A DNA stretch of 64,000 bases, from the NCBI GenBank assembly GCA_037893245.1, contig JBAIAA010000900.1:558001-622000 (forward strand), given 5' to 3'. This DNA comes from Crossaster papposus (Eukaryota > Echinodermata > Asteroidea > Velatida > Solasteridae). The position numbers and the translations under genes are program-made. Below, piece by piece: positions 1 to 64,000 of this stretch (position 1 is the stretch's first letter; each line of letters starts with the position of its first letter). The notes beneath the pieces were generated by a model that saw nothing but the letters and a program-made list of their open reading frames with translations, ran no database searches and was not told where the DNA came from.

Positions 1-1032
1 ACAGCGAAGTGTTTGTAGTGTCTTGTGTGTCCAAACTTTTGTTCTATCGAAAGTTTCCATTATCTTTTTGATTGCACAAAAAATTACCCAGATTGTAGAT
101 TTGGTTACCATGTCCCCCACAGCCTTGTATGTATCTGCCATGGTTTTCCTGCACATGCACAGTTGGAATACCGAACTAGCTTATTGTTACAGCACCACAG
201 TGTAGACGTTTTCAATGTTCAGGTAATTCCTACCGTTTTGCTGCGTAGCGAGGTACAGCACCAGTAGTTTACGGCTATGCTGTAAGGCTCTAGCGGTGTA
301 GTTAGAAGCACTCAATGCTTGCTGGAACACAGACAGGCTGTCATCTACATCCAGGGGGACACAGACTAACTTCCCTGCATCTGAGGCTCCTGAGAAGACC
401 CCCCATGAGAAAAAAAGATTGGTTCATAGTTAATGGTCGAGTCATTAAAAATGTTCATGGTTTACACCGCAAGCCATACAACTTTCAGTTAACTCGTTTT
501 AATGTTGTTTGTACTCGTTGCCAAATCATACATTATGATTACCTCTGCTGAAGAGGTTATGTTTTTGCCGGCATTTATTTGTCTGTCTGTCTGTCGGGCG
601 GGTGTTTGTTTGTTTGTTTGTTTGTTAGCAGGAATACAGAAAAACTACTAGAGGGATTTTAACGAAACTCGGTGGCTAGATAGCTTAGGGGTCAAGCATG
701 ATTCCAGTACATTTTCAGATTTTTCAGGAATCTGGAACACTTTGAATGATTTTGTTACCATTGAGAGATAGTATAGGGTGTTTTTGCGGTTATGTGACAT
801 TTGCTAATTGAGGGCGCTGTACTAGACAACCAGAAACGTTGAGGCAGAGGGTTGCACCCTATCCGAGTGGCTTTTTTCTAATTCAGACATTTCCGGCCTT
901 GCTCGTGGCGTGTTTGTGCGTCATCCGTTTTAAATCTGGGGAAAACTTTGCGTTTATATATGTCATCCGGTGCAAACTGGTTAAGGAGGGAGAAGCATTG
1001 TGCCAAGTGAAAACCAAACAAAGCATGCTAAC
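1..1032. other. CFAP54 intron after exon 38
   Basis: Contains an inverted relative of the 32484 element (1-190), a short GTTT/GTCTG repeat (579-625) and the truncated TTAA MITE. No exon seen. Confidence 0.6.
884..984. mobile_element. TTAA MITE, truncated copy
   Basis: Right part only: TTTCCGGCCTTGCTCGTGG to CTGGTTAA at 977-984. Member of the family whose full copies run TTAACCAGTTCGCGCC to GGCGCGAACTGGTTAA. Confidence 0.8.
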
Positions 1033-1286
1033 CTGCGTAGACATCATGGCCCTCTGGGTCAATCCTTCCACCTACATCGATAGCCTTGAGATTAGCTGGG
1101 TCTAACTCAACGGTCAGCTGGACATCGGCGTAGTTCCTGGCGGTAATCGGTACCCTGCCCAACTTGTCAGCGGCACGTTGGAAGTGAGGCTGGACCGGGG
1201 GTGGTCCTCCATAGGCTTGGAGACGAGAGATGAGCTTGCGTTGGGCCTGGATCAGGAGAGGGCTCACTTGTTCCGAGTAACGCTCC
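1033..1286 (-). CDS. CFAP54: CFAP54 exon 38, last exon in the window
   Basis: Encodes ERYSEQVSPLLIQAQRKLIS, then ITARNYADVQLTVELDPANL. Ends in phase 1 at donor GTTAGC, so further exons must lie left of position 1. No acceptable exon was found between 1 and 1032. Confidence 0.94.
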
Positions 1287-4200
1287 CTGTTTAACAAAAA
1301 CAAAACAGGAAATAATCACTGTATGGTTGGTTAATAACAAGCGATTCTTTGGATTGCGAGTGTCGCCATTTCTCGCAGTAGATTCCTATGTGTTTTGTAT
1401 TCTTAAAAAAGCCAAATTTTATGCATTTGTAATTGATGACCTCAAATGACTCTAAAATGACCTTGCTGTGCACAACCAAAAGTACTATATCATTAGCAAC
1501 CAAAGTACTATACCCGTGGCGCGGTATTTGTGTGCAGATGCATGCTGGTGTGTGTGTTAAGCATAGTGCCAGCACTAAAGAGCTGGGTTTGAACATTCAG
1601 TAAAGGGGTGGTTTGGGAAAGACCAAATACATTTTCAGTAATTTCATATTGAAATAGAAGTTCATTTTGAAATAGAAGTTCATATCAACTGTATTAAGAT
1701 TTAAATAATGTAACAATTTTAAAATCAAGCAGAATCTGTGGGCGATGTGTTATAAAACAAATATTGACTGCTTTACCTCGTGGTGTGTTCAAACTAGCCT
1801 CCCTCTGTGAATCATGGAGCATTCCATTTTTCCAAAGCGAAGCCGAGGCTAGTTTTATTACACCACTTGAAACAGTAAATATTTTAAGAGTTCAGACTCA
1901 AAAGCCACTTCCACAAAAAATGATTTTATTGATATCAAGTTAAAGCTCACAGTGCCTAGTATACGATTATTCAAATATTTGTTGCTGACGTTTAACGGCT
2001 TTTGCACCTGAACTCATCATTTGGAAACTAGAACTCACTGAGCTAAGACGTTGAATCTCATGGCTATGTCAGCTAGGCATTCCCATTGCTGCTCATAATA
2101 CAGCATCTCTAGCACTCTAAGCACCATACGTCGCATCCAACGAGAATCAGCCGTGCTGAGGTCATCCAGAGGGTTCTCAAACTTCAGACTGGCCCCGCCC
2201 TTCTCGTCTGAGACGGAGCCCACCCAGCTGTTGACCAGGATAGGCGGCTGCTTCTTAGACTTCTGTGAGAAATTTGTTTGTGCTTTTGAAAGAGATCACG
2301 CTATGGCTGAGATGTCAGGCATTTGGAATTGTTGTGATTTAGAATAATTGAATTGAATACCTGCAACACAACCTGTGATTTGTGAAATTTCCCGCTGTAC
2401 AAAACAATGCTTTCCTTTGTTAAAGGGACAGTATAACCTTGTGCAACTATCCACAAAGTAACAAAACAAATGATTGTTCCTAAGCTTACTTGATGTAAAG
2501 ACATAAATGACTCTAAACTCCCTGTCTGGCATGCCGTCTTTTTGAAGATTTTTGTTTGTTTTTAAAGTCCAACAAATCTTCTCAGAGATGCATTTTTTGA
2601 AATGTCCATTAGTAGTTGGTTCAAAACCAAAGTTTAAGAATATTATTTTCTCTAAATATACAGCATTCACAGAACTATAACCTTATTGGATTGGCCCATA
2701 AAACAATTGTTACAGCAACTTTGTGAAACAGGAAATAAGTTTGCCAATCAAGGTTCAAGAATCATCAACTAAGGGTAATCAAAACCTTGTTCTCAAGAGA
2801 CCTGCGAACAATGTTCTTGGTTTGCCGATTACGGACGCCCAAATGTGTGTGGCATTCATGTAGGCAAACATTCAAGATGGCAGCCCCGAATTTAAACTCA
2901 ATGGAAAGAAAATAAAATACATAATTTTACGAAAATAATTTACATCCCAAAAAAGCAATAAAAATGTATAAAGATAAATCCACTTCTATGATCACGGACA
3001 ATTTTTTCTTTCTTAATTATTACTGCTCCTGCACTGAATGACTGCCTCCAATTTTATGCAAAAAATTAATTCAAGTTTTGGAGGGGCCTAATAAATCAGT
3101 CATCTTTGTTCTTGACGTTCTTTATCTACTTTCCACTGAGCGGGAAGTGAATATCCTGTTAGTTCTTATTATTCGGAACCATGTTCACGTGTTCATTCAA
3201 CAGGAGGACGGGGTTTCGTTTATGCCCCGAGATTCAAGGGTAAAACCGAGATTTTCCTGCATACCTTCTGTACTGCCTCTGCCTGGTTCTGCAGACATAC
3301 CATCATGTCCAACAGACAGTCCACAGCAATGTAGAAGGGTCTCCACACCACGGCCCTAAGGGCCTCAACAGACAGAAGGCCGTTAGTGTGACCGCTGGCA
3401 AAAGTGTGGAGCAAGGCGGTGTGGGCACAGTTCCAGAGAGCTCGGCTGGCGTTCTGTAAGAGGGTCCAATGACTGCCACGGTGTGCCAAGACCTAGGAGA
3501 CGAGAAACAAAATAAGGTGAAGGTTGAGCAAGATGTGGAGCAAGGCGGTGTGGGCGCAGTTCCACAGAGCTTGACTGGCATTCTGTAAGAGTGTCCAATG
3601 ACTGCCACGGTGTGCTAAGACCTAGGAGACGAGAGACAAAATAGAGTGATGGTTGAGCAAGGTGTGAAGCAAGGCGGTGTGGGCGCAGTTCCACAGAGCT
3701 CGGCTGGCGTTCTGTAAGAGGGTCCAATGACTGCCACGGTGTGCTAAGACCTGGAAGACGAGAGACAAAATTGAGTGATGGTTGAGCAAGGTGTGGAGCA
3801 AGGCGGTGTGGGCGCAGTTCCACAGAGCTCGACTGGAGTTCTGTAAGAGGGTCCAATGACTGCCACGGTGTGCTAAGACCTGGGAGACGAGAGACAAAAT
3901 AGGGTGAAGGTTGAGCAAGGTGTGGAGCAAGGCGGTGTGGGCGCAGTTCCACAGAGCTCGGCTGGCGTTCTGTAAGAGGGTCCAATGACTGCCACGGTGT
4001 GCTAAGACCTGGGAGAAGATAGACAAAATAAGGTGAAGGTTGAGCAAGATGTGGAGCAAGGCGGTGTGGGCGCAGTTCCACAGAGCTTGACTGGCGTTCT
4101 GTAAGAGGGTCCAATGACTGCCACGGTGTGCTAAGACCTGGGAGAAGAGAGACAAAATAAGGTGAAGATTGAGCAAGATGTGGAGCAAGGCGGTGTGGGC

Positions 4201-7200
4201 GCAGTTCCACAGAGCTTGACTGGCGTTCTGTAAGAGGGTCCAATGACTGCCACGGTGTGCTAAGACCTGGGAGAAGAGAGACAAAATAAGGTGAAGGTTG
4301 AGCAAGATGTGGAGCAAGGCGGTGTGGGCGCAGTTCCACAGAGCTTGACTGGCGTTCTGTAAGAGGGTCCAATGACTGCCACGGTGTGCTAAGACCTAGG
4401 AGAAGAAAGACAAAATAGAGTGATGGTTGAGCAAGGTGTGGAGCAAGGCGGTGTGGGCGCAGTTCCACAGAGCTCGACTGGAGTTCTGTAAGAGGGTCCA
4501 ATGACTGCCACGGTGTGCTAAGACCTAGGAGACGAGAGACAAAATAGGGTGAAGGTTGAGCAAGGTGTGGAGCAAGGCGGTGTGGGCGCAGTTCCACAAA
4601 GCTCGGCTGGCATTCTGTAAGAGTGTCCAATGACTGCCACGGTGTGCTAAGACCTAGGAGAAGAAAGACAAAATAGAGTGATGGTTGAGCAAGGTGTGGA
4701 GCAAGGCGGTGTGGGCGCAGTTCCACAGAGCTCGACTTGAGTTCTGTAAGAGGGTCCAATGGCTGCCACGGTGTGCTAAGACCTGGGAGAAGAAAGACAA
4801 AATAGAGTGATGGTTGAGCAAGGTGTGGATCAAGGCGGTGTGGATCAAGGCGGTGTGGGGGCAGTTCCAGTGAGCTTGGCTGGCATTCTGTAAGAAGGTC
4901 CAATGACTGCCACGACGTGCTAAGACCTGGAAGACGAGACAAAATAAGGTATAGGTTGAGCAAGATGCGGAGCGGCGCAGTTCCAAGAATTTTGGCTGGC
5001 ATTCTGTAAGAGGGTCCAATGACTGCCACGGTGTGCTAAGACCACAAATGTATATTACTTTGCAAATCATTGTTGTAGCAAATATCTGCTCAGTAACAAC
5101 TAAATCAATGTTGACTAGTTCCAGAGTAATGCCTGGTCTAAATTAAGTAGCTATGGCTTGAAATCACACACATGCTAATACAGCTAATGCTAATGCTAAT
5201 GCAGCTAATGCTAATGCTAATGCAGCTAATGCCAATGCAGCTAATGCAGCTGCAGCTGCATTAGCTGCAGCTGCATTAGCTGCAGCTGCATTAGCTGCAG
5301 CTAATGCAGCTGCAGCTAATGCAGCTGCAGCTAATGCAGCTGCAGCTAATGCAGCTGCAGCTAATGCAGCTGCAGCTAATGCAGCTGCAGCTAATGCAGC
5401 TGCAGCTAATGCAGCCACAGCCACTTCTCATAGACCTGTGTGTAATTTCAAGCCACAGCCAAGTAATTCAGACACAGCCTTACAAAGGAAAGAATGCTTT
5501 GTTAAAAAAACAATATACCTTTAGCAGCTATCTAAAAAGTAACCAAACAAAATACTGTTGGAAAGCTTACTTGTTGTAAAGATATTAATGATTCTAAACT
5601 CCCTGAAATATCCCATCTGGCATGCTGTCATTTTGAAAACAATAACAAAAGAATGTCATTTCCCAAAATGAGTCTGCGCAAAAGTGTTCGAACAACACGC
5701 GGCGCACGCGATAGCATTACTACCTGTCTGTTCAGTGTCGACACGTGAGTAGCTGCAATTCACTGGCTGAGAACACACCCTGAACGCAGATTATGATCGC
5801 ATTTAAAATTGTGACTTAGCAAATTTTGTATTAAAATTAAAATCATCGAATCTTGTTTTCTCAAAATATGCAGCACTCACAGAGCTAAAAACTTGTTCAG
5901 GTGTTACATTTCTTTATATTTTAAGCACTGTTCCTGCTTCAAACGATAAAAATGTACAATCGACAAATGTTATATACACCAGTATGCCATGCCCACCATA
6001 GCAACGGCCTAGCAATGTCACGCGTGCCTGGCCGGCACAGTATATTACATCCAAGTACGTAACATCTTTGGCTTTAAAAAATGGCCCCAAAACTACCACC
6101 ACTAACTCTAGTTGTGTTCCATCCTTAACTAATCTCTTGGCAGTACCGTTGCAGTACTACTGTGCTGAAACCCTGGCAGTGTGTAAAACTGTTATGAACA
6201 ATATGCAATAAGATTTCATCTTTTAGAGTAGAGGGACCAACAAGTATCCAAGAAAAAATATTTGAAAGCCTGTCAACATTATCCAGACCAAAACAGACAC
6301 CAAGAGCCACTGACCACTGCTTTCTTGAGGTGGTCAAATGTCTTCTTCAAGCTGTCCACAGTAGCCTGTGTGGTGATGCCAGCGTAGTCACCACGGTGCT
6401 GAGGGGCTTTGGTGGTTGGTTTCTCACTATCGTAGGAACGGTAAGTCCTCATGGTATCTGAGTCTTTGTCGTCTGGGGGTGGGGGTACCACCGGCACTGG
6501 TTTACCTATAAAAAGAAGAAGAAGAAAACCTCAAAACGTCACAACTAATAGGCAGAAACATCAGTTTAGTTTGATTTCCTAACTGTGGATGTGGATGTAT
6601 CAATTGTTGTTGTAATAGTATACAAATATTGACTGCTTCAAGTGATGTAATAAAACCACTCGAGATAAAGCAGTCAATATTTGTTTTTTAATACCTCATG
6701 CACAGATTATGCTTGATTCTAATTTTTTAAGCTAATTTCATTCTAGATTCGCCAGAGTTGAAATGTGTTAAACTTTTGCAAATTCGCAGGGGACAAACTC
6801 CCCGTGACGTCACAAATTTGCGTTTGCGATCACTTTTGCGCCGATTATGAACCAATTTGTACACTTACCCACAGTGACCAGCGCAGCCACCTCTATCGCC
6901 GATGGCTGCACCTTACACTCATCTCTCGGATCCATCTGCTGTAGCTAAGCGATGACGGGGTCGTTGATGGACGGCCTAGTCTTATCTGAGTATGAACCAA
7001 TTTGTACACTTACCCACAGTGACCAGCGCAGCCACCTCTATTGCCGATGGCTGCACCTTACACTCATCCCTCGGATCCATCTGTTGTAGCTGAGCGATGA
7101 CGGGATCGTTGATGGATGGCCTCGTCTCATCCTGTCTGGTAGCTGCTCGAGAAGGCCCTCCGTCCCAGCCAACGACTAGGGTCCCGGCCGTCTCAAACGT

Positions 7201-10200
7201 GAACCACTCGTTATCCAAGTAAGACGATCTAAAAAACAGAGAGAAATTGTAGGCATCTATGGAAAGATCTAAAGGGCCAATTTTATGGAGCTGCTAAGCA
7301 CAAACAATTGCTGAGCATATAATTCTTTCTTGGCAAAAACAGGGTTACAGACAAAATGTCCAAGTGAATTATATTGTATATGATCTCTTTTAATATTGTA
7401 TGCTTTGTCAGTTGTGCATTTGTCGTTCGAATCAGCAAGTGTTCTCCAAATCTAATGAATGGTTCTTGACAACAAACCTGAGAAAATTTCCCAAACTTCG
7501 TCACTGAGATGCATTTTTTTACTTCTTTTATTATTTTCTTCCAAAAGACAGCGTGCCAAAAGGAATAATTTCACAGGGAGTCTAGACTAGAGTTTGGTTA
7601 CTTTTTGAATAGTTGTAAATCTATACTGTCTCTCTAAGAACTGCTATTTACCTGTAAATGTCTCCGGCAGCCGGACCCATCAACTTGTCTCTCTTCTCAA
7701 TTTTGTTCAGGAACTGAGCAAAGTGGCACAAGCCTTGAAGAATGTTCAACTGCAAGGACAACAGGGAAAGATGCTAGAGTAAGATTACGTCTCATCAAGA
7801 GTTGTGTTCGAGTCCCTGCAAGTCCCTGCAAATTATCACAGGTCCTTCAGTCTCAAATCAAGTCACTAGCTATTAAATGAATTGTTAACAAAAGCATTCA
7901 TTTGTCATTGTTCAACCAGTTACCTGCAACTGGCTTTATGAAAGGACTTGGGACTGGACTTGCAGGGACTCGAATACAACTCTGTTATTTTGACAGTTTT
8001 CACAAGTGGACATGACAGGTCTTAAGCTGTGTTCGCACTGGACATTTTTTTGGGAAGGATTTACTGAGACGATGGTAAAATAAAAAATGGTGAAATGTTA
8101 CCACTGTTCGAAATTGGACTTTCGACACGGGAAAATTTTACCGAGACCGCGGGAGAAGTAGCCGAGCTGTCATTATAATGCCTCATGAAGGCGAATGTGA
8201 TCACAATGCGATGTGCATGCATCAGCGCGCGCACGTAAACAATGCAAAGAGCGCATGCGCGGTGTCTTATGTAGCATGAAATCACACTAGGGGGCCGGAT
8301 TTACGTTTTCCTAAGCCGCTTTTACCGACTCGCACTGTTCGCACTGGACTTATCGTCTTGGGAAAAGTTACCTGGGAAGTTTTCCCGGGCAGCAGTTGGC
8401 CGGTAAAAGTAACCACTGGACTCGGAAAAAGTAACTGAGAGGAAAACGTCCTAGGCTGTCCGCACTGGACTTAAAATGGGAAAAGTACCTACCGTCTCGA
8501 TAAGTTTTATCAAAAAAAGTCCAGTGCCAACAGGGCTATAGCTTTCTTTAAACCTGCCCCCTCATCATACCTGGGTTCTCCAAGGAATCTCGTCAGCACA
8601 GATCTTTCTCAGTCGTTGCTTCTTCTTCTGGGTGTGGTAGAACTCCGGCAGGATCTGCTCCAACTTCTCAAAGGCCTGTCATCAAAACAACGACAAACAT
8701 GAAGTAGATTTGAAATTTTTTAGGATTGACTTTTTTTTATACAGCAAGCCAAGTTACTGGCTTGAATTGCAGCTGTTTGGCTAGAAAGTGCAGCTCTGTT
8801 TGTGGATTCAAACGCTGACAGGGAACACAGCGCTTGTGTTCTTGGGTAAGGCACTTTACTACAATTACGTCTCTTCATCAAAAAGTACATACCTTCAAGA
8901 GTAGAGATTGAGCTGCTAAAGAAAGGCAGGTGTAATAATAGTAAAGCACTTTGAGATATTGGAATGAACTGCGATAATACGAACTGTGACATTTGTTTAC
9001 ATAGGAAATAAATCACTCAGGTGGGACTCGAACCCACGACCTCCTGCGTTCTAGTCCAGTCCAGACATCTTACCACTCAACCACCAAGCTACATGAAGCT
9101 CATGTAAATTCATGACATTTTAAGATTTACCAAAAAAGGTACGATTTTGAATTTTTCACAACCTAAAAATGAACGTTAAAATTCTTAGTATTCAAATTTA
9201 TAGTAGCAAAATCTTTATTAAAATAATTAGGTCACATATTGAACCTAATCCCATTTAAAATTTTCTTTTTTGGTAAAATTACAAATTGCACTAGGGTCTA
9301 TTTTATTCTTTTCATTTTGTCCTTGTCGTCAGCTTGGCGTTGTCTGCTGCAGAAAAACAAGCGTCGTATGCGAGGAAATCGTGTTCACATGCTGCTATGA
9401 AATTAATAAGTGCCCGTTGAAGCAGTTTGGACGTGAACATATGTAAGCTTGGGTCGGCTGGCTGGTAGGAATCTGAATAGCAGCGGGTACCACAACCAAA
9501 TGTTTCATAAGATGAATTTTGCGTCAGGGTAATAAAAATTCACTATTGCGTTTTGCCCTTCCCCAATGTATTTTATAAACACTGTATACTCAGTATTTCC
9601 CCAAGAAATTATGCGAAAAATGTACTTAGATGGGACTCGGACCCACGACCTCCTTGTAATAATACTTCCGCGATATCAGAATGCCACAGTGCACTTCACT
9701 ACCGATAATTCTAACTAATAAAAGCAATCAGTTCTGTAGTCTAAGAATTGAGACTTTCTGGAGTATTTATTTGCTCTGACCTGAAGCTCCTTGTGCTCCT
9801 GTTGTGCCTTGGCAGCATCCGACATCTTAACTTGATTAGATCTAAGATGGACCAGCAGCTGCAGTTTCTTCTTCTTCCGACGAGGGCTCTTAGTGTCTTG
9901 GGGCTCTTGCTGGTTTTTGTTGGAGGGTACCTGTAAGGTGGTCGGCTTGTTCTGTCCAAAAGACAACAAGTTACAGGGAAATAAGAGTACACTCAAATCC
10001 AAAAAGGGGAAAGATTCAGAGATGTGTGCATATTTATACCCGTTTCGGACTAGCATTCTGGAATTGGGCAAAACCAACCGAGCAAATACTTGATTTGAAT
10101 AAACCCTTTATCACTTGTATTAAATTGTATTCCATTGTATTTACTCCTTAATAAAATGATAAAGTGCTTAGCCAGTTTTGGGGCAGTTGAGGAATAACAG

Positions 10201-13200
10201 GCAGGGCGGTTTTGGGCAGTTTTAGGCGGTTAATAGGTTAACATGAAACTCTTGATGTTTAAAAAAGATTATGGAGCAACTAGATGAAAGATCAACAATT
10301 GAAGTTATTCAAAATGACTCTAGAGTCTATACAATGCGTTAAGTTTGCCTGCTCCTGAAACATTTGTTTAAGGATGACTTAAGATGACTTAAGATGAATA
10401 TCCAGGTAAAATGTGCAAACCTGAATAAATGAGAAAGATGAAGTCAGTCACAATTTCAATCACACGTCAAATCACAAAAAGAATGGAGGATTAACAATAA
10501 TTTCTTTGTCACAGTTCATTGAATAAGTTTGTCTCTTTGTTTGAGACTGGATGTCTTGTGACTGGATGTATTGTGACTGGATATCTTGTGACTGACTTGC
10601 GATAGACTTCTCATGACTTGTGTGAGGATTTTGCAGCCTGCATCTTCTATTCTAAATAGGAAGAATTGCCACTTGTTGTCAGTATTACCTTTGTGTATTC
10701 AATGACGGCAGCAGCGTATTTCTTAGGGTCATCTCCTGCTACTGTCACACCACCTGGCTGTTTAGACAGAGTGGCCTTGACTGCTGAGAGTTGCTCATTG
10801 CGTCTAAGACAAAACAAAATGACAGCTGTACTTAGTGGGGTGGGGAAGGTGGGTTAGGATTGGGATAGAGGTGGGGTGCATGAGATTGGGGTGGGGTGGA
10901 GGGGGTAGGGGTGGAGGGGGTAGGGGTGGAAGGGGTATGGGTGGGGTAGAGAGGGCAGGGGTGGGGTAGAGAGGGTGGGGTAGAGAGGGTAGGGGTAGAG
11001 AGGGTAGGGGTAGAGAGGGTAGGGGTGGAGAGGGTAGTGGTGGAGAGGGTAGGGGTGGAGAGGGTAGGGGTGAAGAGGGTGGGGGTAGGGGTTGGGTGGG
11101 TAGGGGTTGGGTGGGTAGGGGTTAGGAGGGTAGGGGTTAGGAGTGGGGAGGGTAGGGGTGGGGAGAGTAGGGGTGGGGAGGATAGGGGTGGGGAGGATAG
11201 GGGTGGGGAGGATAGGGGTAGGGAGGGTAGGGATAGGGGTGAGAAGGGTAGGGGTGGGAAGGGTAGGGGGTGGGAAGGGTAGGGCTTGGGAGGGTAGGGC
11301 TGGGCATGGTAGTGGTGGGGGTGGGAGGGGTGGGTGGGGGTGGGGGTAAGGGGGTGGGAATGGTAGGGGTGGGCATGGTAGGGGTGAGGGTGGAGGATAT
11401 GGGTGGGGTAGGGTTTGAGGTCCTCACCTGATAAGCCACTGTGTGGAATCTTCACACCATTCAATGGCTGTGTCAACCAATCCTTCACTCAATGCTTTCT
11501 GCACCACCTGAACCACAAACTCAAGGAATCGAGCACGACGGCGAAACTTGACAACTACAACGGAAACAGAAATGGGAAGAAAAAAAATTACGGTTTAATG
11601 TGGACCTTAAATTCTACATTTAGAATCCTGTCTGTCCTTTTAGATTCTCAGTAGCAATAAATGTTTCACAGTGCTTTCAAGGAGAGACAAAAAAACACAC
11701 CAAAAAAAATTAGTAATCGGATAACCAACTTTAGAAAGAAAACCTGCATTTTTTTACTCTACCCAAGCTAGGTCACAAGAAAAGTGTTTCTTGTTTGCAA
11801 ACCTAGTTAATATTTGTAATAAATATATTCCTAAATTGTATCAATTGAATTTACATGAGAGGTGTGGTATATTCAATCATTGCTCTTTGATATCGTTATA
11901 TTGCTAACGTTTGTCAAATGTTACCTTCTTTGTATGCATATCTGCTGGGCAAGGCTGCAATGAAGGCATGTAGGATGTTAGGATCCTCAGACCCAGTCAA
12001 TTCATCGGCATTGTGAGCTGTTTGAAAAGTGGAATAACATCTTGAAATATTTATATTAAACACAGGCATACAAAAGTAGGACAAAATTAAGTAGCACTTT
12101 GAAAGGCAAAACAGGATACAAGTCAGACTATTGCAGGCTTTCAGAAGTAATTAGCCTGGTTGATGCTCACCCATGTCCACAGCAGCGATAAGCCTCATTT
12201 GACATGTTCTGTACTCACAACACTTGTGCTCCATCCTCAACTAAGCTCTAGGAAGTACAGTTGCAGTACTCCTGCACCCAAGCCCTTTATTGTGCGATTT
12301 ACATATGCAAAATATTTAATGAAATTATAAAATGGAGGGAAAAGTAGAACATTTTAATAAAAAAACAAGGAACAAGGTAAAAAAAGGAATTAGCAAACAT
12401 GTAGGAACAGTAGGAATACTGGAAAACTTGAGCAGGGTTCAAATGACAAGTTTCAGTGCCAAAGTGTTTTCGCACAATGTTGCGTGGTTTCACTTTAGAA
12501 TTACCTGTTAATTGTGGCCCATGTATCACCCATTAGTTTAAAGTCTTCTAGCAGATAACGTTGTTAATGTTGTTTGGTTTCACTTTAGAATTACCTGCTA
12601 ATTGTGGCCCATGGATCACCCATTACTTCAATGTCTTCTAGCAGATCACGTACCTAGTTTAGCCCATGGATCACCCATTACTTCAATGTCTCCTAGCAGA
12701 TAACGTACCTAGTTTAGCCCATGGATCACCCATTACTTCAATGTCTCCTAGCAGATAACGTACCTAGTTTAGCCCATGGATCACCCATTACTTCATTGTC
12801 TCCTAGCAGATAACGTACCTAGTTTAGCCCATGGATCACCCATTACTTCAATGTCTCCTAGCAGATAACGTACCTAGTTTAGCCCATGGATCACCCATTA
12901 CTTCAATGTCTCCTAGCAGATAACGTACCTAGTTTAGCCCATGGATCACCCATTACCTCATTGTCTCCTAGCAGATAACGTACCTAGTTTAGACAGTTTC
13001 AGCATGTGTGCCTCTAGTGCCCTTAACTCCTCATTCTTCGTGCCTTCTACATTGTAGATGGTCTGACCGAATCGACGCGGTCGTTTCTTCTTGGCCACGA
13101 CGGCCCCTGCTTGCCCTGTCCCGCCGTCCACATCTTCAATGAAATCAATGGCGTCGGCCTTCCCCTTATGCTCAGACTCCTATAAAAGAAAAAGACGAAA

Positions 13201-16200
13201 ATATTTAAGATTTCTTTTAGAATTCAGGGACAAATCCTAGAGAAATTGAGAGAAAATTACAACACTTTTTGGGTCCCAGTACATTTTTAATGTGCTTATT
13301 TTGCTTCCTGCCTGCAGGCTTATTTAATGAATTTTTATTTTTTTATTTAATGAATGTCTTAGCAAACTTGTTTATTACGACAGACCTTTTCAATGGCCAG
13401 CATTTTCTTGCCGGTGTCAGTGACATGATTAGCCAGTCCTTTCTGCTTCCATACACGTAACACCTTGGCCATGTGGTAGGTGATGACGGCTATCATGTGA
13501 TGGAGACTGTCTGAGACTGACTGTTGGCGACGCTGGCGTAGACTGACCGGTAACTCTAGCAAGATGGCGTAGCAGTGGGTAAGCACCTGAACAAAGAGCA
13601 ATCAAAAACACTGGTGTTGGACTTGCATGACAAAGTTGAGCAATAGTTTCAGACAAGAAAACTTCACAAATTAAATTTCAATTTGAATAACCAAATGGAG
13701 TTAATTGAACCAGTCAGGTACCTTTCATTTGTTTGGAGCAGTTCAACTGATTGCAATATTTTGGTTTGGTATGATCTGCCACTATTGATGTTGCTGAAGT
13801 AATAGCTCAAAAGTGTAGTCCAGTCTGTCACAAATCTGTCACAAATCTATCACACAAGTATTCACAAGTCAATCACAAGCCATCCACTACCAAGTCAAGT
13901 CACAAGCTATTCAAATGAAATTAGACATACATGTGTAACTGAAGGCATACCTATGTTGTACATGAAGACTTTAGGCACCAAAGCTGCTAAATGCCAGCAA
14001 AATAATATTTGATTATTGTATACTAGGCACTCAGAGCTTTCACTTAATATCGTTATTTCATTTTCCAAGGAAGTGGCGTTTAGCAGTTTTTGCGCATTAA
14101 GTCTTCAAATGGATCTCCATTTTTATTTTGAACTTGTGAATTTGACTCAATTGTGGCCTAGCTTGTGATGTACTCTGGGACTGACCTGTATGACTGGTGT
14201 TGACGGTATCTTGTAGTGAATGATGGGAGCCAGTAGTCCATAGCACTGCACCACAGCCTGCAGGGCTAGGTTAGATTCATTCAACCAACCTGCTAACTCC
14301 ATGGCTACCAACATGCGCTCACACTCAGCTAAACGCTGAAGCTAGCAAAGACAGATGTACAAAAACAAACATTAGTAGTGAATGATGGGAGCCAGTAGTC
14401 CATAGCACTGCACCACAGCCTGCAGGGCTAGGTTAGATTCATTCAACCAACCTGCTAACTCCATGGCTACCAACATGTGCTCACACTCAGCTAAACGCTG
14501 AAGCTAGCAAAGACAGATGTACAAAAACAAACGTTAGTAGTGAATGATGGGAGCCAGTAGTCCATAGCACTGCACCACAGCCTGGAGGGCTAGGTTAGAT
14601 TCATTCAACCAACCTGCTAACTCCATGGCTACCAACATGCGCTCACACTCAGCTAAACGCTGAAGCTAGTAAAGACAGATGTACAAAAACAAACGTTAGT
14701 AGTGAATGATGGGAGCCAGTAGTCCATAGCACTGCACCACAGCCTGCAGGGCTAGGTTAGATTCATTCAACCAACCTGCTAACTCCATGGCTACCAACAT
14801 GCGCTCACACTCAGCTAAACGCTGAAGCTAGTAAAGACAGATGTACAAAAACAAACGTTAGTAGTGAATGATAGGAGCCAGTAGTCCATAGCACTGCACC
14901 ACAGCCTGGAGGGCTAGGTTAGATTCATTCAACCAACCTGCTAACTCCATGGCTACCAACATGCGCTCACACTCAGCTAAACGCTGAAGCTAGCAAAGAC
15001 AGATGTACAAAAACAAACGTTAGTAGTGAATGATAGGAGCCAGTAGTCCATAGCACTGCACCACGGCCTGGAGGGCTAGGTTAGATTCATTCAACCAACC
15101 TGCTAACTCCATGGCTACCAACATGCGCTCACACTCAGCTAAACGCTGAAGCTAGTAAAGACAGATGTACAAAAACAAACGTTAGTAGTGAATGATGGGA
15201 GCCAGTAGTCCATAGCACTGCACCACGGCCTGCAGGGCTAGGTTAGATTCATTCAACCAACCTGCTAACTCCATGGCTACCAACATGCGCTCACACTCAG
15301 CTAAACGCTGAAGCTAGCAAAGACAGATGTACAAAAACAAACGTTAGTAGTGAATGATAGGAGCCAGTAGTCCATAGCACTGCACCACAGCCTGGAGGGC
15401 TAGGTTAGATTCATTCAACCAACCTGCTAACTCCATGGCTACCAACATGCGCTCACACTCAGCTAAACGCTGAAGCTAGTAAAGACAGATGTACAAAAAC
15501 AAACGTTAGTAGTGAATGATAGGAGCCAGTAGTCCATAGCACTGCACCACGGCCTGCAGGGCTAGGTTAGATTCATTCAACCAACCTGCTAACTCCATGG
15601 CTACCAACATGCGCTCACACTCAGCTAAACGCTGAAGCTAGTAAAGACAGATGTACAAAAACAAACGTTAGTAGTGAATGATGGGAGCCAGTAGTCCATA
15701 GCACTGCACCACGGCCTGCAGGGCTAGGTTAGATTCATTCAACCAACCTGCTAACTCCATGGCTACCAACATGCGCTCACACTCAGCTAAACGCTGAAGC
15801 TAGCAAAGACAGATGTACAAAAACAAACGTTAGTAGTGAATGATGGGAGCCAGTAGTCCATAGCACTGCACCACGGCCTGCAGGGCTAGGTTAGATTCAT
15901 TCAACCAACCTGATAACTCCATGGCTACCAACATGCACTCACACTCAGCTAAACGCTGAAGCTAGCAAAGACAGATGTACAAAAACAAACGTTAGTAGTG
16001 AATGATGGGAGCCAGTAGTCCATAGCACTGCACCACGGCCTGCAGGGCTAGGTTAGATTCATTCAACCAACCTGCTAACTCCATGGCTACCAACATGCGC
16101 TCACACTCAGCTAAACGCTGAAGCTAGCAAAGACAGATGTACAAAAACAAACGTTAGTAGTGAATGATAGGAGCCAGTAGTCTATAGCACTGCACCACAG

Positions 16201-19200
16201 CCTACAGGGCTAGGTTAGATTCATTCAACCAACCTGCTAACTCCATGGCTACCAACATGCGCTCACACTCAGCTAAACGCTGAAGCTAGTAAAGACAGAT
16301 GTACAAAAACAAACGTTAGTAGTGAATGATAGGAGCCAGTAGTCCATAGCACTGCACCACAGCCTGCAGGGCTAGGTTAGATTCATTCAACCAACCTGCT
16401 AACTCCATGGCTACCAACATGCGCTCACACTCAGCTAAACGCTGAAGCTAGTAAAGACAGATGTACAAAAACAAACGTTAGTAGTGAATGATAGGAGCCA
16501 GTAGTCCATAGCACTGCACCACAGCCTGGAGGGCTAGGTTAGATTCATTCAACCAACTTGCTAACTCCATGGCTACCAACATGCGCTCACACTCAGCTAA
16601 ACGCTGAAGCTAGCAAAGACAGATGTACAAAAACAAACGTTAGTAGTGAATGATGGGAGCCAGTAGTCCATAGCACTGCACCACGGCCTGCAGGGCTAGG
16701 TTAGATTCATTCAACCAACCTGCTAACTCCATGGCTACCAACATGCGCTCACACTCAGCTAAACGCTGAAGCTAGCAAAGACAGATGTACAAAAACAAAC
16801 GTTAGTAGTGAATGATAGGAGCCAGTAGTCCATAGCACTGCACCACAGCCTGCAGGGCTAGGTTAGATTCATTCAACCAACCTGCTAACTCCATGGCTAC
16901 CAACATGCGCTCACACTCAGCTAAACGCTGAAGCTAGCAAAGACAGATGTACAAAAACAAACGTTAGTAGTGAATGATAGGAGCCAGTAGTCCATAGCAC
17001 TGCACCACGGCCTGCAGGGCTAGGTTAGATTCATTCAACCAACCTGCTAACTCCATGGCTACCAACATGCGCTCACACTCAGCTAAACGCTGAAGCTAGC
17101 AAAGACAGATGTACAAAAACAAACGTTAGTAGTGAATGATGGGAGCCAGTAGTCCATAGCACTGCACCACGGCCTGCAGGGCTAGGTTAGATTCATTCAA
17201 CCAACCTGCTAACTCCATGGCTACCAACATGCGCTCACACTCAGCTAAACGCTGAAGCTAGCAAAGACAGATGTACAAAAACAAACGTTAGTAGTGAATG
17301 ATAGGAGCCAGTAGTCTATAGCACTGCACCACAGCCTACAGGGCTAGGTTAGATTCATTCAACCAACCTGCTAACTCCATGGCTACCAACATGCGCTCAC
17401 ACTCAGCTAAACGCTGAAGCTAGTAAAGACAGATGTACAAAAACAAACGTTAGTAGTGAATGATAGGAGCCAGTAGTCCATAGCACTGCACCACAGCCTG
17501 CAGGGCTAGGTTAGATTCATTCAACCAACCTGCTAACTCCATGGCTACCAACATGCACTCACACTCAGCTAAACGCTGAAGCTAGTAAAGACAGATGTAC
17601 AAAAACAAACGTTAGTAGTGAATGATAGGAGCCAGTAGTCCATAGCACTGCACCACGGCCTGGAGGGCTAGGTTAGATTCATTCAACCAACCTGCTAACT
17701 CCATACTTACCAAAATGCAGCTATTTATCTTTTTCACTTATTAGCATGATATAACAAAACATTTGTTGACTGCTGTGATGTGGGATATGACGTTTTTTAA
17801 CACCCTCGGGAAAGCCGAAGATGCTATGTGTCTCTACGTAATATCCCACATCACAAAGCCTCGTCACTTTTAAATTTCAGTTGACAAGGGGCCTACAAAT
17901 GAAATGGATAGGTCTATGAGGCTTTTCACTCTATTTTATTGAAAGACATCAATGAAATCCAGAGAGATTTATTTTTATATGGGTAAAACACCAACCTGTC
18001 CCTTGGAGTAGGGCCCTCTATCACAGAGTTTATCGCAGTAGATCTCTCCCTCTCTGACGCTGACATCCACGTTGATGAAGATACTGGTCAGGAACATGCG
18101 CAGCAGGACGGGTGAGGCAACGGAGCAAGTCTTAGGGTTCAGTCTTGAGAGGCAAATGATAAGACACAACGGTGATAATAAAAACATGCGCAGCAAGACG
18201 GGTGAGGCAACGAAGCAAGTCTTGGGGTTCAGTCTTGAGAGGCAAATGATAAGACACAACAGTAATAATAAAAACATGCGCAGCAAGACGGGTGAGGCAA
18301 CGGAGCAAGTCTTGGGGTTCAGTCTTGAGAGGCAAATGATAAGACACAACAGTAATAATAAAAACATGCGCAGCAGGACGGGTGAGGCAACAAAGCAAGT
18401 CTTGGGGTTCAGTCTTGAGAGGCAAATGATAAGACACAACAGTAATAATAAAAACATGCGCAGCAGGACGGGTGAGGCAACGGAGCAAGTCTTGGGGTTC
18501 AGTCTTGAGAGGCAAATGATAAGACACAACGGTAATAATAAAAACATGCGCAGCAGGACGGGTGAGGCAACGGAGCAAGTCTTGGGGTTCAGTCTTGAGA
18601 GGCAAATGATAAGACACAACGGTAATAATAAAAACATGCGCAGCAGGACGGGTGAGGCAACGGAGCAAGTCTTAGGGTTCAGTCTTGAGAGGCAAATGAT
18701 AAGACACAACAGTAATAATACAAACATGCGCAGCAGGACGGGTGAGGCAACGAAGCAAGTCTTGGGGTTCAGTCTTGAGAGGCAAATGATAAGACACAAC
18801 AGTAATAATAAAAACATGCGCAGCAGGACGGGTGAGGCAACGGAGCAAGTCTTGGGGTTCAGTCTTGAGAGGCAAATGAGAAGACGCAACGATAATAATA
18901 AAAACATGCGCAGCAAGACGGGTGAGGCAACGGAGCAAGTCTTGGGGTTCAGTCTTGAGAGGCAAATGATAAGACACAACGGTAATAATAAAAACATGCG
19001 CAGCAGGACGGGTGAGGCAACGGAGCAAGTCTTAGGGTTCAGTCTTGAGAGGCAAATGATAAGACACAACGGTAATAATAAAAACATGTGTAGCAGGACA
19101 GGTGAGGCAACGGAGCAAGTCTTAGGGTTCAGTCTTGAGAGGCAAATGATAAGACACAACGGTAATAATAAAAACATGTGTAGCAGGACAGGTGAGGCAA

Positions 19201-22200
19201 CGGAGCAAGTCTTAGGGTTCAGTCTTGAGAGGCAAATGATAAGACACAACGGTAATAATAAAAACATGCGCAGCAGGACGGGTGAGGCAACGGAGCAAGT
19301 CTTAGGGTTCAGTCTTGAGAGGCAAATGATAAGACACAACGGTAATAATAAAAACATGCGCAGCAGGACGGGTGAGGCAACGGAGCAAGTCTTAGGGTTC
19401 AGTCTTGAGAGGCAAATGATAAGACACAACGGTAATAATAAAAACATGTGTAGCAGGACAGGTGAGGCAACGGAGCAAGTCTTAGGGTTCAGTCTTGAGA
19501 GGCAAATGATAAGACACAACGGTAATAATAAAAACATGCGCAGCAGGACGGGTGAGGCAACGGAGCAAGACTTGGGGTTCAGTCTTGAGAGGCAAATGAT
19601 AAGACACAACAGTAATAATAAAAACGGTTTTATATGGCCAGCAGCTTCGAACTCCTGCTTACTTTCTGAGAGTGAGCTTAAAGTCTTCTCTAGCTGTCAC
19701 CACCTCAATGTCAGATTCCGATGGAAGGACGGGGGCTACAAACTGCTCCCAGAGTACCGTGCTAGCAGTCAGGCCGATGGGGTAACATCCCACCTGATAG
19801 GCAGTCTGTGAGGGACAAGACAAACAAGGAACTCTAGTGAAAGAATGGTACTGATTGAGTAGAACAGTCTTGAAATCTCTACAGAAAGATTAAGAGTCTC
19901 AGCCAGAGACTCCCCAGTATACCTTCAAAATGAATTGATGCAGATTTGGAGATATCCAAGTTAAATAAGTCTGAAACATTTGAAACAAGGCAACTGGACC
20001 TAGAACTGAATAGAAATTGTCACAGCCTATCTAGGTCGCTTATCTGGTTCTAATTCTTGACATCATGGAATGTAATGAAGGGGAGGGGGGGGGGGGGGGA
20101 GAGGTGGGGGGGGGGGGAGGTGGGGGGGGGAGGATGGGATGCTAGGATGGGCTTGGTTTAGACCCCTTATTTATGGACAGACCATCATACGTACCTGACT
20201 TAGAAAGGCCCACGTCATGAGGATAGACAACGGGTGAGATGCTAGGATGGGCTTCGTGGTGTTACCAATGCTGTCTCCGATAAGGGCGCCATTGGCTGTA
20301 TACGCTGCTACAGCAAAGACGTATTTCTCATTGGTTTGTAGGCCAGAGACGTGCAGCTCGCAATCGTAGGCTGGAACCTAGTGGTAAAAAAACACCAAGA
20401 GATAATCAGTTTGTATGTAATGTTTATTCCATGGATTAATAGATCAGGCGTCAATTGTATGGAACTAGGTACATGTACATAAATGTACTTAGCAAAAAAT
20501 ACACTTGCTTAACAAAAACAGGTTACCAGCCAATGTGCCATAAAGTGTATATTGCTCGTGACCGGTTCCCGGCTAACTTCTGTTTACGGCACATAAAATC
20601 TGCTTATTAATATTTGTGCTTAGCAGATCCCTGCATTATCAATTCTTTGACTGTTTATTTTAAGAATATGGATTTTGGATTACCTCTTCTCCAGTTCCTG
20701 GTAAGAAGTAATCATTCAGTCTGACCTTCACATTGCTGCCACTGGCCAGCCGACCAAACAGTCGATACCAAGCAACCTGATGGACGAAAAACATTGACAA
20801 CATTAGCAAAACATTTACCATGTCTTAGAAGAAGGTACTTTCAGCATCATCTGAAAGTGCATGTCATGGATTACTCATCTCACAAATCACAAGTCCCTCA
20901 CAAACAAATCACAAGTCCCTCACAAACAAATCACAAGTCCCTCACAAACAAATCACAAGTCCATCACAAACAAATCACAAGTCCATCACAAACAAATCAC
21001 AAGTCCATCACAAACAAATCACAAGTCCATCACAAACAAATCACAAGTCCATCACAAACAAATCACAAGCCCATCACAAACAAATCACAAGCCCATCACA
21101 AACAAATCACAAGCCCATCACAAACAAATCACAAGCCCATCACAAACAAATCACAAGTCCATCACAAACAAATCACAAGTCCATCACAAACAAATCACAA
21201 GTCAGTAAAAGATCGATAACAAATTAGATCTGAAAATATAGATATATATTTTTTTTTCTTGAATATTCAAACTGCCAAAAAGCTTTTTAAATATCCGGCT
21301 GATGATCGGATATTTAAATCTTCAGTACAGCCCAGCAGAAAGAACAATGACAAAGAAACGTCTTTCGTCACAAAGTAATTGAATAGCTCGTTATTCGTCC
21401 ATCCATATTTGAACAGGGTAAAGGCTGGTTTATACTCGGCGCGAAAGTGAACGCGAATTTGTGACATCACCGGAGTTTCTGTTCTGCAAATTCGCAAAAG
21501 TTAAACACATTTCCAATCCGGCGAACGTTTATAGCAAATGCTTTGTGACGTCAAATTCGTATCGCATCCGCTTTCGCGTGAAGTATAAACCTTCCTTAAC
21601 TCATTTGTCTCATGGTGTCAAAAGCTTAGACGGGACATGACTGACCTTTTGTGGTGGGTTGTAGAGACCAGGTCTGAAGACCATGGTGGTGTCAGTGCGG
21701 CACAGCAGCAATGGGGCCGGGGGAACTCCTGATTCCCTGATGCTAGATGTCTGGCCCTTCTGTTGTTGATTCTGTTGCTTCTGAGGAGCGTTGTAGGTAA
21801 ATAGCTTCAACTCCTGATCTTGGGCCTTGGTTAGCTGACTCACCGCATCCTGTGCAGAGAAATATTGTAGGCTTTCAAGATGAAATTGTAGAGCAAAAGT
21901 AGGATCAACATTACCACAAAAATTTGAAACTTTTGCCGGCTTTCATCTATATCATTAAGTGGTATAGACTTTTCTAAATTAAATCCCATTGGGATAACAA
22001 TAGATAAAGTACCTGTAATAATCCAGTTTGTTCAGGAGTCAGGTCACCAGACTTGGGCATCAGCAGTGTTTTCTGCATTAGAAATAGAGCCCTGGACACC
22101 AGGTTCTTATCGCAGCTGTTTAATAGCTCATCTACTGTCTCAATGTGGACGACGTGGCCGTCCGCTCTCTGCACCTACAGGGTCGGGGAAATAAATGAGG

Positions 22201-25200
22201 CGTTGAGACAGAACTGAGACAGAACTGAGACAGAACAGAAAATGAGACAGAACTGGGCAATTTTCAATGATATTCAATAATGTTTTTAATGATATTCGGC
22301 TGGCAAAGGAGCCAATTTCATTAAAAAAACAAGCTAGCACAAAAATGTACTTAGCAAAAAAGTATTGCTCAGTAAAAAAAGATTATCAGCGAAACCTTCA
22401 TGTGATTTTCATGCTATTGCAAAAACCAGCAAAACAACAGTCACGAACAATAAACATCACCTGAACATTTGGTTTATAACCCTGTTACAAACCAAGGAAG
22501 AATTTTCATGCTAAGCAAATTTGTGTGCTTACACATTTTATGAACTTGGCCCAGGTTTTACTAAGCGAGAATTTTTGTGATTAGCAAATGTTTGTGCTTA
22601 TGCAATCATAATAATCATGGTACCATCTCGGTAATGGCGGATATTTAGTCAGATTTTTTTTTCCTGCAGCCTAATAAAGATGAATGTATTTTATAAGCTC
22701 ACCAATCTCTGTTCTGTGGCAACACGGCTCTTCTGGCTCTTCCCAGAACCCGCCTTGGCCTTGATGCCTGCACTACTGCCGTTTACTGTCTTGGCCAACT
22801 TGATGCACACCCTGTGGTACATGAACAGCAGCTCAAGGTGCAGGTCCATGATGGTGTTGTGAACCCCCTCTGGATCGTCATCGGCCTTCTCTGTCGTGTT
22901 GTCCTTATCTGTGGCATCTAAGATGTCCGTGTTCTTGGCAGGTTTAAAGGTTGTGTTGTCCTGTTCAAAACATTAATATGGCAAACAAAATTACTTACTT
23001 AACCAGTTCGCACTGGATGACGAATATAAACGCAAAGTTTTCCCCAGATTCAAAATGGACGACGCATAAACACGTCACGAGCAAGGCCAGAAATGTCTGT
23101 CAGCAGCGAGCAAGGCCGGAAATGCGTGGGTGTGCTTCCCAGGACCATCGGCCTGAACATGCCCCAGATCGAGTTTCGTAAAACATAATCCCGCGCCTTG
23201 GGGATGTTAAAATAATCCCGGCGCGAACTGGTTAAGTACCTAGTGATTGAGAGATATGATATGTAGGCAACTTTCCCCTTACTTTGACCCAGCTGACGTC
23301 GGCGATGGACTTTCCATCCGTCAGTGCTACAATCTGTCGCGCCCTGGACATCCCCTGCAGCGCTCTCTCTAAGATCTCCCTGGCAGACAGCAGCTGTTCC
23401 TGTGCACCCAGATGTAAGATGGAGGAGGTGTAGATTGAGGTGCTGGCCCGACCCAGGGCCGTGGTGGTGTCACGGCCGGCCTCGCTAAACGGCCTCACTG
23501 TCGGAGATTTGGGTACTGGGGTAGCGTCTGGGTGGTAAATACAACAGAGATGTTATCAACGGAGTCTACTTTGCAATGGAACTGTGTACAAGTTCACCTT
23601 TAACGCCCGGTTTATACTTCAGGGTTCGATTTCACGATTCTGCAACTCATCTCAGGACCTAAAGATCGGGTGGACCCCATTGTGTGACATCGGGTGGACC
23701 CCATTGCAAGATACAGGCAAGTACAATATCTACAGCTTTCTTGCTATTCAGGCATTTGTCCGTAGGTTTATATTTAAGAAGGTACCTTTCTGGAGTGTAG
23801 AGACAGACTGATCATCGACGTCTCTTGATTGCCGACCTCCAGACCCTGTCTCAACTACTGCTGGCTTAGCCTTCACCTTGCCTGTATTCATACAGAATGA
23901 TACATAAGTAGAAATCAAACCTCATTTGCTGAATGTCACAATGTCAAGGAAAGAAAGTCTAACAGTACAAAAGTACAACAAACAGAAAACCTCTCAAACA
24001 GTACACACATGCTGTTTTTGTAAGTCAAGTTTCAGAATAGAAATATGGAAACAAAGATGTAAACTTTAAGTTATTTTCTTGTTAAACTAGCAATGGTGCT
24101 AGAGACTGTGTGCTTAAACTCGAATTTAATTTTAACTTTTTCACCCTTAATTCTGTCAAGCATTTGTTTTTGGCAAAGTGTTGACCCATCTACAAGAATC
24201 ATGTCTCCTTTCTGATTTCCATCCCTACCATAGGTTTCATCTTCTTCATAAGCACCCCCCAATACAAAAAGATTGTACAACCAAAAGTATCCAACCAGTA
24301 AGATGTTATTCACCCATACCCCTCAGGGGAAGACTTCATTTTGCAGATTCTTGCTCCCTTAGATAAGAATCAATACAAATACCTTAAACAAAACTCTGAA
24401 TCCAGGTCACATTCTAATATTCTCACCAAGGTTCCCCTATGAACAATTGAACCAGGCTACCTAATTTCAAGCCCAGTTTCTTTCAGGCAATGTACCTGTG
24501 TCAGACTCGTTCGCTGCATTGTTTTCCAGGACTAAGGCTAAGCGGATAGCCACCTCAGCCGTCACTCCACAGTCCATGGTGCTAATCCCACACCAGTACA
24601 TCACCTCATGGACAATACTCAGGATGTGAACCCACTGTAACACAAAACAACCAAACCTAACGGGTTTCATCAGATAATACAAGTTACAGTGGGTACAGTG
24701 GTTGATTGCACGAAAATAATGCAAACATTATAATGCATAATGCACCACGTCCCCAATAGCCTAAAGTGCATTTCTGCAGCGTCGAATCTTGTTGTGCACA
24801 TGCACAGTTGGATTTCCAAACAAGCTTATTCCTCTAGGGCTCCTGATTTTGGAATTTTCCCCTAAATTCCCCGTGTTTTCCCTTATTTTCAAGAATTATG
24901 ACAGACTCTTGCACACCAGCGCTTCCATGTGCCCAAAGTCCATTTTTATTTTATTTTATTTACAACCATCTTTAACGGGGGTAGCCCATCCAGCAGAAGC
25001 TGATCATTTGGGGCCCTCATGAACAATGAGAAGGTACAGTTTTAGAGGTGGGAGAAAATCCTGGGGAAAACCCTCGGAGTCAGGCAGGGACTGAAAACAC
25101 AATCCACATATTGGCCCATGCGGGGTTCGAACCCGGGCCATAGTTGTGAAAGGCGAGGAAAGAACCGCTGTGCCAACCTGACTCCCCACAAAATGCATGT

Positions 25201-28200
25201 ACATATGTACCAGCTTTTGATGACTGACACACACCTTGTTAGGCTGATCAATCTTCTGTAGATACTTGCCGCTATCCGACGCACCGGTCTGGACCTTCTG
25301 AAAGACAGACTTACAACGATTCCAAAGGAACAAGGTGGCATCTACAACCATGTCTCTATCTACAGACTCCTAAAAACAATCAAATCAACACAGAGGTCTA
25401 CATATTACGTATCATCAACACAAAGGACTATATCTTTTCAATTTTGTTTACATCATTTTCAAAATAATACATTTTCTAAAATCCCACCCGATAAATCCAC
25501 ACATTTAACCTCAAACTGAACTAAACTGAACTGAAAGGGTTCAGGCCGGCATCTGTGGGTAGCACCCTGATATTTCTGGCCTCGCTCGCTGTGAGCCGGT
25601 CGCTGACAGATATTTCCTGCTTTGCTTGTGACGTGTTTATCCATCTTCGGTTTTGAATTTTGGAAAAACTTTGCGTATATACACGTCATCTGTCGCGAAC
25701 TGGTTAAGAACAGCTCATTAGTATTCCCTGTGATTTGGAATGTAAACGCTAGTTTAAGAACAATTCAAGACAAATGTTACTGAAAATATTTGTTTTTGTC
25801 CTTTGTAAATTGACAGTGTGAAACAGTCGCCCGTATAAAAAGCCAAGAGTGTAAAACAGTCCATCTGTTTTAAAGAAAGATTGAGAAAAAACAATTCCTC
25901 ACAACAAAAAAGTCTTGAAAGTAAAACAATAACAATTAAAAATTAAAATTAAAACAATAAAACAAATCCACTTTCTGTACATACTGCCATAGGATCCTTG
26001 GCACATGAGTTCAGGACCTCAGCAAGTTGCACCATTTCATCATTGAGTAGTAGGTTAGAGCGTGGTACGGGAGCTGTAACAAAGGTCAACATTATACATA
26101 ATATCACATTCAATGCTAAGAATACAATGAAGATTCACATACTAGAGTACTATAGTGCTTAATACTAAACTTCTTTTCATTGATATACTACATTTATCTC
26201 AGTGTTATCCATAATGCTTTCACTGTTGAAAACTACGCAAAGTATGCAGGGTTCCCACACATAAACATACTTCCACTACCATGAGGCAAAAACTACGCTA
26301 CCTATACCAATGAACGGAGAATCTTTCTAGAAGAAAAATGATACCAAGATATCTCAATTTGGGCTAGTAGTTTTAGCTCCAGACCATATTTTATGAGGCA
26401 CAGTCAGAGGTGTTTTTACACCAGGAAATAACTAAACCACACCCTGCAAATACAACATGACATGGATTAGTTATTTCTTGGTGTGAAATGACCTCTGATT
26501 TTGCTTTATAAAATTACTACACCTCATAAATATTTATAAGTAAATTTTTGCGCGTTCGGGAAGAAAAAATAACGTCAGGTGACGTCATCCCGGTGAGTAT
26601 TTAGCTCGCAACCATGTGGTATTCTTTTCTGCTAGCACCAAAAATTCCCTCTGGAACCCTCCTCGTAGACATGTAGTCTGTGGCAAGTAATCTTTACGGA
26701 ACCAGTCTTAGTAATGTTACTAGATTTCCACCATTGACTGAAAAAGAACTTAAATATCTTGTGCTGAATAAAGATGCAAAATCTACTAAGGCCGTTATCG
26801 ACAAGGCAGTGAATATTTACGAGGTGTAGTAAAACAAATACAGCATGGTTTATTTCTGGAAAATAGTGGGAATTACTGGTTCCTTGGTGTAGGTAGTCGA
26901 GCTGATCTACACCTTGGGACCAGTAATTCCCACTACTTCTCCTCAAACCATGCTGTATTTGTATATTACTAGCCCAAATCAGCGAGAGGCTAGTTATGCT
27001 TGTGTTCTTTGTCACAATACTGACTCTGTGAGCGTGTTTGTGAGTGGGCAGGCCCATCAGCTATGCTACTGTCCTGTCAGTGAGAGGCTGGTTATGCTTG
27101 TGTTCTTTGTCACAATACTGACTCTGTGAGTGTGTTTGTGAGTGGGCAGGCCCATCAGCTATGCTACTGTCCTGTCAGCGAGAGGCTAGTTATGCTTGTG
27201 TTCTTTGTCACAATACTGACTCTGTGAGCGTGTTTGTGAGTGGGCAGGCCCATCAGCTATGCTACTGTCCTGTCAGCGAGAGACTGTATGCTTGTGTTCT
27301 TTGTCACAATACTGACTCTGTGAGTGTGTTTGTGAGTGGGCAGGCCCATCAGCTATGCTACTGTCCTGTCAGCGAGAGACTGTATGCTTGTGTTCTTTGT
27401 CACAATACTGACTCTGTGAGCGTGTTTGTGAGTGGGCAGGCCCATCAGCTATGCTACTGTCCTGTCAGCGAGAGGCTGGTTATGCTTGTGTTCTTTGTCA
27501 CAATACTGACTCTGTGAGCGTGTTTGTGAGTGGGCAGGCCCATCAGCTATGCTACTGTTCTGTCAGCTAGAGGCTGGTTATGCTTGTGTTCTTTGTCACA
27601 ATACTGACTCTGTGAGCGTGTTTGTGAGTGGGCAGGCCCATCAGCTATGCTACTGTTCTGTCAGCGAGAGGCTGGTTATGCTCGTGTTCTTTGTCACAAT
27701 ACTGACTCTGTGAGTGTGTTTGTGAGTGGGCAGGCCCATCAGCTATGCTACTGTCCTGTCAGCGAGAGGCTGGTTATGCTTGTGTTCTTTGTCACAATAC
27801 TGACTCTGTGAGTGTGTTTGTGAGTGGGCAGGCCCATCAGCTATGCTACTGTCCTGTCAGTGAGAGGCTGGTTATGCTTGTGTTCTTTGTCACAATACTG
27901 ACTCTGTGAGCGTGTTTGTGAGTGGGCAGGCCCATCAGCTATGCTACTGTTCTGTCAGCAAGAGGCTGGTTATGCTCGTGTTCTTTGTCACAATACTGAC
28001 TCTGTGAGCGTGTTTGTGAGTGGGCAGGCTCATCAGCTATGCTACTGTCCTGTCAGTGAGAGGCTGGTTATGCTTGTGTTCTTTGTCACAATACTGACTC
28101 TGTGAGTGTGTTTGTGAGTGGGCAGGCCCATCAGCTATGCTACTGTCCTGTCAGTGAGAGGCTGGTTATGCTTGTGTTCTTTGTCACAATACTGACTCTG

Positions 28201-31200
28201 TGAGCGTGTTTGTGAGTGGGCAGGCCCATCAGCTATGCTACTGTCCTGTCAGTGAGAGGCTGGTTATGCTTGTGTTCTTTGCAACAATACTGACTCTGTG
28301 AGCGTGTTTGTGAGTGGGCAGGCCCATCAGCTATGCTACTGTCTTGTCAGTGAGAGGCTGGTTATGCTTGTGTTCTTTGTCACAATACTGACTCTGTGAG
28401 CGTGTTTGTGAGTCGGCAGGCTCATCAGCTATGCTACTGTCCTGTCAGTGAGAGGCTGGTTATGCTTGTGTTCTTTGCAACAATACTGACTCTGTGAGTG
28501 TGTTTGTGAGTGGGCAGGCCCATCAGCTATGCTACTGTCCTGTCAGTGAGAGGCTGGTTATGCTTGTGTTCTTTGTCACAATACTGACTCTGTGAGCGTG
28601 TTTGTGAGTGGGCAGGCCCATCAGCTATGCTACTGTCCTGTCAGTGAGAGGCTGGTTATGCTTGTGTTCTTTGCAACAATACTGACTCTGTGAGCGTGTT
28701 TGTGAGTGGGCAGGCCCATCAGCTATGCTACTGTCCTCAGTGTGAGAGTAAGGCTTTTTAGTCTTCCTGCTAGGGTTGAGTGGATCCATGGCCTGTAGGA
28801 TCTCCAGACTCTTGATCTCTGGTGTATAACGCTGCTCATTCTGACTCTGCGGTATGAACAAAAAATAAAAATCACAAATTTTAAAATGTAATTAGCTAGT
28901 CATTTCTTCTTTGGCCATTTTAGATAAGATTTATATTTTATGGCATGTTCATTACAGTTAAGGCATTTTTTGGTAAGTCATTGGTCTGGTAGAATTCTGT
29001 CAAATGACAAAACTTTCAGAAATCAATTTCATGGTCATAATGATTATTAAGTCCAAGTTTCTACAGTATTGTACCTTAAGCAATACTAAAACTTATATTG
29101 ATTTAAATTTTTATTTCACAAACTTCAATGAAAAACAATGAAAAACTTCAATGAAAAATCCTATAAGAAGTCCATGCCAAATATTAACGAGCACAAGTTT
29201 CAATCGGTCACATGCACAATAAATGCATTTACAGTATGAAATATGTTCAGAGAAATAGTATATCAATATCTGATGACCAACGTCAATTTCAACCTCAGCT
29301 AATTTACCATTAGAGGTTTCTCATAATTATCTTCTTTAAAATTAAACAGCTAAATCAATTCAAGGAAAAGAAATAGAACATCCAAGACAAATTGGTTTGT
29401 TTACGTATGCTTACTTTGAGGTAGTCTAGCACCGTTGTGACCAAGTTTTCATACAGTTCCCACTGCTCATAGTTGTAAGCCAACTTGACAAACTTGACCA
29501 CTGCGTTAACGGGTACACCATCCTCAGACCGGGCAGCTAGGTCCATCAGACACTTGTCTTGGGTCACTCCGGCTAGACTGACATCCGTGGCTGAGTGGGC
29601 ACCACGGGGACTGTGTCCTGCCCCTCCTAGGTAGTAAGGATTCAGATTATCTCCATAATTACAATCTCCAGACAAGTATACAGTTTGATTTGAAAGTTAC
29701 AGTATACCATTTGCTAGGCTTGTATGGATTTTTTAGTGGATTATAGGGGCCAGGGGTGAGATTGGCCCAAAATAATACATCTACAAAAAATCCAAAAGAA
29801 ATCTACAAGGACTCCAGATCAACAAACAGTTGGTATCTGCCTAAAGAAACTACCCCTTAAAATAGGTTTAATATTGGTCTATATCCACTTTAGTTTATGC
29901 TTTGGTCACTTCACTCCTTGACAATTGTCTAATTACTGGCCTCCCTGACAAAGGCGTAAATGATCTTGTAACATGTACCATCAAACACAAACATTTGCAC
30001 AGCATGTCCTTACATGCTGTGCAAAGTTTTTTAGGCCGTTTTTTAGGCCATTTTTTGTACAGGTACAAGTGCTGTTTAGACATCCATCGGCAGCCACAAT
30101 GTCATGAATTGGGCGCACGATGCGTGGTATAAATAAACAACATATGGGATTTGAGTCAGTGTGGACAAAGTTGCGACCAATTAGATAGTTCCAATTAGAA
30201 ACCCCCTCAAAATACACATACGTTTGACCCGAGTATTTAATTACATTTTTCATTATGACCTCGCTTTTATTCAACACGATGTTTAAATATATCAAGTCAA
30301 CCCTTCCTGGCAACAACTGCTCTTGTATTTGAATCACTTCTCTCCAAGACAATCCAGGTTCGAAACCGAAGTAAGACACATGGATGTTTGTAAACTAACT
30401 ATTGATTAACCTCTGTATTCCCAGAGAACAAACAAGAGAGAACAGATAAAAAAAAAGAGTTGATGAAGAGCAAATAGGGAGAAAAAGAAAGGAATGCAAA
30501 GATAACTTTAGCCGCATTCAAAAAGAGTTGTGTTCATGTACAGTAATCTTTCTGATTATAGTTACAATCTTCCCACTTGACATGTTACACTACCTGCAAT
30601 GATCTCCATGCCAGCAAAGAACAGCTCTGAGTACGTATCCAGTATATGATCCTCAGTGTCCGGGGCAGCGGGACTGCTCAGTAGCGTCCTGCGTGTACTA
30701 TCAGTCAGAGTCTCTAGGATTGCCAGGAACTGAGCCGCGCTGCCTTCAAACATGTCAGCAAGGAGTTTCTCCACGGCTGTGCGGGGCCAGGGAAGCTAAG
30801 AAAGGGCAACAATAGGGTGCTCATTGTCAGGTTTGGGGGATGAATAATGAAGAATTAATTGTGAGGGTTTTGAAAAAATGAGACAAAACTGGGCAGACGT
30901 CGAAATGAGGGTTTGTGGGTGTTAGGAAAGAGAATACAATTTGTTACATTTCAATCAGACATTCCGTTGACGAGTTATGTCTGTTTAAAGTTTGCATTTA
31001 TGGACATAAAAATAAAGAGAAAAAGGCCAACAAAGGGTCACATGATCAATTCTGTATACCATTCATAACATCAAGTTTTGTTTGCTTTGCAGAATCCCAA
31101 CTAGCATAAAAATGCTTCTTGTGACTTTCTCTACAAAAAGAAAACACCTCAAAAACAAATACAGACAATTTATTCCAAACATTTATTAGCCTTCCCACCA

Positions 31201-34200
31201 CAACACAAGGAAACACAAAACTCATTTTCCACAAACAAAAAATTAAATGAAGTAAAAAACTTTTGAAATAAGTTGGTTTCCTCAACTAAGTGCCTAGTAT
31301 ATTTTTGTGAAAAAAAATTGGGACCACTCTTGAATAAGATGCAAAGGTTTGCATGGTGAAGCAGACTTGTATTTGAGTCGCAACTCCTGAGTACAAATCA
31401 CGAGTCATGCAGGTCTAGTCCGATCACGAATCACAAAGGTTAAGTCCGAGCCAAAAGTAATTTTGAGGTACTCAATAATCCTGTGCCTCAAGTCCCAAGT
31501 CACGTAGATGAGTCCGAGTCTGGAAGGTCGAGTCTAAGTCCAAATCATTTGTTATCGTAACTTGAGTCCAAAATCACGAAAAATGGGACTCGAGTCAGAC
31601 TCACAAGTCAATATACGTCTGTGGTCAAGATAGCAATATATTAAAGAATTGCAGTAGAATTGCTGATGGTTAGAGTATACTGTCCGTAACATTGAGTTTC
31701 CTAGTTCTTTTCAGAACCCCACCAACTCACAAAAGAGATTTGTCACATTGTCATCGCAAATCTCTATCTTATCACTCGTAAATTTCTATCACAAACCAAC
31801 CTCATAGCTTGGAGCATTTAAAATTCTGGTGTTAACTAATGTTACTAATGACAACCAAAAGAAAGAAGAAACATTTAGCAAGGAGTTTCATAGGCATTGG
31901 TAGACTGGTTATACATTGTATGCTGAAGCCAGAAGACCACTGGAACTAACACCTGGGAGAAAAAAGGACGAAAGTGCAGTGTCAAAGATCAAAGACCAAG
32001 AGGTCAAGAGGTCAAATGAGGTCAAGAGGTCAAGCGAGGTCAATCGAGGTCAAGTAAGGTCAAGTAAGGTCAGCTAGGAGGCACTACTCACACTTCCTTG
32101 TTTTTTCAAGAGATCATCGAGTCTCTGTTTGGAGGTTTTATGCCAGATCAGACGGCCGTCACTGGCTGCAACGGTGACTGTGTAGATCTCCGTGGGCTGG
32201 GGGTTTGTATGCAGCCAAAATCGTCAGACATTAGGACCTTTTCTTTCTCAAATGTGTTAAAAAATGTTGTGATGTGACACACGACACAAAGTGTTTTGAC
32301 TAAAGCGTGTTGCTACTGGTTTGTTAGTAGGGGTTGGATTGGGATGTTGGAAGGTTGGGATGGTCCACTCGTCGTTATTTTGAAATGGTGCTTGGATTCT
32401 AAAGACGTTTTCATGATAGGTTGTGGTGAACACAATCACAATGAAAATATTCAGATGAACAAAATACATGGAAAATAAGTTTTGTTAATAGCCTGTTTGG
32501 TATTCCATCTGCACACGTGCACAACAAGATTCAACAATTTTTCTCTTGGGATAAACGTGGCAAATAAATGCACACAAGAATATGTTGAACGTGGTAATCA
32601 AATTCGCATTTTGTACATTTTTCGTGCAATCAAAAAGACGATGGAACACGAGTTCGAACAAAAGTTTGGACACACAAAACGTCTGAAAACACTTTGCTGT
32701 CAACATTTTTTTGGGGAAAATTTTACTTTAGAACACAACGATCTCTTTAATTTTGCTGGTACCCACTATCTTTGGCACAAGGATGAAATGTTTATCTCGA
32801 ATGATAAATTGTACAATTTGTATGTGCACATGCGCAGTTGGAATACTGAACTGGCTTATTGTATACACTATAAAATAGAGTTAGACATACATGTACATGT
32901 ATGTATTACTTTCCGAGTCAACTTTTTATCAAGTGTGGAAAGGGCTACTTAACCAGTTTGCGCTGGAATTATTTTAACATCACCGAGCTGTAGGAATATT
33001 TTTTAACGAAATTCGATCCGAGGCGGGTTAACGCCGATAGCACCGGGAAGCACACCCACGCATTTCCGGCCTTGCTCGCTGCTGACAGACATTTTCGGCC
33101 TTGCTCGTCACGTGTTTATGCGCCTTCCGTTTAGAATCTGGGAAAACTTTGCATGTATATACTTTCTCTGGCGCGAACTGGTTTTACGTAGTGATTTCGG
33201 AAAGTAAATAACCAAGAAATAGCTGTTGGGATCATAGACATGTGGTGCATTCCTTAGACTCAAGAATTCTCTTCAACTGTGAAAAGGTTGTTTGGCAATG
33301 ACATGAAACACAGGATATATGAATCACAATCTACAAATGATGACTACTCAATTATGACGATTGTAAAAAGCCTTCACAGCAATCAAAACGGTGATTGGCT
33401 ATGAATGGAAACCTGTAAAAATGTAATGAAATGAGCCATACTTTGACTTCATTGTCTCTTAAAGCAACTTCGCAAGAAATCATTTGTTTTTTCCCCAATT
33501 TTTTAATAAACCACTATGCAGGAATCCCAATTGGGCTACAAAACGAATTTTAAACGAAATTATATATTAATATATATAAATATCCCTACAACCATCGTTT
33601 AAAAAAAAAATGTTTTTAAAGTTATTTTGTGTAGTTTGTGCGAGAATGAATTTTTAGGGGTTACTTTTGCAACCCCCCCCCCCCCCCCCCACTTCCCCCC
33701 ACACATAAAAACACACAGTAATTTATGTGACACACTGAACGTGTAGCGTGCATTGCATGAAAACAACAGGAAAAAACGTACAAGTACTCTGTCATGTCCG
33801 ACGTAAACAACAGGTTTTTGTCGGGAACAAGAACGGTAAGACATTAGGTCGGTTTCCTTTCAACCAGATGTTGGAAATAGGAAAAATAAACAATCCAAAA
33901 CATAACATTTCAGCCTGTAATACACCTTTAAGTGGCAACCTACCTTCCTTAATAATACAAAACCCCACAAAATAACCCCACCATCAGTCTTCCACACAAG
34001 AAAGTGTTGGAAATCAACACTGAAATTAATCACAAACTGAATGCGAGTCAAAGAGTGCTTGCTGTGCTGGAAGGAGAAAGGATTGTGATATTGATCTTTG
34101 GAAATCAAAAATGCTCTGGTGTAAAAAACTAAAATCCACAGCAAACAGATGAGAAGATTCCAATTCAACAACAACAAATACACTATGTTGACAATAAATA

Positions 34201-37200
34201 TCTGGAAATGAAACATTGACTGAGATTCTAGTTTGACTGGAACTTTAGTCATCTTGTTCTTCAGAGTTCACTGGACTTGCGTTGATTAATAAACACATGA
34301 AGGAAGTAAGTAAATCGTTGTCAACTGTAAATCTTGACTGAATTGTTCAAGCATGTGCCATCATTACCCATGCTTCAGTTTTGAAGAGATCAAATGTATT
34401 TAGACGAAACCGCTTTTGTCATACCTGCATACTGTTACAAATTTGGTTTGACTTTGGTCTTAGACTTTAAAATTGCACTAAAAAAACACATGTTTAACCT
34501 TTTGTTGTTCTAAGTGTTCTGTTTTTTATTGTTATGCGACATGAGCGTCATTAATGACGGATACCCGCGCACTATAAATGTGACCTGGCACCACGAAATG
34601 GGTGGAAAGTCGCGAAATTAAAAAGTTGACATTATTACATTTCTAGAAAGAAGAGGTCCTTAGCTTTTAAATGATGTATTGTGTGTTGCTGTAGCTTATT
34701 CCTAGCCGCCGCTATACTCTTTTGAAATAGCTGAAGTCATGCTCCCTTGTTTTGAGAAAACGGAGTTCAAAGTCTGTGAACCGTGCTAACTATACTACCA
34801 ATCAGTGCAATTCAGCCACAAAAAAAAACACTTTAGAGTTTTAATTGAGCTATACAATTTTGGGATATGTGCAACTTTACGCTCATTTCGTGGTGCCAGG
34901 TCACAAATATGCGATATTATTATTCTTTTTTGTCTCGGTGACTTACCGACTGGGCATCTTTCAAGTTGCTTCTCATTTTGGGACGTAGAAGACCTTTTGG
35001 TTTCTTTCTTGTATCAAACACAGCACGCTTGTAGACCATGATGCCCAACTATCCAATAAAATCACAGCCAAAATACTCACCTTTAAAATTAAAACCCAAA
35101 GTCATTCCCTGTTTGATTATTAGTAAAAATATTGTTATACAAATTATGAAAGAGAATTATTGTTTTATTTTATTTGAGAGGATTTCAGGACAATGCAACC
35201 AAGTTTAAGTAAGATATCCCTCTTGTAATTGTTCTCTTTCTAGTAAAAACAATCCTGTCCATTCTCACTTTTGCAACTGTGAACCCAAGTACATTTGTTG
35301 TATCTCAATGATTGCCAACAAACCTTCGTATCCTGATCAGTGGTATTATTATTGCTTATGTTATTGTGCAAAAAGGAGAGCAAGTTTGAAGAATTGTGTT
35401 GATGTGATAAGACAAGATTACTAATGCCGCAGAAAATTGTGTTTAAAAAGAAAGTATATATTTTGCAACTATCCATAATGTAATCAACTAAATTATTGTT
35501 TAGAAGCTGACTTGATGTCAAGATATTAATGACTCTAAACTTTCTGTAAAATTATCCCTTCTGGAATGCTGTTATTTTGAAGAAAAGAGGTCCAAAGATG
35601 CATCTCAGTGACACATTTTTGAAAATTTAAATAAGTAGTTGGTTGAAAATCGCAATCTTAGAATATTTCTTTTCTCAGAATTTACAGCATTCGCGGAGCT
35701 AAAAATGTATCAAATTTAGTTGTCAAGCAACATTCTTTATATTTTGGCCACTTTTGCTGACAAATGGTAAACTAACATTAAATTAGATCTCTCTCCTGTA
35801 ATTGATCTCTTTCAAGTAAAACAAATCCTGTCTCTTACTTATCTCTTTTGCAACTGTGCAGCCAGATATGATCTCAATGGTTTCAATCAATGTTTGTATC
35901 ATGGCCAGTAGACCCTTACTGCTCATATCATTGTGCACAAAAACCCCAGCCAAGATTGCAATTAGACATTAACAAATGAAGATTAATTTCTAAAACATGA
36001 TAAATGCTATCTTTTAGAATCCTAGTCTTTTCTACGTGTTTCATTGGGTAGGCACTCACCGAGTTATGGGGACAGGCTCTTTTGTTTGGAAAAGACAGAC
36101 CGAGTAGTGGGGACATTTTCAAGTCCCCATAGCGCTTTGGGTGTTCAGTAAAGGTAGAACAAGGTACAATTGGGTTAGGGCATGAAAGAAAATGATGAAA
36201 AGGACAAATTAAGGTGATCCTGAAAATTTTTGAATTTTAGAGTGTTCTGAGTTTGAGATTAGAGAGATATCAGTTTACACACAAACCCTATGGGTTGTCC
36301 CCATAACGCAATGTACCCAAAGAAGGATTGGGCTGTTCAATGGAGTACGTTACATACTCTGACTGCAGCCTGTCTGAAGATGATTTCAATCTCGCCACTA
36401 GGTGGCGCCGAGCTGATTTTTTCCAGTTGACTCAACTCGTTGACTTTGCTCAATGCGCGACGGGCAAAACTCTATCGCAAAGAGAATAAAAGAGACATAA
36501 AACAATTGATTTAAGAAAGTGTTCATTTTCATATAAACAAGTACTTTATGCACTGGTTTTCCGCCATGATAAATATTTAATCTTTGATGTGTACTTGTCT
36601 CTCTGATGGCTTATTGAGTAATTTTGTGGCCATTTTGAGGGTGAAATCTGATGGTTTTTTTTAGGGGCAAAGTGAGATTTAATTTAAATGTTAAAAAAGT
36701 GATTATAGTAGGGTCCTAGTTACTCGGACTATTAACTCAAGTCAGACTCACTCCGTACATCCTGACTCACTAGTATTGAAAACTATTAGAGTTGTATCTC
36801 TAGGCCCAATATGACCCACACAAACACCTACATCTAATATAACCACGTCAGAGTTCCAACTATCTTGACTATCAGTGACACATGTTTTTCCTGTGTGCTT
36901 ACCTCAGCATTTGTGGCCGCCTTACAGTCATAGTAACACTGACAGACTGCCGTGTACAGTGTGGTTCTCCAGGACAGATAGCGAACAGACAACAGTGGTA
37001 CTGAATGCTCTATACACATGCAGGCCCACAGAAGGAATTCCAACACCTTGAAAAAAAAACCCAAACATCATAGAAATTATTGAAACAAAACTGTTTACCC
37101 ATCTCTAGCTCCTTGGGCATCAGTGCAAATTGATATTAAAGGGGTATTTTATCCTGGAAGCGCCCAATTGGGCTACAAAACACATATTAAACGAAATATT

Positions 37201-40200
37201 ATTGACTAGAATGAGCACTTAAAAGTAGGATATAAACGTCTACACAACAACCCTTTAAAAAGTTGACATTGTCGCGCGAGAATGAATTACCGAGGAAAAC
37301 ATTGTGACTTGAAAATTGTGACTCTAAATCAAGCTGTTTGGGAGTAACCTACTCTTGATTCCAGTCGAAAGTGTTCCACCATTGCATTCTACGAATGTGC
37401 AAGAAACTATTTTTCTGTATTAGTGCTGTGTACTGCAGGTCACTACGCAAATGTGTACACTAGATTGTCTGCGCGATGGTCTTATGTGTAAGACGTTACG
37501 CTAGTTTACTTTAACCAGTTAGCGCCGGGATTCTTTTAACATCACCGAGCCGAGACGCGGGAATATTTTTAACGAAACTCGATCCGAGGCGGGTTCAGGC
37601 CGATGGTACCGGAAAGCACACCCACGCATTTCCAGCCTTGCTCGCTGCTGACAGACATTTCTTGCCCTGCTTGTGACGTGTTTTTGCGTCATTCGTTTTG
37701 AATCTGGGGAAAACTTTGCGTGTATATACCTCCTTCGGCACGAACTGGTTAACCAGACCATTGAATTAGACAAGTAAACAATCCAAGACATGACATTTTA
37801 AGGGGTTTCAGGACAGAATGCCCCTTTAACAGTTCATATTTGTTAACAGTGTGCAGAGTTTTTGTATGCAAAGTCACTGACAGTGGCAAGTCTTTAGAGC
37901 GCAAAAGGCCAGTTAAGAGTCTCGTCATAGAAGTAGTTTGAAATAACATCATTGCATCTTGCAAAACGTAAATGACTAGATTTAAACTGTATACATGCAG
38001 CAGAGAGGTGTACCTACTCATCAAAATAAAACATATGGCTTCAATTTCTTTAGTTGTCTACTATACATCATGAACATAATGAACATAATGAAAAGCCAAG
38101 AGTAACTTCGCCAAAGAAATTGATATGAATCATCTAAGAAATATGCAACTAAGAAAGTGAAAAGTATTTCTTCACAACAATTTTTCAGGTAATCTTCTAC
38201 GCATTGCTATTTATTTAAATATAAGACTAAACCGGTTACCTTTGCTGAGTGACCTAGTGTCATCAAATGTCTTGACAAACTGTAGATGTGGATGGTTCCT
38301 GCAAAGATTACATGAATAAGCCGTTCAAATGTGCACCTCGAATGCATCAAATATAAAACTTTTGAAACAAATAAAGGTATTTCTGCCTTAATATATCATT
38401 GGTGGCAGATGAGGATAAAAGGGCTCATGCAATGCAATCATTTAAAATATAATCCTTGAAAATGCACCTTCTTGCCCCACTCAAAAGTATTTTAGTTGTT
38501 TTGGGGTGTTTTTTTCTTCTAGCGTGTGAGTAACTACCAATGTAAAACAGAAAAAAGTAGGCCTGGAATAAAAAAGAAGATATTTTCTATATCTTTGTAA
38601 AAAAGGAATTTGTAAAAGAGGAAATCAAAACCAAAACAGAGGAAATAAGCTTTAAAAGATGACATTTCACAAGTAATCCTACATGTAAACAGTGTTCTCC
38701 ATGACCTTAAATTAAAGGGCGGCAGACACTGCGAGATCAGAGCCAAGCCCTATACTACATGGGCCCGGTGCACGCTTAGATTTTGGGTCATCTTGTACCT
38801 GAGTTAACTCGTACCCAAGGTAACTCGGGTAGGTAGGGTCGGGAAATAATTTAATTTTGTCAGTCTTTTTCATTTCAGTGAAGTTTTATGTGTGGAAAAT
38901 GATTGTGTTCGTGGCAAATAATTGAAACTACTGTTCATGTACAATTACCAACTATAAAAACAGCAATAAAAAGTTTGAAGTCGGCAATTTGGCTGCCAAA
39001 AATCCAGGTAGGTCGGGCTTATTGTAAATATACCATTTTGGCCCAAGTTAACTCGTACCCTAGTTAACCTGTACCCTAGTTAACCTGTACCCTAGTTAAC
39101 CTGTACCCTAGTAAACTCGTACCCTGGTAAACTCGTACCAGAGTCAACTCGTACTCTCCTCCCTTTGAGTTAAGTTTATTAAACTTTAAACCATCAAATG
39201 TTTTTTTATCAACTTTATAAAATAATAAGTTCAATGTTTTTTCTCAACATTTTATTAATGCAACATATTGATAAATGCTTAGTTTAAAAAGCTGTAATTT
39301 GTAAATAGATTGTCTATTTGAAGCACAACAAACAGCATTCTAAGGAGAATTGTATTCTCTTTTCTGATGCCTGGAGCCCTCATTTCAAACTCTACCTAGT
39401 TCCGTCTCATTTTGCCAGAACCCCTCACAAATTTCGCTAAGCAAATTTCAGAGTAGAAACTTTCACAAGTAACAGACACTGCTAGGTTTTTCAGCAGTTA
39501 GTAACATTTCTTTTTGCAAACAACTTTCCTTTCATTGCTTAGCTTTAGTCTTAGTCTTGGTTCCAAGACCTTCGTGTTGTTTATTTCGCGATCACTGACA
39601 CAAACCACCGATGTTATAGAGGGCGCTATTTCACGACGAACCGCCACCCGTGAACTGGACCCTGTTGAAGGTCTTGGACAAGTTGGCACATTGTGGGCGT
39701 GGTCAGACTATTGTAATATATGCAGTATTCATATCACCTGATAATGATGGACAGTTAAGCAAATACGTGCAGACCTGAGGGTTATTGTGTCGCGCAAAAC
39801 ATGTCCAGACTCGCCGCGATTGACCTGTGTACACATGTACATGTACATGTACAATGTACATTATACATCGACACAGCAAATTATGGCTGCCCCGGCGTTT
39901 ATTTGTGACTGCGGGTGCAGAAGTATTTGTCTTTGGTGTTTAAATTTGTGATGAGTGAAACCATTCCTTTGATTTCAGGGAAACGTAGCCAAAATGACGT
40001 ACGTTCGATCTGTTCCTTTCTCTATGGTTCCATACACTGGAATAAAAAAAAACGTCCCTTCTCCGCGGCACCACATTACTAACTCCTGAAGCGATGCTGC
40101 AGCGGGACTCGACAAGATCGGTACCGGTACAATGCGGCCAGGCCGCGCCGGTTGGCGGCTGCAGCTAGCTTGCACTAGTAGCACTGCCCCGGATGATCGG

Positions 40201-43200
40201 CCACACAATGCTATTAAGTCTGCACATTTCGCGCAATGCATACTATACGTGCATACAGTCGCCATCACATACACTGTACATGTACGATGTACATGTACAT
40301 TACATGTACACTGTCTTGTGTACACATACCCAGTCATATCCTGTATTTGTGTATAATGAATAATTCATGATGAGGCTCAAACTCGGTCGCTGATTGGATC
40401 CCTCGGAAAAGCGAGGGAGAATCGTCAAAAACTAAGGTTAAAGTTAACAATTGATTGCCAACTAGTGCTAGACCCTTAGGGGAATCCAAAATCATGTACG
40501 TTTGTCAAACGTCGGCTCCAGTGCGAACATGGATCCAGCCGCATTTTGTAAACTACGCATGCGTGAGACCAGAACGCACACGAAGCCGGGATTTGAAAAA
40601 AGAGACAGCGTTAACGAATCTGCGCGCGTGGTGGGCGCCGAAACAACACAAGGGTCTAGGGCTAGACTACTTTAGTCTAGGATAAGCAGCTAAAAGAAAT
40701 TGGCATCTGATGCAATTCTCTCAAACTCCAGACAACGGTCTTTTTCCTGTGAGCCACCTACCATTGTAGACCAGCCAGCACAGCGGTTCCCTGGGCAGTA
40801 CTACCTGGGTGATGAGCCTGAGGAAACCTAGGATCTTGAGGCACATGCTGACAGACTGGGTGTTCTGCAGCTTAGGATCGGTCAGTAACACCAGCTGGTA
40901 GTTACAGATACTCTTGCCGTACAGTGCTCGAAACTAAGGCCAAATAAAAACAACAACATGTTTAGCGTCATGCCCTTTTTTAAAAAGAAAGGAGGAGGCC
41001 CCTTTTTTTTTTTTTTTTTTTTTTTTTAAATGGCCGCCCGACACATCTTTAATTTGAGTCATGTAGTAAACATGTCACACCCTATCTTCCAATTTAAAAT
41101 TAAAACATGGTTCACCCACGATTAAACATTCAAATTCATGTGGGTCGATGAAGTATGCACCGTACACGACTACACATCACACCCTAGCCTTCCTATAAGG
41201 AAAAAAAATATTTCCAGAGCATGTACACAGTGATGCTAAAGTCTAAAATACGATCTTAAAATGTTATTATCTTAAAAAAAAACAAAAAAAAATTGCCAAA
41301 ATGGTCAAATTTATGATTTTGTTCAAAAAGAAAAAGAAAAGAAAAAAGGAGGCGGCCCCCAAAAAGGAAGCGGGCGGTGACGCTAAACATGTTTTTTTTT
41401 TATTTGGCGTAACCACAACAAGAAAAATCATGTTTTTAATTGCGCAAATAAGACGTGTGTACATTTTCAGATGCATGTATTTGTTATAACCCTAACCTAC
41501 CCAAATCCTCATTGCCAAATGGAGGAGTTGGAGGATTGGGGCTGTATGGCAAAAATGTATGGGTTGATTTGGCAGGATGCACTGTCAATGTCTAGGCTGA
41601 ACCTCGTGGTGTACTGTATATGCTCAGCAACACATAAACACGCTGTTTTAGGTTTTCTTTTCAAAAATGCAAGATTTTTTTCCCCACTTTTTTTATAATC
41701 AAACCCTAAATTAAATACAGATCCCCTTTTTCTAATTTATCCCTCTGGAGGATCTTTTAAAGAAAAATTAAAGTTTGAAATTGCATTTGGTATGATTCCC
41801 ATCTCGTGAACACAAAGTCACAATGACAAATAAGGCATGGATCTAGACAACATTTGTTTCGGTAAAAGTAACTTGTTAAGTCCCCAAAACACTCACTGCA
41901 TATGTCCCTGCCTGCCAAATGTTAAAGCACTTTAATCACGGCAGGGTGTTTCTCAAAAGTAAATCTCAGTCAATAAATCATTTTAACAAGAGTAATAAGT
42001 ACAACTACCTAAGGACAGTCATTTCTTTAGCCCTCTGAGACACTTACCGTAAGACTGGCATTATCGGTTTCTAGACCGTCTGGGAAGAAGACCTCCTTGA
42101 CTGTGTTGATGTCTACAATGTCTTCTATGTGTTGATCACCAAACTGGTCTAGGTAACGCCCGTAGCACTGCCACACTGCCAAATTATACTCCTACGATAC
42201 AAGACAAGAATATTTGTGAGCGTGTCAGGAAACTGTTAACACTAATTCATAAATACATGTAACTGAGGCAGTTGACCAATTCCTATTGGTCACGAGCCCG
42301 TCACGTTGGTACATGTAGTTTTAAATTGCCATTTAAACAGTTCACGCAGGAGGACGTATATACAGGCAAAGTTTCCTCCAGATTCAAATTGGATGACGCA
42401 TAAACAAGTCATGAGCAAGGCCGGAAATGTCTGTCAGCAGCGAGCAAGCCCGGAAATGTGTGGGTGTGCTTCCCGGTACCATCGGCCTGAACCCGCCTTG
42501 GATCAAGTTTCGTTAAAAATAATCTCGCGCCTCGGCTCGGTGATGTTGAAATAATCCCGGCGCGAACTGGTTAAACATCGGGCAGTGTTTTAATAGCTAA
42601 GTCCGGTTGCTAACACCCAAACTTTACACAATACGCGATGCACGCTCCACCAGCCACTGATATGATCTTTATATCAGGTTGAGTACACCGCACACACTGA
42701 GCGCACCATAGAAAAGTCCCAAACATGGAGTGAAAATGATAGAGCAAAAATCGTTGCAAGTTTGTCAACTTTCAGATTTTGAATATTTGTTTCCTTGCGG
42801 CCGAGTGGCGGCTATAGCCACAGTTCAAATAGATGGGGCATTCCAAACACAATGAAATGATGCAAAAGTTTACAAGGTCAAACGAGTTCTCCTTACTTTG
42901 ATAGTGACCAAGAAGTCTCCCATCTCAATGACCTTCTGCTGATAGTATGTAGTTGGAAGTCGCCCCTCGTAGGAATTCCATAGTGCGAATAAGGTATCAG
43001 CTCTGTTTGTATAAACACCAATAGAAATTGTCAACAACTTCAAGGAAACCGGATTTTTCCATAGACAAATCTGGACCTCACTGTGAGTTTTTTTAATTAA
43101 ATCCCGAATATAAATAAATTAAAATTGTGTAATATTATCCAACCACAGACAAAAACAAAAAGGTGTCTTGGTGTCTGTATTATGGAAGATCCTTTTAAAA

Positions 43201-44350
43201 AATCTGACCGAATCCATTATCAATGGAAATGTACACACAGAAATGTACACAATATAAGGTATTTCCTAATATATTGCAAATCTTTACAGCGATATGGTAA
43301 TATTGGCAACAAATGAGCGAGGTGATCACTGAAAGTAGTAAGGTGGGCCACCTCAAATTTGAAACGGCTGTTTGTAGTAGAACAGCGCACCATATCCACC
43401 CACGTTCAACCCAGAAAATGGTCGAGCATTGTCAAATCCCAATGAGTTACAGGGTCCTGAATCTCAAACCTTGTAAAACTTACAGTTTTTGAAGTAGCCT
43501 AGGGCCCTGGGGCAATAGACTAGGCTAGGGCTAAGAAGTAAGGCCTACCAAATGTTTGCGCAGATTGTAACATGGAGGCGCAAATTTAAATTGTGCAGTG
43601 AAATTTGCGTACTTCGTATTAAACTTTAAAGTATCTTGCGCGCCAAAAATTAAACTTGTGCAAGGCCAAGGTATCCAAATTCAAATTGGGCGATTGGTAA
43701 AACCCGGATCTCCTGGATCTCCCGGATCTAATGTTAACGCTAGGCATCTTCAGTCGGATCTTCAGTCGGACCTTCCCGGATCCTTAATAAAATAAAAAAG
43801 TTTCACCTTCAAGGACAAGGCTTCATTCAATTAAATAAAAAATAATTCATTTAAAAGTTGCCTTTTGGGGGGGATTAGAGTTAGGCCCTGAATGGGTTAG
43901 CATTAGGGTTAGGGTTAAGAAAGGTCCGAAGAGGTCCGGGGGATTCTCGCGGTCGGCATGACGTCACGAAGGGGCGAGCCGTCCATAACAACATGCGTTA
44001 GACCTCAAACTTTCCCCTTTGCGCTTAAGTGCATAAACAATGGGAAGATAAACGAGGTTCCCGGATGTCCGAGCGCGAGAATCCGACTTTCACCCACACA
44101 CACAAATTAATTGCGCTTGACAACTTCACAACAACACGTCCGAAAACTGGGCAGGCCGAACTTACCCTCGAGAAAAAGCCTCGTCATCTTTCTTCTTGTA
44201 ATATGCAGAGGCTTTCTTTTTCATAAACTGTAAGAATAGTTTATACTCTTCTACAAATGCATTGATTACAGGATTTTTATCACCGCTGTAGAAAGTGGAA
44301 GATGGTTGATTGATGGACTGTGCAGCCTTGTGCTGCAGAATAACCGCCAT
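1033..44350 (-). CDS. CFAP54: CFAP54, cilia and flagella associated protein 54 (gene span, C-terminus off the left edge)
   Basis: CFAP54 (Chlamydomonas FAP54) is a core scaffold of the C1d projection of the central microtubule pair in motile cilia and sperm flagella; mouse mutants have ciliary motility defects. I assembled 38 exons on the minus strand; each junction has a GT donor and AG acceptor, and phases agree throughout, giving about 1,989 codons. Regions close to the vertebrate protein as I remember it include SVPLLSVRYLSWRTTLYTAV (exon 6), LPWPRTAVEKLLADMFEGSA (exon 10), NEKYVFAVAAYTANGALIG in a fibronectin type III-like domain (exons 21-22), ALQAVVQCYGLLAPIIHY (exon 25) and ERYSEQVSPLLIQAQRKL (exon 38). 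The human protein is about 3,100 residues, so the C-terminal part lies beyond position 1. Odd points are the tandem arrays spanning six splice junctions and one exon (exon 9) that I do not recall from vertebrates. Confidence 0.95.
2039..2262 (-). CDS. CFAP54: CFAP54 exon 37
   Basis: Encodes LKFENPLDDLSTADSRWM and LRVLEMLYYEQQWECLADIA, matching vertebrate LTFEHPLDDVNVVDLKWI. Acceptor CTCACAG, donor GTGAGT, ends in phase 2. Confidence 0.94.
3265..3492 (-). CDS. CFAP54: CFAP54 exon 36, acceptor copied about 13 times
   Basis: Encodes VLAHRGSHWTLLQNASRALW, then VVWRPFYIAVDCLLDMMVCL. Close to vertebrate WTLLQNVCRAFWNF. Its acceptor and first about 85 bases are the seed of the 129-bp array upstream. 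The acceptor is CCTAG, so any read-through from an upstream copy meets an in-frame TAG immediately before this exon. 76 codons, donor GTATGC. Confidence 0.93.
3493..5040 (-). repeat. 129-bp tandem array carrying the exon 36 acceptor, about 13 copies
   Basis: The motif ACTGCCACGG recurs at 3601, 3730, 3859, 3988 and 4117, a period of exactly 129 bp, and continues less regularly to 5027. On the minus strand each unit holds a pyrimidine tract (TTTTGTCTCTCTTCTCCCAG), the acceptor, about 85 bases of exon 36, and then intron. 129 is a multiple of three, so long shadow ORFs arise on the minus strand. In the CFAP54 frame, units with CCTAG (near 3492, 3622, 4395, 4524, 4653) have a TAG. Confidence 0.97.
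5165..5425. repeat. GCAGCTAAT array with an inverted centre
   Basis: Trinucleotide-like units of GCA, GCT and AAT. The left half reads GCTGCATTAGCTGCAGCT and the right half its reverse complement AGCTGCAGCTAATGCAGC, meeting near 5300. The whole can fold into a long hairpin. Shadow poly-Ala ORFs result. Confidence 0.93.
6315..6505 (-). CDS. CFAP54: CFAP54 exon 35
   Basis: Encodes KPVPVVPPPPDDKDSDTM, then ITTQATVDSLKKTFDHLKKA. The last residues AV join to VLAHRG of exon 36, like vertebrate RRAMVLACRGG. Donor GTCAGT, phase 0 at its end. Confidence 0.9.
6618..6692. mobile_element. small fold-back sequence
   Basis: ACAAATATTGACTGCTT pairs with AAGCAGTCAATATTTGT in intron 34. A related longer sequence lies at 1755-1875. 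Another fold-back (GTGATGTGGGATAT) is at 17775-17865. Confidence 0.7.
6846..6990 (-). pseudogene. second copy of the exon 34 3' end, with a stop codon
   Basis: 145-bp tandem duplication of 6991-7135, including about 120 bases of exon 34 and its GTAAGT donor. The codon for Gln in VIAQLQQ has become TAG, and the copy lacks the 5' half and acceptor of exon 34. It lies inside intron 34 and can only be used by skipping the true donor. Confidence 0.9.
7014..7228 (-). CDS. CFAP54: CFAP54 exon 34, 3' part tandemly duplicated
   Basis: Encodes SSYLDNEWFTFETAGTLVVG, then DPVIAQLQQMDPRDECKVQ and IEVAALVTV. Donor GTAAGT lies below 7014. The last 120 bases and the donor are copied once more 145 bp downstream (6846-6990), where one codon has become a stop. 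Confidence 0.92.
7652..7749 (-). CDS. CFAP54: CFAP54 exon 33
   Basis: Encodes LNILQGLCHFAQFLNKIEKR, matching vertebrate LNYYLALSHFSLFLKKLRRR. Acceptor CTTGCAG, donor GTAAAT, ends in phase 2. Confidence 0.92.
8028..8535. mobile_element. inverted-repeat element with TTCGCACTGGAC ends
   Basis: Left TGTTCGCACTGGACATTTTT, right AAAAAAGTCCAGTGCCAACA; two internal copies of the end motif occur at 8329 and 8456. Intron 32. Confidence 0.78.
8571..8675 (-). CDS. CFAP54: CFAP54 exon 32
   Basis: Encodes AFEKLEQILPEFYHTQKKK and LRKICADEIPWRTQ, matching vertebrate YRQLCIEEQPWRSQ. 35 codons, phase 0, donor GTATGA. Confidence 0.92.
9015..9093 (-). mobile_element. tRNA-derived SINE head
   Basis: On the minus strand it has a tRNA-like D arm (TGGTTGAGTGG) and T arm (GGGTTCGAGTCCCACC), but the anticodon region is expanded. 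A truncated relative is at 9628-9655. Intron 31. Confidence 0.65.
9781..9951 (-). CDS. CFAP54: CFAP54 exon 31
   Basis: Encodes a lysine-rich linker (SPRRKKKKLQLLVHLRSN) and a helical end, AAKAQQEHKELQ. 57 codons, phase 0, acceptor GGACAG, donor GTCAGA. Conservation is low; accepted on phase and splice sites. Confidence 0.85.
10689..10803 (-). CDS. CFAP54: CFAP54 exon 30
   Basis: Encodes RNEQLSAVKATLSKQPGG and DPKKYAAAVIEYTK. Exons 27 to 30 together restore phase 0. Acceptor GTCTTAG, donor GTAATA. Confidence 0.85.
10855..11423 (+). repeat. G-rich minisatellite in intron 29
   Basis: About 570 bp of GGGTGGGGTAGAGA-like units, nearly free of C on the plus strand. It has many GGG/GGGG runs that could form G-quadruplexes on the CFAP54 template strand. 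It ends a few bases from the exon 29 donor. Pro/Thr-rich ORFs across it are artefacts. Confidence 0.95.
11428..11554 (-). CDS. CFAP54: CFAP54 exon 29
   Basis: Encodes VVKFRRRARFLEFVVQVVQK, aligned with vertebrate VMKFKQKPRFLEFFTQIMLK. Donor GTGAGG opens within about ten bases of the G-rich tandem array. Confidence 0.92.
11925..12017 (-). CDS. CFAP54: CFAP54 exon 28
   Basis: Encodes AHNADELTGSEDPNILHAFI and AALPSRYAYKE. 93 bp, phase 1 at both ends, acceptor CAAACAG, donor GTAACA. Confidence 0.87.
12655..12983 (-). repeat. 55-bp tandem array carrying the exon 27 donor, seven donors
   Basis: AAACTAG|GTACGT donors occur with the exon end at 12984 (true), 12929, 12874, 12819, 12764, 12709 and 12654, exactly 55 bp apart. 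More diverged units continue to about 12480. The period is not a multiple of three, and reading through meets TGA. Confidence 0.97.
12984..13179 (-). CDS. CFAP54: CFAP54 exon 27, donor copied seven times
   Basis: Encodes DAIDFIEDVDGGTG, a basic patch KKKRPRRFG, and LRALEAHMLKLSKL. The donor TAG|GTACGT is the first of seven identical donors in the adjacent 55-bp array. Using a more distal copy would add a TGA in frame after about ten codons. Confidence 0.9.
13386..13586 (-). CDS. CFAP54: CFAP54 exon 26
   Basis: Encodes VLTHCYAILLELPVSLRQR and MIAVITYHMAKVLRVWKQKG, matching the vertebrate MIACCIFYITKILRSWR block. 67 codons, phase 0, donor GTCTGT. Confidence 0.93.
14186..14341 (-). CDS. CFAP54: CFAP54 exon 25, acceptor copied about 21 times
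   Basis: Encodes LQRLAECERMLVAMELAGWL, then ALQAVVQCYGLLAPIIHYK, close to vertebrates. Only this copy continues past IIHY into the downstream coding sequence and a proper donor (GTCAGT). The upstream copies in the 162-bp array turn into TAA at that point. Confidence 0.93.
14342..17705 (-). repeat. 162-bp tandem array carrying the exon 25 acceptor, about 21 copies
   Basis: Unit boundaries recur every 162 bp (for example GTTAGTAG at 14533, 14695, 14857). On the minus strand each unit has a pyrimidine-rich tract, TTTGCTAG or TTTACTAG, then about 125 bases of exon 25 ending IIHY, then TAA. Acceptors run from 14341 to 17581. Units are 95% or more alike by eye, and variants such as GGAGG/GCAGG and CTAGC/CTAGT are interspersed. 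Confidence 0.97.
17996..18143 (-). CDS. CFAP54: CFAP54 exon 24, acceptor copied 17 times
   Basis: With the proximal acceptor TCTCAAG at 18144 it encodes LNPKTCSVASPVLLRMFLTS and IFINVDVSVREGEIYCDKL, matching the vertebrate FLRNIFVTSDIKIKEENLFCD block. The same acceptor recurs every 90 bp up to 19583, and the frame stays open through all copies, so the true 5' end of this exon is not decidable from sequence. Donor GTTGGT. Confidence 0.85.
18144..19624 (-). repeat. 90-bp tandem array carrying the exon 24 acceptor, 17 copies, open in frame
   Basis: The acceptor TCTCAAG|ACTGAACCC recurs every 90 bp from 18143 to 19583. Each unit is the last about 35 bases of intron 23 plus about 55 bases of exon 24. 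In the CFAP54 frame there is no stop in the array; each unit reads as a 30-residue module, LNPKTCSVASPVLLRMF plus a hydrophobic run such as LLLPLCLIICLSR. The opposite strand is open as well, which reflects unit length and is not evidence of a gene. Confidence 0.97.
19663..19805 (-). CDS. CFAP54: CFAP54 exon 23
   Basis: Encodes TAYQVGCYPIGLTASTVLWE and FVAPVLPSESDIEVV. Donor GTAAGC lies about 40 bases before the first unit of the 90-bp array. Ends in phase 2, so exon 24 must supply one base. Confidence 0.92.
20195..20377 (-). CDS. CFAP54: CFAP54 exon 22 (FN3-like domain, part 2)
   Basis: Encodes CELHVSGLQTNEKYVFAVAA and GDSIGNTTKPILASHPLS. The NEKYVFAVAAY signature and the TTKPIL block are nearly identical in vertebrates. 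61 codons, phase 0, donor GTACGT. Confidence 0.95.
20684..20776 (-). CDS. CFAP54: CFAP54 exon 21 (FN3-like domain, part 1)
   Basis: Encodes VAWYRLFGRLASGSNVKVRL and NDYFLPGTGEE, the first strands of the fibronectin type III-like domain of CFAP54. 31 codons, phase 0, donor GTAATC. Confidence 0.93.
20880..21208 (+). repeat. 22-bp minisatellite, about 15 copies
   Basis: Unit TCACAAGTCCATCACAAACAAA with CCC/CAT variants. Located in intron 20, about 100 bases before exon 21. Related to the dispersed CACAAGTC sequences at 7800-7980, 13820-13920, 31370-31620 and 63870-63990. Confidence 0.95.
21421..21597. mobile_element. inverted-repeat element, GGTTTATACTTCGCG type
   Basis: Ends AAGGCTGGTTTATACTCGGC and TTCGCGTGAAGTATAAACCTT in intron 20. 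Relatives are at 63671-63847 and (partial) 6740-6850; the last one abuts the 145-bp duplication at exon 34. Confidence 0.8.
21646..21849 (-). CDS. CFAP54: CFAP54 exon 20
   Basis: Encodes a glutamine-rich linker (QKQQNQQQKGQ) followed by VPPAPLLLCRTDTTMVFRPG, the conserved lead-in to the fibronectin type III-like domain. 68 codons, phase 0. Confidence 0.92.
22013..22174 (-). CDS. CFAP54: CFAP54 exon 19
   Basis: Encodes VDELLNSCDKNLVSRALFLM and QKTLLMPKSGDLTPEQ; the ALFLMQKTLL block is conserved. 54 codons, phase 0, donor GTACTT. Confidence 0.92.
22703..22960 (-). CDS. CFAP54: CFAP54 exon 18
   Basis: Encodes NTIMDLHLELLFMYHRVCIK, matching vertebrate FMMDLHLELIQAQHRIAV, between acidic and lysine-rich linkers (DKDNTTEKADDDPEG; KAKAGSGKSQKSR). 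86 codons, donor GTGAGC. Confidence 0.92.
22999..23235. mobile_element. TTAA MITE, full-length copy
   Basis: TTAACCAGTTCGCACTGG to CCCGGCGCGAACTGGTTAA, about 237 bp, in intron 17. A TTAA flanking each end and terminal inverted repeats suggest a piggyBac-type non-autonomous element. Confidence 0.88.
23283..23527 (-). CDS. CFAP54: CFAP54 exon 17
   Basis: Encodes TPVPKSPTVRPF, then GAQEQLLSAREILERALQGM and RARQIVALTDGKSIADVSW. Predicted helical. Donor GTAAGG; exons 15 to 17 together restore phase 0. Confidence 0.88.
23786..23881 (-). CDS. CFAP54: CFAP54 exon 16
   Basis: Encodes a low-conservation linker, KVKAKPAVVETGSGG to DDQSVSTLQK. Acceptor AATACAG, donor GTACCT. Accepted mainly on splice sites and phase 1 continuity between exons 15 and 17. 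Confidence 0.8.
24496..24634 (-). CDS. CFAP54: CFAP54 exon 15
   Basis: Encodes WVHILSIVHEVMYWCGISTM and GVTAEVAIRLALVLEN. Acceptor TGTTACAG, donor GTACAT, ends in phase 1. Confidence 0.92.
25018..25190 (-). mobile_element. tRNA-derived SINE
   Basis: GGGTTCGAACCCCGCATGGG (T arm, minus strand) with a shared tail: ATTTTCTCCCACCTCTAAAA and TTTTCCCCAGG. Relatives at 61375-61480 and 46795-46860 share GGCCCA and the (T)GAACCCGGGTCACA segment. Confidence 0.75.
25235..25369 (-). CDS. CFAP54: CFAP54 exon 14
   Basis: Encodes ESVDRDMVVDATLFLWNRCK, matching vertebrate KEIVVDTIMFLWQKC as recalled. 45 codons, phase 0, donor GTGTGT. Confidence 0.92.
25535..25707. mobile_element. TTAA MITE, truncated copy
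   Basis: Keeps the right end (GTCGCGAACTGGTTAA) and about 170 bp of interior; the left end is lost. Intron 13. Confidence 0.8.
25985..26073 (-). CDS. CFAP54: CFAP54 exon 13
   Basis: Encodes PVPRSNLLLNDEMVQLAEVL and NSCAKDPMA. Acceptor TGTTACAG, donor GTATGT. Only one of its three frames is open, which fixes the exon 12 donor. Confidence 0.87.
26826..26967. mobile_element. fold-back element at the distal end of the 98-bp array
   Basis: CAAATACAGCATGGTTT pairs with AAACCATGCTGTATTTG, and GTGGGAATTACTGGT with ACCAGTAATTCCCAC. The array starts within ten bases of it. A second fold-back (CACCAGGAAATAACTAA) lies at 26400-26510. Confidence 0.8.
26975..28731 (-). repeat. 98-bp tandem array carrying the exon 12 donor, about 18 copies
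   Basis: The motif CTATGCTACT recurs at 27061, 27159 and onward, with period 98 bp (96 in two units). On the minus strand every unit carries GGACA|GTAGCATAG, the exon 12 donor. Reading from exon 12 into the array meets a stop after about 35 residues. The distal end abuts a fold-back element at 26826-26967. Confidence 0.96.
28732..28846 (-). CDS. CFAP54: CFAP54 exon 12, donor at the edge of the 98-bp array
   Basis: Encodes SQNEQRYTPEIKSLEILQAM and DPLNPSRKTKKPYSHTED. The donor GTAGCA is the first of about 18 copies in the adjacent 98-bp array. It was fixed by phase: exon 13 is open only when preceded by one extra base, which this donor supplies. Confidence 0.85.
28847..29414. other. CFAP54 intron 11, nothing recognised
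   Basis: AT-rich sequence without a repeat or ORF I can name. The same is true of 23882-24495, 29666-30593 and 12018-12480. Confidence 0.6.
29415..29665 (-). CDS. CFAP54: CFAP54 exon 11
   Basis: Encodes DCNYGDNLNPYYLGG and later VPVNAVVKFVKLAYNYEQWE, matching the conserved block around the vertebrate AVKFIKLAF motif. The acceptor is weak (TGTCTGGAG); it was chosen because phase 1 from exon 10 is completed and the frame is open. Donor GTAAGC. Confidence 0.88.
30594..30795 (-). CDS. CFAP54: CFAP54 exon 10
   Basis: Encodes LPWPRTAVEKLLADMFEGSA, then AQFLAILETLTDSTRRTLL and YSELFFAGMEIIA. Very close to vertebrate CFAP54. Acceptor TTCTTAG, donor GTAGTG, ends in phase 1. Confidence 0.95.
32001..32072 (+). 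repeat. AGGTCA tandem array next to exon 9 donor
   Basis: Eight AGGTCA hexamers in 72 bp, with two 2-base and five 4-base spacers (DR2 and DR4 arrangements). AGGTCA is the nuclear receptor half-site. The array stops about 20 bases from the exon 9 donor. It may only be a short tandem repeat. Confidence 0.9.
32092..32196 (-). CDS. CFAP54: CFAP54 exon 9, probable in-frame cassette exon
   Basis: 105 bp, phase 0 at both ends, acceptor CCCCCAG with a weak pyrimidine tract and a good donor GTGAGT. It encodes PTEIYTVTVAASDGRLIWHK followed by TSKQRLDDLLKKQGS. Exons 8 and 10 also join in phase without it, and I do not recall this segment in vertebrate CFAP54. It is either a lineage-specific or alternatively used exon, or a false exon. 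An AGGTCA tandem array ends about 20 bases past its donor. Confidence 0.55.
32484..32870. mobile_element. inverted-repeat element with GTTTGGTATTCCATCTGC ends
   Basis: Left AATAGCCTGTTTGGTATTCC, right GGAATACTGAACTGGCTTATT. An inverted relative covers positions 1-190, and one end lies near 24790. The 156-residue ORF across it is not a recognisable protein. Confidence 0.75.
32949..33184. mobile_element. TTAA MITE, full-length copy
   Basis: TTAACCAGTTTGCGCTGG to GGCGCGAACTGGTTTT; the right TTAA has decayed. Located in intron 8. Confidence 0.85.
33185..34578. other. part of CFAP54 intron 8
   Basis: AT-rich; C run at 33669-33691; TATATATAAATA at 33560-33585. Nothing else recognised. Confidence 0.6.
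34579..34905. mobile_element. TGTGACC inverted-repeat element
   Basis: Ends TGTGACCTGGCACCACGAAA and TTTCGTGGTGCCAGGTCACA, about 327 bp, in intron 8. It begins 42 bases past the exon 8 donor. A related copy is at 57832-58256, and a single related end lies at 49298. Confidence 0.85.
34947..35048 (-). CDS. CFAP54: CFAP54 exon 8
   Basis: Encodes LGIMVYKRAVFDTRKKPKG and LLRPKMRSNLKDAQS. In vertebrates the sequence after this block runs directly into the LPWPRT block, which here is exon 10, so exon 9 is extra. Donor GTAAGT, phase 0. Confidence 0.92.
35240..36000. repeat. two decayed copies of a dispersed repeat
   Basis: GCAACTATCC, TTGATGTCAAGATATTAATGA and TCTAAACT recur here and at 2400-2700, 5470-5930 and 7490-7640. 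No ORF. Intron 7; otherwise 35049-36357 holds nothing recognisable. Confidence 0.65.
36358..36471 (-). CDS. CFAP54: CFAP54 exon 7
   Basis: Encodes SFARRALSKVNELSQLEK and EIEIIFRQAAVR; the first block is nearly identical to vertebrates as recalled. Donor GTATGT, 38 codons, phase 0. Confidence 0.92.
36903..37046 (-). CDS. CFAP54: CFAP54 exon 6
   Basis: Encodes VLEFLLWACMCIEHSVPLL and SVRYLSWRTTLYTAVCQCYY. This is the most conserved block in the window and the first evidence for the gene call. 144 bp, phase 0. Confidence 0.96.
37511..37752. mobile_element. TTAA MITE, full-length copy
   Basis: TTAACCAGTTAGCGCCGG to CGGCACGAACTGGTTAA, 242 bp, in intron 5. Confidence 0.87.
38240..38298 (-). CDS. 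CFAP54: CFAP54 exon 5
   Basis: A 59-bp exon encoding GTIHIYSLSRHLMTLGHSAK, a conserved CFAP54 block. Acceptor CTTTGCAG, donor GTAACC. Too short for ordinary ORF calling; identified by homology and phase. Confidence 0.92.
38299..40761. other. CFAP54 intron 4
   Basis: Holds the GTTAACCTGTACC repeats, TGTACATG palindrome clusters at 39830-39860 and 40270-40310, and a GC-rich patch at 40060-40200. No exon or ORF with support. Confidence 0.6.
39048..39155 (+). repeat. short tandem repeat of CTAGTTAACCTGTACC type
   Basis: About six units of 16-18 bp in intron 4, with earlier scattered copies at 38800-38830 (GTTAACTCGTACC). No known function. Confidence 0.85.
40762..40933 (-). CDS. CFAP54: CFAP54 exon 4
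   Basis: Encodes FRALYGKSICNYQLVLLTD, then LITQVVLPREPLCWLVYN. Acceptor CCTTAG, donor GTAGGT; one base of a Gly codon is carried into exon 5. Confidence 0.92.
40934..42047. other. CFAP54 intron 3
   Basis: Poly-T tract, then A-rich and lysine-like shadow ORF sequence at 41270-41400. No gene recognised. Confidence 0.6.
40998..41027. repeat. poly-T tract
   Basis: Uninterrupted T run of nearly 30 bases in intron 3. Long C and G runs also occur at 33669-33691 (intron 8) and 20080-20138 (intron 22). All are likely length-variable. Confidence 0.9.
42048..42191 (-). CDS. CFAP54: CFAP54 exon 3
   Basis: Encodes EYNLAVWQCYGRYLDQFGD and VKEVFFPDGLETD, both strongly conserved with the vertebrate protein. 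144 bp, phase 0 at both ends, donor GTAAGT. Confidence 0.93.
42333..42574. mobile_element. TTAA MITE, copy with decayed left end
   Basis: Left end TTAAACAGTTCACGC, right end CCCGGCGCGAACTGGTTAA. Located in intron 2, in the opposite orientation to the 37511 copy. Confidence 0.83.
42897..43002 (-). CDS. CFAP54: CFAP54 exon 2
   Basis: Encodes GADTLFALWNSYEGRLPTTY and QQKVIEMGDFLVTIK, matching the helical repeats of the N-terminal region. Acceptor ACAAACAG, donor GTAAGG. Together with exon 1 it gives exactly 97 codons. Confidence 0.92.
43003..44165. other. CFAP54 intron 1
   Basis: Contains GGATCTCC/CCCGGATC short repeats (43700-43780) and one end of the ATTCTCGCGGTCGG element family (43941-43990). 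Nothing else recognised. Confidence 0.6.
44166..44350 (-). CDS. CFAP54: CFAP54 exon 1 (start codon)
   Basis: ATG at 44350-44348 begins MAVILQHKAAQSINQ; FYSGDKNPVINAF and LQFMKKKASAYY align with the N-terminal region of vertebrate CFAP54 as recalled. The donor is GTAAG just below 44166 and the exon ends in phase 2. The protein starts later than the human one, which has a longer low-complexity N-terminus. An RFX-like box lies 18 bases upstream. Confidence 0.9.
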
Positions 44351-44367
44351 CTTGAAAATACTTTCCA

Positions 44368-44380
44368 GTTGCTATGGTCA
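44368..44380. promoter_or_regulatory. RFX/X-box-like site upstream of CFAP54
   Basis: GTTGCTATGGTCA fits most of the RFX X-box consensus (GTTGCCATGGCAAC), with a good left half and a weak right half. It lies 18 bases upstream of the CFAP54 start codon. RFX factors drive many ciliary genes through X-boxes near the start site, so position and gene function agree; a chance match is possible. Confidence 0.4.
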
Positions 44381-45423
44381 GTTCCACTATTTAAAAGGGG
44401 GTTATATTGATATGCATTCTTAATGGAAGTATTTATACCACATAATGTGACAGGTGAGTTTGAAAAACAAGAATATAAACAATTTTCAGTATAATGGAGG
44501 CATTCACGGGGTTTCTTATTTGATTTGCAATCAACAATAATAAATATCCACACTATTTCCGTAACTATGGTTTTTGGTCGCTACTGTAATTTGTATGGTT
44601 AAGACCATCAATCAAAAAGTTTCATCAGGCGCGCGCGCGGGGCGATCGTGTTCTATTTAATTATGATCAAGTTATGAAGAGGGCGCATACAGCGTGCACT
44701 ATAGCGCGCGAGTGGTAGCTGCATGCATGCTGCAGCAGCCACATCCCATAGACTCGTGTGTAATTTCAATTCGGACACGGCTATTAGGCCAAATTAGAAC
44801 AATTTCCCTTCCTCGCGCGCATTCTTTTTTGTTTTTGCATCAAACAATTTTTCTTAAATATTGTTATAAATAAAAAAATACTTAAAAAAAAATAATCTGA
44901 GGCATTTTCACATTTTCTCCCGATCGTCAGCCTTTCATAGCATGCATAGTGTGCAGGATTAAAGTCTAATTTAAAGTCTAAGTTTATGCAATTTTACCTA
45001 GTCAGTTTTTCTTGTGGTTTGTCTTTTCGATTATTTACGAACTTTTCATGTAAATAGGCCATTTTGTGATTGCAAGGTTGAGAATCTATCTAAACACCAA
45101 CTAGGTCAAGCTAAAACTCCCCACCCAATAATGACTTACTGACAAGATTTATTTGACTAGAGCACCAATTTTCAGAGGGAAAACCACTGCAATTGTTTAT
45201 CTTTATTTAGCTCACACACCATTATTAAAAAGATTTTAAATTAATTTCTATGAAAAAATTGAATGCTTTCACAAATAATACTGCTCATTTTCAAAATGAT
45301 GCTTAAAAGCCAAGCAAACTACACAATAGGTTACCATTTACACAGCAAAGCTCTAATATTTATTTAATTAAATATATAATTAAATCATTTCAGTTACTTT
45401 TTTTTCATGTGTTACTAAATGTA

Positions 45424-45868
45424 CAGTGCAACACCGCTATAATTAACGAACATCACAGGGTCCACAGATTTTCACCCACTGGTCCATCAGGTGCCCATTT
45501 TTCAAGATGGCATTTTTTTTAAATAGTGCATTTTTGTTGACTATTTAAAGTGCGCCCTCTTTTATTCATCACACCAAATTCTTATTCATCACACCGAATT
45601 ATAAATCAAAGGTTGGCTTTTCCCTTTTATTCATTGGGGAAATTATAACCACCTGTCTCTCTCATAAAGCACTGGCCGTTTGACATTCAGAAATAAAACA
45701 TGGTCTTAATAGCATTTGATAAACCCAGTGGATTTTTAAAAAACTGTTGAAATATTTTCAACAATGTTTGGTATGTTTAGACACAAAAATCGGGAGCCAA
45801 GGTCAGGATGGTGTTCGGTAGAGCCAAATGTTCGGTATAGCGGTGTTCGATATAGCGGTGTTCTATTT
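45424..45868. mobile_element. pogo/Tigger-like non-autonomous element
   Basis: TA then CAGTGCAACACCGCTATAAT with AACGAAC at the left; GTTCGGTATAGCGGTGTT, twice, at the right. These ends resemble Tigger/pogo elements. Located between CFAP54 and CIMIP7. No transposase seen. Confidence 0.65.
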
Positions 45869-46447
45869 TATACTAATATGTGCTAATCCTCACTTGCCAA
45901 ACAACTATTTGACAGATTTATTTTTTAACAACACCTGACTAAATTCCCATCATCTGATTGGTTGATCTTTGATGGCGAGCATTGAATTATTTGTCCCAAT
46001 GCACAATGCGGTCGCACCGTAAAATTTCAACGATAAAAAGAACTTCCATTTCATGGTCACTTCATTGGTGGCGCTCTGACCAATCAGTTGATGAGGATTT
46101 ATTCAGGCGTTGTATGAAACAAATAATGAATGCAATGGAAAGAATTTCATTTGGTAACAGATGACAAATTTCATTTTACTCGGCAAAATTAAAACTGTCA
46201 CCTAATGAAATTATTCTTACCATTGCACTCACAGACATTACTAATGCAAATGTACAAGTTTTATAATCTGTTTATGCCTGTTTTACAGCCAAATACTGCC
46301 TATACTATTGAGTAATACCAAAATACTGACATATTGATGGAAAAATATGTTGAACTATTTATTGCATTCATGTTTTGTATTAAATTCAAATTTTCAATTG
46401 TTATTTTTTGAGTAAATAAACATATCTTTTTGTAAATACAAAAGGGT

Positions 46448-46453
46448 TTTATT
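46448..46453 (-). terminator. possible poly(A) signal of CIMIP7
   Basis: AATAAA on the minus strand, 537 bases past the CIMIP7 stop. If used, the 3' UTR contains the SINE at 46725-46860. No cleavage site can be shown. Confidence 0.3.
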
Positions 46454-46724
46454 TGTCTTTAATCTTTGAAAATTGGCATCCAGTAACATTTTCAAAACTA
46501 GGTGTTTTTAAGCAGAATAGCAAGATAGCAAAACAATCACAAAAAATAAGAAAAATTTTCCAAAATACATATACAATGCAAGTACTAAAATACAATTTGC
46601 CAAAACAAATATACAAATCTTTTGTCAACAAAAACCTGAAATTAACTTTACAACTCAAAAATAAGAATTTTTGAACAAAGAAAACTGGCAGGGGTGAACA
46701 GAGATACTGTTGGAGACCGCCAAC

Positions 46725-46860
46725 TTAGGGAAAGATAGCTCAGTTGGTAGAGCGCCGGTCCGGTATTCTGGAGGTCGCAGGTTCAACCCCAATTCACATA
46801 TTGGCCCAGGAGAGGTTTGAACCCGGGTCACAGAGGTGAAAGGTGAAGGGCCATTGGCCC
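46725..46860 (+). mobile_element. tRNA-derived SINE in the CIMIP7 3' region
   Basis: GATAGCTCAGTTGGTAGAGC followed by GGTCGCAGGTTCAACCCC: tRNA-like box A and box B, but with a poor anticodon stem. Joined to a second SINE fragment. Confidence 0.75.
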
Positions 46861-46989
46861 CGTTTCTTCACATACATGTAGCACAGTGAAGGGCAACAAC
46901 CAGCTGGCTGGTTTGCCCTTCCTCCCACTTTCAAAAGAGTTCCAATACTTATATCAATGGGTACATGAATGAACAATTCATGTAACACT

Positions 46990-47835
46990 TCATTCTGCCA
47001 TAGCTACAACTGGAGCCGACTGTGTGGCAGCATTACTTGCATCCATAGTTAAACCATTACTCAATGGCTTAGTGTCCGTACTAGCATTCATGCTTGCAGT
47101 GCTGAACTGATTTAGTTCAGGTTGGCTCTCTGTACCCCAAGCAGTAGGCTGGCAAACAGTACCCTTGGCTGTCGTTTGTGGTGGTCTCGGCTGGAGGGGT
47201 AAGTTTGACTGTCCGTGATTGACAGAGTTAGTCTCCGCCCCCTTGACCTCGGGTAACGCCCCTGTGGCAGTCTTCGGCCGTGGCTTTTCCAAGTTCAACT
47301 CTGTCGTTTCGGTCTTCGGACGGTGCCAATTTAAACAGTCTGCAACGCTGGTGCGGAAAACCGGTGCTGATCCCGTTCGTGCCCTGCGCAACCTCGTCAT
47401 TGATATCTGCTGCTTGGGCCTGTCATAAATGGACTCTATCCTTGGGTTGATGTAAGTGTTGGACTTCTGTAATGGGACTGGGTTCCTGTCGACGGTGCCC
47501 GTGTTCATATTGGTGTGCACCATCAGGTTGGGTTGTTGATGTCGGTGTGTAAACTGGTACGTCGTAATCAGTTTCTCCTGCACCATGTCAGGAGGGTCTG
47601 AGTACGGCGTTGGAAGGAAGGCCGGTGCTGATGCAGAGAGATACTTTGTGGGCCGTGTGATAGCAGGAACTAGGATCTGAGGAACCCGGTTTGTCTCAGA
47701 GCTCCTGAATGTTTCTCTGTAAACAGAGACAACAGGGCCATCTTCCTTGATCTCTTTGGTGTGCGGCACCCAGGAGATGAAGTCTGGCCGGAACTTGCCA
47801 GTACGTGCATGAGACACTTTCTTCTTGCCCAAACC
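46990..47835 (-). CDS. CIMIP7: CIMIP7 exon 4 (last, with stop)
   Basis: Starts at acceptor CTTTTAG with GLGKKKVSHARTGKFRPDF and continues ISWVPHTKEIKEDG. SVADCLNWHRPKTE lies about halfway, like human SECLNW. After that the sequence is low in complexity (NLEKPRPKTATG, QPRPPQTTAKG). It stops with TGA at 46990-46992. Confidence 0.88.
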   Translation of the reverse strand, partial: GLGKKKVSHARTGKFRPDFISWVPHTKEIKEDGPVVSVYRETFRSSETNRVPQILVPAITRPTKYLSASAPAFLPTPYSDPPDMVQEKLITTYQFTHRHQQPNLMVHTNMNTGTVDRNPVPLQKSNTYINPRIESIYDRPKQQISMTRLRRARTGSAPVFRTSVADCLNWHRPKTETTELNLEKPRPKTATGALPEVKGAETNSVNHGQSNLPLQPRPPQTTAKGTVCQPTAWGTESQPELNQFSTASMNASTDTKPLSNGLTMDASNAATQSAPVVAMAE

Positions 47836-50800
47836 CTAAAAGAAAAGTGAATAAACATGAGTCCACATTTGTTTTTTTGGTTTTGTTTTGTTTTTTTGCT
47901 CTGACACCAATCTCTGACATTAATCTCCATCACCAATCTGTCATTTTGGTAAATGTTTTGCCAAACAGACCAGTGAAGAGTACTTACTCAAGTAGTAATT
48001 GTAGTATCAGGTGACGTTAGGGTTAGGTTTATAGTGGACAAATTTACTGATTCCCAGTTCCTAAGAAGACATTTTTACATTCAAGACAAGACAGATATTT
48101 TGACTGTGACTTTTTATGCTACATACAGACGATTCCAGGCTTGCAAGCATGTCTGCCATGACGGCTCCTTTAATTGTGATAGGTATTGTTAACATAATTG
48201 ATGACAGCTAGGGCAGTAGCTTTAACTACAATAAGCTTGCACAGTGATTTCTCCATTGAAGGGGCGCATGAATGCCCAGATTCAACTTGAATGCCCAGAT
48301 TCACCTTAAAGGCCAGCTCACTATTGGTTTTTGGCCATTATAAGTAATCCATATTTTCTGTGAATAAAGATATATAGTAAAATCCCCTTGTGAAAGTTTC
48401 AGCCTCATTGGTCATTTCATGTTCAAGAAAAAAGCGAAAATTTTCTGAACGATTTCTCATTAGTATCAGTGGATTAATTCCTCGTCTCATTAGACAAAAA
48501 CTAATTGTTTTACTAATTTCTTAACGACTATAGCATTTCAGGCAAAACTATTCCATGGGAAGTTTCCTAACATCATCATGTTTATACCGTGTAAGTTATT
48601 TGTAAATCTGTGAACATTTATGGTTTTCGAGATTTCCAATAGTGAGCTGGCCTTTAAGGGAGAAGGAATTACAGAAACTAACTTGTTAGTCAACTTACAT
48701 CTTGGAAGGAGGTGACAGTATTCAGAAACGAGAATCGGTTGTCATGGTTAGAAAACTGATGATTAGTTGGACGTGTCTGCAAGGAAACCCAAACAAGTAT
48801 TATTGTAACTTATCAAATACACAATTTCACTATGTGATTCTGAGCAGATTAAAAAACAATTATTTACCCATTTGTCTATACAAAAATCCTAAAAAATATG
48901 CTAGGGGTGTGCATTGTAACTATGCACTCGAGGACCCGACCATTGATGTCAGGAACCGATTCTAGATTATGGAATCGAATACTTGTAACCAACTTTACAA
49001 ATTACATGTGTACGTAGTAACTTCTCAAACGATCTAAACAAAAGGTTTTGTATGTCATTTGTTTGGTACTTTCAAAATGAAACCAGGCTAAATAGGTAAA
49101 AAATATATACTTTTCACGTGGACGATGCTCGCGAGAGTTGCAGATACACCTTGAAGCTATAAAGCTCAGTGCAGTTATGTACACACTTGTTAATGCACTG
49201 ATGTAGTATCGTGCGGGTACCCGTGTACCCGTTTGTTTTTTTATCGGGTAGCTGGTTTCCAAACTACACGTAAATGCACACCCCTAATATATATGTGACC
49301 GGCTCCAAGAAAAGGTGTTTAAAAAAACCAGAGTTGTGTACATGGTTAAAAAGTCCAGGATATAAGCTCTCATTTTATAGTACACAGTAGAGCTCCTCCC
49401 GTTCTGGTGATAGACGTTTTTGCATATTATTAGGTTTCATGAAATTCAAATTAAAACTTCGAAACACAACAAAACTAAGACAATACATTGAAATCATGCA
49501 AAATACATATTTTTTTCGCTTTATCAAAATCTAGCTTTTTGTTAATTAAATCTGAAACTTTGGATATTAAAGATGTCATTTAAGACAAAAAAAATGAAAA
49601 TCTAATTTTGACAAAAAATGTCGCCCTCTCAACTTTAACAGGCCATTACACATAAATAAATAGCGCGACTTATATCACCTATTCCTAGAGCGGGTAGCAT
49701 ATCGAATGTTCAAAGGTTGTTTATATGGTTCTTTTATCATTAAGTTGTCGTTTAGATCGCATTGGTTTATACTCGTTTTTATGTTGCCAGAAAAAATCTT
49801 TCTGACTGTACATGTAGTACAGAGTTTAGTCGGCTAACAATTTAATGTTTCTCTGATATTAAATCACTTTCTTTTTTAATTATTATTTGTAAATAATGGG
49901 AATTTAACCCATTTATTCTAGTAATTTGATTTTATCAAGAGTTAGCGTCGATAGCATAAAAAAACACAAATCACTCTGCCATAGCATAAAAACTGAGCCA
50001 GCATTTATTTGTTTATTCATTCATTCAAAGCACTTGGGTTTCGGTAAATATTTACCCAGGGTGACCATCTGAAAGGTTGCATTCCCATTGGACCCATGTC
50101 CCCCTGATCTTGAGGCTAATCTGACCTGATAACCCTAGAATGCTACTTTGTTGATAACTGGGGTCATTTATCAAAGTATTGCATTTTGATACGAATATGG
50201 CATCGGATGACTTTGCTGTAATTTTCGAAACTTTTTAAAGCATTTAAAGTTTTGTGTTTATAGAAGCTGGAAAAAGAAAAGAAAAAAAAGTGGTGTTTTT
50301 GCAGTCTGGCTCCTCGACTTACTTCAGACGAATTCAATAAATTGGGAGCAGTGTTTAAAAATAGTCAGGTTTTTACATCGATTGCCGGCTGGCAATCATT
50401 TGAAATTGATACAAAATTTGAAAACCAAATCACATCTGGGGCCAATTTCACAAAGTTGCTAAGCACACAAATTTGCTCAGCATAAACATTCTTCCTTGGC
50501 AAAAACAGGTTACAGACTAAATTTTCAGGTGATGTATAATTTGTTTGTGACTGATAATCATCTAGTTTATGCTTAGCAGCTCCGTGAAATTGGCCCCAGG
50601 TGCCATGATTTCACAGGATGCTTAAAACTTAAAAGGGTTTTTATTTGTGTGCGCTTGTGTATGTCTTTTTGACATCGTGTTTTTAACTTAAATTGTTATT
50701 ATCTGTATTTATTCTGTCTTTTATTCAATTTTTTTCCGATTATTTAAAGTTTTTTTCTAAAGCGCTTTTGAATATATTTGTTATAGAATTTGCGCTATAC

Positions 50801-52271
50801 AAATAAATAAATAAATAATATTTATTATTATTATTGACTTTTGACAGACTTTTGTTATCATCCGTACAAAAAGAAAACCACACTGGTCACGAACAAAAAA
50901 TCTGATTTTATGACGATTTTATGTACCTGTAATTTTCTGCAGAACTTATCAGGAGGTGAAGGTTTTGCTTGTAGTCTGTAGTCGTTGACAAAATCATTTC
51001 TGGATTTACTCCTGAAATGACCGTAGTAACCCGTAGGAAACTGTGGGGTAAAACAAATCATAGCATTTTATCCACAGCGATCCTGTTCTTATAAGCAATA
51101 TAAATACCAGTAATAAGAAGGTACATACAGAATACATACATATTTCACTAGGGCCTGTGCATTGGAACAGGGTACCTGACCGTTGATATCAGAAACCAGA
51201 TCCAGATTGATATGGAATCGAGTAGCCGTAACAATTTTTACAAACTCTGACAATGAAAAGGAAAAGGATAAATAAGATTTTTCCCAAAGGTCTGTTCCGC
51301 AACCATCAACTGAAAACAGTTTGTTGCATGTTTATGGTTCACGGCTATAAGCCTATGTCCATTCAGATGATTCCACTCTAGATGTACAAATAATACTGTG
51401 AAATAACTAACCCAAACAACGTTAACTCACTCAAGATTGAATTCCATACATGGTTCGTTGGTATAAAAAACCATAACAATTATTAGGCAGCAACTTCCAA
51501 GAGTTGAATTTTTGGTTTGGGTTTCTTTGACAGATACTCGGGTACCCATAATTGTTCAACGGGTACCCAGTTCCCATATATTACCCGTCCACGCACACCC
51601 CTATATTTCCCACTTCAGTTGATTCAATGCTGTCAAATAAATTGGGCACAATTGCAAAATATAACGCCCCTCGTCTGTCCCACCTCGTAGCCGGCTATGC
51701 AGATATATGGTCACGGTTGATTGCCCTCTAATGCTCTATACAACTTTTTAATACAAGTTGGCTGATGACTCGGGACAAAAAATCATTGCGACCCCAAATT
51801 TCGATTTTGGGCCCCTAGTCCGCGGCTCAAGACAAGTGTTCCTTTTCATTTTGCTACAGATAACCTAGACCTTCTTCCAAAAATGTAAAGCACCGACCGA
51901 CAGAGTGCAGAGTTACATTTTTTTGAGGTAAATTATAAATTAACCCATCTCAATTTTTCCTCTATAAATTAAGTATAAAGTCTTTAAGTAAAGCTTTTTT
52001 TAGAGATGGGGGGAAATGGACTGTGGACATGTGCAAGTCCTCAATCCGTCCTCCTGCATCCTGCCTTTGTGTGTATGGACATCTTTTAAATGTGTTCACA
52101 TAATCACAGGGGTAATTGGGTTACCATCACAGGTGGTGGTCCACGAACACTCAGTATGGAAGGTTCAGACACACACACAGTTCATAGCCCACAGACCATG
52201 TGCAACGCAATGCATGTCTTTGTGGACGCTAATTTATTACTTACCCAACTTCCCTGCGTAGTCTTTGCCAT
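46990..52271 (-). CDS. CIMIP7: C3orf84/CIMIP7 ortholog, presumed ciliary microtubule-associated protein (gene span)
   Basis: Four exons in phase 0 join to about 354 codons: 52245-52271, 50927-51040, 48699-48776 and 46990-47835. The order of conserved blocks matches human C3orf84 as I remember it: GSW then GYYGHFRSKS, DYRLQAKPSPPDKF, HQFSNHDNRFSF, GLGKKK, and DCLNWHR near the C-terminal half. The protein is longer than the human one because of a low-complexity, threonine/glutamine-rich tail. Repeated aromatic-basic motifs like these are usual in microtubule-binding ciliary proteins; direct function is not known to me. It starts about 350 bp from the IHO1 first exon in divergent orientation. 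Confidence 0.85.
48306..48657. mobile_element. inverted-repeat element with TTAAAGGCCAGCTCAC ends
   Basis: 22-base perfect terminal repeats, TTAAAGGCCAGCTCACTATT and its complement, 352 bp, in CIMIP7 intron 3. It ends about 40 bases before exon 3's donor side. Confidence 0.87.
48699..48776 (-). CDS. CIMIP7: CIMIP7 exon 3
   Basis: Encodes TRPTNHQFSNHDNRFSFLNT. The HDNRFSF motif corresponds to HDNRTSF in the human protein. Acceptor CTTGCAG, donor GTAAGT, 26 codons in phase 0. Confidence 0.87.
48902..49286. mobile_element. hAT-like MITE, copy 1
   Basis: Ends TAGGGGTGTGCA and TGCACACCCCTA; contains GGGTACCCGTGTACCCG. CIMIP7 intron 2. The end sequence is hAT-like. Confidence 0.75.
50436..50599. 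mobile_element. GGGGCCAATTTCAC inverted-repeat element
   Basis: Ends CTGGGGCCAATTTCAC and GTGAAATTGGCCCCAG. The interior TTGCTCAGCATAAAC recurs inverted. Decayed relatives are at 7276-7450, 20450-20640 and 22300-22600. Confidence 0.85.
50927..51040 (-). CDS. CIMIP7: CIMIP7 exon 2
   Basis: Encodes FPTGYYGHFRSKSRNDFVND and YRLQAKPSPPDKFCRKLQ, the family signature. Acceptor CCCACAG, donor GTACAT, 38 codons in phase 0. Confidence 0.88.
51149..51603. mobile_element. hAT-like MITE, copy 2
   Basis: Ends TAGGGCCTGTGCA and CGCACACCCCTA, with the same interior (GGGTACC, GATATGGAATCGAG) as copy 1. CIMIP7 intron 1. Confidence 0.75.
52245..52271 (-). CDS. CIMIP7: CIMIP7 exon 1 (start codon)
   Basis: Nine codons, MAKTTQGSW, then donor GTAAGT. 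Human C3orf84 also has a GSW a few residues after the start and then the YGH block. The ATG is at 52271-52269. Confidence 0.82.
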
Positions 52272-52650
52272 CTTGATGCTAAAAATCAAAAAAAATATCG
52301 CGGGACCGTGGCTTCAACTTCATACCATGTCCCCAGTAGGGAATATAGCATTAGTTAGTCATCTGGTTGTAAGATTTTTCAACAAAAGTTTCTTGTAATT
52401 GATGTGTAATTAGAATTATCACTAATTCGCCGCACACCGTTTCTAGGGGCTGGCGACATTGTGTACGGAAGTAAACGCGCCGTCGTCAGTGCCGTCATGA
52501 ATATGGATAAATTGAAGGATCGCCGCACCAATCAAAGGTTAGGACGGATAAATAGGCGGGGCACTACTAATAATGTGCCCATGCGCGTTGTAAATGTTTA
52601 GACTTTAAATCCAAGATGGCGTTTAGGCGCGGAGAACAAATTTAGGTTTG
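52272..52650. promoter_or_regulatory. shared CIMIP7/IHO1 promoter region and IHO1 5' UTR exon
   Basis: The segment between the divergent genes is CpG-rich compared with its surroundings (about 52430-52600) and has an ACCAAT box at 52527-52532. A strong donor GTAAGTT at 52651 closes a probable IHO1 non-coding exon; the next acceptor is TCGTTAG at 53529. The transcription starts themselves cannot be seen. Confidence 0.5.
52616..52645 (+). CDS. short upstream ORF in IHO1 5' UTR exon
   Basis: ATG in a strong context (CCAAGATGG) opens a nine-codon ORF, MAFRRGEQI, that stops just before the donor at 52651. If transcription starts upstream of 52616, this uORF would precede the main start at 53587 and could lower IHO1 translation. 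Whether it lies in the mRNA is inference. Confidence 0.35.
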   Translation: MAFRRGEQI

Positions 52651-53023
52651 GTAAGTTAAAAAACAGATTAAAAATTATATTTGTTGTTTATTTCTTGTTT
52701 CAAATAAGAAATATAGTTAATTTACTATTTTCCTTTAAATCAATTAAGCACCGGGCCAATTTAAGCCGAGAAAGTTGTGTAAAAAAGCTTCCAAGCTCCA
52801 TGTTGATGTTCTGTCGTCTGCTTTTTTGTGTCACGGGGATTGCATTTGCAGACGACAAGGAGACAAATGCTTTTCTGACATTGGCCAAGCATTATGAGTA
52901 TGCGATATTACATAAACAAATAAGTCATTGATTACTTAAGCATAATTTATTTAATTTGCGGTCTTCTACTTCAAATGGAGTTGTGCATTTAAAACTTTCT
53001 CACCGTTTTAATTAATATTTAGG

Positions 53024-53402
53024 AATTCTCACGGTCGGAGGCTGTTCCACCTATTGCACACGCCGTCGGGCAAAGGGGTAGCCCTCCATTCAATTTGTAT
53101 ACAGGGAATTACGTGTTTTCTATATTTTTTTACAGCAATAAAGACATGCATACTTTTTTTTCTGGTGTATCGTTGGAGATTTTGTTACTTCATAAAACAA
53201 TGAAATTTGGAAATATTTCGGTGTAGTGTTTAATAGATATTATAGACAATAATTAATTATTAAGATTTTTTTCACATAGACCACAACGCTATTTATTGCT
53301 ACTCATTCCCCTTTGAGTCCAGAGGGGGTGATAACTAACAGCCACCACTGACCAATCAGAGACAAGAAACAGGGCCGGTGACGTCATGCCGACCGCGAGA
53401 AT
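53024..53402. mobile_element. inverted-repeat element with ATTCTCGCGGTCGG ends
   Basis: Left ATTCTCACGGTCGG, right CCGACCGCGAGAAT, 379 bp in IHO1 intron 1. A lone end of the same family (ATTCTCGCGGTCGGCATGAC) lies near 43943. Confidence 0.8.
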
Positions 53403-53586
53403 GTATTAAATTTTTGTTGTGCTGTTTTAATTGATTCATATTATTCTTAATAAACTTCTTTCTAAGTTCTAACGTTATAAGTTGGCCTAACGTTAATTAT
53501 ATTTCTGTACATTTTGTTTTACTCGTTAGGGATCTTGCCGTCGTTAGATGTGTTGAAACTTTGTGAAGTAAATCACTCAATTCAGG

Positions 53587-53636
53587 ATGTTCAATAATCA
53601 ACTTAGTGCAAAGGAGCTTTACAGCACAAATCCATC
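53587..53636 (+). CDS. IHO1: IHO1 exon 2 (start codon)
   Basis: ATG at 53587 gives MFNNQLSAKELYSTNPS, resembling human MNFNVWNIKEMLSIPSG as recalled. The exon itself probably begins at 53530 after a pyrimidine-rich acceptor. Donor GTAAGT, ends in phase 2. Confidence 0.82.
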
Positions 53637-56600
53637 GTAAGTTTAGAAAGTCCATCAAGTTAACTTCAATTGTATTTTTTTTAATCAATGTTTAAAACTA
53701 CAATTTTCCCTGTAGCACACTATTTTATTTGGTAAAGACCCTAAATAAATCTGCTTCAAAGACCATTAATATTATTATTTAAATTATTATTATTATTATT
53801 ACATGTATTATTTATTTGGCCAAGAAATGGAAACAGCACAATGTGAGTTTGTAAAAGATTGGGCTATCTACTTACAAAGAAATAATGAATATATCTTACA
53901 CTACACTGGTTGACAAAGAATTAATTTTATAAAATCATTTGTGGTAAGAAGATGTAAAGAAAGGTAAAGGATGTATTTTTGGTATAATTTAAGTAAACAA
54001 AATAAATTGTTTTATGTCTAACATTGATTTTTTTTTCATTCTGAAAAACTTCCTAATTGTTTTACTTACATGTAGTCAGTTTTTACAGAGATCAGGATTC
54101 CGAACAGACCTTGAAGATTCAGCATTCAACTCCTCACTGAGCCAAAACAACTCTCAGATAATGAGCTCACAGATGGACTCCCAATCCAGCTCCTTTGACA
54201 TGTTCTCTCAGATGCCAATGTCCCAACAGGGTTTCTCACAGCAAACTGAAGTATTGTTTCTGTTAATATTTTTTTTTGGAAAAAATGTAAATTGCAACCT
54301 GACGCTTTTTTCTTCTTCATATATCATACAAATGAAGGTTAATAAGTAAAAAAAATACATGAATCTGGGACTGAGAAACATTTCCAATTATGTTAGGAAA
54401 TACTTAAACATTTTTCTCGACTCTCATTTGACTTTGTACACAACTGTTAAGTAGCGCGTCAGAATACATTTTGTCCTTTATTTTTACTATCTTGAATATA
54501 ATTATTTCTTTGCTTGTTTCCATGCATTCAGTGTTATTATAGAGTTTAAGATATTTGAAACATTTTACCATGCTTGTGATAGGGCACACAGAAGTTTAGC
54601 GGTAGGATACACCATATGCAGATATCAAACATTTTTAACTTCCGAATTATTAGGAATATCTTAAATTTTTGAAAGTAAATAATGATTTTAGGCATCCAGC
54701 AAAAACGATTGCGCTAAATATCTTGTAATTGTTCAAATCACAAGAAAACAAGAAAAACAATAACAACCACCTGACGTCAGTTGAAAACTAATTGCCGTTT
54801 TTCTTGCTTGTTGTCTTGGCATATATCATTGTAGAAAAAGTTGACAGGTCAGTTAAACAAAATTTACAATAAAATACAAGCCCCCAAATCCACCCATTCC
54901 TGATAATTCAAGCCATTACCAATGGTGTATCTTAATATGAAAATGTTGTCATTTTGGCATCACATTTAAAAAAAAAATTGAACAAGTTTACCTTCCTCAT
55001 ATGATGTGCAGACTGTAGATGTAAAATCACTTATAAGAAATGTTTTTTTTAAGGATTAGATTAGATTAGATTTTATAGATTATTCTTTATTTTTCAGAAT
55101 ACAAACAACCCACAGCGATTCTACATGAAGTACATGTCTAAGGCACCCCTCTTCAACAAAGAACCTGACAAAAATGTACCACCTAGAAGAAAAAGCTTCC
55201 AAGAGCAACTTGACAGCAACAAACAGAAGGCAAAAGAAAGGGATGACAGGTAAAAACGAGAACAAGAACTAATTGGATTTATCCTTACAGCAGCTTAGAG
55301 ATTTCTTGAAAACATAAACACAAGAGTACAACAACTAAATACATGTTTTCTTTTTGTTTTCCAAGCCTATTCTAACAAAGCCATACATAATTGGATAGGA
55401 TATGTTACCCTTTATCAACAAATAATGATTTATGAAAAACTAAATTAGAATTGTAATATTACATAATTGACAGAAAATTATTTCCTAAATGTTTCAAGTA
55501 AGCATATAATTATTCAAGTTACAATCCGATTGGCAAATAATCTTCAGAGAAATAGATGTTGCCACCCCTTCATAAGACATTTACTTGTTTGGTAATGGAC
55601 TGCACTAGCTCCCAAACATCCTAAACTTGACATCTTAATACAGCATTTTCCCATGTCTTCGTCCACGGGTACAGAGATCTGATCAACACCTTCATCAATC
55701 TGGTCAAGGAGTGCTCAGAGGAAGTCAAGTCAGCTGCCTCAGACATCAGGAAAGATGTGGACAAAAATATCTCAGAGTCCACCATCCAGTTCAGCAGCCT
55801 CATTCAGAAAAGTGAGTGGTCTTAGATCTAGTGGTGCGTTTGTATTGACCGGCAATCGTGGTCGTCGGACAAAAGAATTGGGAGTCAAACAATGGGTCCA
55901 CGATTGACACAACGTCCATGATCTTTTCTCGTGTACAAATCCTATGGCGATCATCCGAAAACGTTAGAGTATAAACAAAAGAGGGAAGACGGTCGGACAA
56001 TGCCCCGTCCACGATTGCCGGTCTATACATGACTGTGTGAGTTAGTCTTGCATACGCACTGTGGACCTCCAAACAATATAGGTCCACACGATGTGGGAAG
56101 AGGTTACGGTTTGTGGACTTGCCCAGGTCCACAATCCGTTTTTCAGTTTCCGAAAAAGAGCGCTAGAGGAGAAACGGGTTAGGGTTCTATATAGAAAAGA
56201 TAGAAGGGACAGCTGAGAGGCCCATAATCAACATTTGAGAGTAAATTTGTTTTGGGGAAGCGAGAAAAATGAGTATTTAATCAAAGTTGTTTATCTACAC
56301 GAAGACAAAGGAATGTCCACAGTACGTATGTAAGGTAAAGGGTGTGTGAGTGGGTAGGGTGAATTGTAGGGTTAGTTCTGTAGTGTGAAACTATTTTCCG
56401 GATTAGTTTCTACCCTGGTAATGACTGCTACCCGGGTAATTATTTATTCGGTAAGCCGGTGGTAGTGTGAAACCCTACTAATGACGTAGTGGCTACTGGC
56501 TTTGTTTACATATATGCGCTTTCCAGGGAGCGAAGTCAGGGTGCCAGGTGAAGTGAAGTAGTGCACATAAACAAAGCGTGACATCATTAGGTCTTAGGTG

Positions 56601-59600
56601 TATTAACCAGTTCGCGCCGGAGGACATATATACACACACAATTTTCCCGAGATTTAAAACGAAGGAAGCATAAACACGTTACGAGCAAGGCCGAAAATGT
56701 CTGTCAGCAGCAAGCAAGGCCGGAAATGCATGGGTGTGCTTCCCAGTACCATTGGCCTGAACCTGCCTCGGATCAAGTTTCGTTCAAAATAATCCCGCGC
56801 CTCAGCTGAGAAATGTTAAAATAATCCTGGCGAGAACTGGTTAAAACGTGGCCTGATTACTCTATATCTGCTGTATTTGCACTTGCAAACCGATGCAAAG
56901 AATATACCCTTGCCCATCTTGGATAGCTTGTGATGACTTGAGACTGAAGGGTTTTTACTTGACCTGTCTGTGTGTTCTTCAGAGGAATTGAGTGTGATAT
57001 GCTGCTTACTGCTTACATTTCTTGTTTATCTTGCAGTCAATGAAGACTTGAAGCAGTACCATAACACACTGCTGGCTGCAGTGAAAGTCAGAGAGAACCA
57101 GCAGGCCGTACTGGAAGCAATGCAACGAGACATTGCTGCTGTAGGAATTCTTGAAGCTGTTTAACCAGTTCGCGCCGGGATTATTTTAACATCACCGAGC
57201 CGAGGGGCGGGATTATTTTTAACGAAACTCGATCCGAAGCGTGTGCAGGCCGATAGTGTCGGGAAGCACACCCACCCATTTCCGGCCTTGCTCGCTGCTG
57301 ACAGAGATTTCCGAACTTGAACTTGGCGTGTTTATGCATCATCCGTTTTGAATTTGGGGAAAAATTTGCGTTTATATACGTCATCCGGCGCGAACTGGTT
57401 AATAATGATAATAATTGAAATGCGTGCTTTGGTATTGAAAATCTGAATGCGCTGACTTTTACAATTATTACCGTTTTGTTATTCATCAGGACCATACAAG
57501 GGATCACATGACAGCCGATATCAGCGCACATTTAGCCTCTACCCCAACGCTGTTCCACAGGCTCCATGCGCGACATTAGTTTTATGCACATGTGCTTGTT
57601 TTATCGGGCTAGATCGTAAAATGCATTATTCATGAGCTCGGCTGAAACATTAAAAAAAAACTGCTCTTATACACTAAATATTTAATATTATGCTGTAAGT
57701 TTCACCCAAAAGGGATGAAAAAATAAATAATTTAATGTCGGCAGTTCTGTGAAATTCCACTAAATCCAAAGCCTTCAATGTGTTGAACGAGAGGTACCAC
57801 CGAACGTAAATAGTCCAAAATAAACCTTATATGTGACCTGTTCCCACGAAACCCGGACAAAGTCGACTTTTTAGTTTTTCAGATTATGCTTTTTTCAAAT
57901 TCTCTAGGTTCTCAGCTTTAAAATGATGTATCATTTACATATGTACCCCCACCCTATCTTCCCTGGGGTCTTGATTTAGTGATAAAACCCTGACAACCTA
58001 ATTATGAGATAAACAGCTTTGAAGTTCAGAAAAGCGTATTATTTCTATACACAAATGTTTCACAAAATTGACCAAAAAAACCACTTCTGGTAGACGGATT
58101 TTGTTCAAATTTGAGTAGATTGTAGATTAATAGTGAGTGACTTAGGAAAACCTAAAACCTCAAAATGGTAAAATCCATCCAGAAATGACTTCAGGAGTAC
58201 ATTGTGACAAAACACATTGTGCGACTTTGTCCGGGTTTCGTTGGAACAGGTCACATATTAAGACTCAATCTCAGGGTGAACAAAGAAGTTGGCAAGGCGG
58301 GACTCGAACCTGCGAACTCTGGAATACCGGATCAGTGCTCTACCAACTGAGCTATCTTGCCCTATGTTGGCGGTCTCCCAAATTGTCAGTATCTTTGTCA
58401 GTATCTTCGTAAGACTGTCAGGAAAACATCATTTAGACTTTAAATTTTTAATTGACGCTGGTTTCGAAAGTAAAAACCTAGTAAACTCGCCTTCAAATGG
58501 GGATTTCCTGGCGGGTTCACTAAACGCAAAGTGTGATTTTCACAATTCAACTGTACAATAACACAGTGGTAGGCAAGGTTCACAAACAACTCCCACGCCG
58601 ACGCGTCATTGTCCCACGCCACCCACGCACTGGGTATCATGTACTTGGCAAGGCAGCGATTGGGTGTAGTAGCACCTGCTATTAGGGTTTTTAATTTAAA
58701 GTCTTACACCGTGACATTTGTCCATTATTAGTCTGTCCAACAGTACTTCTCTTGATTCAGAGACGACGAACAATTCCAAGAAACATGAACGTTATTTTTG
58801 TTCCAATTAAGACACTGATGAACATCACAATCAATTATGGAATAAAGTAGTTTCTCATCAAGCGTCTTGCCTAAAAATTCACAGTCTATATGATAACAGA
58901 TTATAGCCCTTTTTCTCATGATTTATTGTTATATCTTAAATATCGACCACTTATTTGTAATATAAAAAAGTGATTGAAATGACGTCCTCTGGTGAGCTAT
59001 TTTTATGAAAAACTGGACTGGATAGAATTTGGTCGTAATTTTAAGAGGGTGTTTTATACGAGTTGAAGCATGGACAAGCAAAAAAAGCTAATGTCGCCTT
59101 AAAAACAGCAGTGACCCATGCAGGTACCTTGTTATACTCTTTGGTGGAGAGAGGCAATTGTAGATTAAGTGTCTTGCCCAAGAGCACAAATACAATTTTG
59201 TCGCAAAAGACAGCACTGCGGCCCTTGGCTTCAGTGCCGATTGGAAATTTCTCTGTTAATATTTAAATACATATGTTATCCTGCCTAACAAAGTGAAAAT
59301 CTGTACTTAATATCTTGCAGAGTGTGCCAAGAGGTCAGTCGGAAGTATTTTTGATCCACCCTTGAAAAAATAGTTTTATATTTGCATTGTTAATTGTAAT
59401 TCGTTCACAGAGGGAGGCCAAAATTGAAGTCTTGGAGATGCAACTGGCAGCAGCTAACAAGCAACGTGATGAGACAGTGGTAGAGTCTGTCCTGGAAGCC
59501 TATTCAGAGCAGCAGCAGATGAACCGAGAGCAGATGGACAAGATGCAGGAGGAACAGCAGACCTTCTGCAAGACGCAGATGGACAAACTACAACAGGACC

Positions 59601-62600
59601 AGAAGAGTTACCTGCTGAGATGTGAAGCCGAGATGAGGGCAACAATAGCAGCGAAGCCTCAAACAGCAACAGGTAGAAGAGATGGTCTTGGCTGTGAGCT
59701 AGCTGGAGCAAGCCTGCCTCTTTCTGTAAGTGAGACTGGCTATCGGCCCCGTTCTTGGCAAGGTTTGCCTCACTATGAGCAGAGTGGATGCCACACCCAG
59801 ATGATGAGAAGCTACCAAGAGAATCCAGGTTTTCAAAACAAAATGATTCCACTGCAGTCTAATACCAGTATAGTGCAGCACAACGATGTGAGATGTGGTA
59901 CTGACCTCCAACCCGCTAGTGCATCTTTTAGTAACCACGGCAACTGCATCTCACTCCCCCCCACATCAGTTGCATGGTCAATGCCACTCGAAACCCAAAA
60001 TCGGGAGCTGTACCTTCAATCCAGCAACCAATGCTATCAAGAACACAATCCCTACAACCAGTCTGTAGTGACTCAACAAACAAGATCAGCCGTCCCCAAA
60101 CTGGCTACAGTCAGCAGCGGTGGCCAGGAATATAGACCATTAGGACTGAACCCCCAACAAGGTAATCAAGCACTGCCAGTTATGTCTCCACCAGGTACCT
60201 CCAATCAGGGGCCTTGGAGCTCCAACAAGCTGAAGCCATCTCCAATGGCAGCCGTCGCCCCTCAAGTCAAGCCTCAAGAAGTCGTTCACCCAACGCAAGA
60301 ACAAAACAATCAAGATGACAGAGAAGAGACAAGTGAAACTTCACAGGCAGCAGTTCCAAAGAAAAAGAAAAGAAAGAAGAGGTGCCATGCTGCTTACAAG
60401 ACCAAGAGGCAGTCGTCTAAAGCAAAAGCTAAACAGCATAGTACATCTGAGAGACTGAGGAATGAGGAGAGTGACCAAAAAACTCATGAAAGACAAGAGG
60501 CAGTCCCTACTGTCAATACAATAAAAAAGGCACAGACTAAAAAAGCCCACAACCAGCTGAAAACAAAAGAAAATATATATGAGTACCAGGAAGAAGGTAA
60601 AAACATCCCCACTACCAAATACAAACCACAAGGGAAGCAGAATGAAAGAGTTCAGCAGACATCAAGACATGAAGCTGAGAAAGATGTACAGGGAAGCAGC
60701 AAAGAATTGCCAAAACGGAGAGGAAGGCCTTCAAAGGTCTTTAATCCAGTAGGAAAACCACCACTGCAGTCCAAAGCATCCAGTCACTTGCCAAGAGCAG
60801 CAGATGAGGATAGCAAACAGAGCGACACTGACATGATACCGGTTTCTAGCTTCACAAAGAAGTCTAGAGGAAAGAAAAAGGACAAATCCTTGCTGATAGG
60901 AGTGTCATCCGAAGAAGCCATGTTTTCACAGGCGAGAGTCGGCACATATGCCAAGGGCCAGATTGCGAAAAGTTACAACGCAAGGTCATCAATCAATCAT
61001 CCCAAAATCCAGAACCAGGGACTGCTCAAGAAACAGAAACTAGATGTCATCAGCTACAGAAGCAGCTCTGAAGATGAAGAATGCGGAAGTCAAAGACCTA
61101 ATGGCAACTTGAGTCAGGATCTTTCATCTCAGGATGAAAGTGACAACGACAGGGAAGAGCAAAATATGGAGCCAATAAGGATCCAAAGAAAAACAAAAAA
61201 GCAAGCCAACAAGAAACCAACAGGTAGTAAATGGGTCTTGTTTTACATACTTTGTTGTTTTTATTTAATTTCTTTTTAATTTCATCTAACATCCAACAGC
61301 GCAAGCGCCAATTACAGGATGGATAAGTGAGAGAAGACAATGTGAACATTTTTTTTTAAAGGTGGAATGAAAAACCCAGAAGACAATTCTGGGGGAAACC
61401 CATGGAATCAGGCATGGACTGAAATCACAATCCAATTGGACCAGGCAGGATTCTAACTCGGGTCACGGTGGTAAAAGATGACTGTATCTTCTTTTTGTTT
61501 CTCGATATGCAAACTAGAAAAAAAGCATCTAGTTACTTTGGACAAGTTTATATTTTTCTATGATGATTTGTCTATTGTCGACATATATTAATGATGTGTT
61601 GCAATGAAATGCATTGTACACTGAACAAAAATATAAACGCCCACAAAAATATAAACGCCCCAAAAATGGTTATTTGTCTTGATTTGTAAACAACACTTGT
61701 GTATATCTCTGCCAGTGAGGAATTGCTCACTGGCAGAGATGGACACAAATATTGTTTACAAATCAAGACAAATAATCATTTTTGGGGCCTTTATATTTTT
61801 GTGGGCGTTTATGTTTTTGTTCAGTGTATGTGAAGATGTTACTAATGACAGCTTTACACATCAGACTTGCACAGTTTCATGAATTAGCAGAGAAATTACA
61901 AGTCCTGTTCTGTGAATAATTGTACCTACCAATTGATCAAACCTACCAATTACCCACGCAGGTAAGCCGGTCAGTTGTCCAGTCCAGCCTCCAGTGAGTC
62001 AACTGGACACTATGCCGTCCTTCTCATACCAGGAAGAAAGCTCAGAAGAGATGATATTCTCCTTGAAACTTCCTGACTCCCCGTGTAAGTGCCTTTCCAA
62101 GTGTTTCAATCTGATATTTCACTTTGATAGACTGTAAGATTGCCAACAGTTTTATAAAGTCTCAAATCAATGTGATAACGTAAAATTGATAAGATCAGAG
62201 AAATGTTAGGCAAGTTGTCATTACTGATGAAATGGTGAGACTGCTTAAATTGAAAAAATGAAGTTTAGTCCCAAAACGCGATATTTCCATTAAAAAAAGT
62301 GGAAAATGTGCACGGTTATAAAAACTTTATAACTGACACGTACAATTATATCTATACAAAAAACAATTAATTCTTCCTCTCTCATAGCGTTTGAGTTAAC
62401 TGCCTTTGTGTTGGCACTGAAGGAAGGTTAAAAAAATGAAAACAGTATTACAGCTGTTTCTAAACTTTATATTTCACTTGATTAGATTCTTAGGTTGGTC
62501 TAAGTGTAGAACAGCCTTCGAAATTGACTTTGGGCATAGCAAGATTCTAATAGAGAACCAAATGGTGTATATGGAAATCAACTCTTCAATTGTATTCTTA

Positions 62601-63172
62601 TCTTAATATTTATAACCTTAAAGCTAACAGTATATCATCTGTCATTTTTTTTTTTTTTATCATTTCAAGCAGTAAAAGTGCTCAAAATTTAAAGATAAGT
62701 GCTTGACAAATCACCTGATGAAGTTTTATCTCTGTGAATGCTATTTATTTAAAAAAACACAATAACTTAAAATTTTGGTTTCAATTACAAATTTGTCAAT
62801 GCACAATTTAAATTGTGGCCTCGATCAGTATTCTGAGTGCATTACTTTTTAACAGTATTTTAGTTAGTTGTATTTTTGTTTGTTGTATTTTTGTTTGACA
62901 GCTGACAGGTGTACTTCAGCTTTAAGAACAAATTGCAGTCTATCACTATGAAGTGCAAAGATTTGCCAAAGACAAGTCCTGACTCTATCATTACCTATCT
63001 GTCCTTAGGTCTACAGAACACCAGCCTTAAACAAGCCAGATATCCTCAGCGGACAGAAGAGCAAGTTGTGCCTATCGCCAGGAGCAGTGATATCCTAAGC
63101 ACTCCCAACATCCAACTGAACAATGAGCAGGACAGTGATAATGAATCAGTTGGCACTACCTACTCACTCAGC
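53587..63172 (+). CDS. IHO1: IHO1 (CCDC36), interactor of HORMAD1, Mer2 family (gene span, 3' end off the right edge)
   Basis: IHO1 is the animal Mer2/PRD3-type protein: it binds HORMAD1 on meiotic chromosome axes and, with REC114 and MEI4, permits SPO11 to make double-strand breaks. Eight coding exons in consistent phase give about 906 codons: 53587-53636, 54076-54250, 55098-55249, 55675-55811, 57037-57140, 59411-61223, 61962-62084 and 63009-63172. Similarity to human IHO1 as recalled: the N-terminal MFNNQLSAKELYSTNPS with SQFL soon after; FYMKYMSKAPLFN, PPRRKSFQEQLDSNKQKAKE, and the start of the coiled coil. A long coiled coil follows, then a basic, disordered region with an AT-hook. It is much longer than human IHO1 (about 594 aa), and the end lies beyond 64000. 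Confidence 0.87.
54076..54250 (+). CDS. IHO1: IHO1 exon 3
   Basis: Encodes SQFLQRSGFRTDLEDSAF and a Ser/Gln/Met-rich stretch, SQMDSQSSSFDMFSQMPM. Acceptor ATGTAG, donor GTATTG; with exon 2 it gives exactly 75 codons. The Ser-Gln-rich N-terminus is typical of the family. Confidence 0.82.
54251..55097. other. IHO1 intron 3, nothing recognised
   Basis: AT-rich, with TTAGATTAGATTAGATT near 55055. Intron 4 (55250-55674) and intron 8 (62085-63008) are similarly without recognised content. Confidence 0.6.
55098..55249 (+). CDS. IHO1: IHO1 exon 4
   Basis: Encodes RFYMKYMSKAPLFNKEPDKN and VPPRRKSFQEQLDSNKQK, aligned with human FTKYQTKPQLF and KSKGLLEQFEEKKKRAKDK. This block decided the gene call. 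Acceptor TTTTCAG, donor GTAAAA. Confidence 0.88.
55675..55811 (+). CDS. IHO1: IHO1 exon 5
   Basis: Encodes DLINTFINLVKECSEEVKSA and ASDIRKDVDKNISESTIQ, the beginning of the coiled coil. Acceptor GGTACAG, donor GTGAGT, ends in phase 1. A short inverted-repeat element starts about 25 bases past the donor. Confidence 0.85.
55837..56033. mobile_element. short inverted-repeat element after IHO1 exon 5
   Basis: GACCGGCAATCGTGG at 55847-55861 and its perfect complement at 56009-56023. It sits about 25 bases past the exon 5 donor. Confidence 0.8.
56603..56844 (+). mobile_element. TTAA MITE upstream of IHO1 exon 6
   Basis: TTAACCAGTTCGCGCCGG to CCTGGCGAGAACTGGTTAA, 242 bp. Orientation is opposite to the copy at 57161-57403, so the two form an inverted pair around exon 6. 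Confidence 0.88.
57037..57140 (+). CDS. IHO1: IHO1 exon 6
   Basis: Encodes NEDLKQYHNTLLAAVKVREN and QQAVLEAMQRDIAA, coiled coil. Acceptor TCTTGCAG; the donor GTAGGA is followed 20 bases later by a TTAA-ended MITE. A second, inverted copy lies upstream (56603-56844). Restores phase 0. Confidence 0.85.
57161..57403 (-). mobile_element. TTAA MITE downstream of IHO1 exon 6
   Basis: The best-preserved copy: TTAACCAGTTCGCGCCGG and its perfect complement CCGGCGCGAACTGGTTAA at the ends, 243 bp. It starts 20 bases after the last base of exon 6. Confidence 0.9.
57832..58256. mobile_element. TGTGACC inverted-repeat element
   Basis: Ends TGTGACCTGTTCCCACGAAA and TTTCGTTGGAACAGGTCACA. Terminal inverted repeats extend about 38 bases (to AAAGTCG), 425 bp in all. 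Intron 6 of IHO1, followed directly by a SINE. Confidence 0.86.
58262..58380 (-). mobile_element. tRNA-derived SINE
   Basis: On the minus strand, GGCAAGATAGCTCAGTTGG to GGTTCGAGTCCCGCCTTGCC. The acceptor stem pairs, but the anticodon stem does not, and flanking sequence matches the 46725 copy. Therefore a SINE and not a functional tRNA. Confidence 0.72.
58381..59410. other. distal part of IHO1 intron 6
   Basis: AT-rich sequence, no exon or repeat recognised beyond the SINE and elements to its left. The exon 7 acceptor closes it. Confidence 0.6.
59411..61223 (+). CDS. IHO1: IHO1 exon 7, large exon with coiled coil, basic tail and AT-hook
   Basis: The exon is 1,813 bp and open throughout. It begins REAKIEVLEMQLAAANKQRD and continues a Gln/Glu-rich coiled coil (NREQMDKMQEEQQTF) for about 85 residues. 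A long disordered Gln/Ser/Pro region follows, then a basic region (KKKKRKKRCHAAYKTKRQ). An AT-hook (PKRRGRPSKVFN) lies at about 60712-60746, and an acidic Ser cluster (SSSEDEECGS) near the 3' end. Acceptor TTCACAG, donor GTAGTA, ends in phase 1. Confidence 0.88.
61375..61480 (+). mobile_element. SINE fragment
   Basis: GGGGGAAACCCATGGAATCAG and ATTCTAACTCGGGTCACGG match the 25018 SINE. IHO1 intron 7. Confidence 0.65.
61619..61826. mobile_element. palindromic Tc1/mariner-type MITE
   Basis: CACTGAACAAAAATATAAAC at one end and its complement at the other, with TA flanking both. Nearly the whole 208 bp is a palindrome, with the centre at about 61720 (CCAGTGAGGAATTGCTCACTGG). The end sequence is widespread in marine animals, as recalled. 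Confidence 0.88.
61962..62084 (+). CDS. IHO1: IHO1 exon 8
   Basis: Encodes KPVSCPVQPPVSQLDTMPSF and EESSEEMIFSLKLPDSP. Acceptor CACGCAG, donor GTAAGT, phase 1 at both ends. The acceptor is followed by GTAAG, which could be mistaken for a donor. Confidence 0.75.
63009..63172 (+). CDS. IHO1: IHO1 exon 9, last in the window
   Basis: Encodes LQNTSLKQARYPQRTEEQVV and NNEQDSDNESVGTTYSLS. Acceptor GTCCTTAG, donor GTAAGT, ends in phase 0. Human IHO1 ends in a short acidic motif needed for HORMAD1 binding; no such end is visible here, so at least one more exon should follow past 64000. Confidence 0.75.
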
Positions 63173-64000
63173 GTAAGTTGCTTATTAGCTAGAATCGTAC
63201 TCGTTTAAGGGCTGTTCATTTTTTAATAATTACCAATTATTTCAAACTGCACTTTACTGAATATTAAAAAATCACTACACAAGCAGTTTTACACACGCCA
63301 GCTGCACACAACTGGCTTCCATACCTTCCATACCTTCCTTACTTGCTATATTTTTTCTTCACTACCTAAAAGTGTCTGTTGTGTAGATAAACATGACAAA
63401 CCTAAAAAATGTCATTAACTATCTGTGTGTAGCAAATCAGTAATTCATTTGTCCAGCGTTCTGGCTTTGGGTGATTAAATGACCGGTGCTAATAAAGTAT
63501 TCTGCATGAAAAGACGATGATTCACTGACAGCGATTGTTCTGAAAAGATTAGCAACAGTTTTAGACTTCATTTTGACTATAGCTAGACAAAAGATTGATT
63601 TAATCGGAGGGAATTTGAGTGTACATTTGAGATAAGCAGAGATTCGAGTCATCTGCATTTGAGGTATCACAGCTCATACTTCACACGAAGACGAATGCGA
63701 AGCGAATTGACGTCACAAAACAATTGCTGCGAATGTTCGTTGGAGTTAAAACGTGTTCAACTTTTGCAAATTCGCAGCACGAAAACATGCCGTGATCTCA
63801 CAAATTAAAGTTTACATTACTTTTGCTTCAAGTATGAACCGGCTTTAATATGTTTACTTGTCTCTGTCACGGACAAATACCAGGGATGTAGTCGAGTCCA
63901 TCACAAGCCACTGCAAGTCCATGCAAGTCCATCACAATTCCTTCAGTTCCAATTCAAATCACAAGCTATTCAAATCAGCTTTGACAAAGGCATTCTTTTG
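63173..64000. other. IHO1 intron 9, to the window edge
   Basis: AT-rich, with the inverted-repeat element at 63671 and CACAAGTCC-type repeats at 63890-63980. No terminal exon seen. Confidence 0.6.
63671..63847. mobile_element. inverted-repeat element, GGTTTATACTTCGCG type
   Basis: Ends AGCTCATACTTCACACGAAG and CTTCAAGTATGAACCGGCTT, with the shared interior AACTTTTGCAAATTCGCAG. Lies in the IHO1 intron after exon 9. Confidence 0.78.

Follow-up and report, generated by a model that had tools for sequence, protein, structure and literature searches.

Minisatellites spanning splice junctions in CFAP54 and other genes of Crossaster papposus

In the echinoderm Crossaster papposus, the gene CFAP54 contains six minisatellites whose units each carry one splice junction. 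They lie on the minus strand of the stretch of contig analysed here (64,000 nucleotides, hereafter the window), with units of 55-162 bp in 2 to 21.6 copies according to TRF. With a probability of roughly 0.7, we consider these arrays to be mirages, as similar arrays are called in amphioxus: minisatellites arising from tandem duplications that chanced to include one exon edge. An earlier note had described three arrays repeating an acceptor and three repeating a donor, from 2 to about 21 copies, each containing a splice junction; TRF and exon mapping bear this out, the donor of exon 12 being only probable. The exon numbering is that of the earlier note, made from sequence alone, and our exon mapping covers a 46-exon stretch that leaves out the 5' exons.

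Six arrays in CFAP54

The three acceptor arrays all lie on the minus strand. At exon 36 (3404..5043, 129 bp x 12.7) each unit joins the 3' end of the intron to the start of the exon, and true exon 36 (3265..3492, minus strand) adjoins the last acceptor, that of the lowest-coordinate copy; its translation (VLAHRGSHW...) aligns to CFAP54. At exon 25 (14213..17718, 162 bp x 21.6) the unit consists of 33 nt of intron and 129 nt of exon, without the exon's donor; for true exon 25 (14186..14341, minus strand) the acceptor chosen automatically lies 6 nt away from the one chosen by eye. At exon 24 (18093..19625, 90 bp x 17.0) about 41 nt of intron are repeated together with 49 nt of exon, next to a true exon (17996..18143, minus strand) in an aligned CFAP54 stretch, and the coding frame is open from end to end of the array (494 codons).

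The donor arrays have the same orientation. The shortest, at exon 34 (6846..7131, 145 bp x 2.0), follows a true exon (7014..7228, minus strand) with TGG|GTAAGT as its first donor; this part of the protein is outside the aligned CFAP54 stretches, and the exon is supported by its open frame and splice sites. An in-frame TAG was seen by eye in the downstream copy. The exon 27 array (12607..12992, 55 bp x 7.0) has a unit made of 9 nt of the exon, GTACGT and intron, with nothing more of the exon, the true exon (12984..13179, minus strand) ending at TAG|GTACGT. It is adjoined by an exon-free 90 bp duplication (12476..12606, minus strand), which holds, by eye, a diverged form of the 55 bp unit. The exon 12 array (26979..28737, 98 bp x 18.0) includes the end of the exon with the candidate donor AGA|GTCAGT, whose use would place exon 12 at 28687..28846 (minus strand). 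This donor is probable rather than certain because it is weak and because other weak GTs occur ahead of the array, within the exon, 16 nt and 37 nt from its start.

The identity of the gene rests on exon translations, which align to PDB chain 9ijj_H (CFAP54) in stretches within residues 399-1913. The exons at arrays 24, 25, 27 and 36 fall in aligned stretches and exon 12 aligns loosely; a Pfam scan of five open reading frames gave no match. The mitochondrial COX1 gene of this genome translates well with AAA=Asn, TGA=Trp and AGR=Ser and its product is close to vertebrate COX1, which points to an echinoderm. Joined without the extra copies, the exons align to CFAP54, and the single-copy reading is thus conserved where it can be compared.

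Further loci and copy number

Beyond the window, mirages were found twice more in CFAP54, twice in its neighbour and once in each of three other genes (KIF1-like, KIF2C-like and dynein), giving 13 array loci on four contigs, plus a second contig for the KIF1-like gene. The neighbouring gene, as far as its sequence was retrieved, has two long-unit arrays, both spanning a junction, with up to 23 copies. The protein of this gene, which had no PDB or Pfam match, presumably resembles Spindly. The KIF1-like exons, joined without extra copies, match KIF1A in one unbroken stretch of 92 residues; the KIF2C-like exon by itself matches KIF2C over 66 residues, a match that does not cross its junction. Tandem partial exons were revealed at at least three loci (KIF1-like on two contigs, KIF2C-like, dynein) by scans for protein families, which detect only mirages whose copies carry enough conserved residues for a match. 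The candidates scored were 67/67 for MT, 65/228 for Myosin_head, 122/243 for Kinesin, 103/132 for DHC_N2 and 126/1099 for Pkinase, and 497 rows were inspected by eye (26, 91, 132, 114 and 134, respectively).

Two near-identical contigs carry the KIF1-like array, one with 3.2 copies and the other with 8.3. Across the genome the array's flank gave two near-full-length matches and no more, with 100% and 96% identity; the two contigs would be haplotypes rather than recent duplicates, and the difference is probably a copy-number polymorphism. For CFAP54 itself, a single contig and no second haplotype were found. In amphioxus, the Adh3 mirage is reportedly unstable in somatic tissue.

Could the copies have been gained or lost by the assembler? 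KIF1-like contig C1238 stops about 108 bp past its array, and the draft assembly of the mirage in the amphioxus globin gene BflGb6 was aberrant and had to be rebuilt from traces, according to the accessible text of PMC3087553. We nevertheless regard an artefact as very improbable: (i) copies are 88-98% alike in most arrays, and their differences of several percent include variants common to several copies, (ii) the same KIF1-like array occurs on two contigs in different numbers, (iii) arrays of this type occur at all the loci and contigs listed above and (iv) re-sequencing of the amphioxus PGBD5 mirage spoke against an assembly error, as the accessible text of PMC3902484 has it.

Splice sites within the copies

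By eye, each unit carries one splice site at all 13 loci (14 arrays, counting the KIF1-like gene on two contigs). As no unit was seen to hold both splice sites of an exon, these loci do not fit tandem duplication of whole exons. The AG or GT is kept in 141/144 scored copies, copies too far diverged from the search word being left out of the scoring; once the 14 presumed functional sites are subtracted, 127 of the 130 spare sites are intact. An intact AG is present in 12 of the 13 copies scored in the exon 36 array, the exception being the first, partial copy, and in 21/21 in the exon 25 array. No loss of spare sites under selection was seen, a comparison with little power given how alike the copies are. 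In nine of the 14 arrays the scores of the spare sites lie within 0.5 of that of the site presumed to be used; in the other five they differ from it. For the KIF1-like array on contig C1108, the presumed donor (CAG|GTAAAA) even scores below the spare ones, so that the choice would have to depend on where a donor lies and not on how strong it is.

These features suggest how the arrays may have arisen and persisted. A local tandem duplication would copy a block of about 55-160 bp with one splice site of an exon, a structure directly visible in the units. The array would then expand and contract by unequal exchange or replication slippage, which we infer because the copies are so alike and because the KIF1-like array differs in length between near-identical contigs. 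Finally, exon definition would pick the end copy, beside the rest of the exon, because this copy alone keeps its partner, the splice site at the other end of the exon; the remaining copies would become intron and leave the protein unharmed. The use of one copy per array is thus predicted from sequence. Arrays could be tolerated because no unit carries more than one splice site of its exon, and arrays lying wholly within an exon would change the protein and be lost, so that the survivors near exons span a junction. Tolerance of spare splice sites, one of the two causes offered by the earlier note, agrees with the retention of AG/GT in nearly all copies and with the conserved single-copy reading.

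The spare junctions might instead be functional: used as alternative acceptors or donors, they could lengthen the protein by extra segments or control splicing. The open frame of the exon 24 array and the largely intact spare sites can be cited for this, as can the periods of the acceptor arrays (129, 162, 90, 108 and 147), all five of which are divisible by three against 2/8 donor periods (Fisher p = 0.02). Yet 6/8 donor periods are not divisible by three, an in-frame stop lies upstream of the true exon in 4/5 acceptor arrays and the compared proteins have no matching insertions. Function of the junctions is therefore improbable in our view, and for those four acceptor arrays the stops make a function in the protein unlikely. 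The divisibility of the acceptor periods is left unexplained by the account in terms of tolerated mirages.

Frequency at junctions and comparison with known systems

Arrays also occur away from junctions. In the window, TRF and the exon list place between exons a 15 bp short-unit array (5172..5415), the GGGGTAGGGGTGGGA array with a 15 bp unit (10888..11393) and a 22 bp array (20882..21203); a G-rich array (20080-20138) and an array in the 5' part, beyond the mapped exons (39042-39154), were also found by TRF. The off-exon arrays that had been listed as a minority (5165-5425 and 20880-21208) are there, but the list was incomplete, since 10888-11393, 12476-12606, 20080-20138 and 39042-39154 were missing from it. 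Exons make up 19% of the 46-exon stretch once extra copies are taken out, rather than the 10-15% of the gene given previously, and a unit of these lengths covers a junction by chance with a probability of 0.14-0.35. A single junction match is thus not rare, and the view that random placement would rarely reach junctions was too strong.

The excess at junctions in CFAP54 is moderate. In the window, 6/7 arrays with units of at least 50 bp lie on junctions, compared with an expectation of 1.8 (p = 0.0013; 5/7 and p = 0.013 without exon 12), the pattern having been noticed before the test. For the mapped stretch of CFAP54 the figures are 8/12 against 3.1 (p = 0.003, or 0.016 without exon 12), and outside the window 2/5 against 1.3, which is not significant (p = 0.38).

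Such an excess would be expected if tandem duplications were initiated at splice junctions, through R-loops, cleavage at shared sequences or co-transcriptional damage. In favour of this, all six CFAP54 arrays that combine five or more copies with a unit length of 50 bp or above lie on junctions (1.5 expected, p = 0.0002), still 5/6 when exon 12 is not counted (p = 0.004), as do the two long-unit arrays in the retrieved part of the neighbouring gene. A random sample drawn by contig number (16 stretches, nine of them satellite-dominated) is a poor sample of gene space; the other seven stretches gave long-unit arrays, and none of the four checked by eye lies clearly across a junction. One of the sampled arrays begins, by eye, about 16 nt past a likely donor, which could also point to initiation at junctions. 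However, acceptors and donors are affected alike, and in the 15 kb around five dynein exons no array unit reaches 50 bp. This result, the random sample and the counts outside the window do not support the other cause offered earlier, a start at junctions. Part of the excess may moreover stem from GC bias alone: GC content is 0.526 in exons, 0.397 in introns and 0.44-0.54 in the eight CFAP54 junction arrays, and, of the four intronic arrays with long units, two (0.43 and 0.49) resemble the latter. Given an excess of moderate size that lacks significance beyond the window, we rank junction-directed duplication lower, as an unlikely cause. The excess over intronic arrays probably reflects GC-richer exon edges prone to minisatellite growth, not a process linked to splicing, the link with GC being correlational. 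A process aimed at junctions is unneeded; duplication at GC-richer exon edges, followed by tolerance, fits the data. The eight junction arrays of CFAP54 total 10,483 bp, pieces of the true exon copies included, against 42,156 bp of intron in the 46-exon stretch.

Rows of near-identical donors or acceptors, of which one is seemingly used, are natural experiments on splice-site choice. Assembling and annotating them is difficult, and new introns might arise from them. It is tempting to speculate, tentatively, that junction-spanning minisatellites are widespread and still active in ambulacrarian and cephalochordate genomes, forming preferentially at exon edges, and that exon definition spares no unit that has more than one splice site. 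If so, they would provide natural tests of how the spliceosome chooses among up to 23 near-identical sites.

As a kind of array, mirages are already known from lancelets; in an echinoderm they are apparently new in the literature searched, which excluded most subscription journals and contained no report of echinoderm mirages or of a like pattern elsewhere beyond the amphioxus and human papers. Likewise, the suggestion that the pattern was undescribed in CFAP54 is uncontradicted by this search, but the pattern itself is that of amphioxus mirages, in the accessible text of PMC3087553 and PMC3902484. There, mirages are minisatellite-like tandem duplications across an intron-exon boundary, on the acceptor or donor side, with units of 10-160 bp, found in Adh3, BflGb6 and BflGb9, with further reports from PGBD5 and troponin C (PMC3087553, PMC3902484). 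Many but not all copies keep AG/GT, haplotypes with 6 and 3 units exist and RT-PCR suggests regular splicing (PMC3087553, accessible part). Two further systems are related, as far as the accessible parts of the sources go. Human segmental duplications contain internal tandem repeats at exon-intron boundaries, which are minisatellites of variable number that can affect splicing (PMC2812944); their units average about 30 bp in about 4 copies, with exons changed or introns formed, whereas the CFAP54 units measure 55-162 bp and the exon is apparently unchanged. The Rogers model, in which introns are gained through duplicated AG/GT sites (cited in PMC3087553), shares the tandem copies of splice signals within genes; here existing introns are lengthened and no new intron is seen. 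The closest likeness is with the amphioxus mirages: a minisatellite-like array within a gene, a unit across an intron-exon boundary (less certainly at exon 12) and AG/GT kept in most copies. Unlike these, the C. papposus arrays are known from genome sequence alone, number eight in a single gene (one uncertain) and reach 23 copies in the neighbouring gene. Their host is an echinoderm and not a cephalochordate, a difference of taxon rather than of structure, and they extend mirages to a second deuterostome phylum.

Arrays on the splice junctions of CFAP54

CFAP54 lies on the minus strand of the window (C900:558001-622000, C900 being the contig, in an assembly of 1.02 Gb). Its exon translations match PDB chain 9ijj_H in stretches within residues 399-1913, residues 1412-1615 giving no alignment with the translated exons of the window, and further matches, some weak, are found left of the window (residues 1913-3104). 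With the exon numbering of the earlier note, TRF and exon mapping bear out its claim that six arrays in this gene each carry a splice junction, an acceptor in three of them and a donor in the other three: exons 36 (3404-5043), 34 (6846-7131), 27 (12607-12992), 25 (14213-17718), 24 (18093-19625) and 12 (26979-28737). The exons at arrays 24, 25, 27 and 36 are inside aligned protein stretches, exon 12 aligns only loosely and exon 34 gives no alignment to 9ijj_H. At exon 12 the candidate donor is weak by splice scoring, and further weak GTs that lie 16 nt and 37 nt inside the exon, ahead of the array, are possible donors. Every one of the seven arrays in the window with a unit of at least 50 bp (long-unit arrays) is in CFAP54 (TRF); the one not listed above (12476-12606) borders the exon 27 array and is without exon sequence. 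An array of a 15 bp unit, GCTAATGCAGCTGCA, at 5172-5415 opens on both strands as an alanine-rich peptide.

TRF found another seven long-unit arrays in the 30 kb left of the window. CFAP54 has two donor arrays there, at C900:554484-555594 (123 bp x 9) and C900:548806-549067 (122 bp x 2.2, its exon in an unaligned part), and the neighbouring plus-strand gene carries an acceptor array (C900:529402-531889, 108 bp x 23) and a donor array (57 bp x 10.8), the latter found after 2.5 kb more sequence was added. The other three are in introns, at 88 bp x 2, 99 bp x 2.9 and 111 bp x 3.9; the 111 bp array consists in part of a dispersed repeat (at least 41 genome matches; 1392 candidate places at first look), and the 99 bp unit has a second occurrence, seen by eye, near 12200 in the window.

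Excess over chance and its possible origin

The chance expectation was computed on a 46-exon stretch of CFAP54 with the extra copies taken out (19% exon), its exon boundaries, some of them imprecise, set by simple weighted splice scoring. For the unit lengths of the arrays, the chance that one unit meets a junction is 0.14-0.35, wholly intra-exon placements being omitted. Junctions are met by 8 of the 12 long-unit arrays of CFAP54 (3.1 expected, p = 0.003) and by all six with at least 5 copies (1.5 expected, p = 0.0002). The window by itself gives 6/7 (1.8 expected, p = 0.0013), and the part of CFAP54 left of it 2/5 (1.3 expected, p = 0.38). With exon 12 taken off the hits, the figures are 7/12 (p = 0.016) for all CFAP54 long-unit arrays, 5/6 (p = 0.004) for those with at least 5 copies and 5/7 (p = 0.013) for the window. 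A random genome sample comprised 16 stretches, 9 of them satellite-dominated; in the other 7, four long-unit arrays were inspected by eye and none was clearly on a junction. One of the four, a 45 bp x 21 array (C1246:103229-104175), begins ~16 nt past a likely donor of a minus-strand exon.

Such an excess might reflect a junction-linked process behind the tandem duplications, which we consider unlikely. GC content is 0.526 in exons, 0.397 in introns and 0.44-0.54 in the eight CFAP54 junction arrays; of the four long-unit arrays that lie in introns, two are GC-poor (0.27, 0.35) and the others higher (0.43, 0.49). Arrays may grow at the GC-richer exon edges, and those altering the protein may get lost; growth and loss of this kind would yield a junction excess without any link to splicing. 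A pattern noticed post hoc is that periods are divisible by three in 5/5 acceptor arrays (129, 162 and 90 in the window, 108 at C900:529402-531889 and 147 at C5:1054049-1054381) versus 2/8 donor arrays (p = 0.02), copies of other lengths being also present in some arrays.

Splice sites within the units and choice of copy

The AG or GT is intact in 141 of 144 scored copies (14 arrays, 13 loci). Compared with the presumed-used site, the spare sites in the other copies score within 0.5 in nine of the 14 arrays, below in four and above in one, the KIF1-like array on contig C1108. Wherever a comparison can be made, it is the reading with a single copy that is conserved: CFAP54 exons joined without the copies match the protein, KIF1-like exons so joined match KIF1A, and the KIF2C-like exon matches KIF2C as far as its donor. 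By eye, each unit holds one splice site and never both, so that only the end copy is paired across the exon with the exon's other splice site; the exon 25 unit, for example, takes in the acceptor and 129 of the exon's 156 bases but stops short of the donor, and the KIF1-like array begins 15 nt past a likely acceptor. We infer that exon definition would pick this end copy, the other copies becoming intron. An in-frame stop stands upstream of the true exon in 4/5 acceptor arrays. The exon 24 array (18093-19625) is open in the coding frame throughout and, were it read, could lengthen the protein by 30 residues for each copy; both of its strands are open (573 and 589 codons).

Other genes, copy number and known systems

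Domain searches of the genome, in four of five of which candidates were scored only in part, revealed tandem partial exons at at least three more loci among 497 listed matches. Confirmed cases are a KIF2C-like donor array (133 bp x 8), a dynein acceptor array (C5:1054049-1054381, 147 bp x 2.3) and a KIF1-like donor array with a 145 bp unit, present on two contigs in 3.2 versus 8.3 copies. Because near-full-length genome matches to the KIF1-like flank number only two (100 and 96% identity), the two versions are most likely haplotypes. Five dynein loci, each spanning 3 kb and together making up 5 of the 26 rows listed by one domain search, were picked before reading and hold no array with a unit of at least 50 bp.

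Several further features were seen in the assembly. About 120 bp ahead of the likely acceptor of the array-bearing KIF2C-like exon is a second array of 26 bp x 7.5 with 100% matches (C17:2454901-2456400, reverse strand 1-194). A dynein exon piece (C188:1157460-1157573, DHC_N2 312-349) stands out of order, ~2.4 kb upstream of the exon that resembles it. The contig pairs C866/C984, C211/C417, C279/C414 and C566/C209 have equal or near-equal domain matches and are probably uncollapsed haplotypes. On C701 (218915-438348), and also on C282 and C359, ~30 protein-kinase matches of near-equal score lie in tandem in long open frames, spaced mostly ~6.7 kb. COX1 genes open under standard stop codons (682 aa frame) are found on C8 (5208663-5210009 and 2872001-2873343), a contig of >5.2 Mb that may represent a bacterial chromosome included in the assembly.

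Minisatellites whose unit spans one exon-intron junction are known from amphioxus as mirages, PGBD5 and troponin C being among the genes named (PMC3902484). A looser parallel is offered by human internal tandem repeats located at exon-intron boundaries (PMC2812944). The animal studied here was classed as an echinoderm from the mitochondrial COX1 of the assembly, which translates well when AAA is Asn, TGA is Trp and AGR is Ser and which closely resembles vertebrate COX1; flatworms use the same code but have a far more divergent COX1. A literature search found no account of such arrays in echinoderms. The CFAP54 arrays thus extend a known class of structure to a new phylum, and their density in one gene is high.
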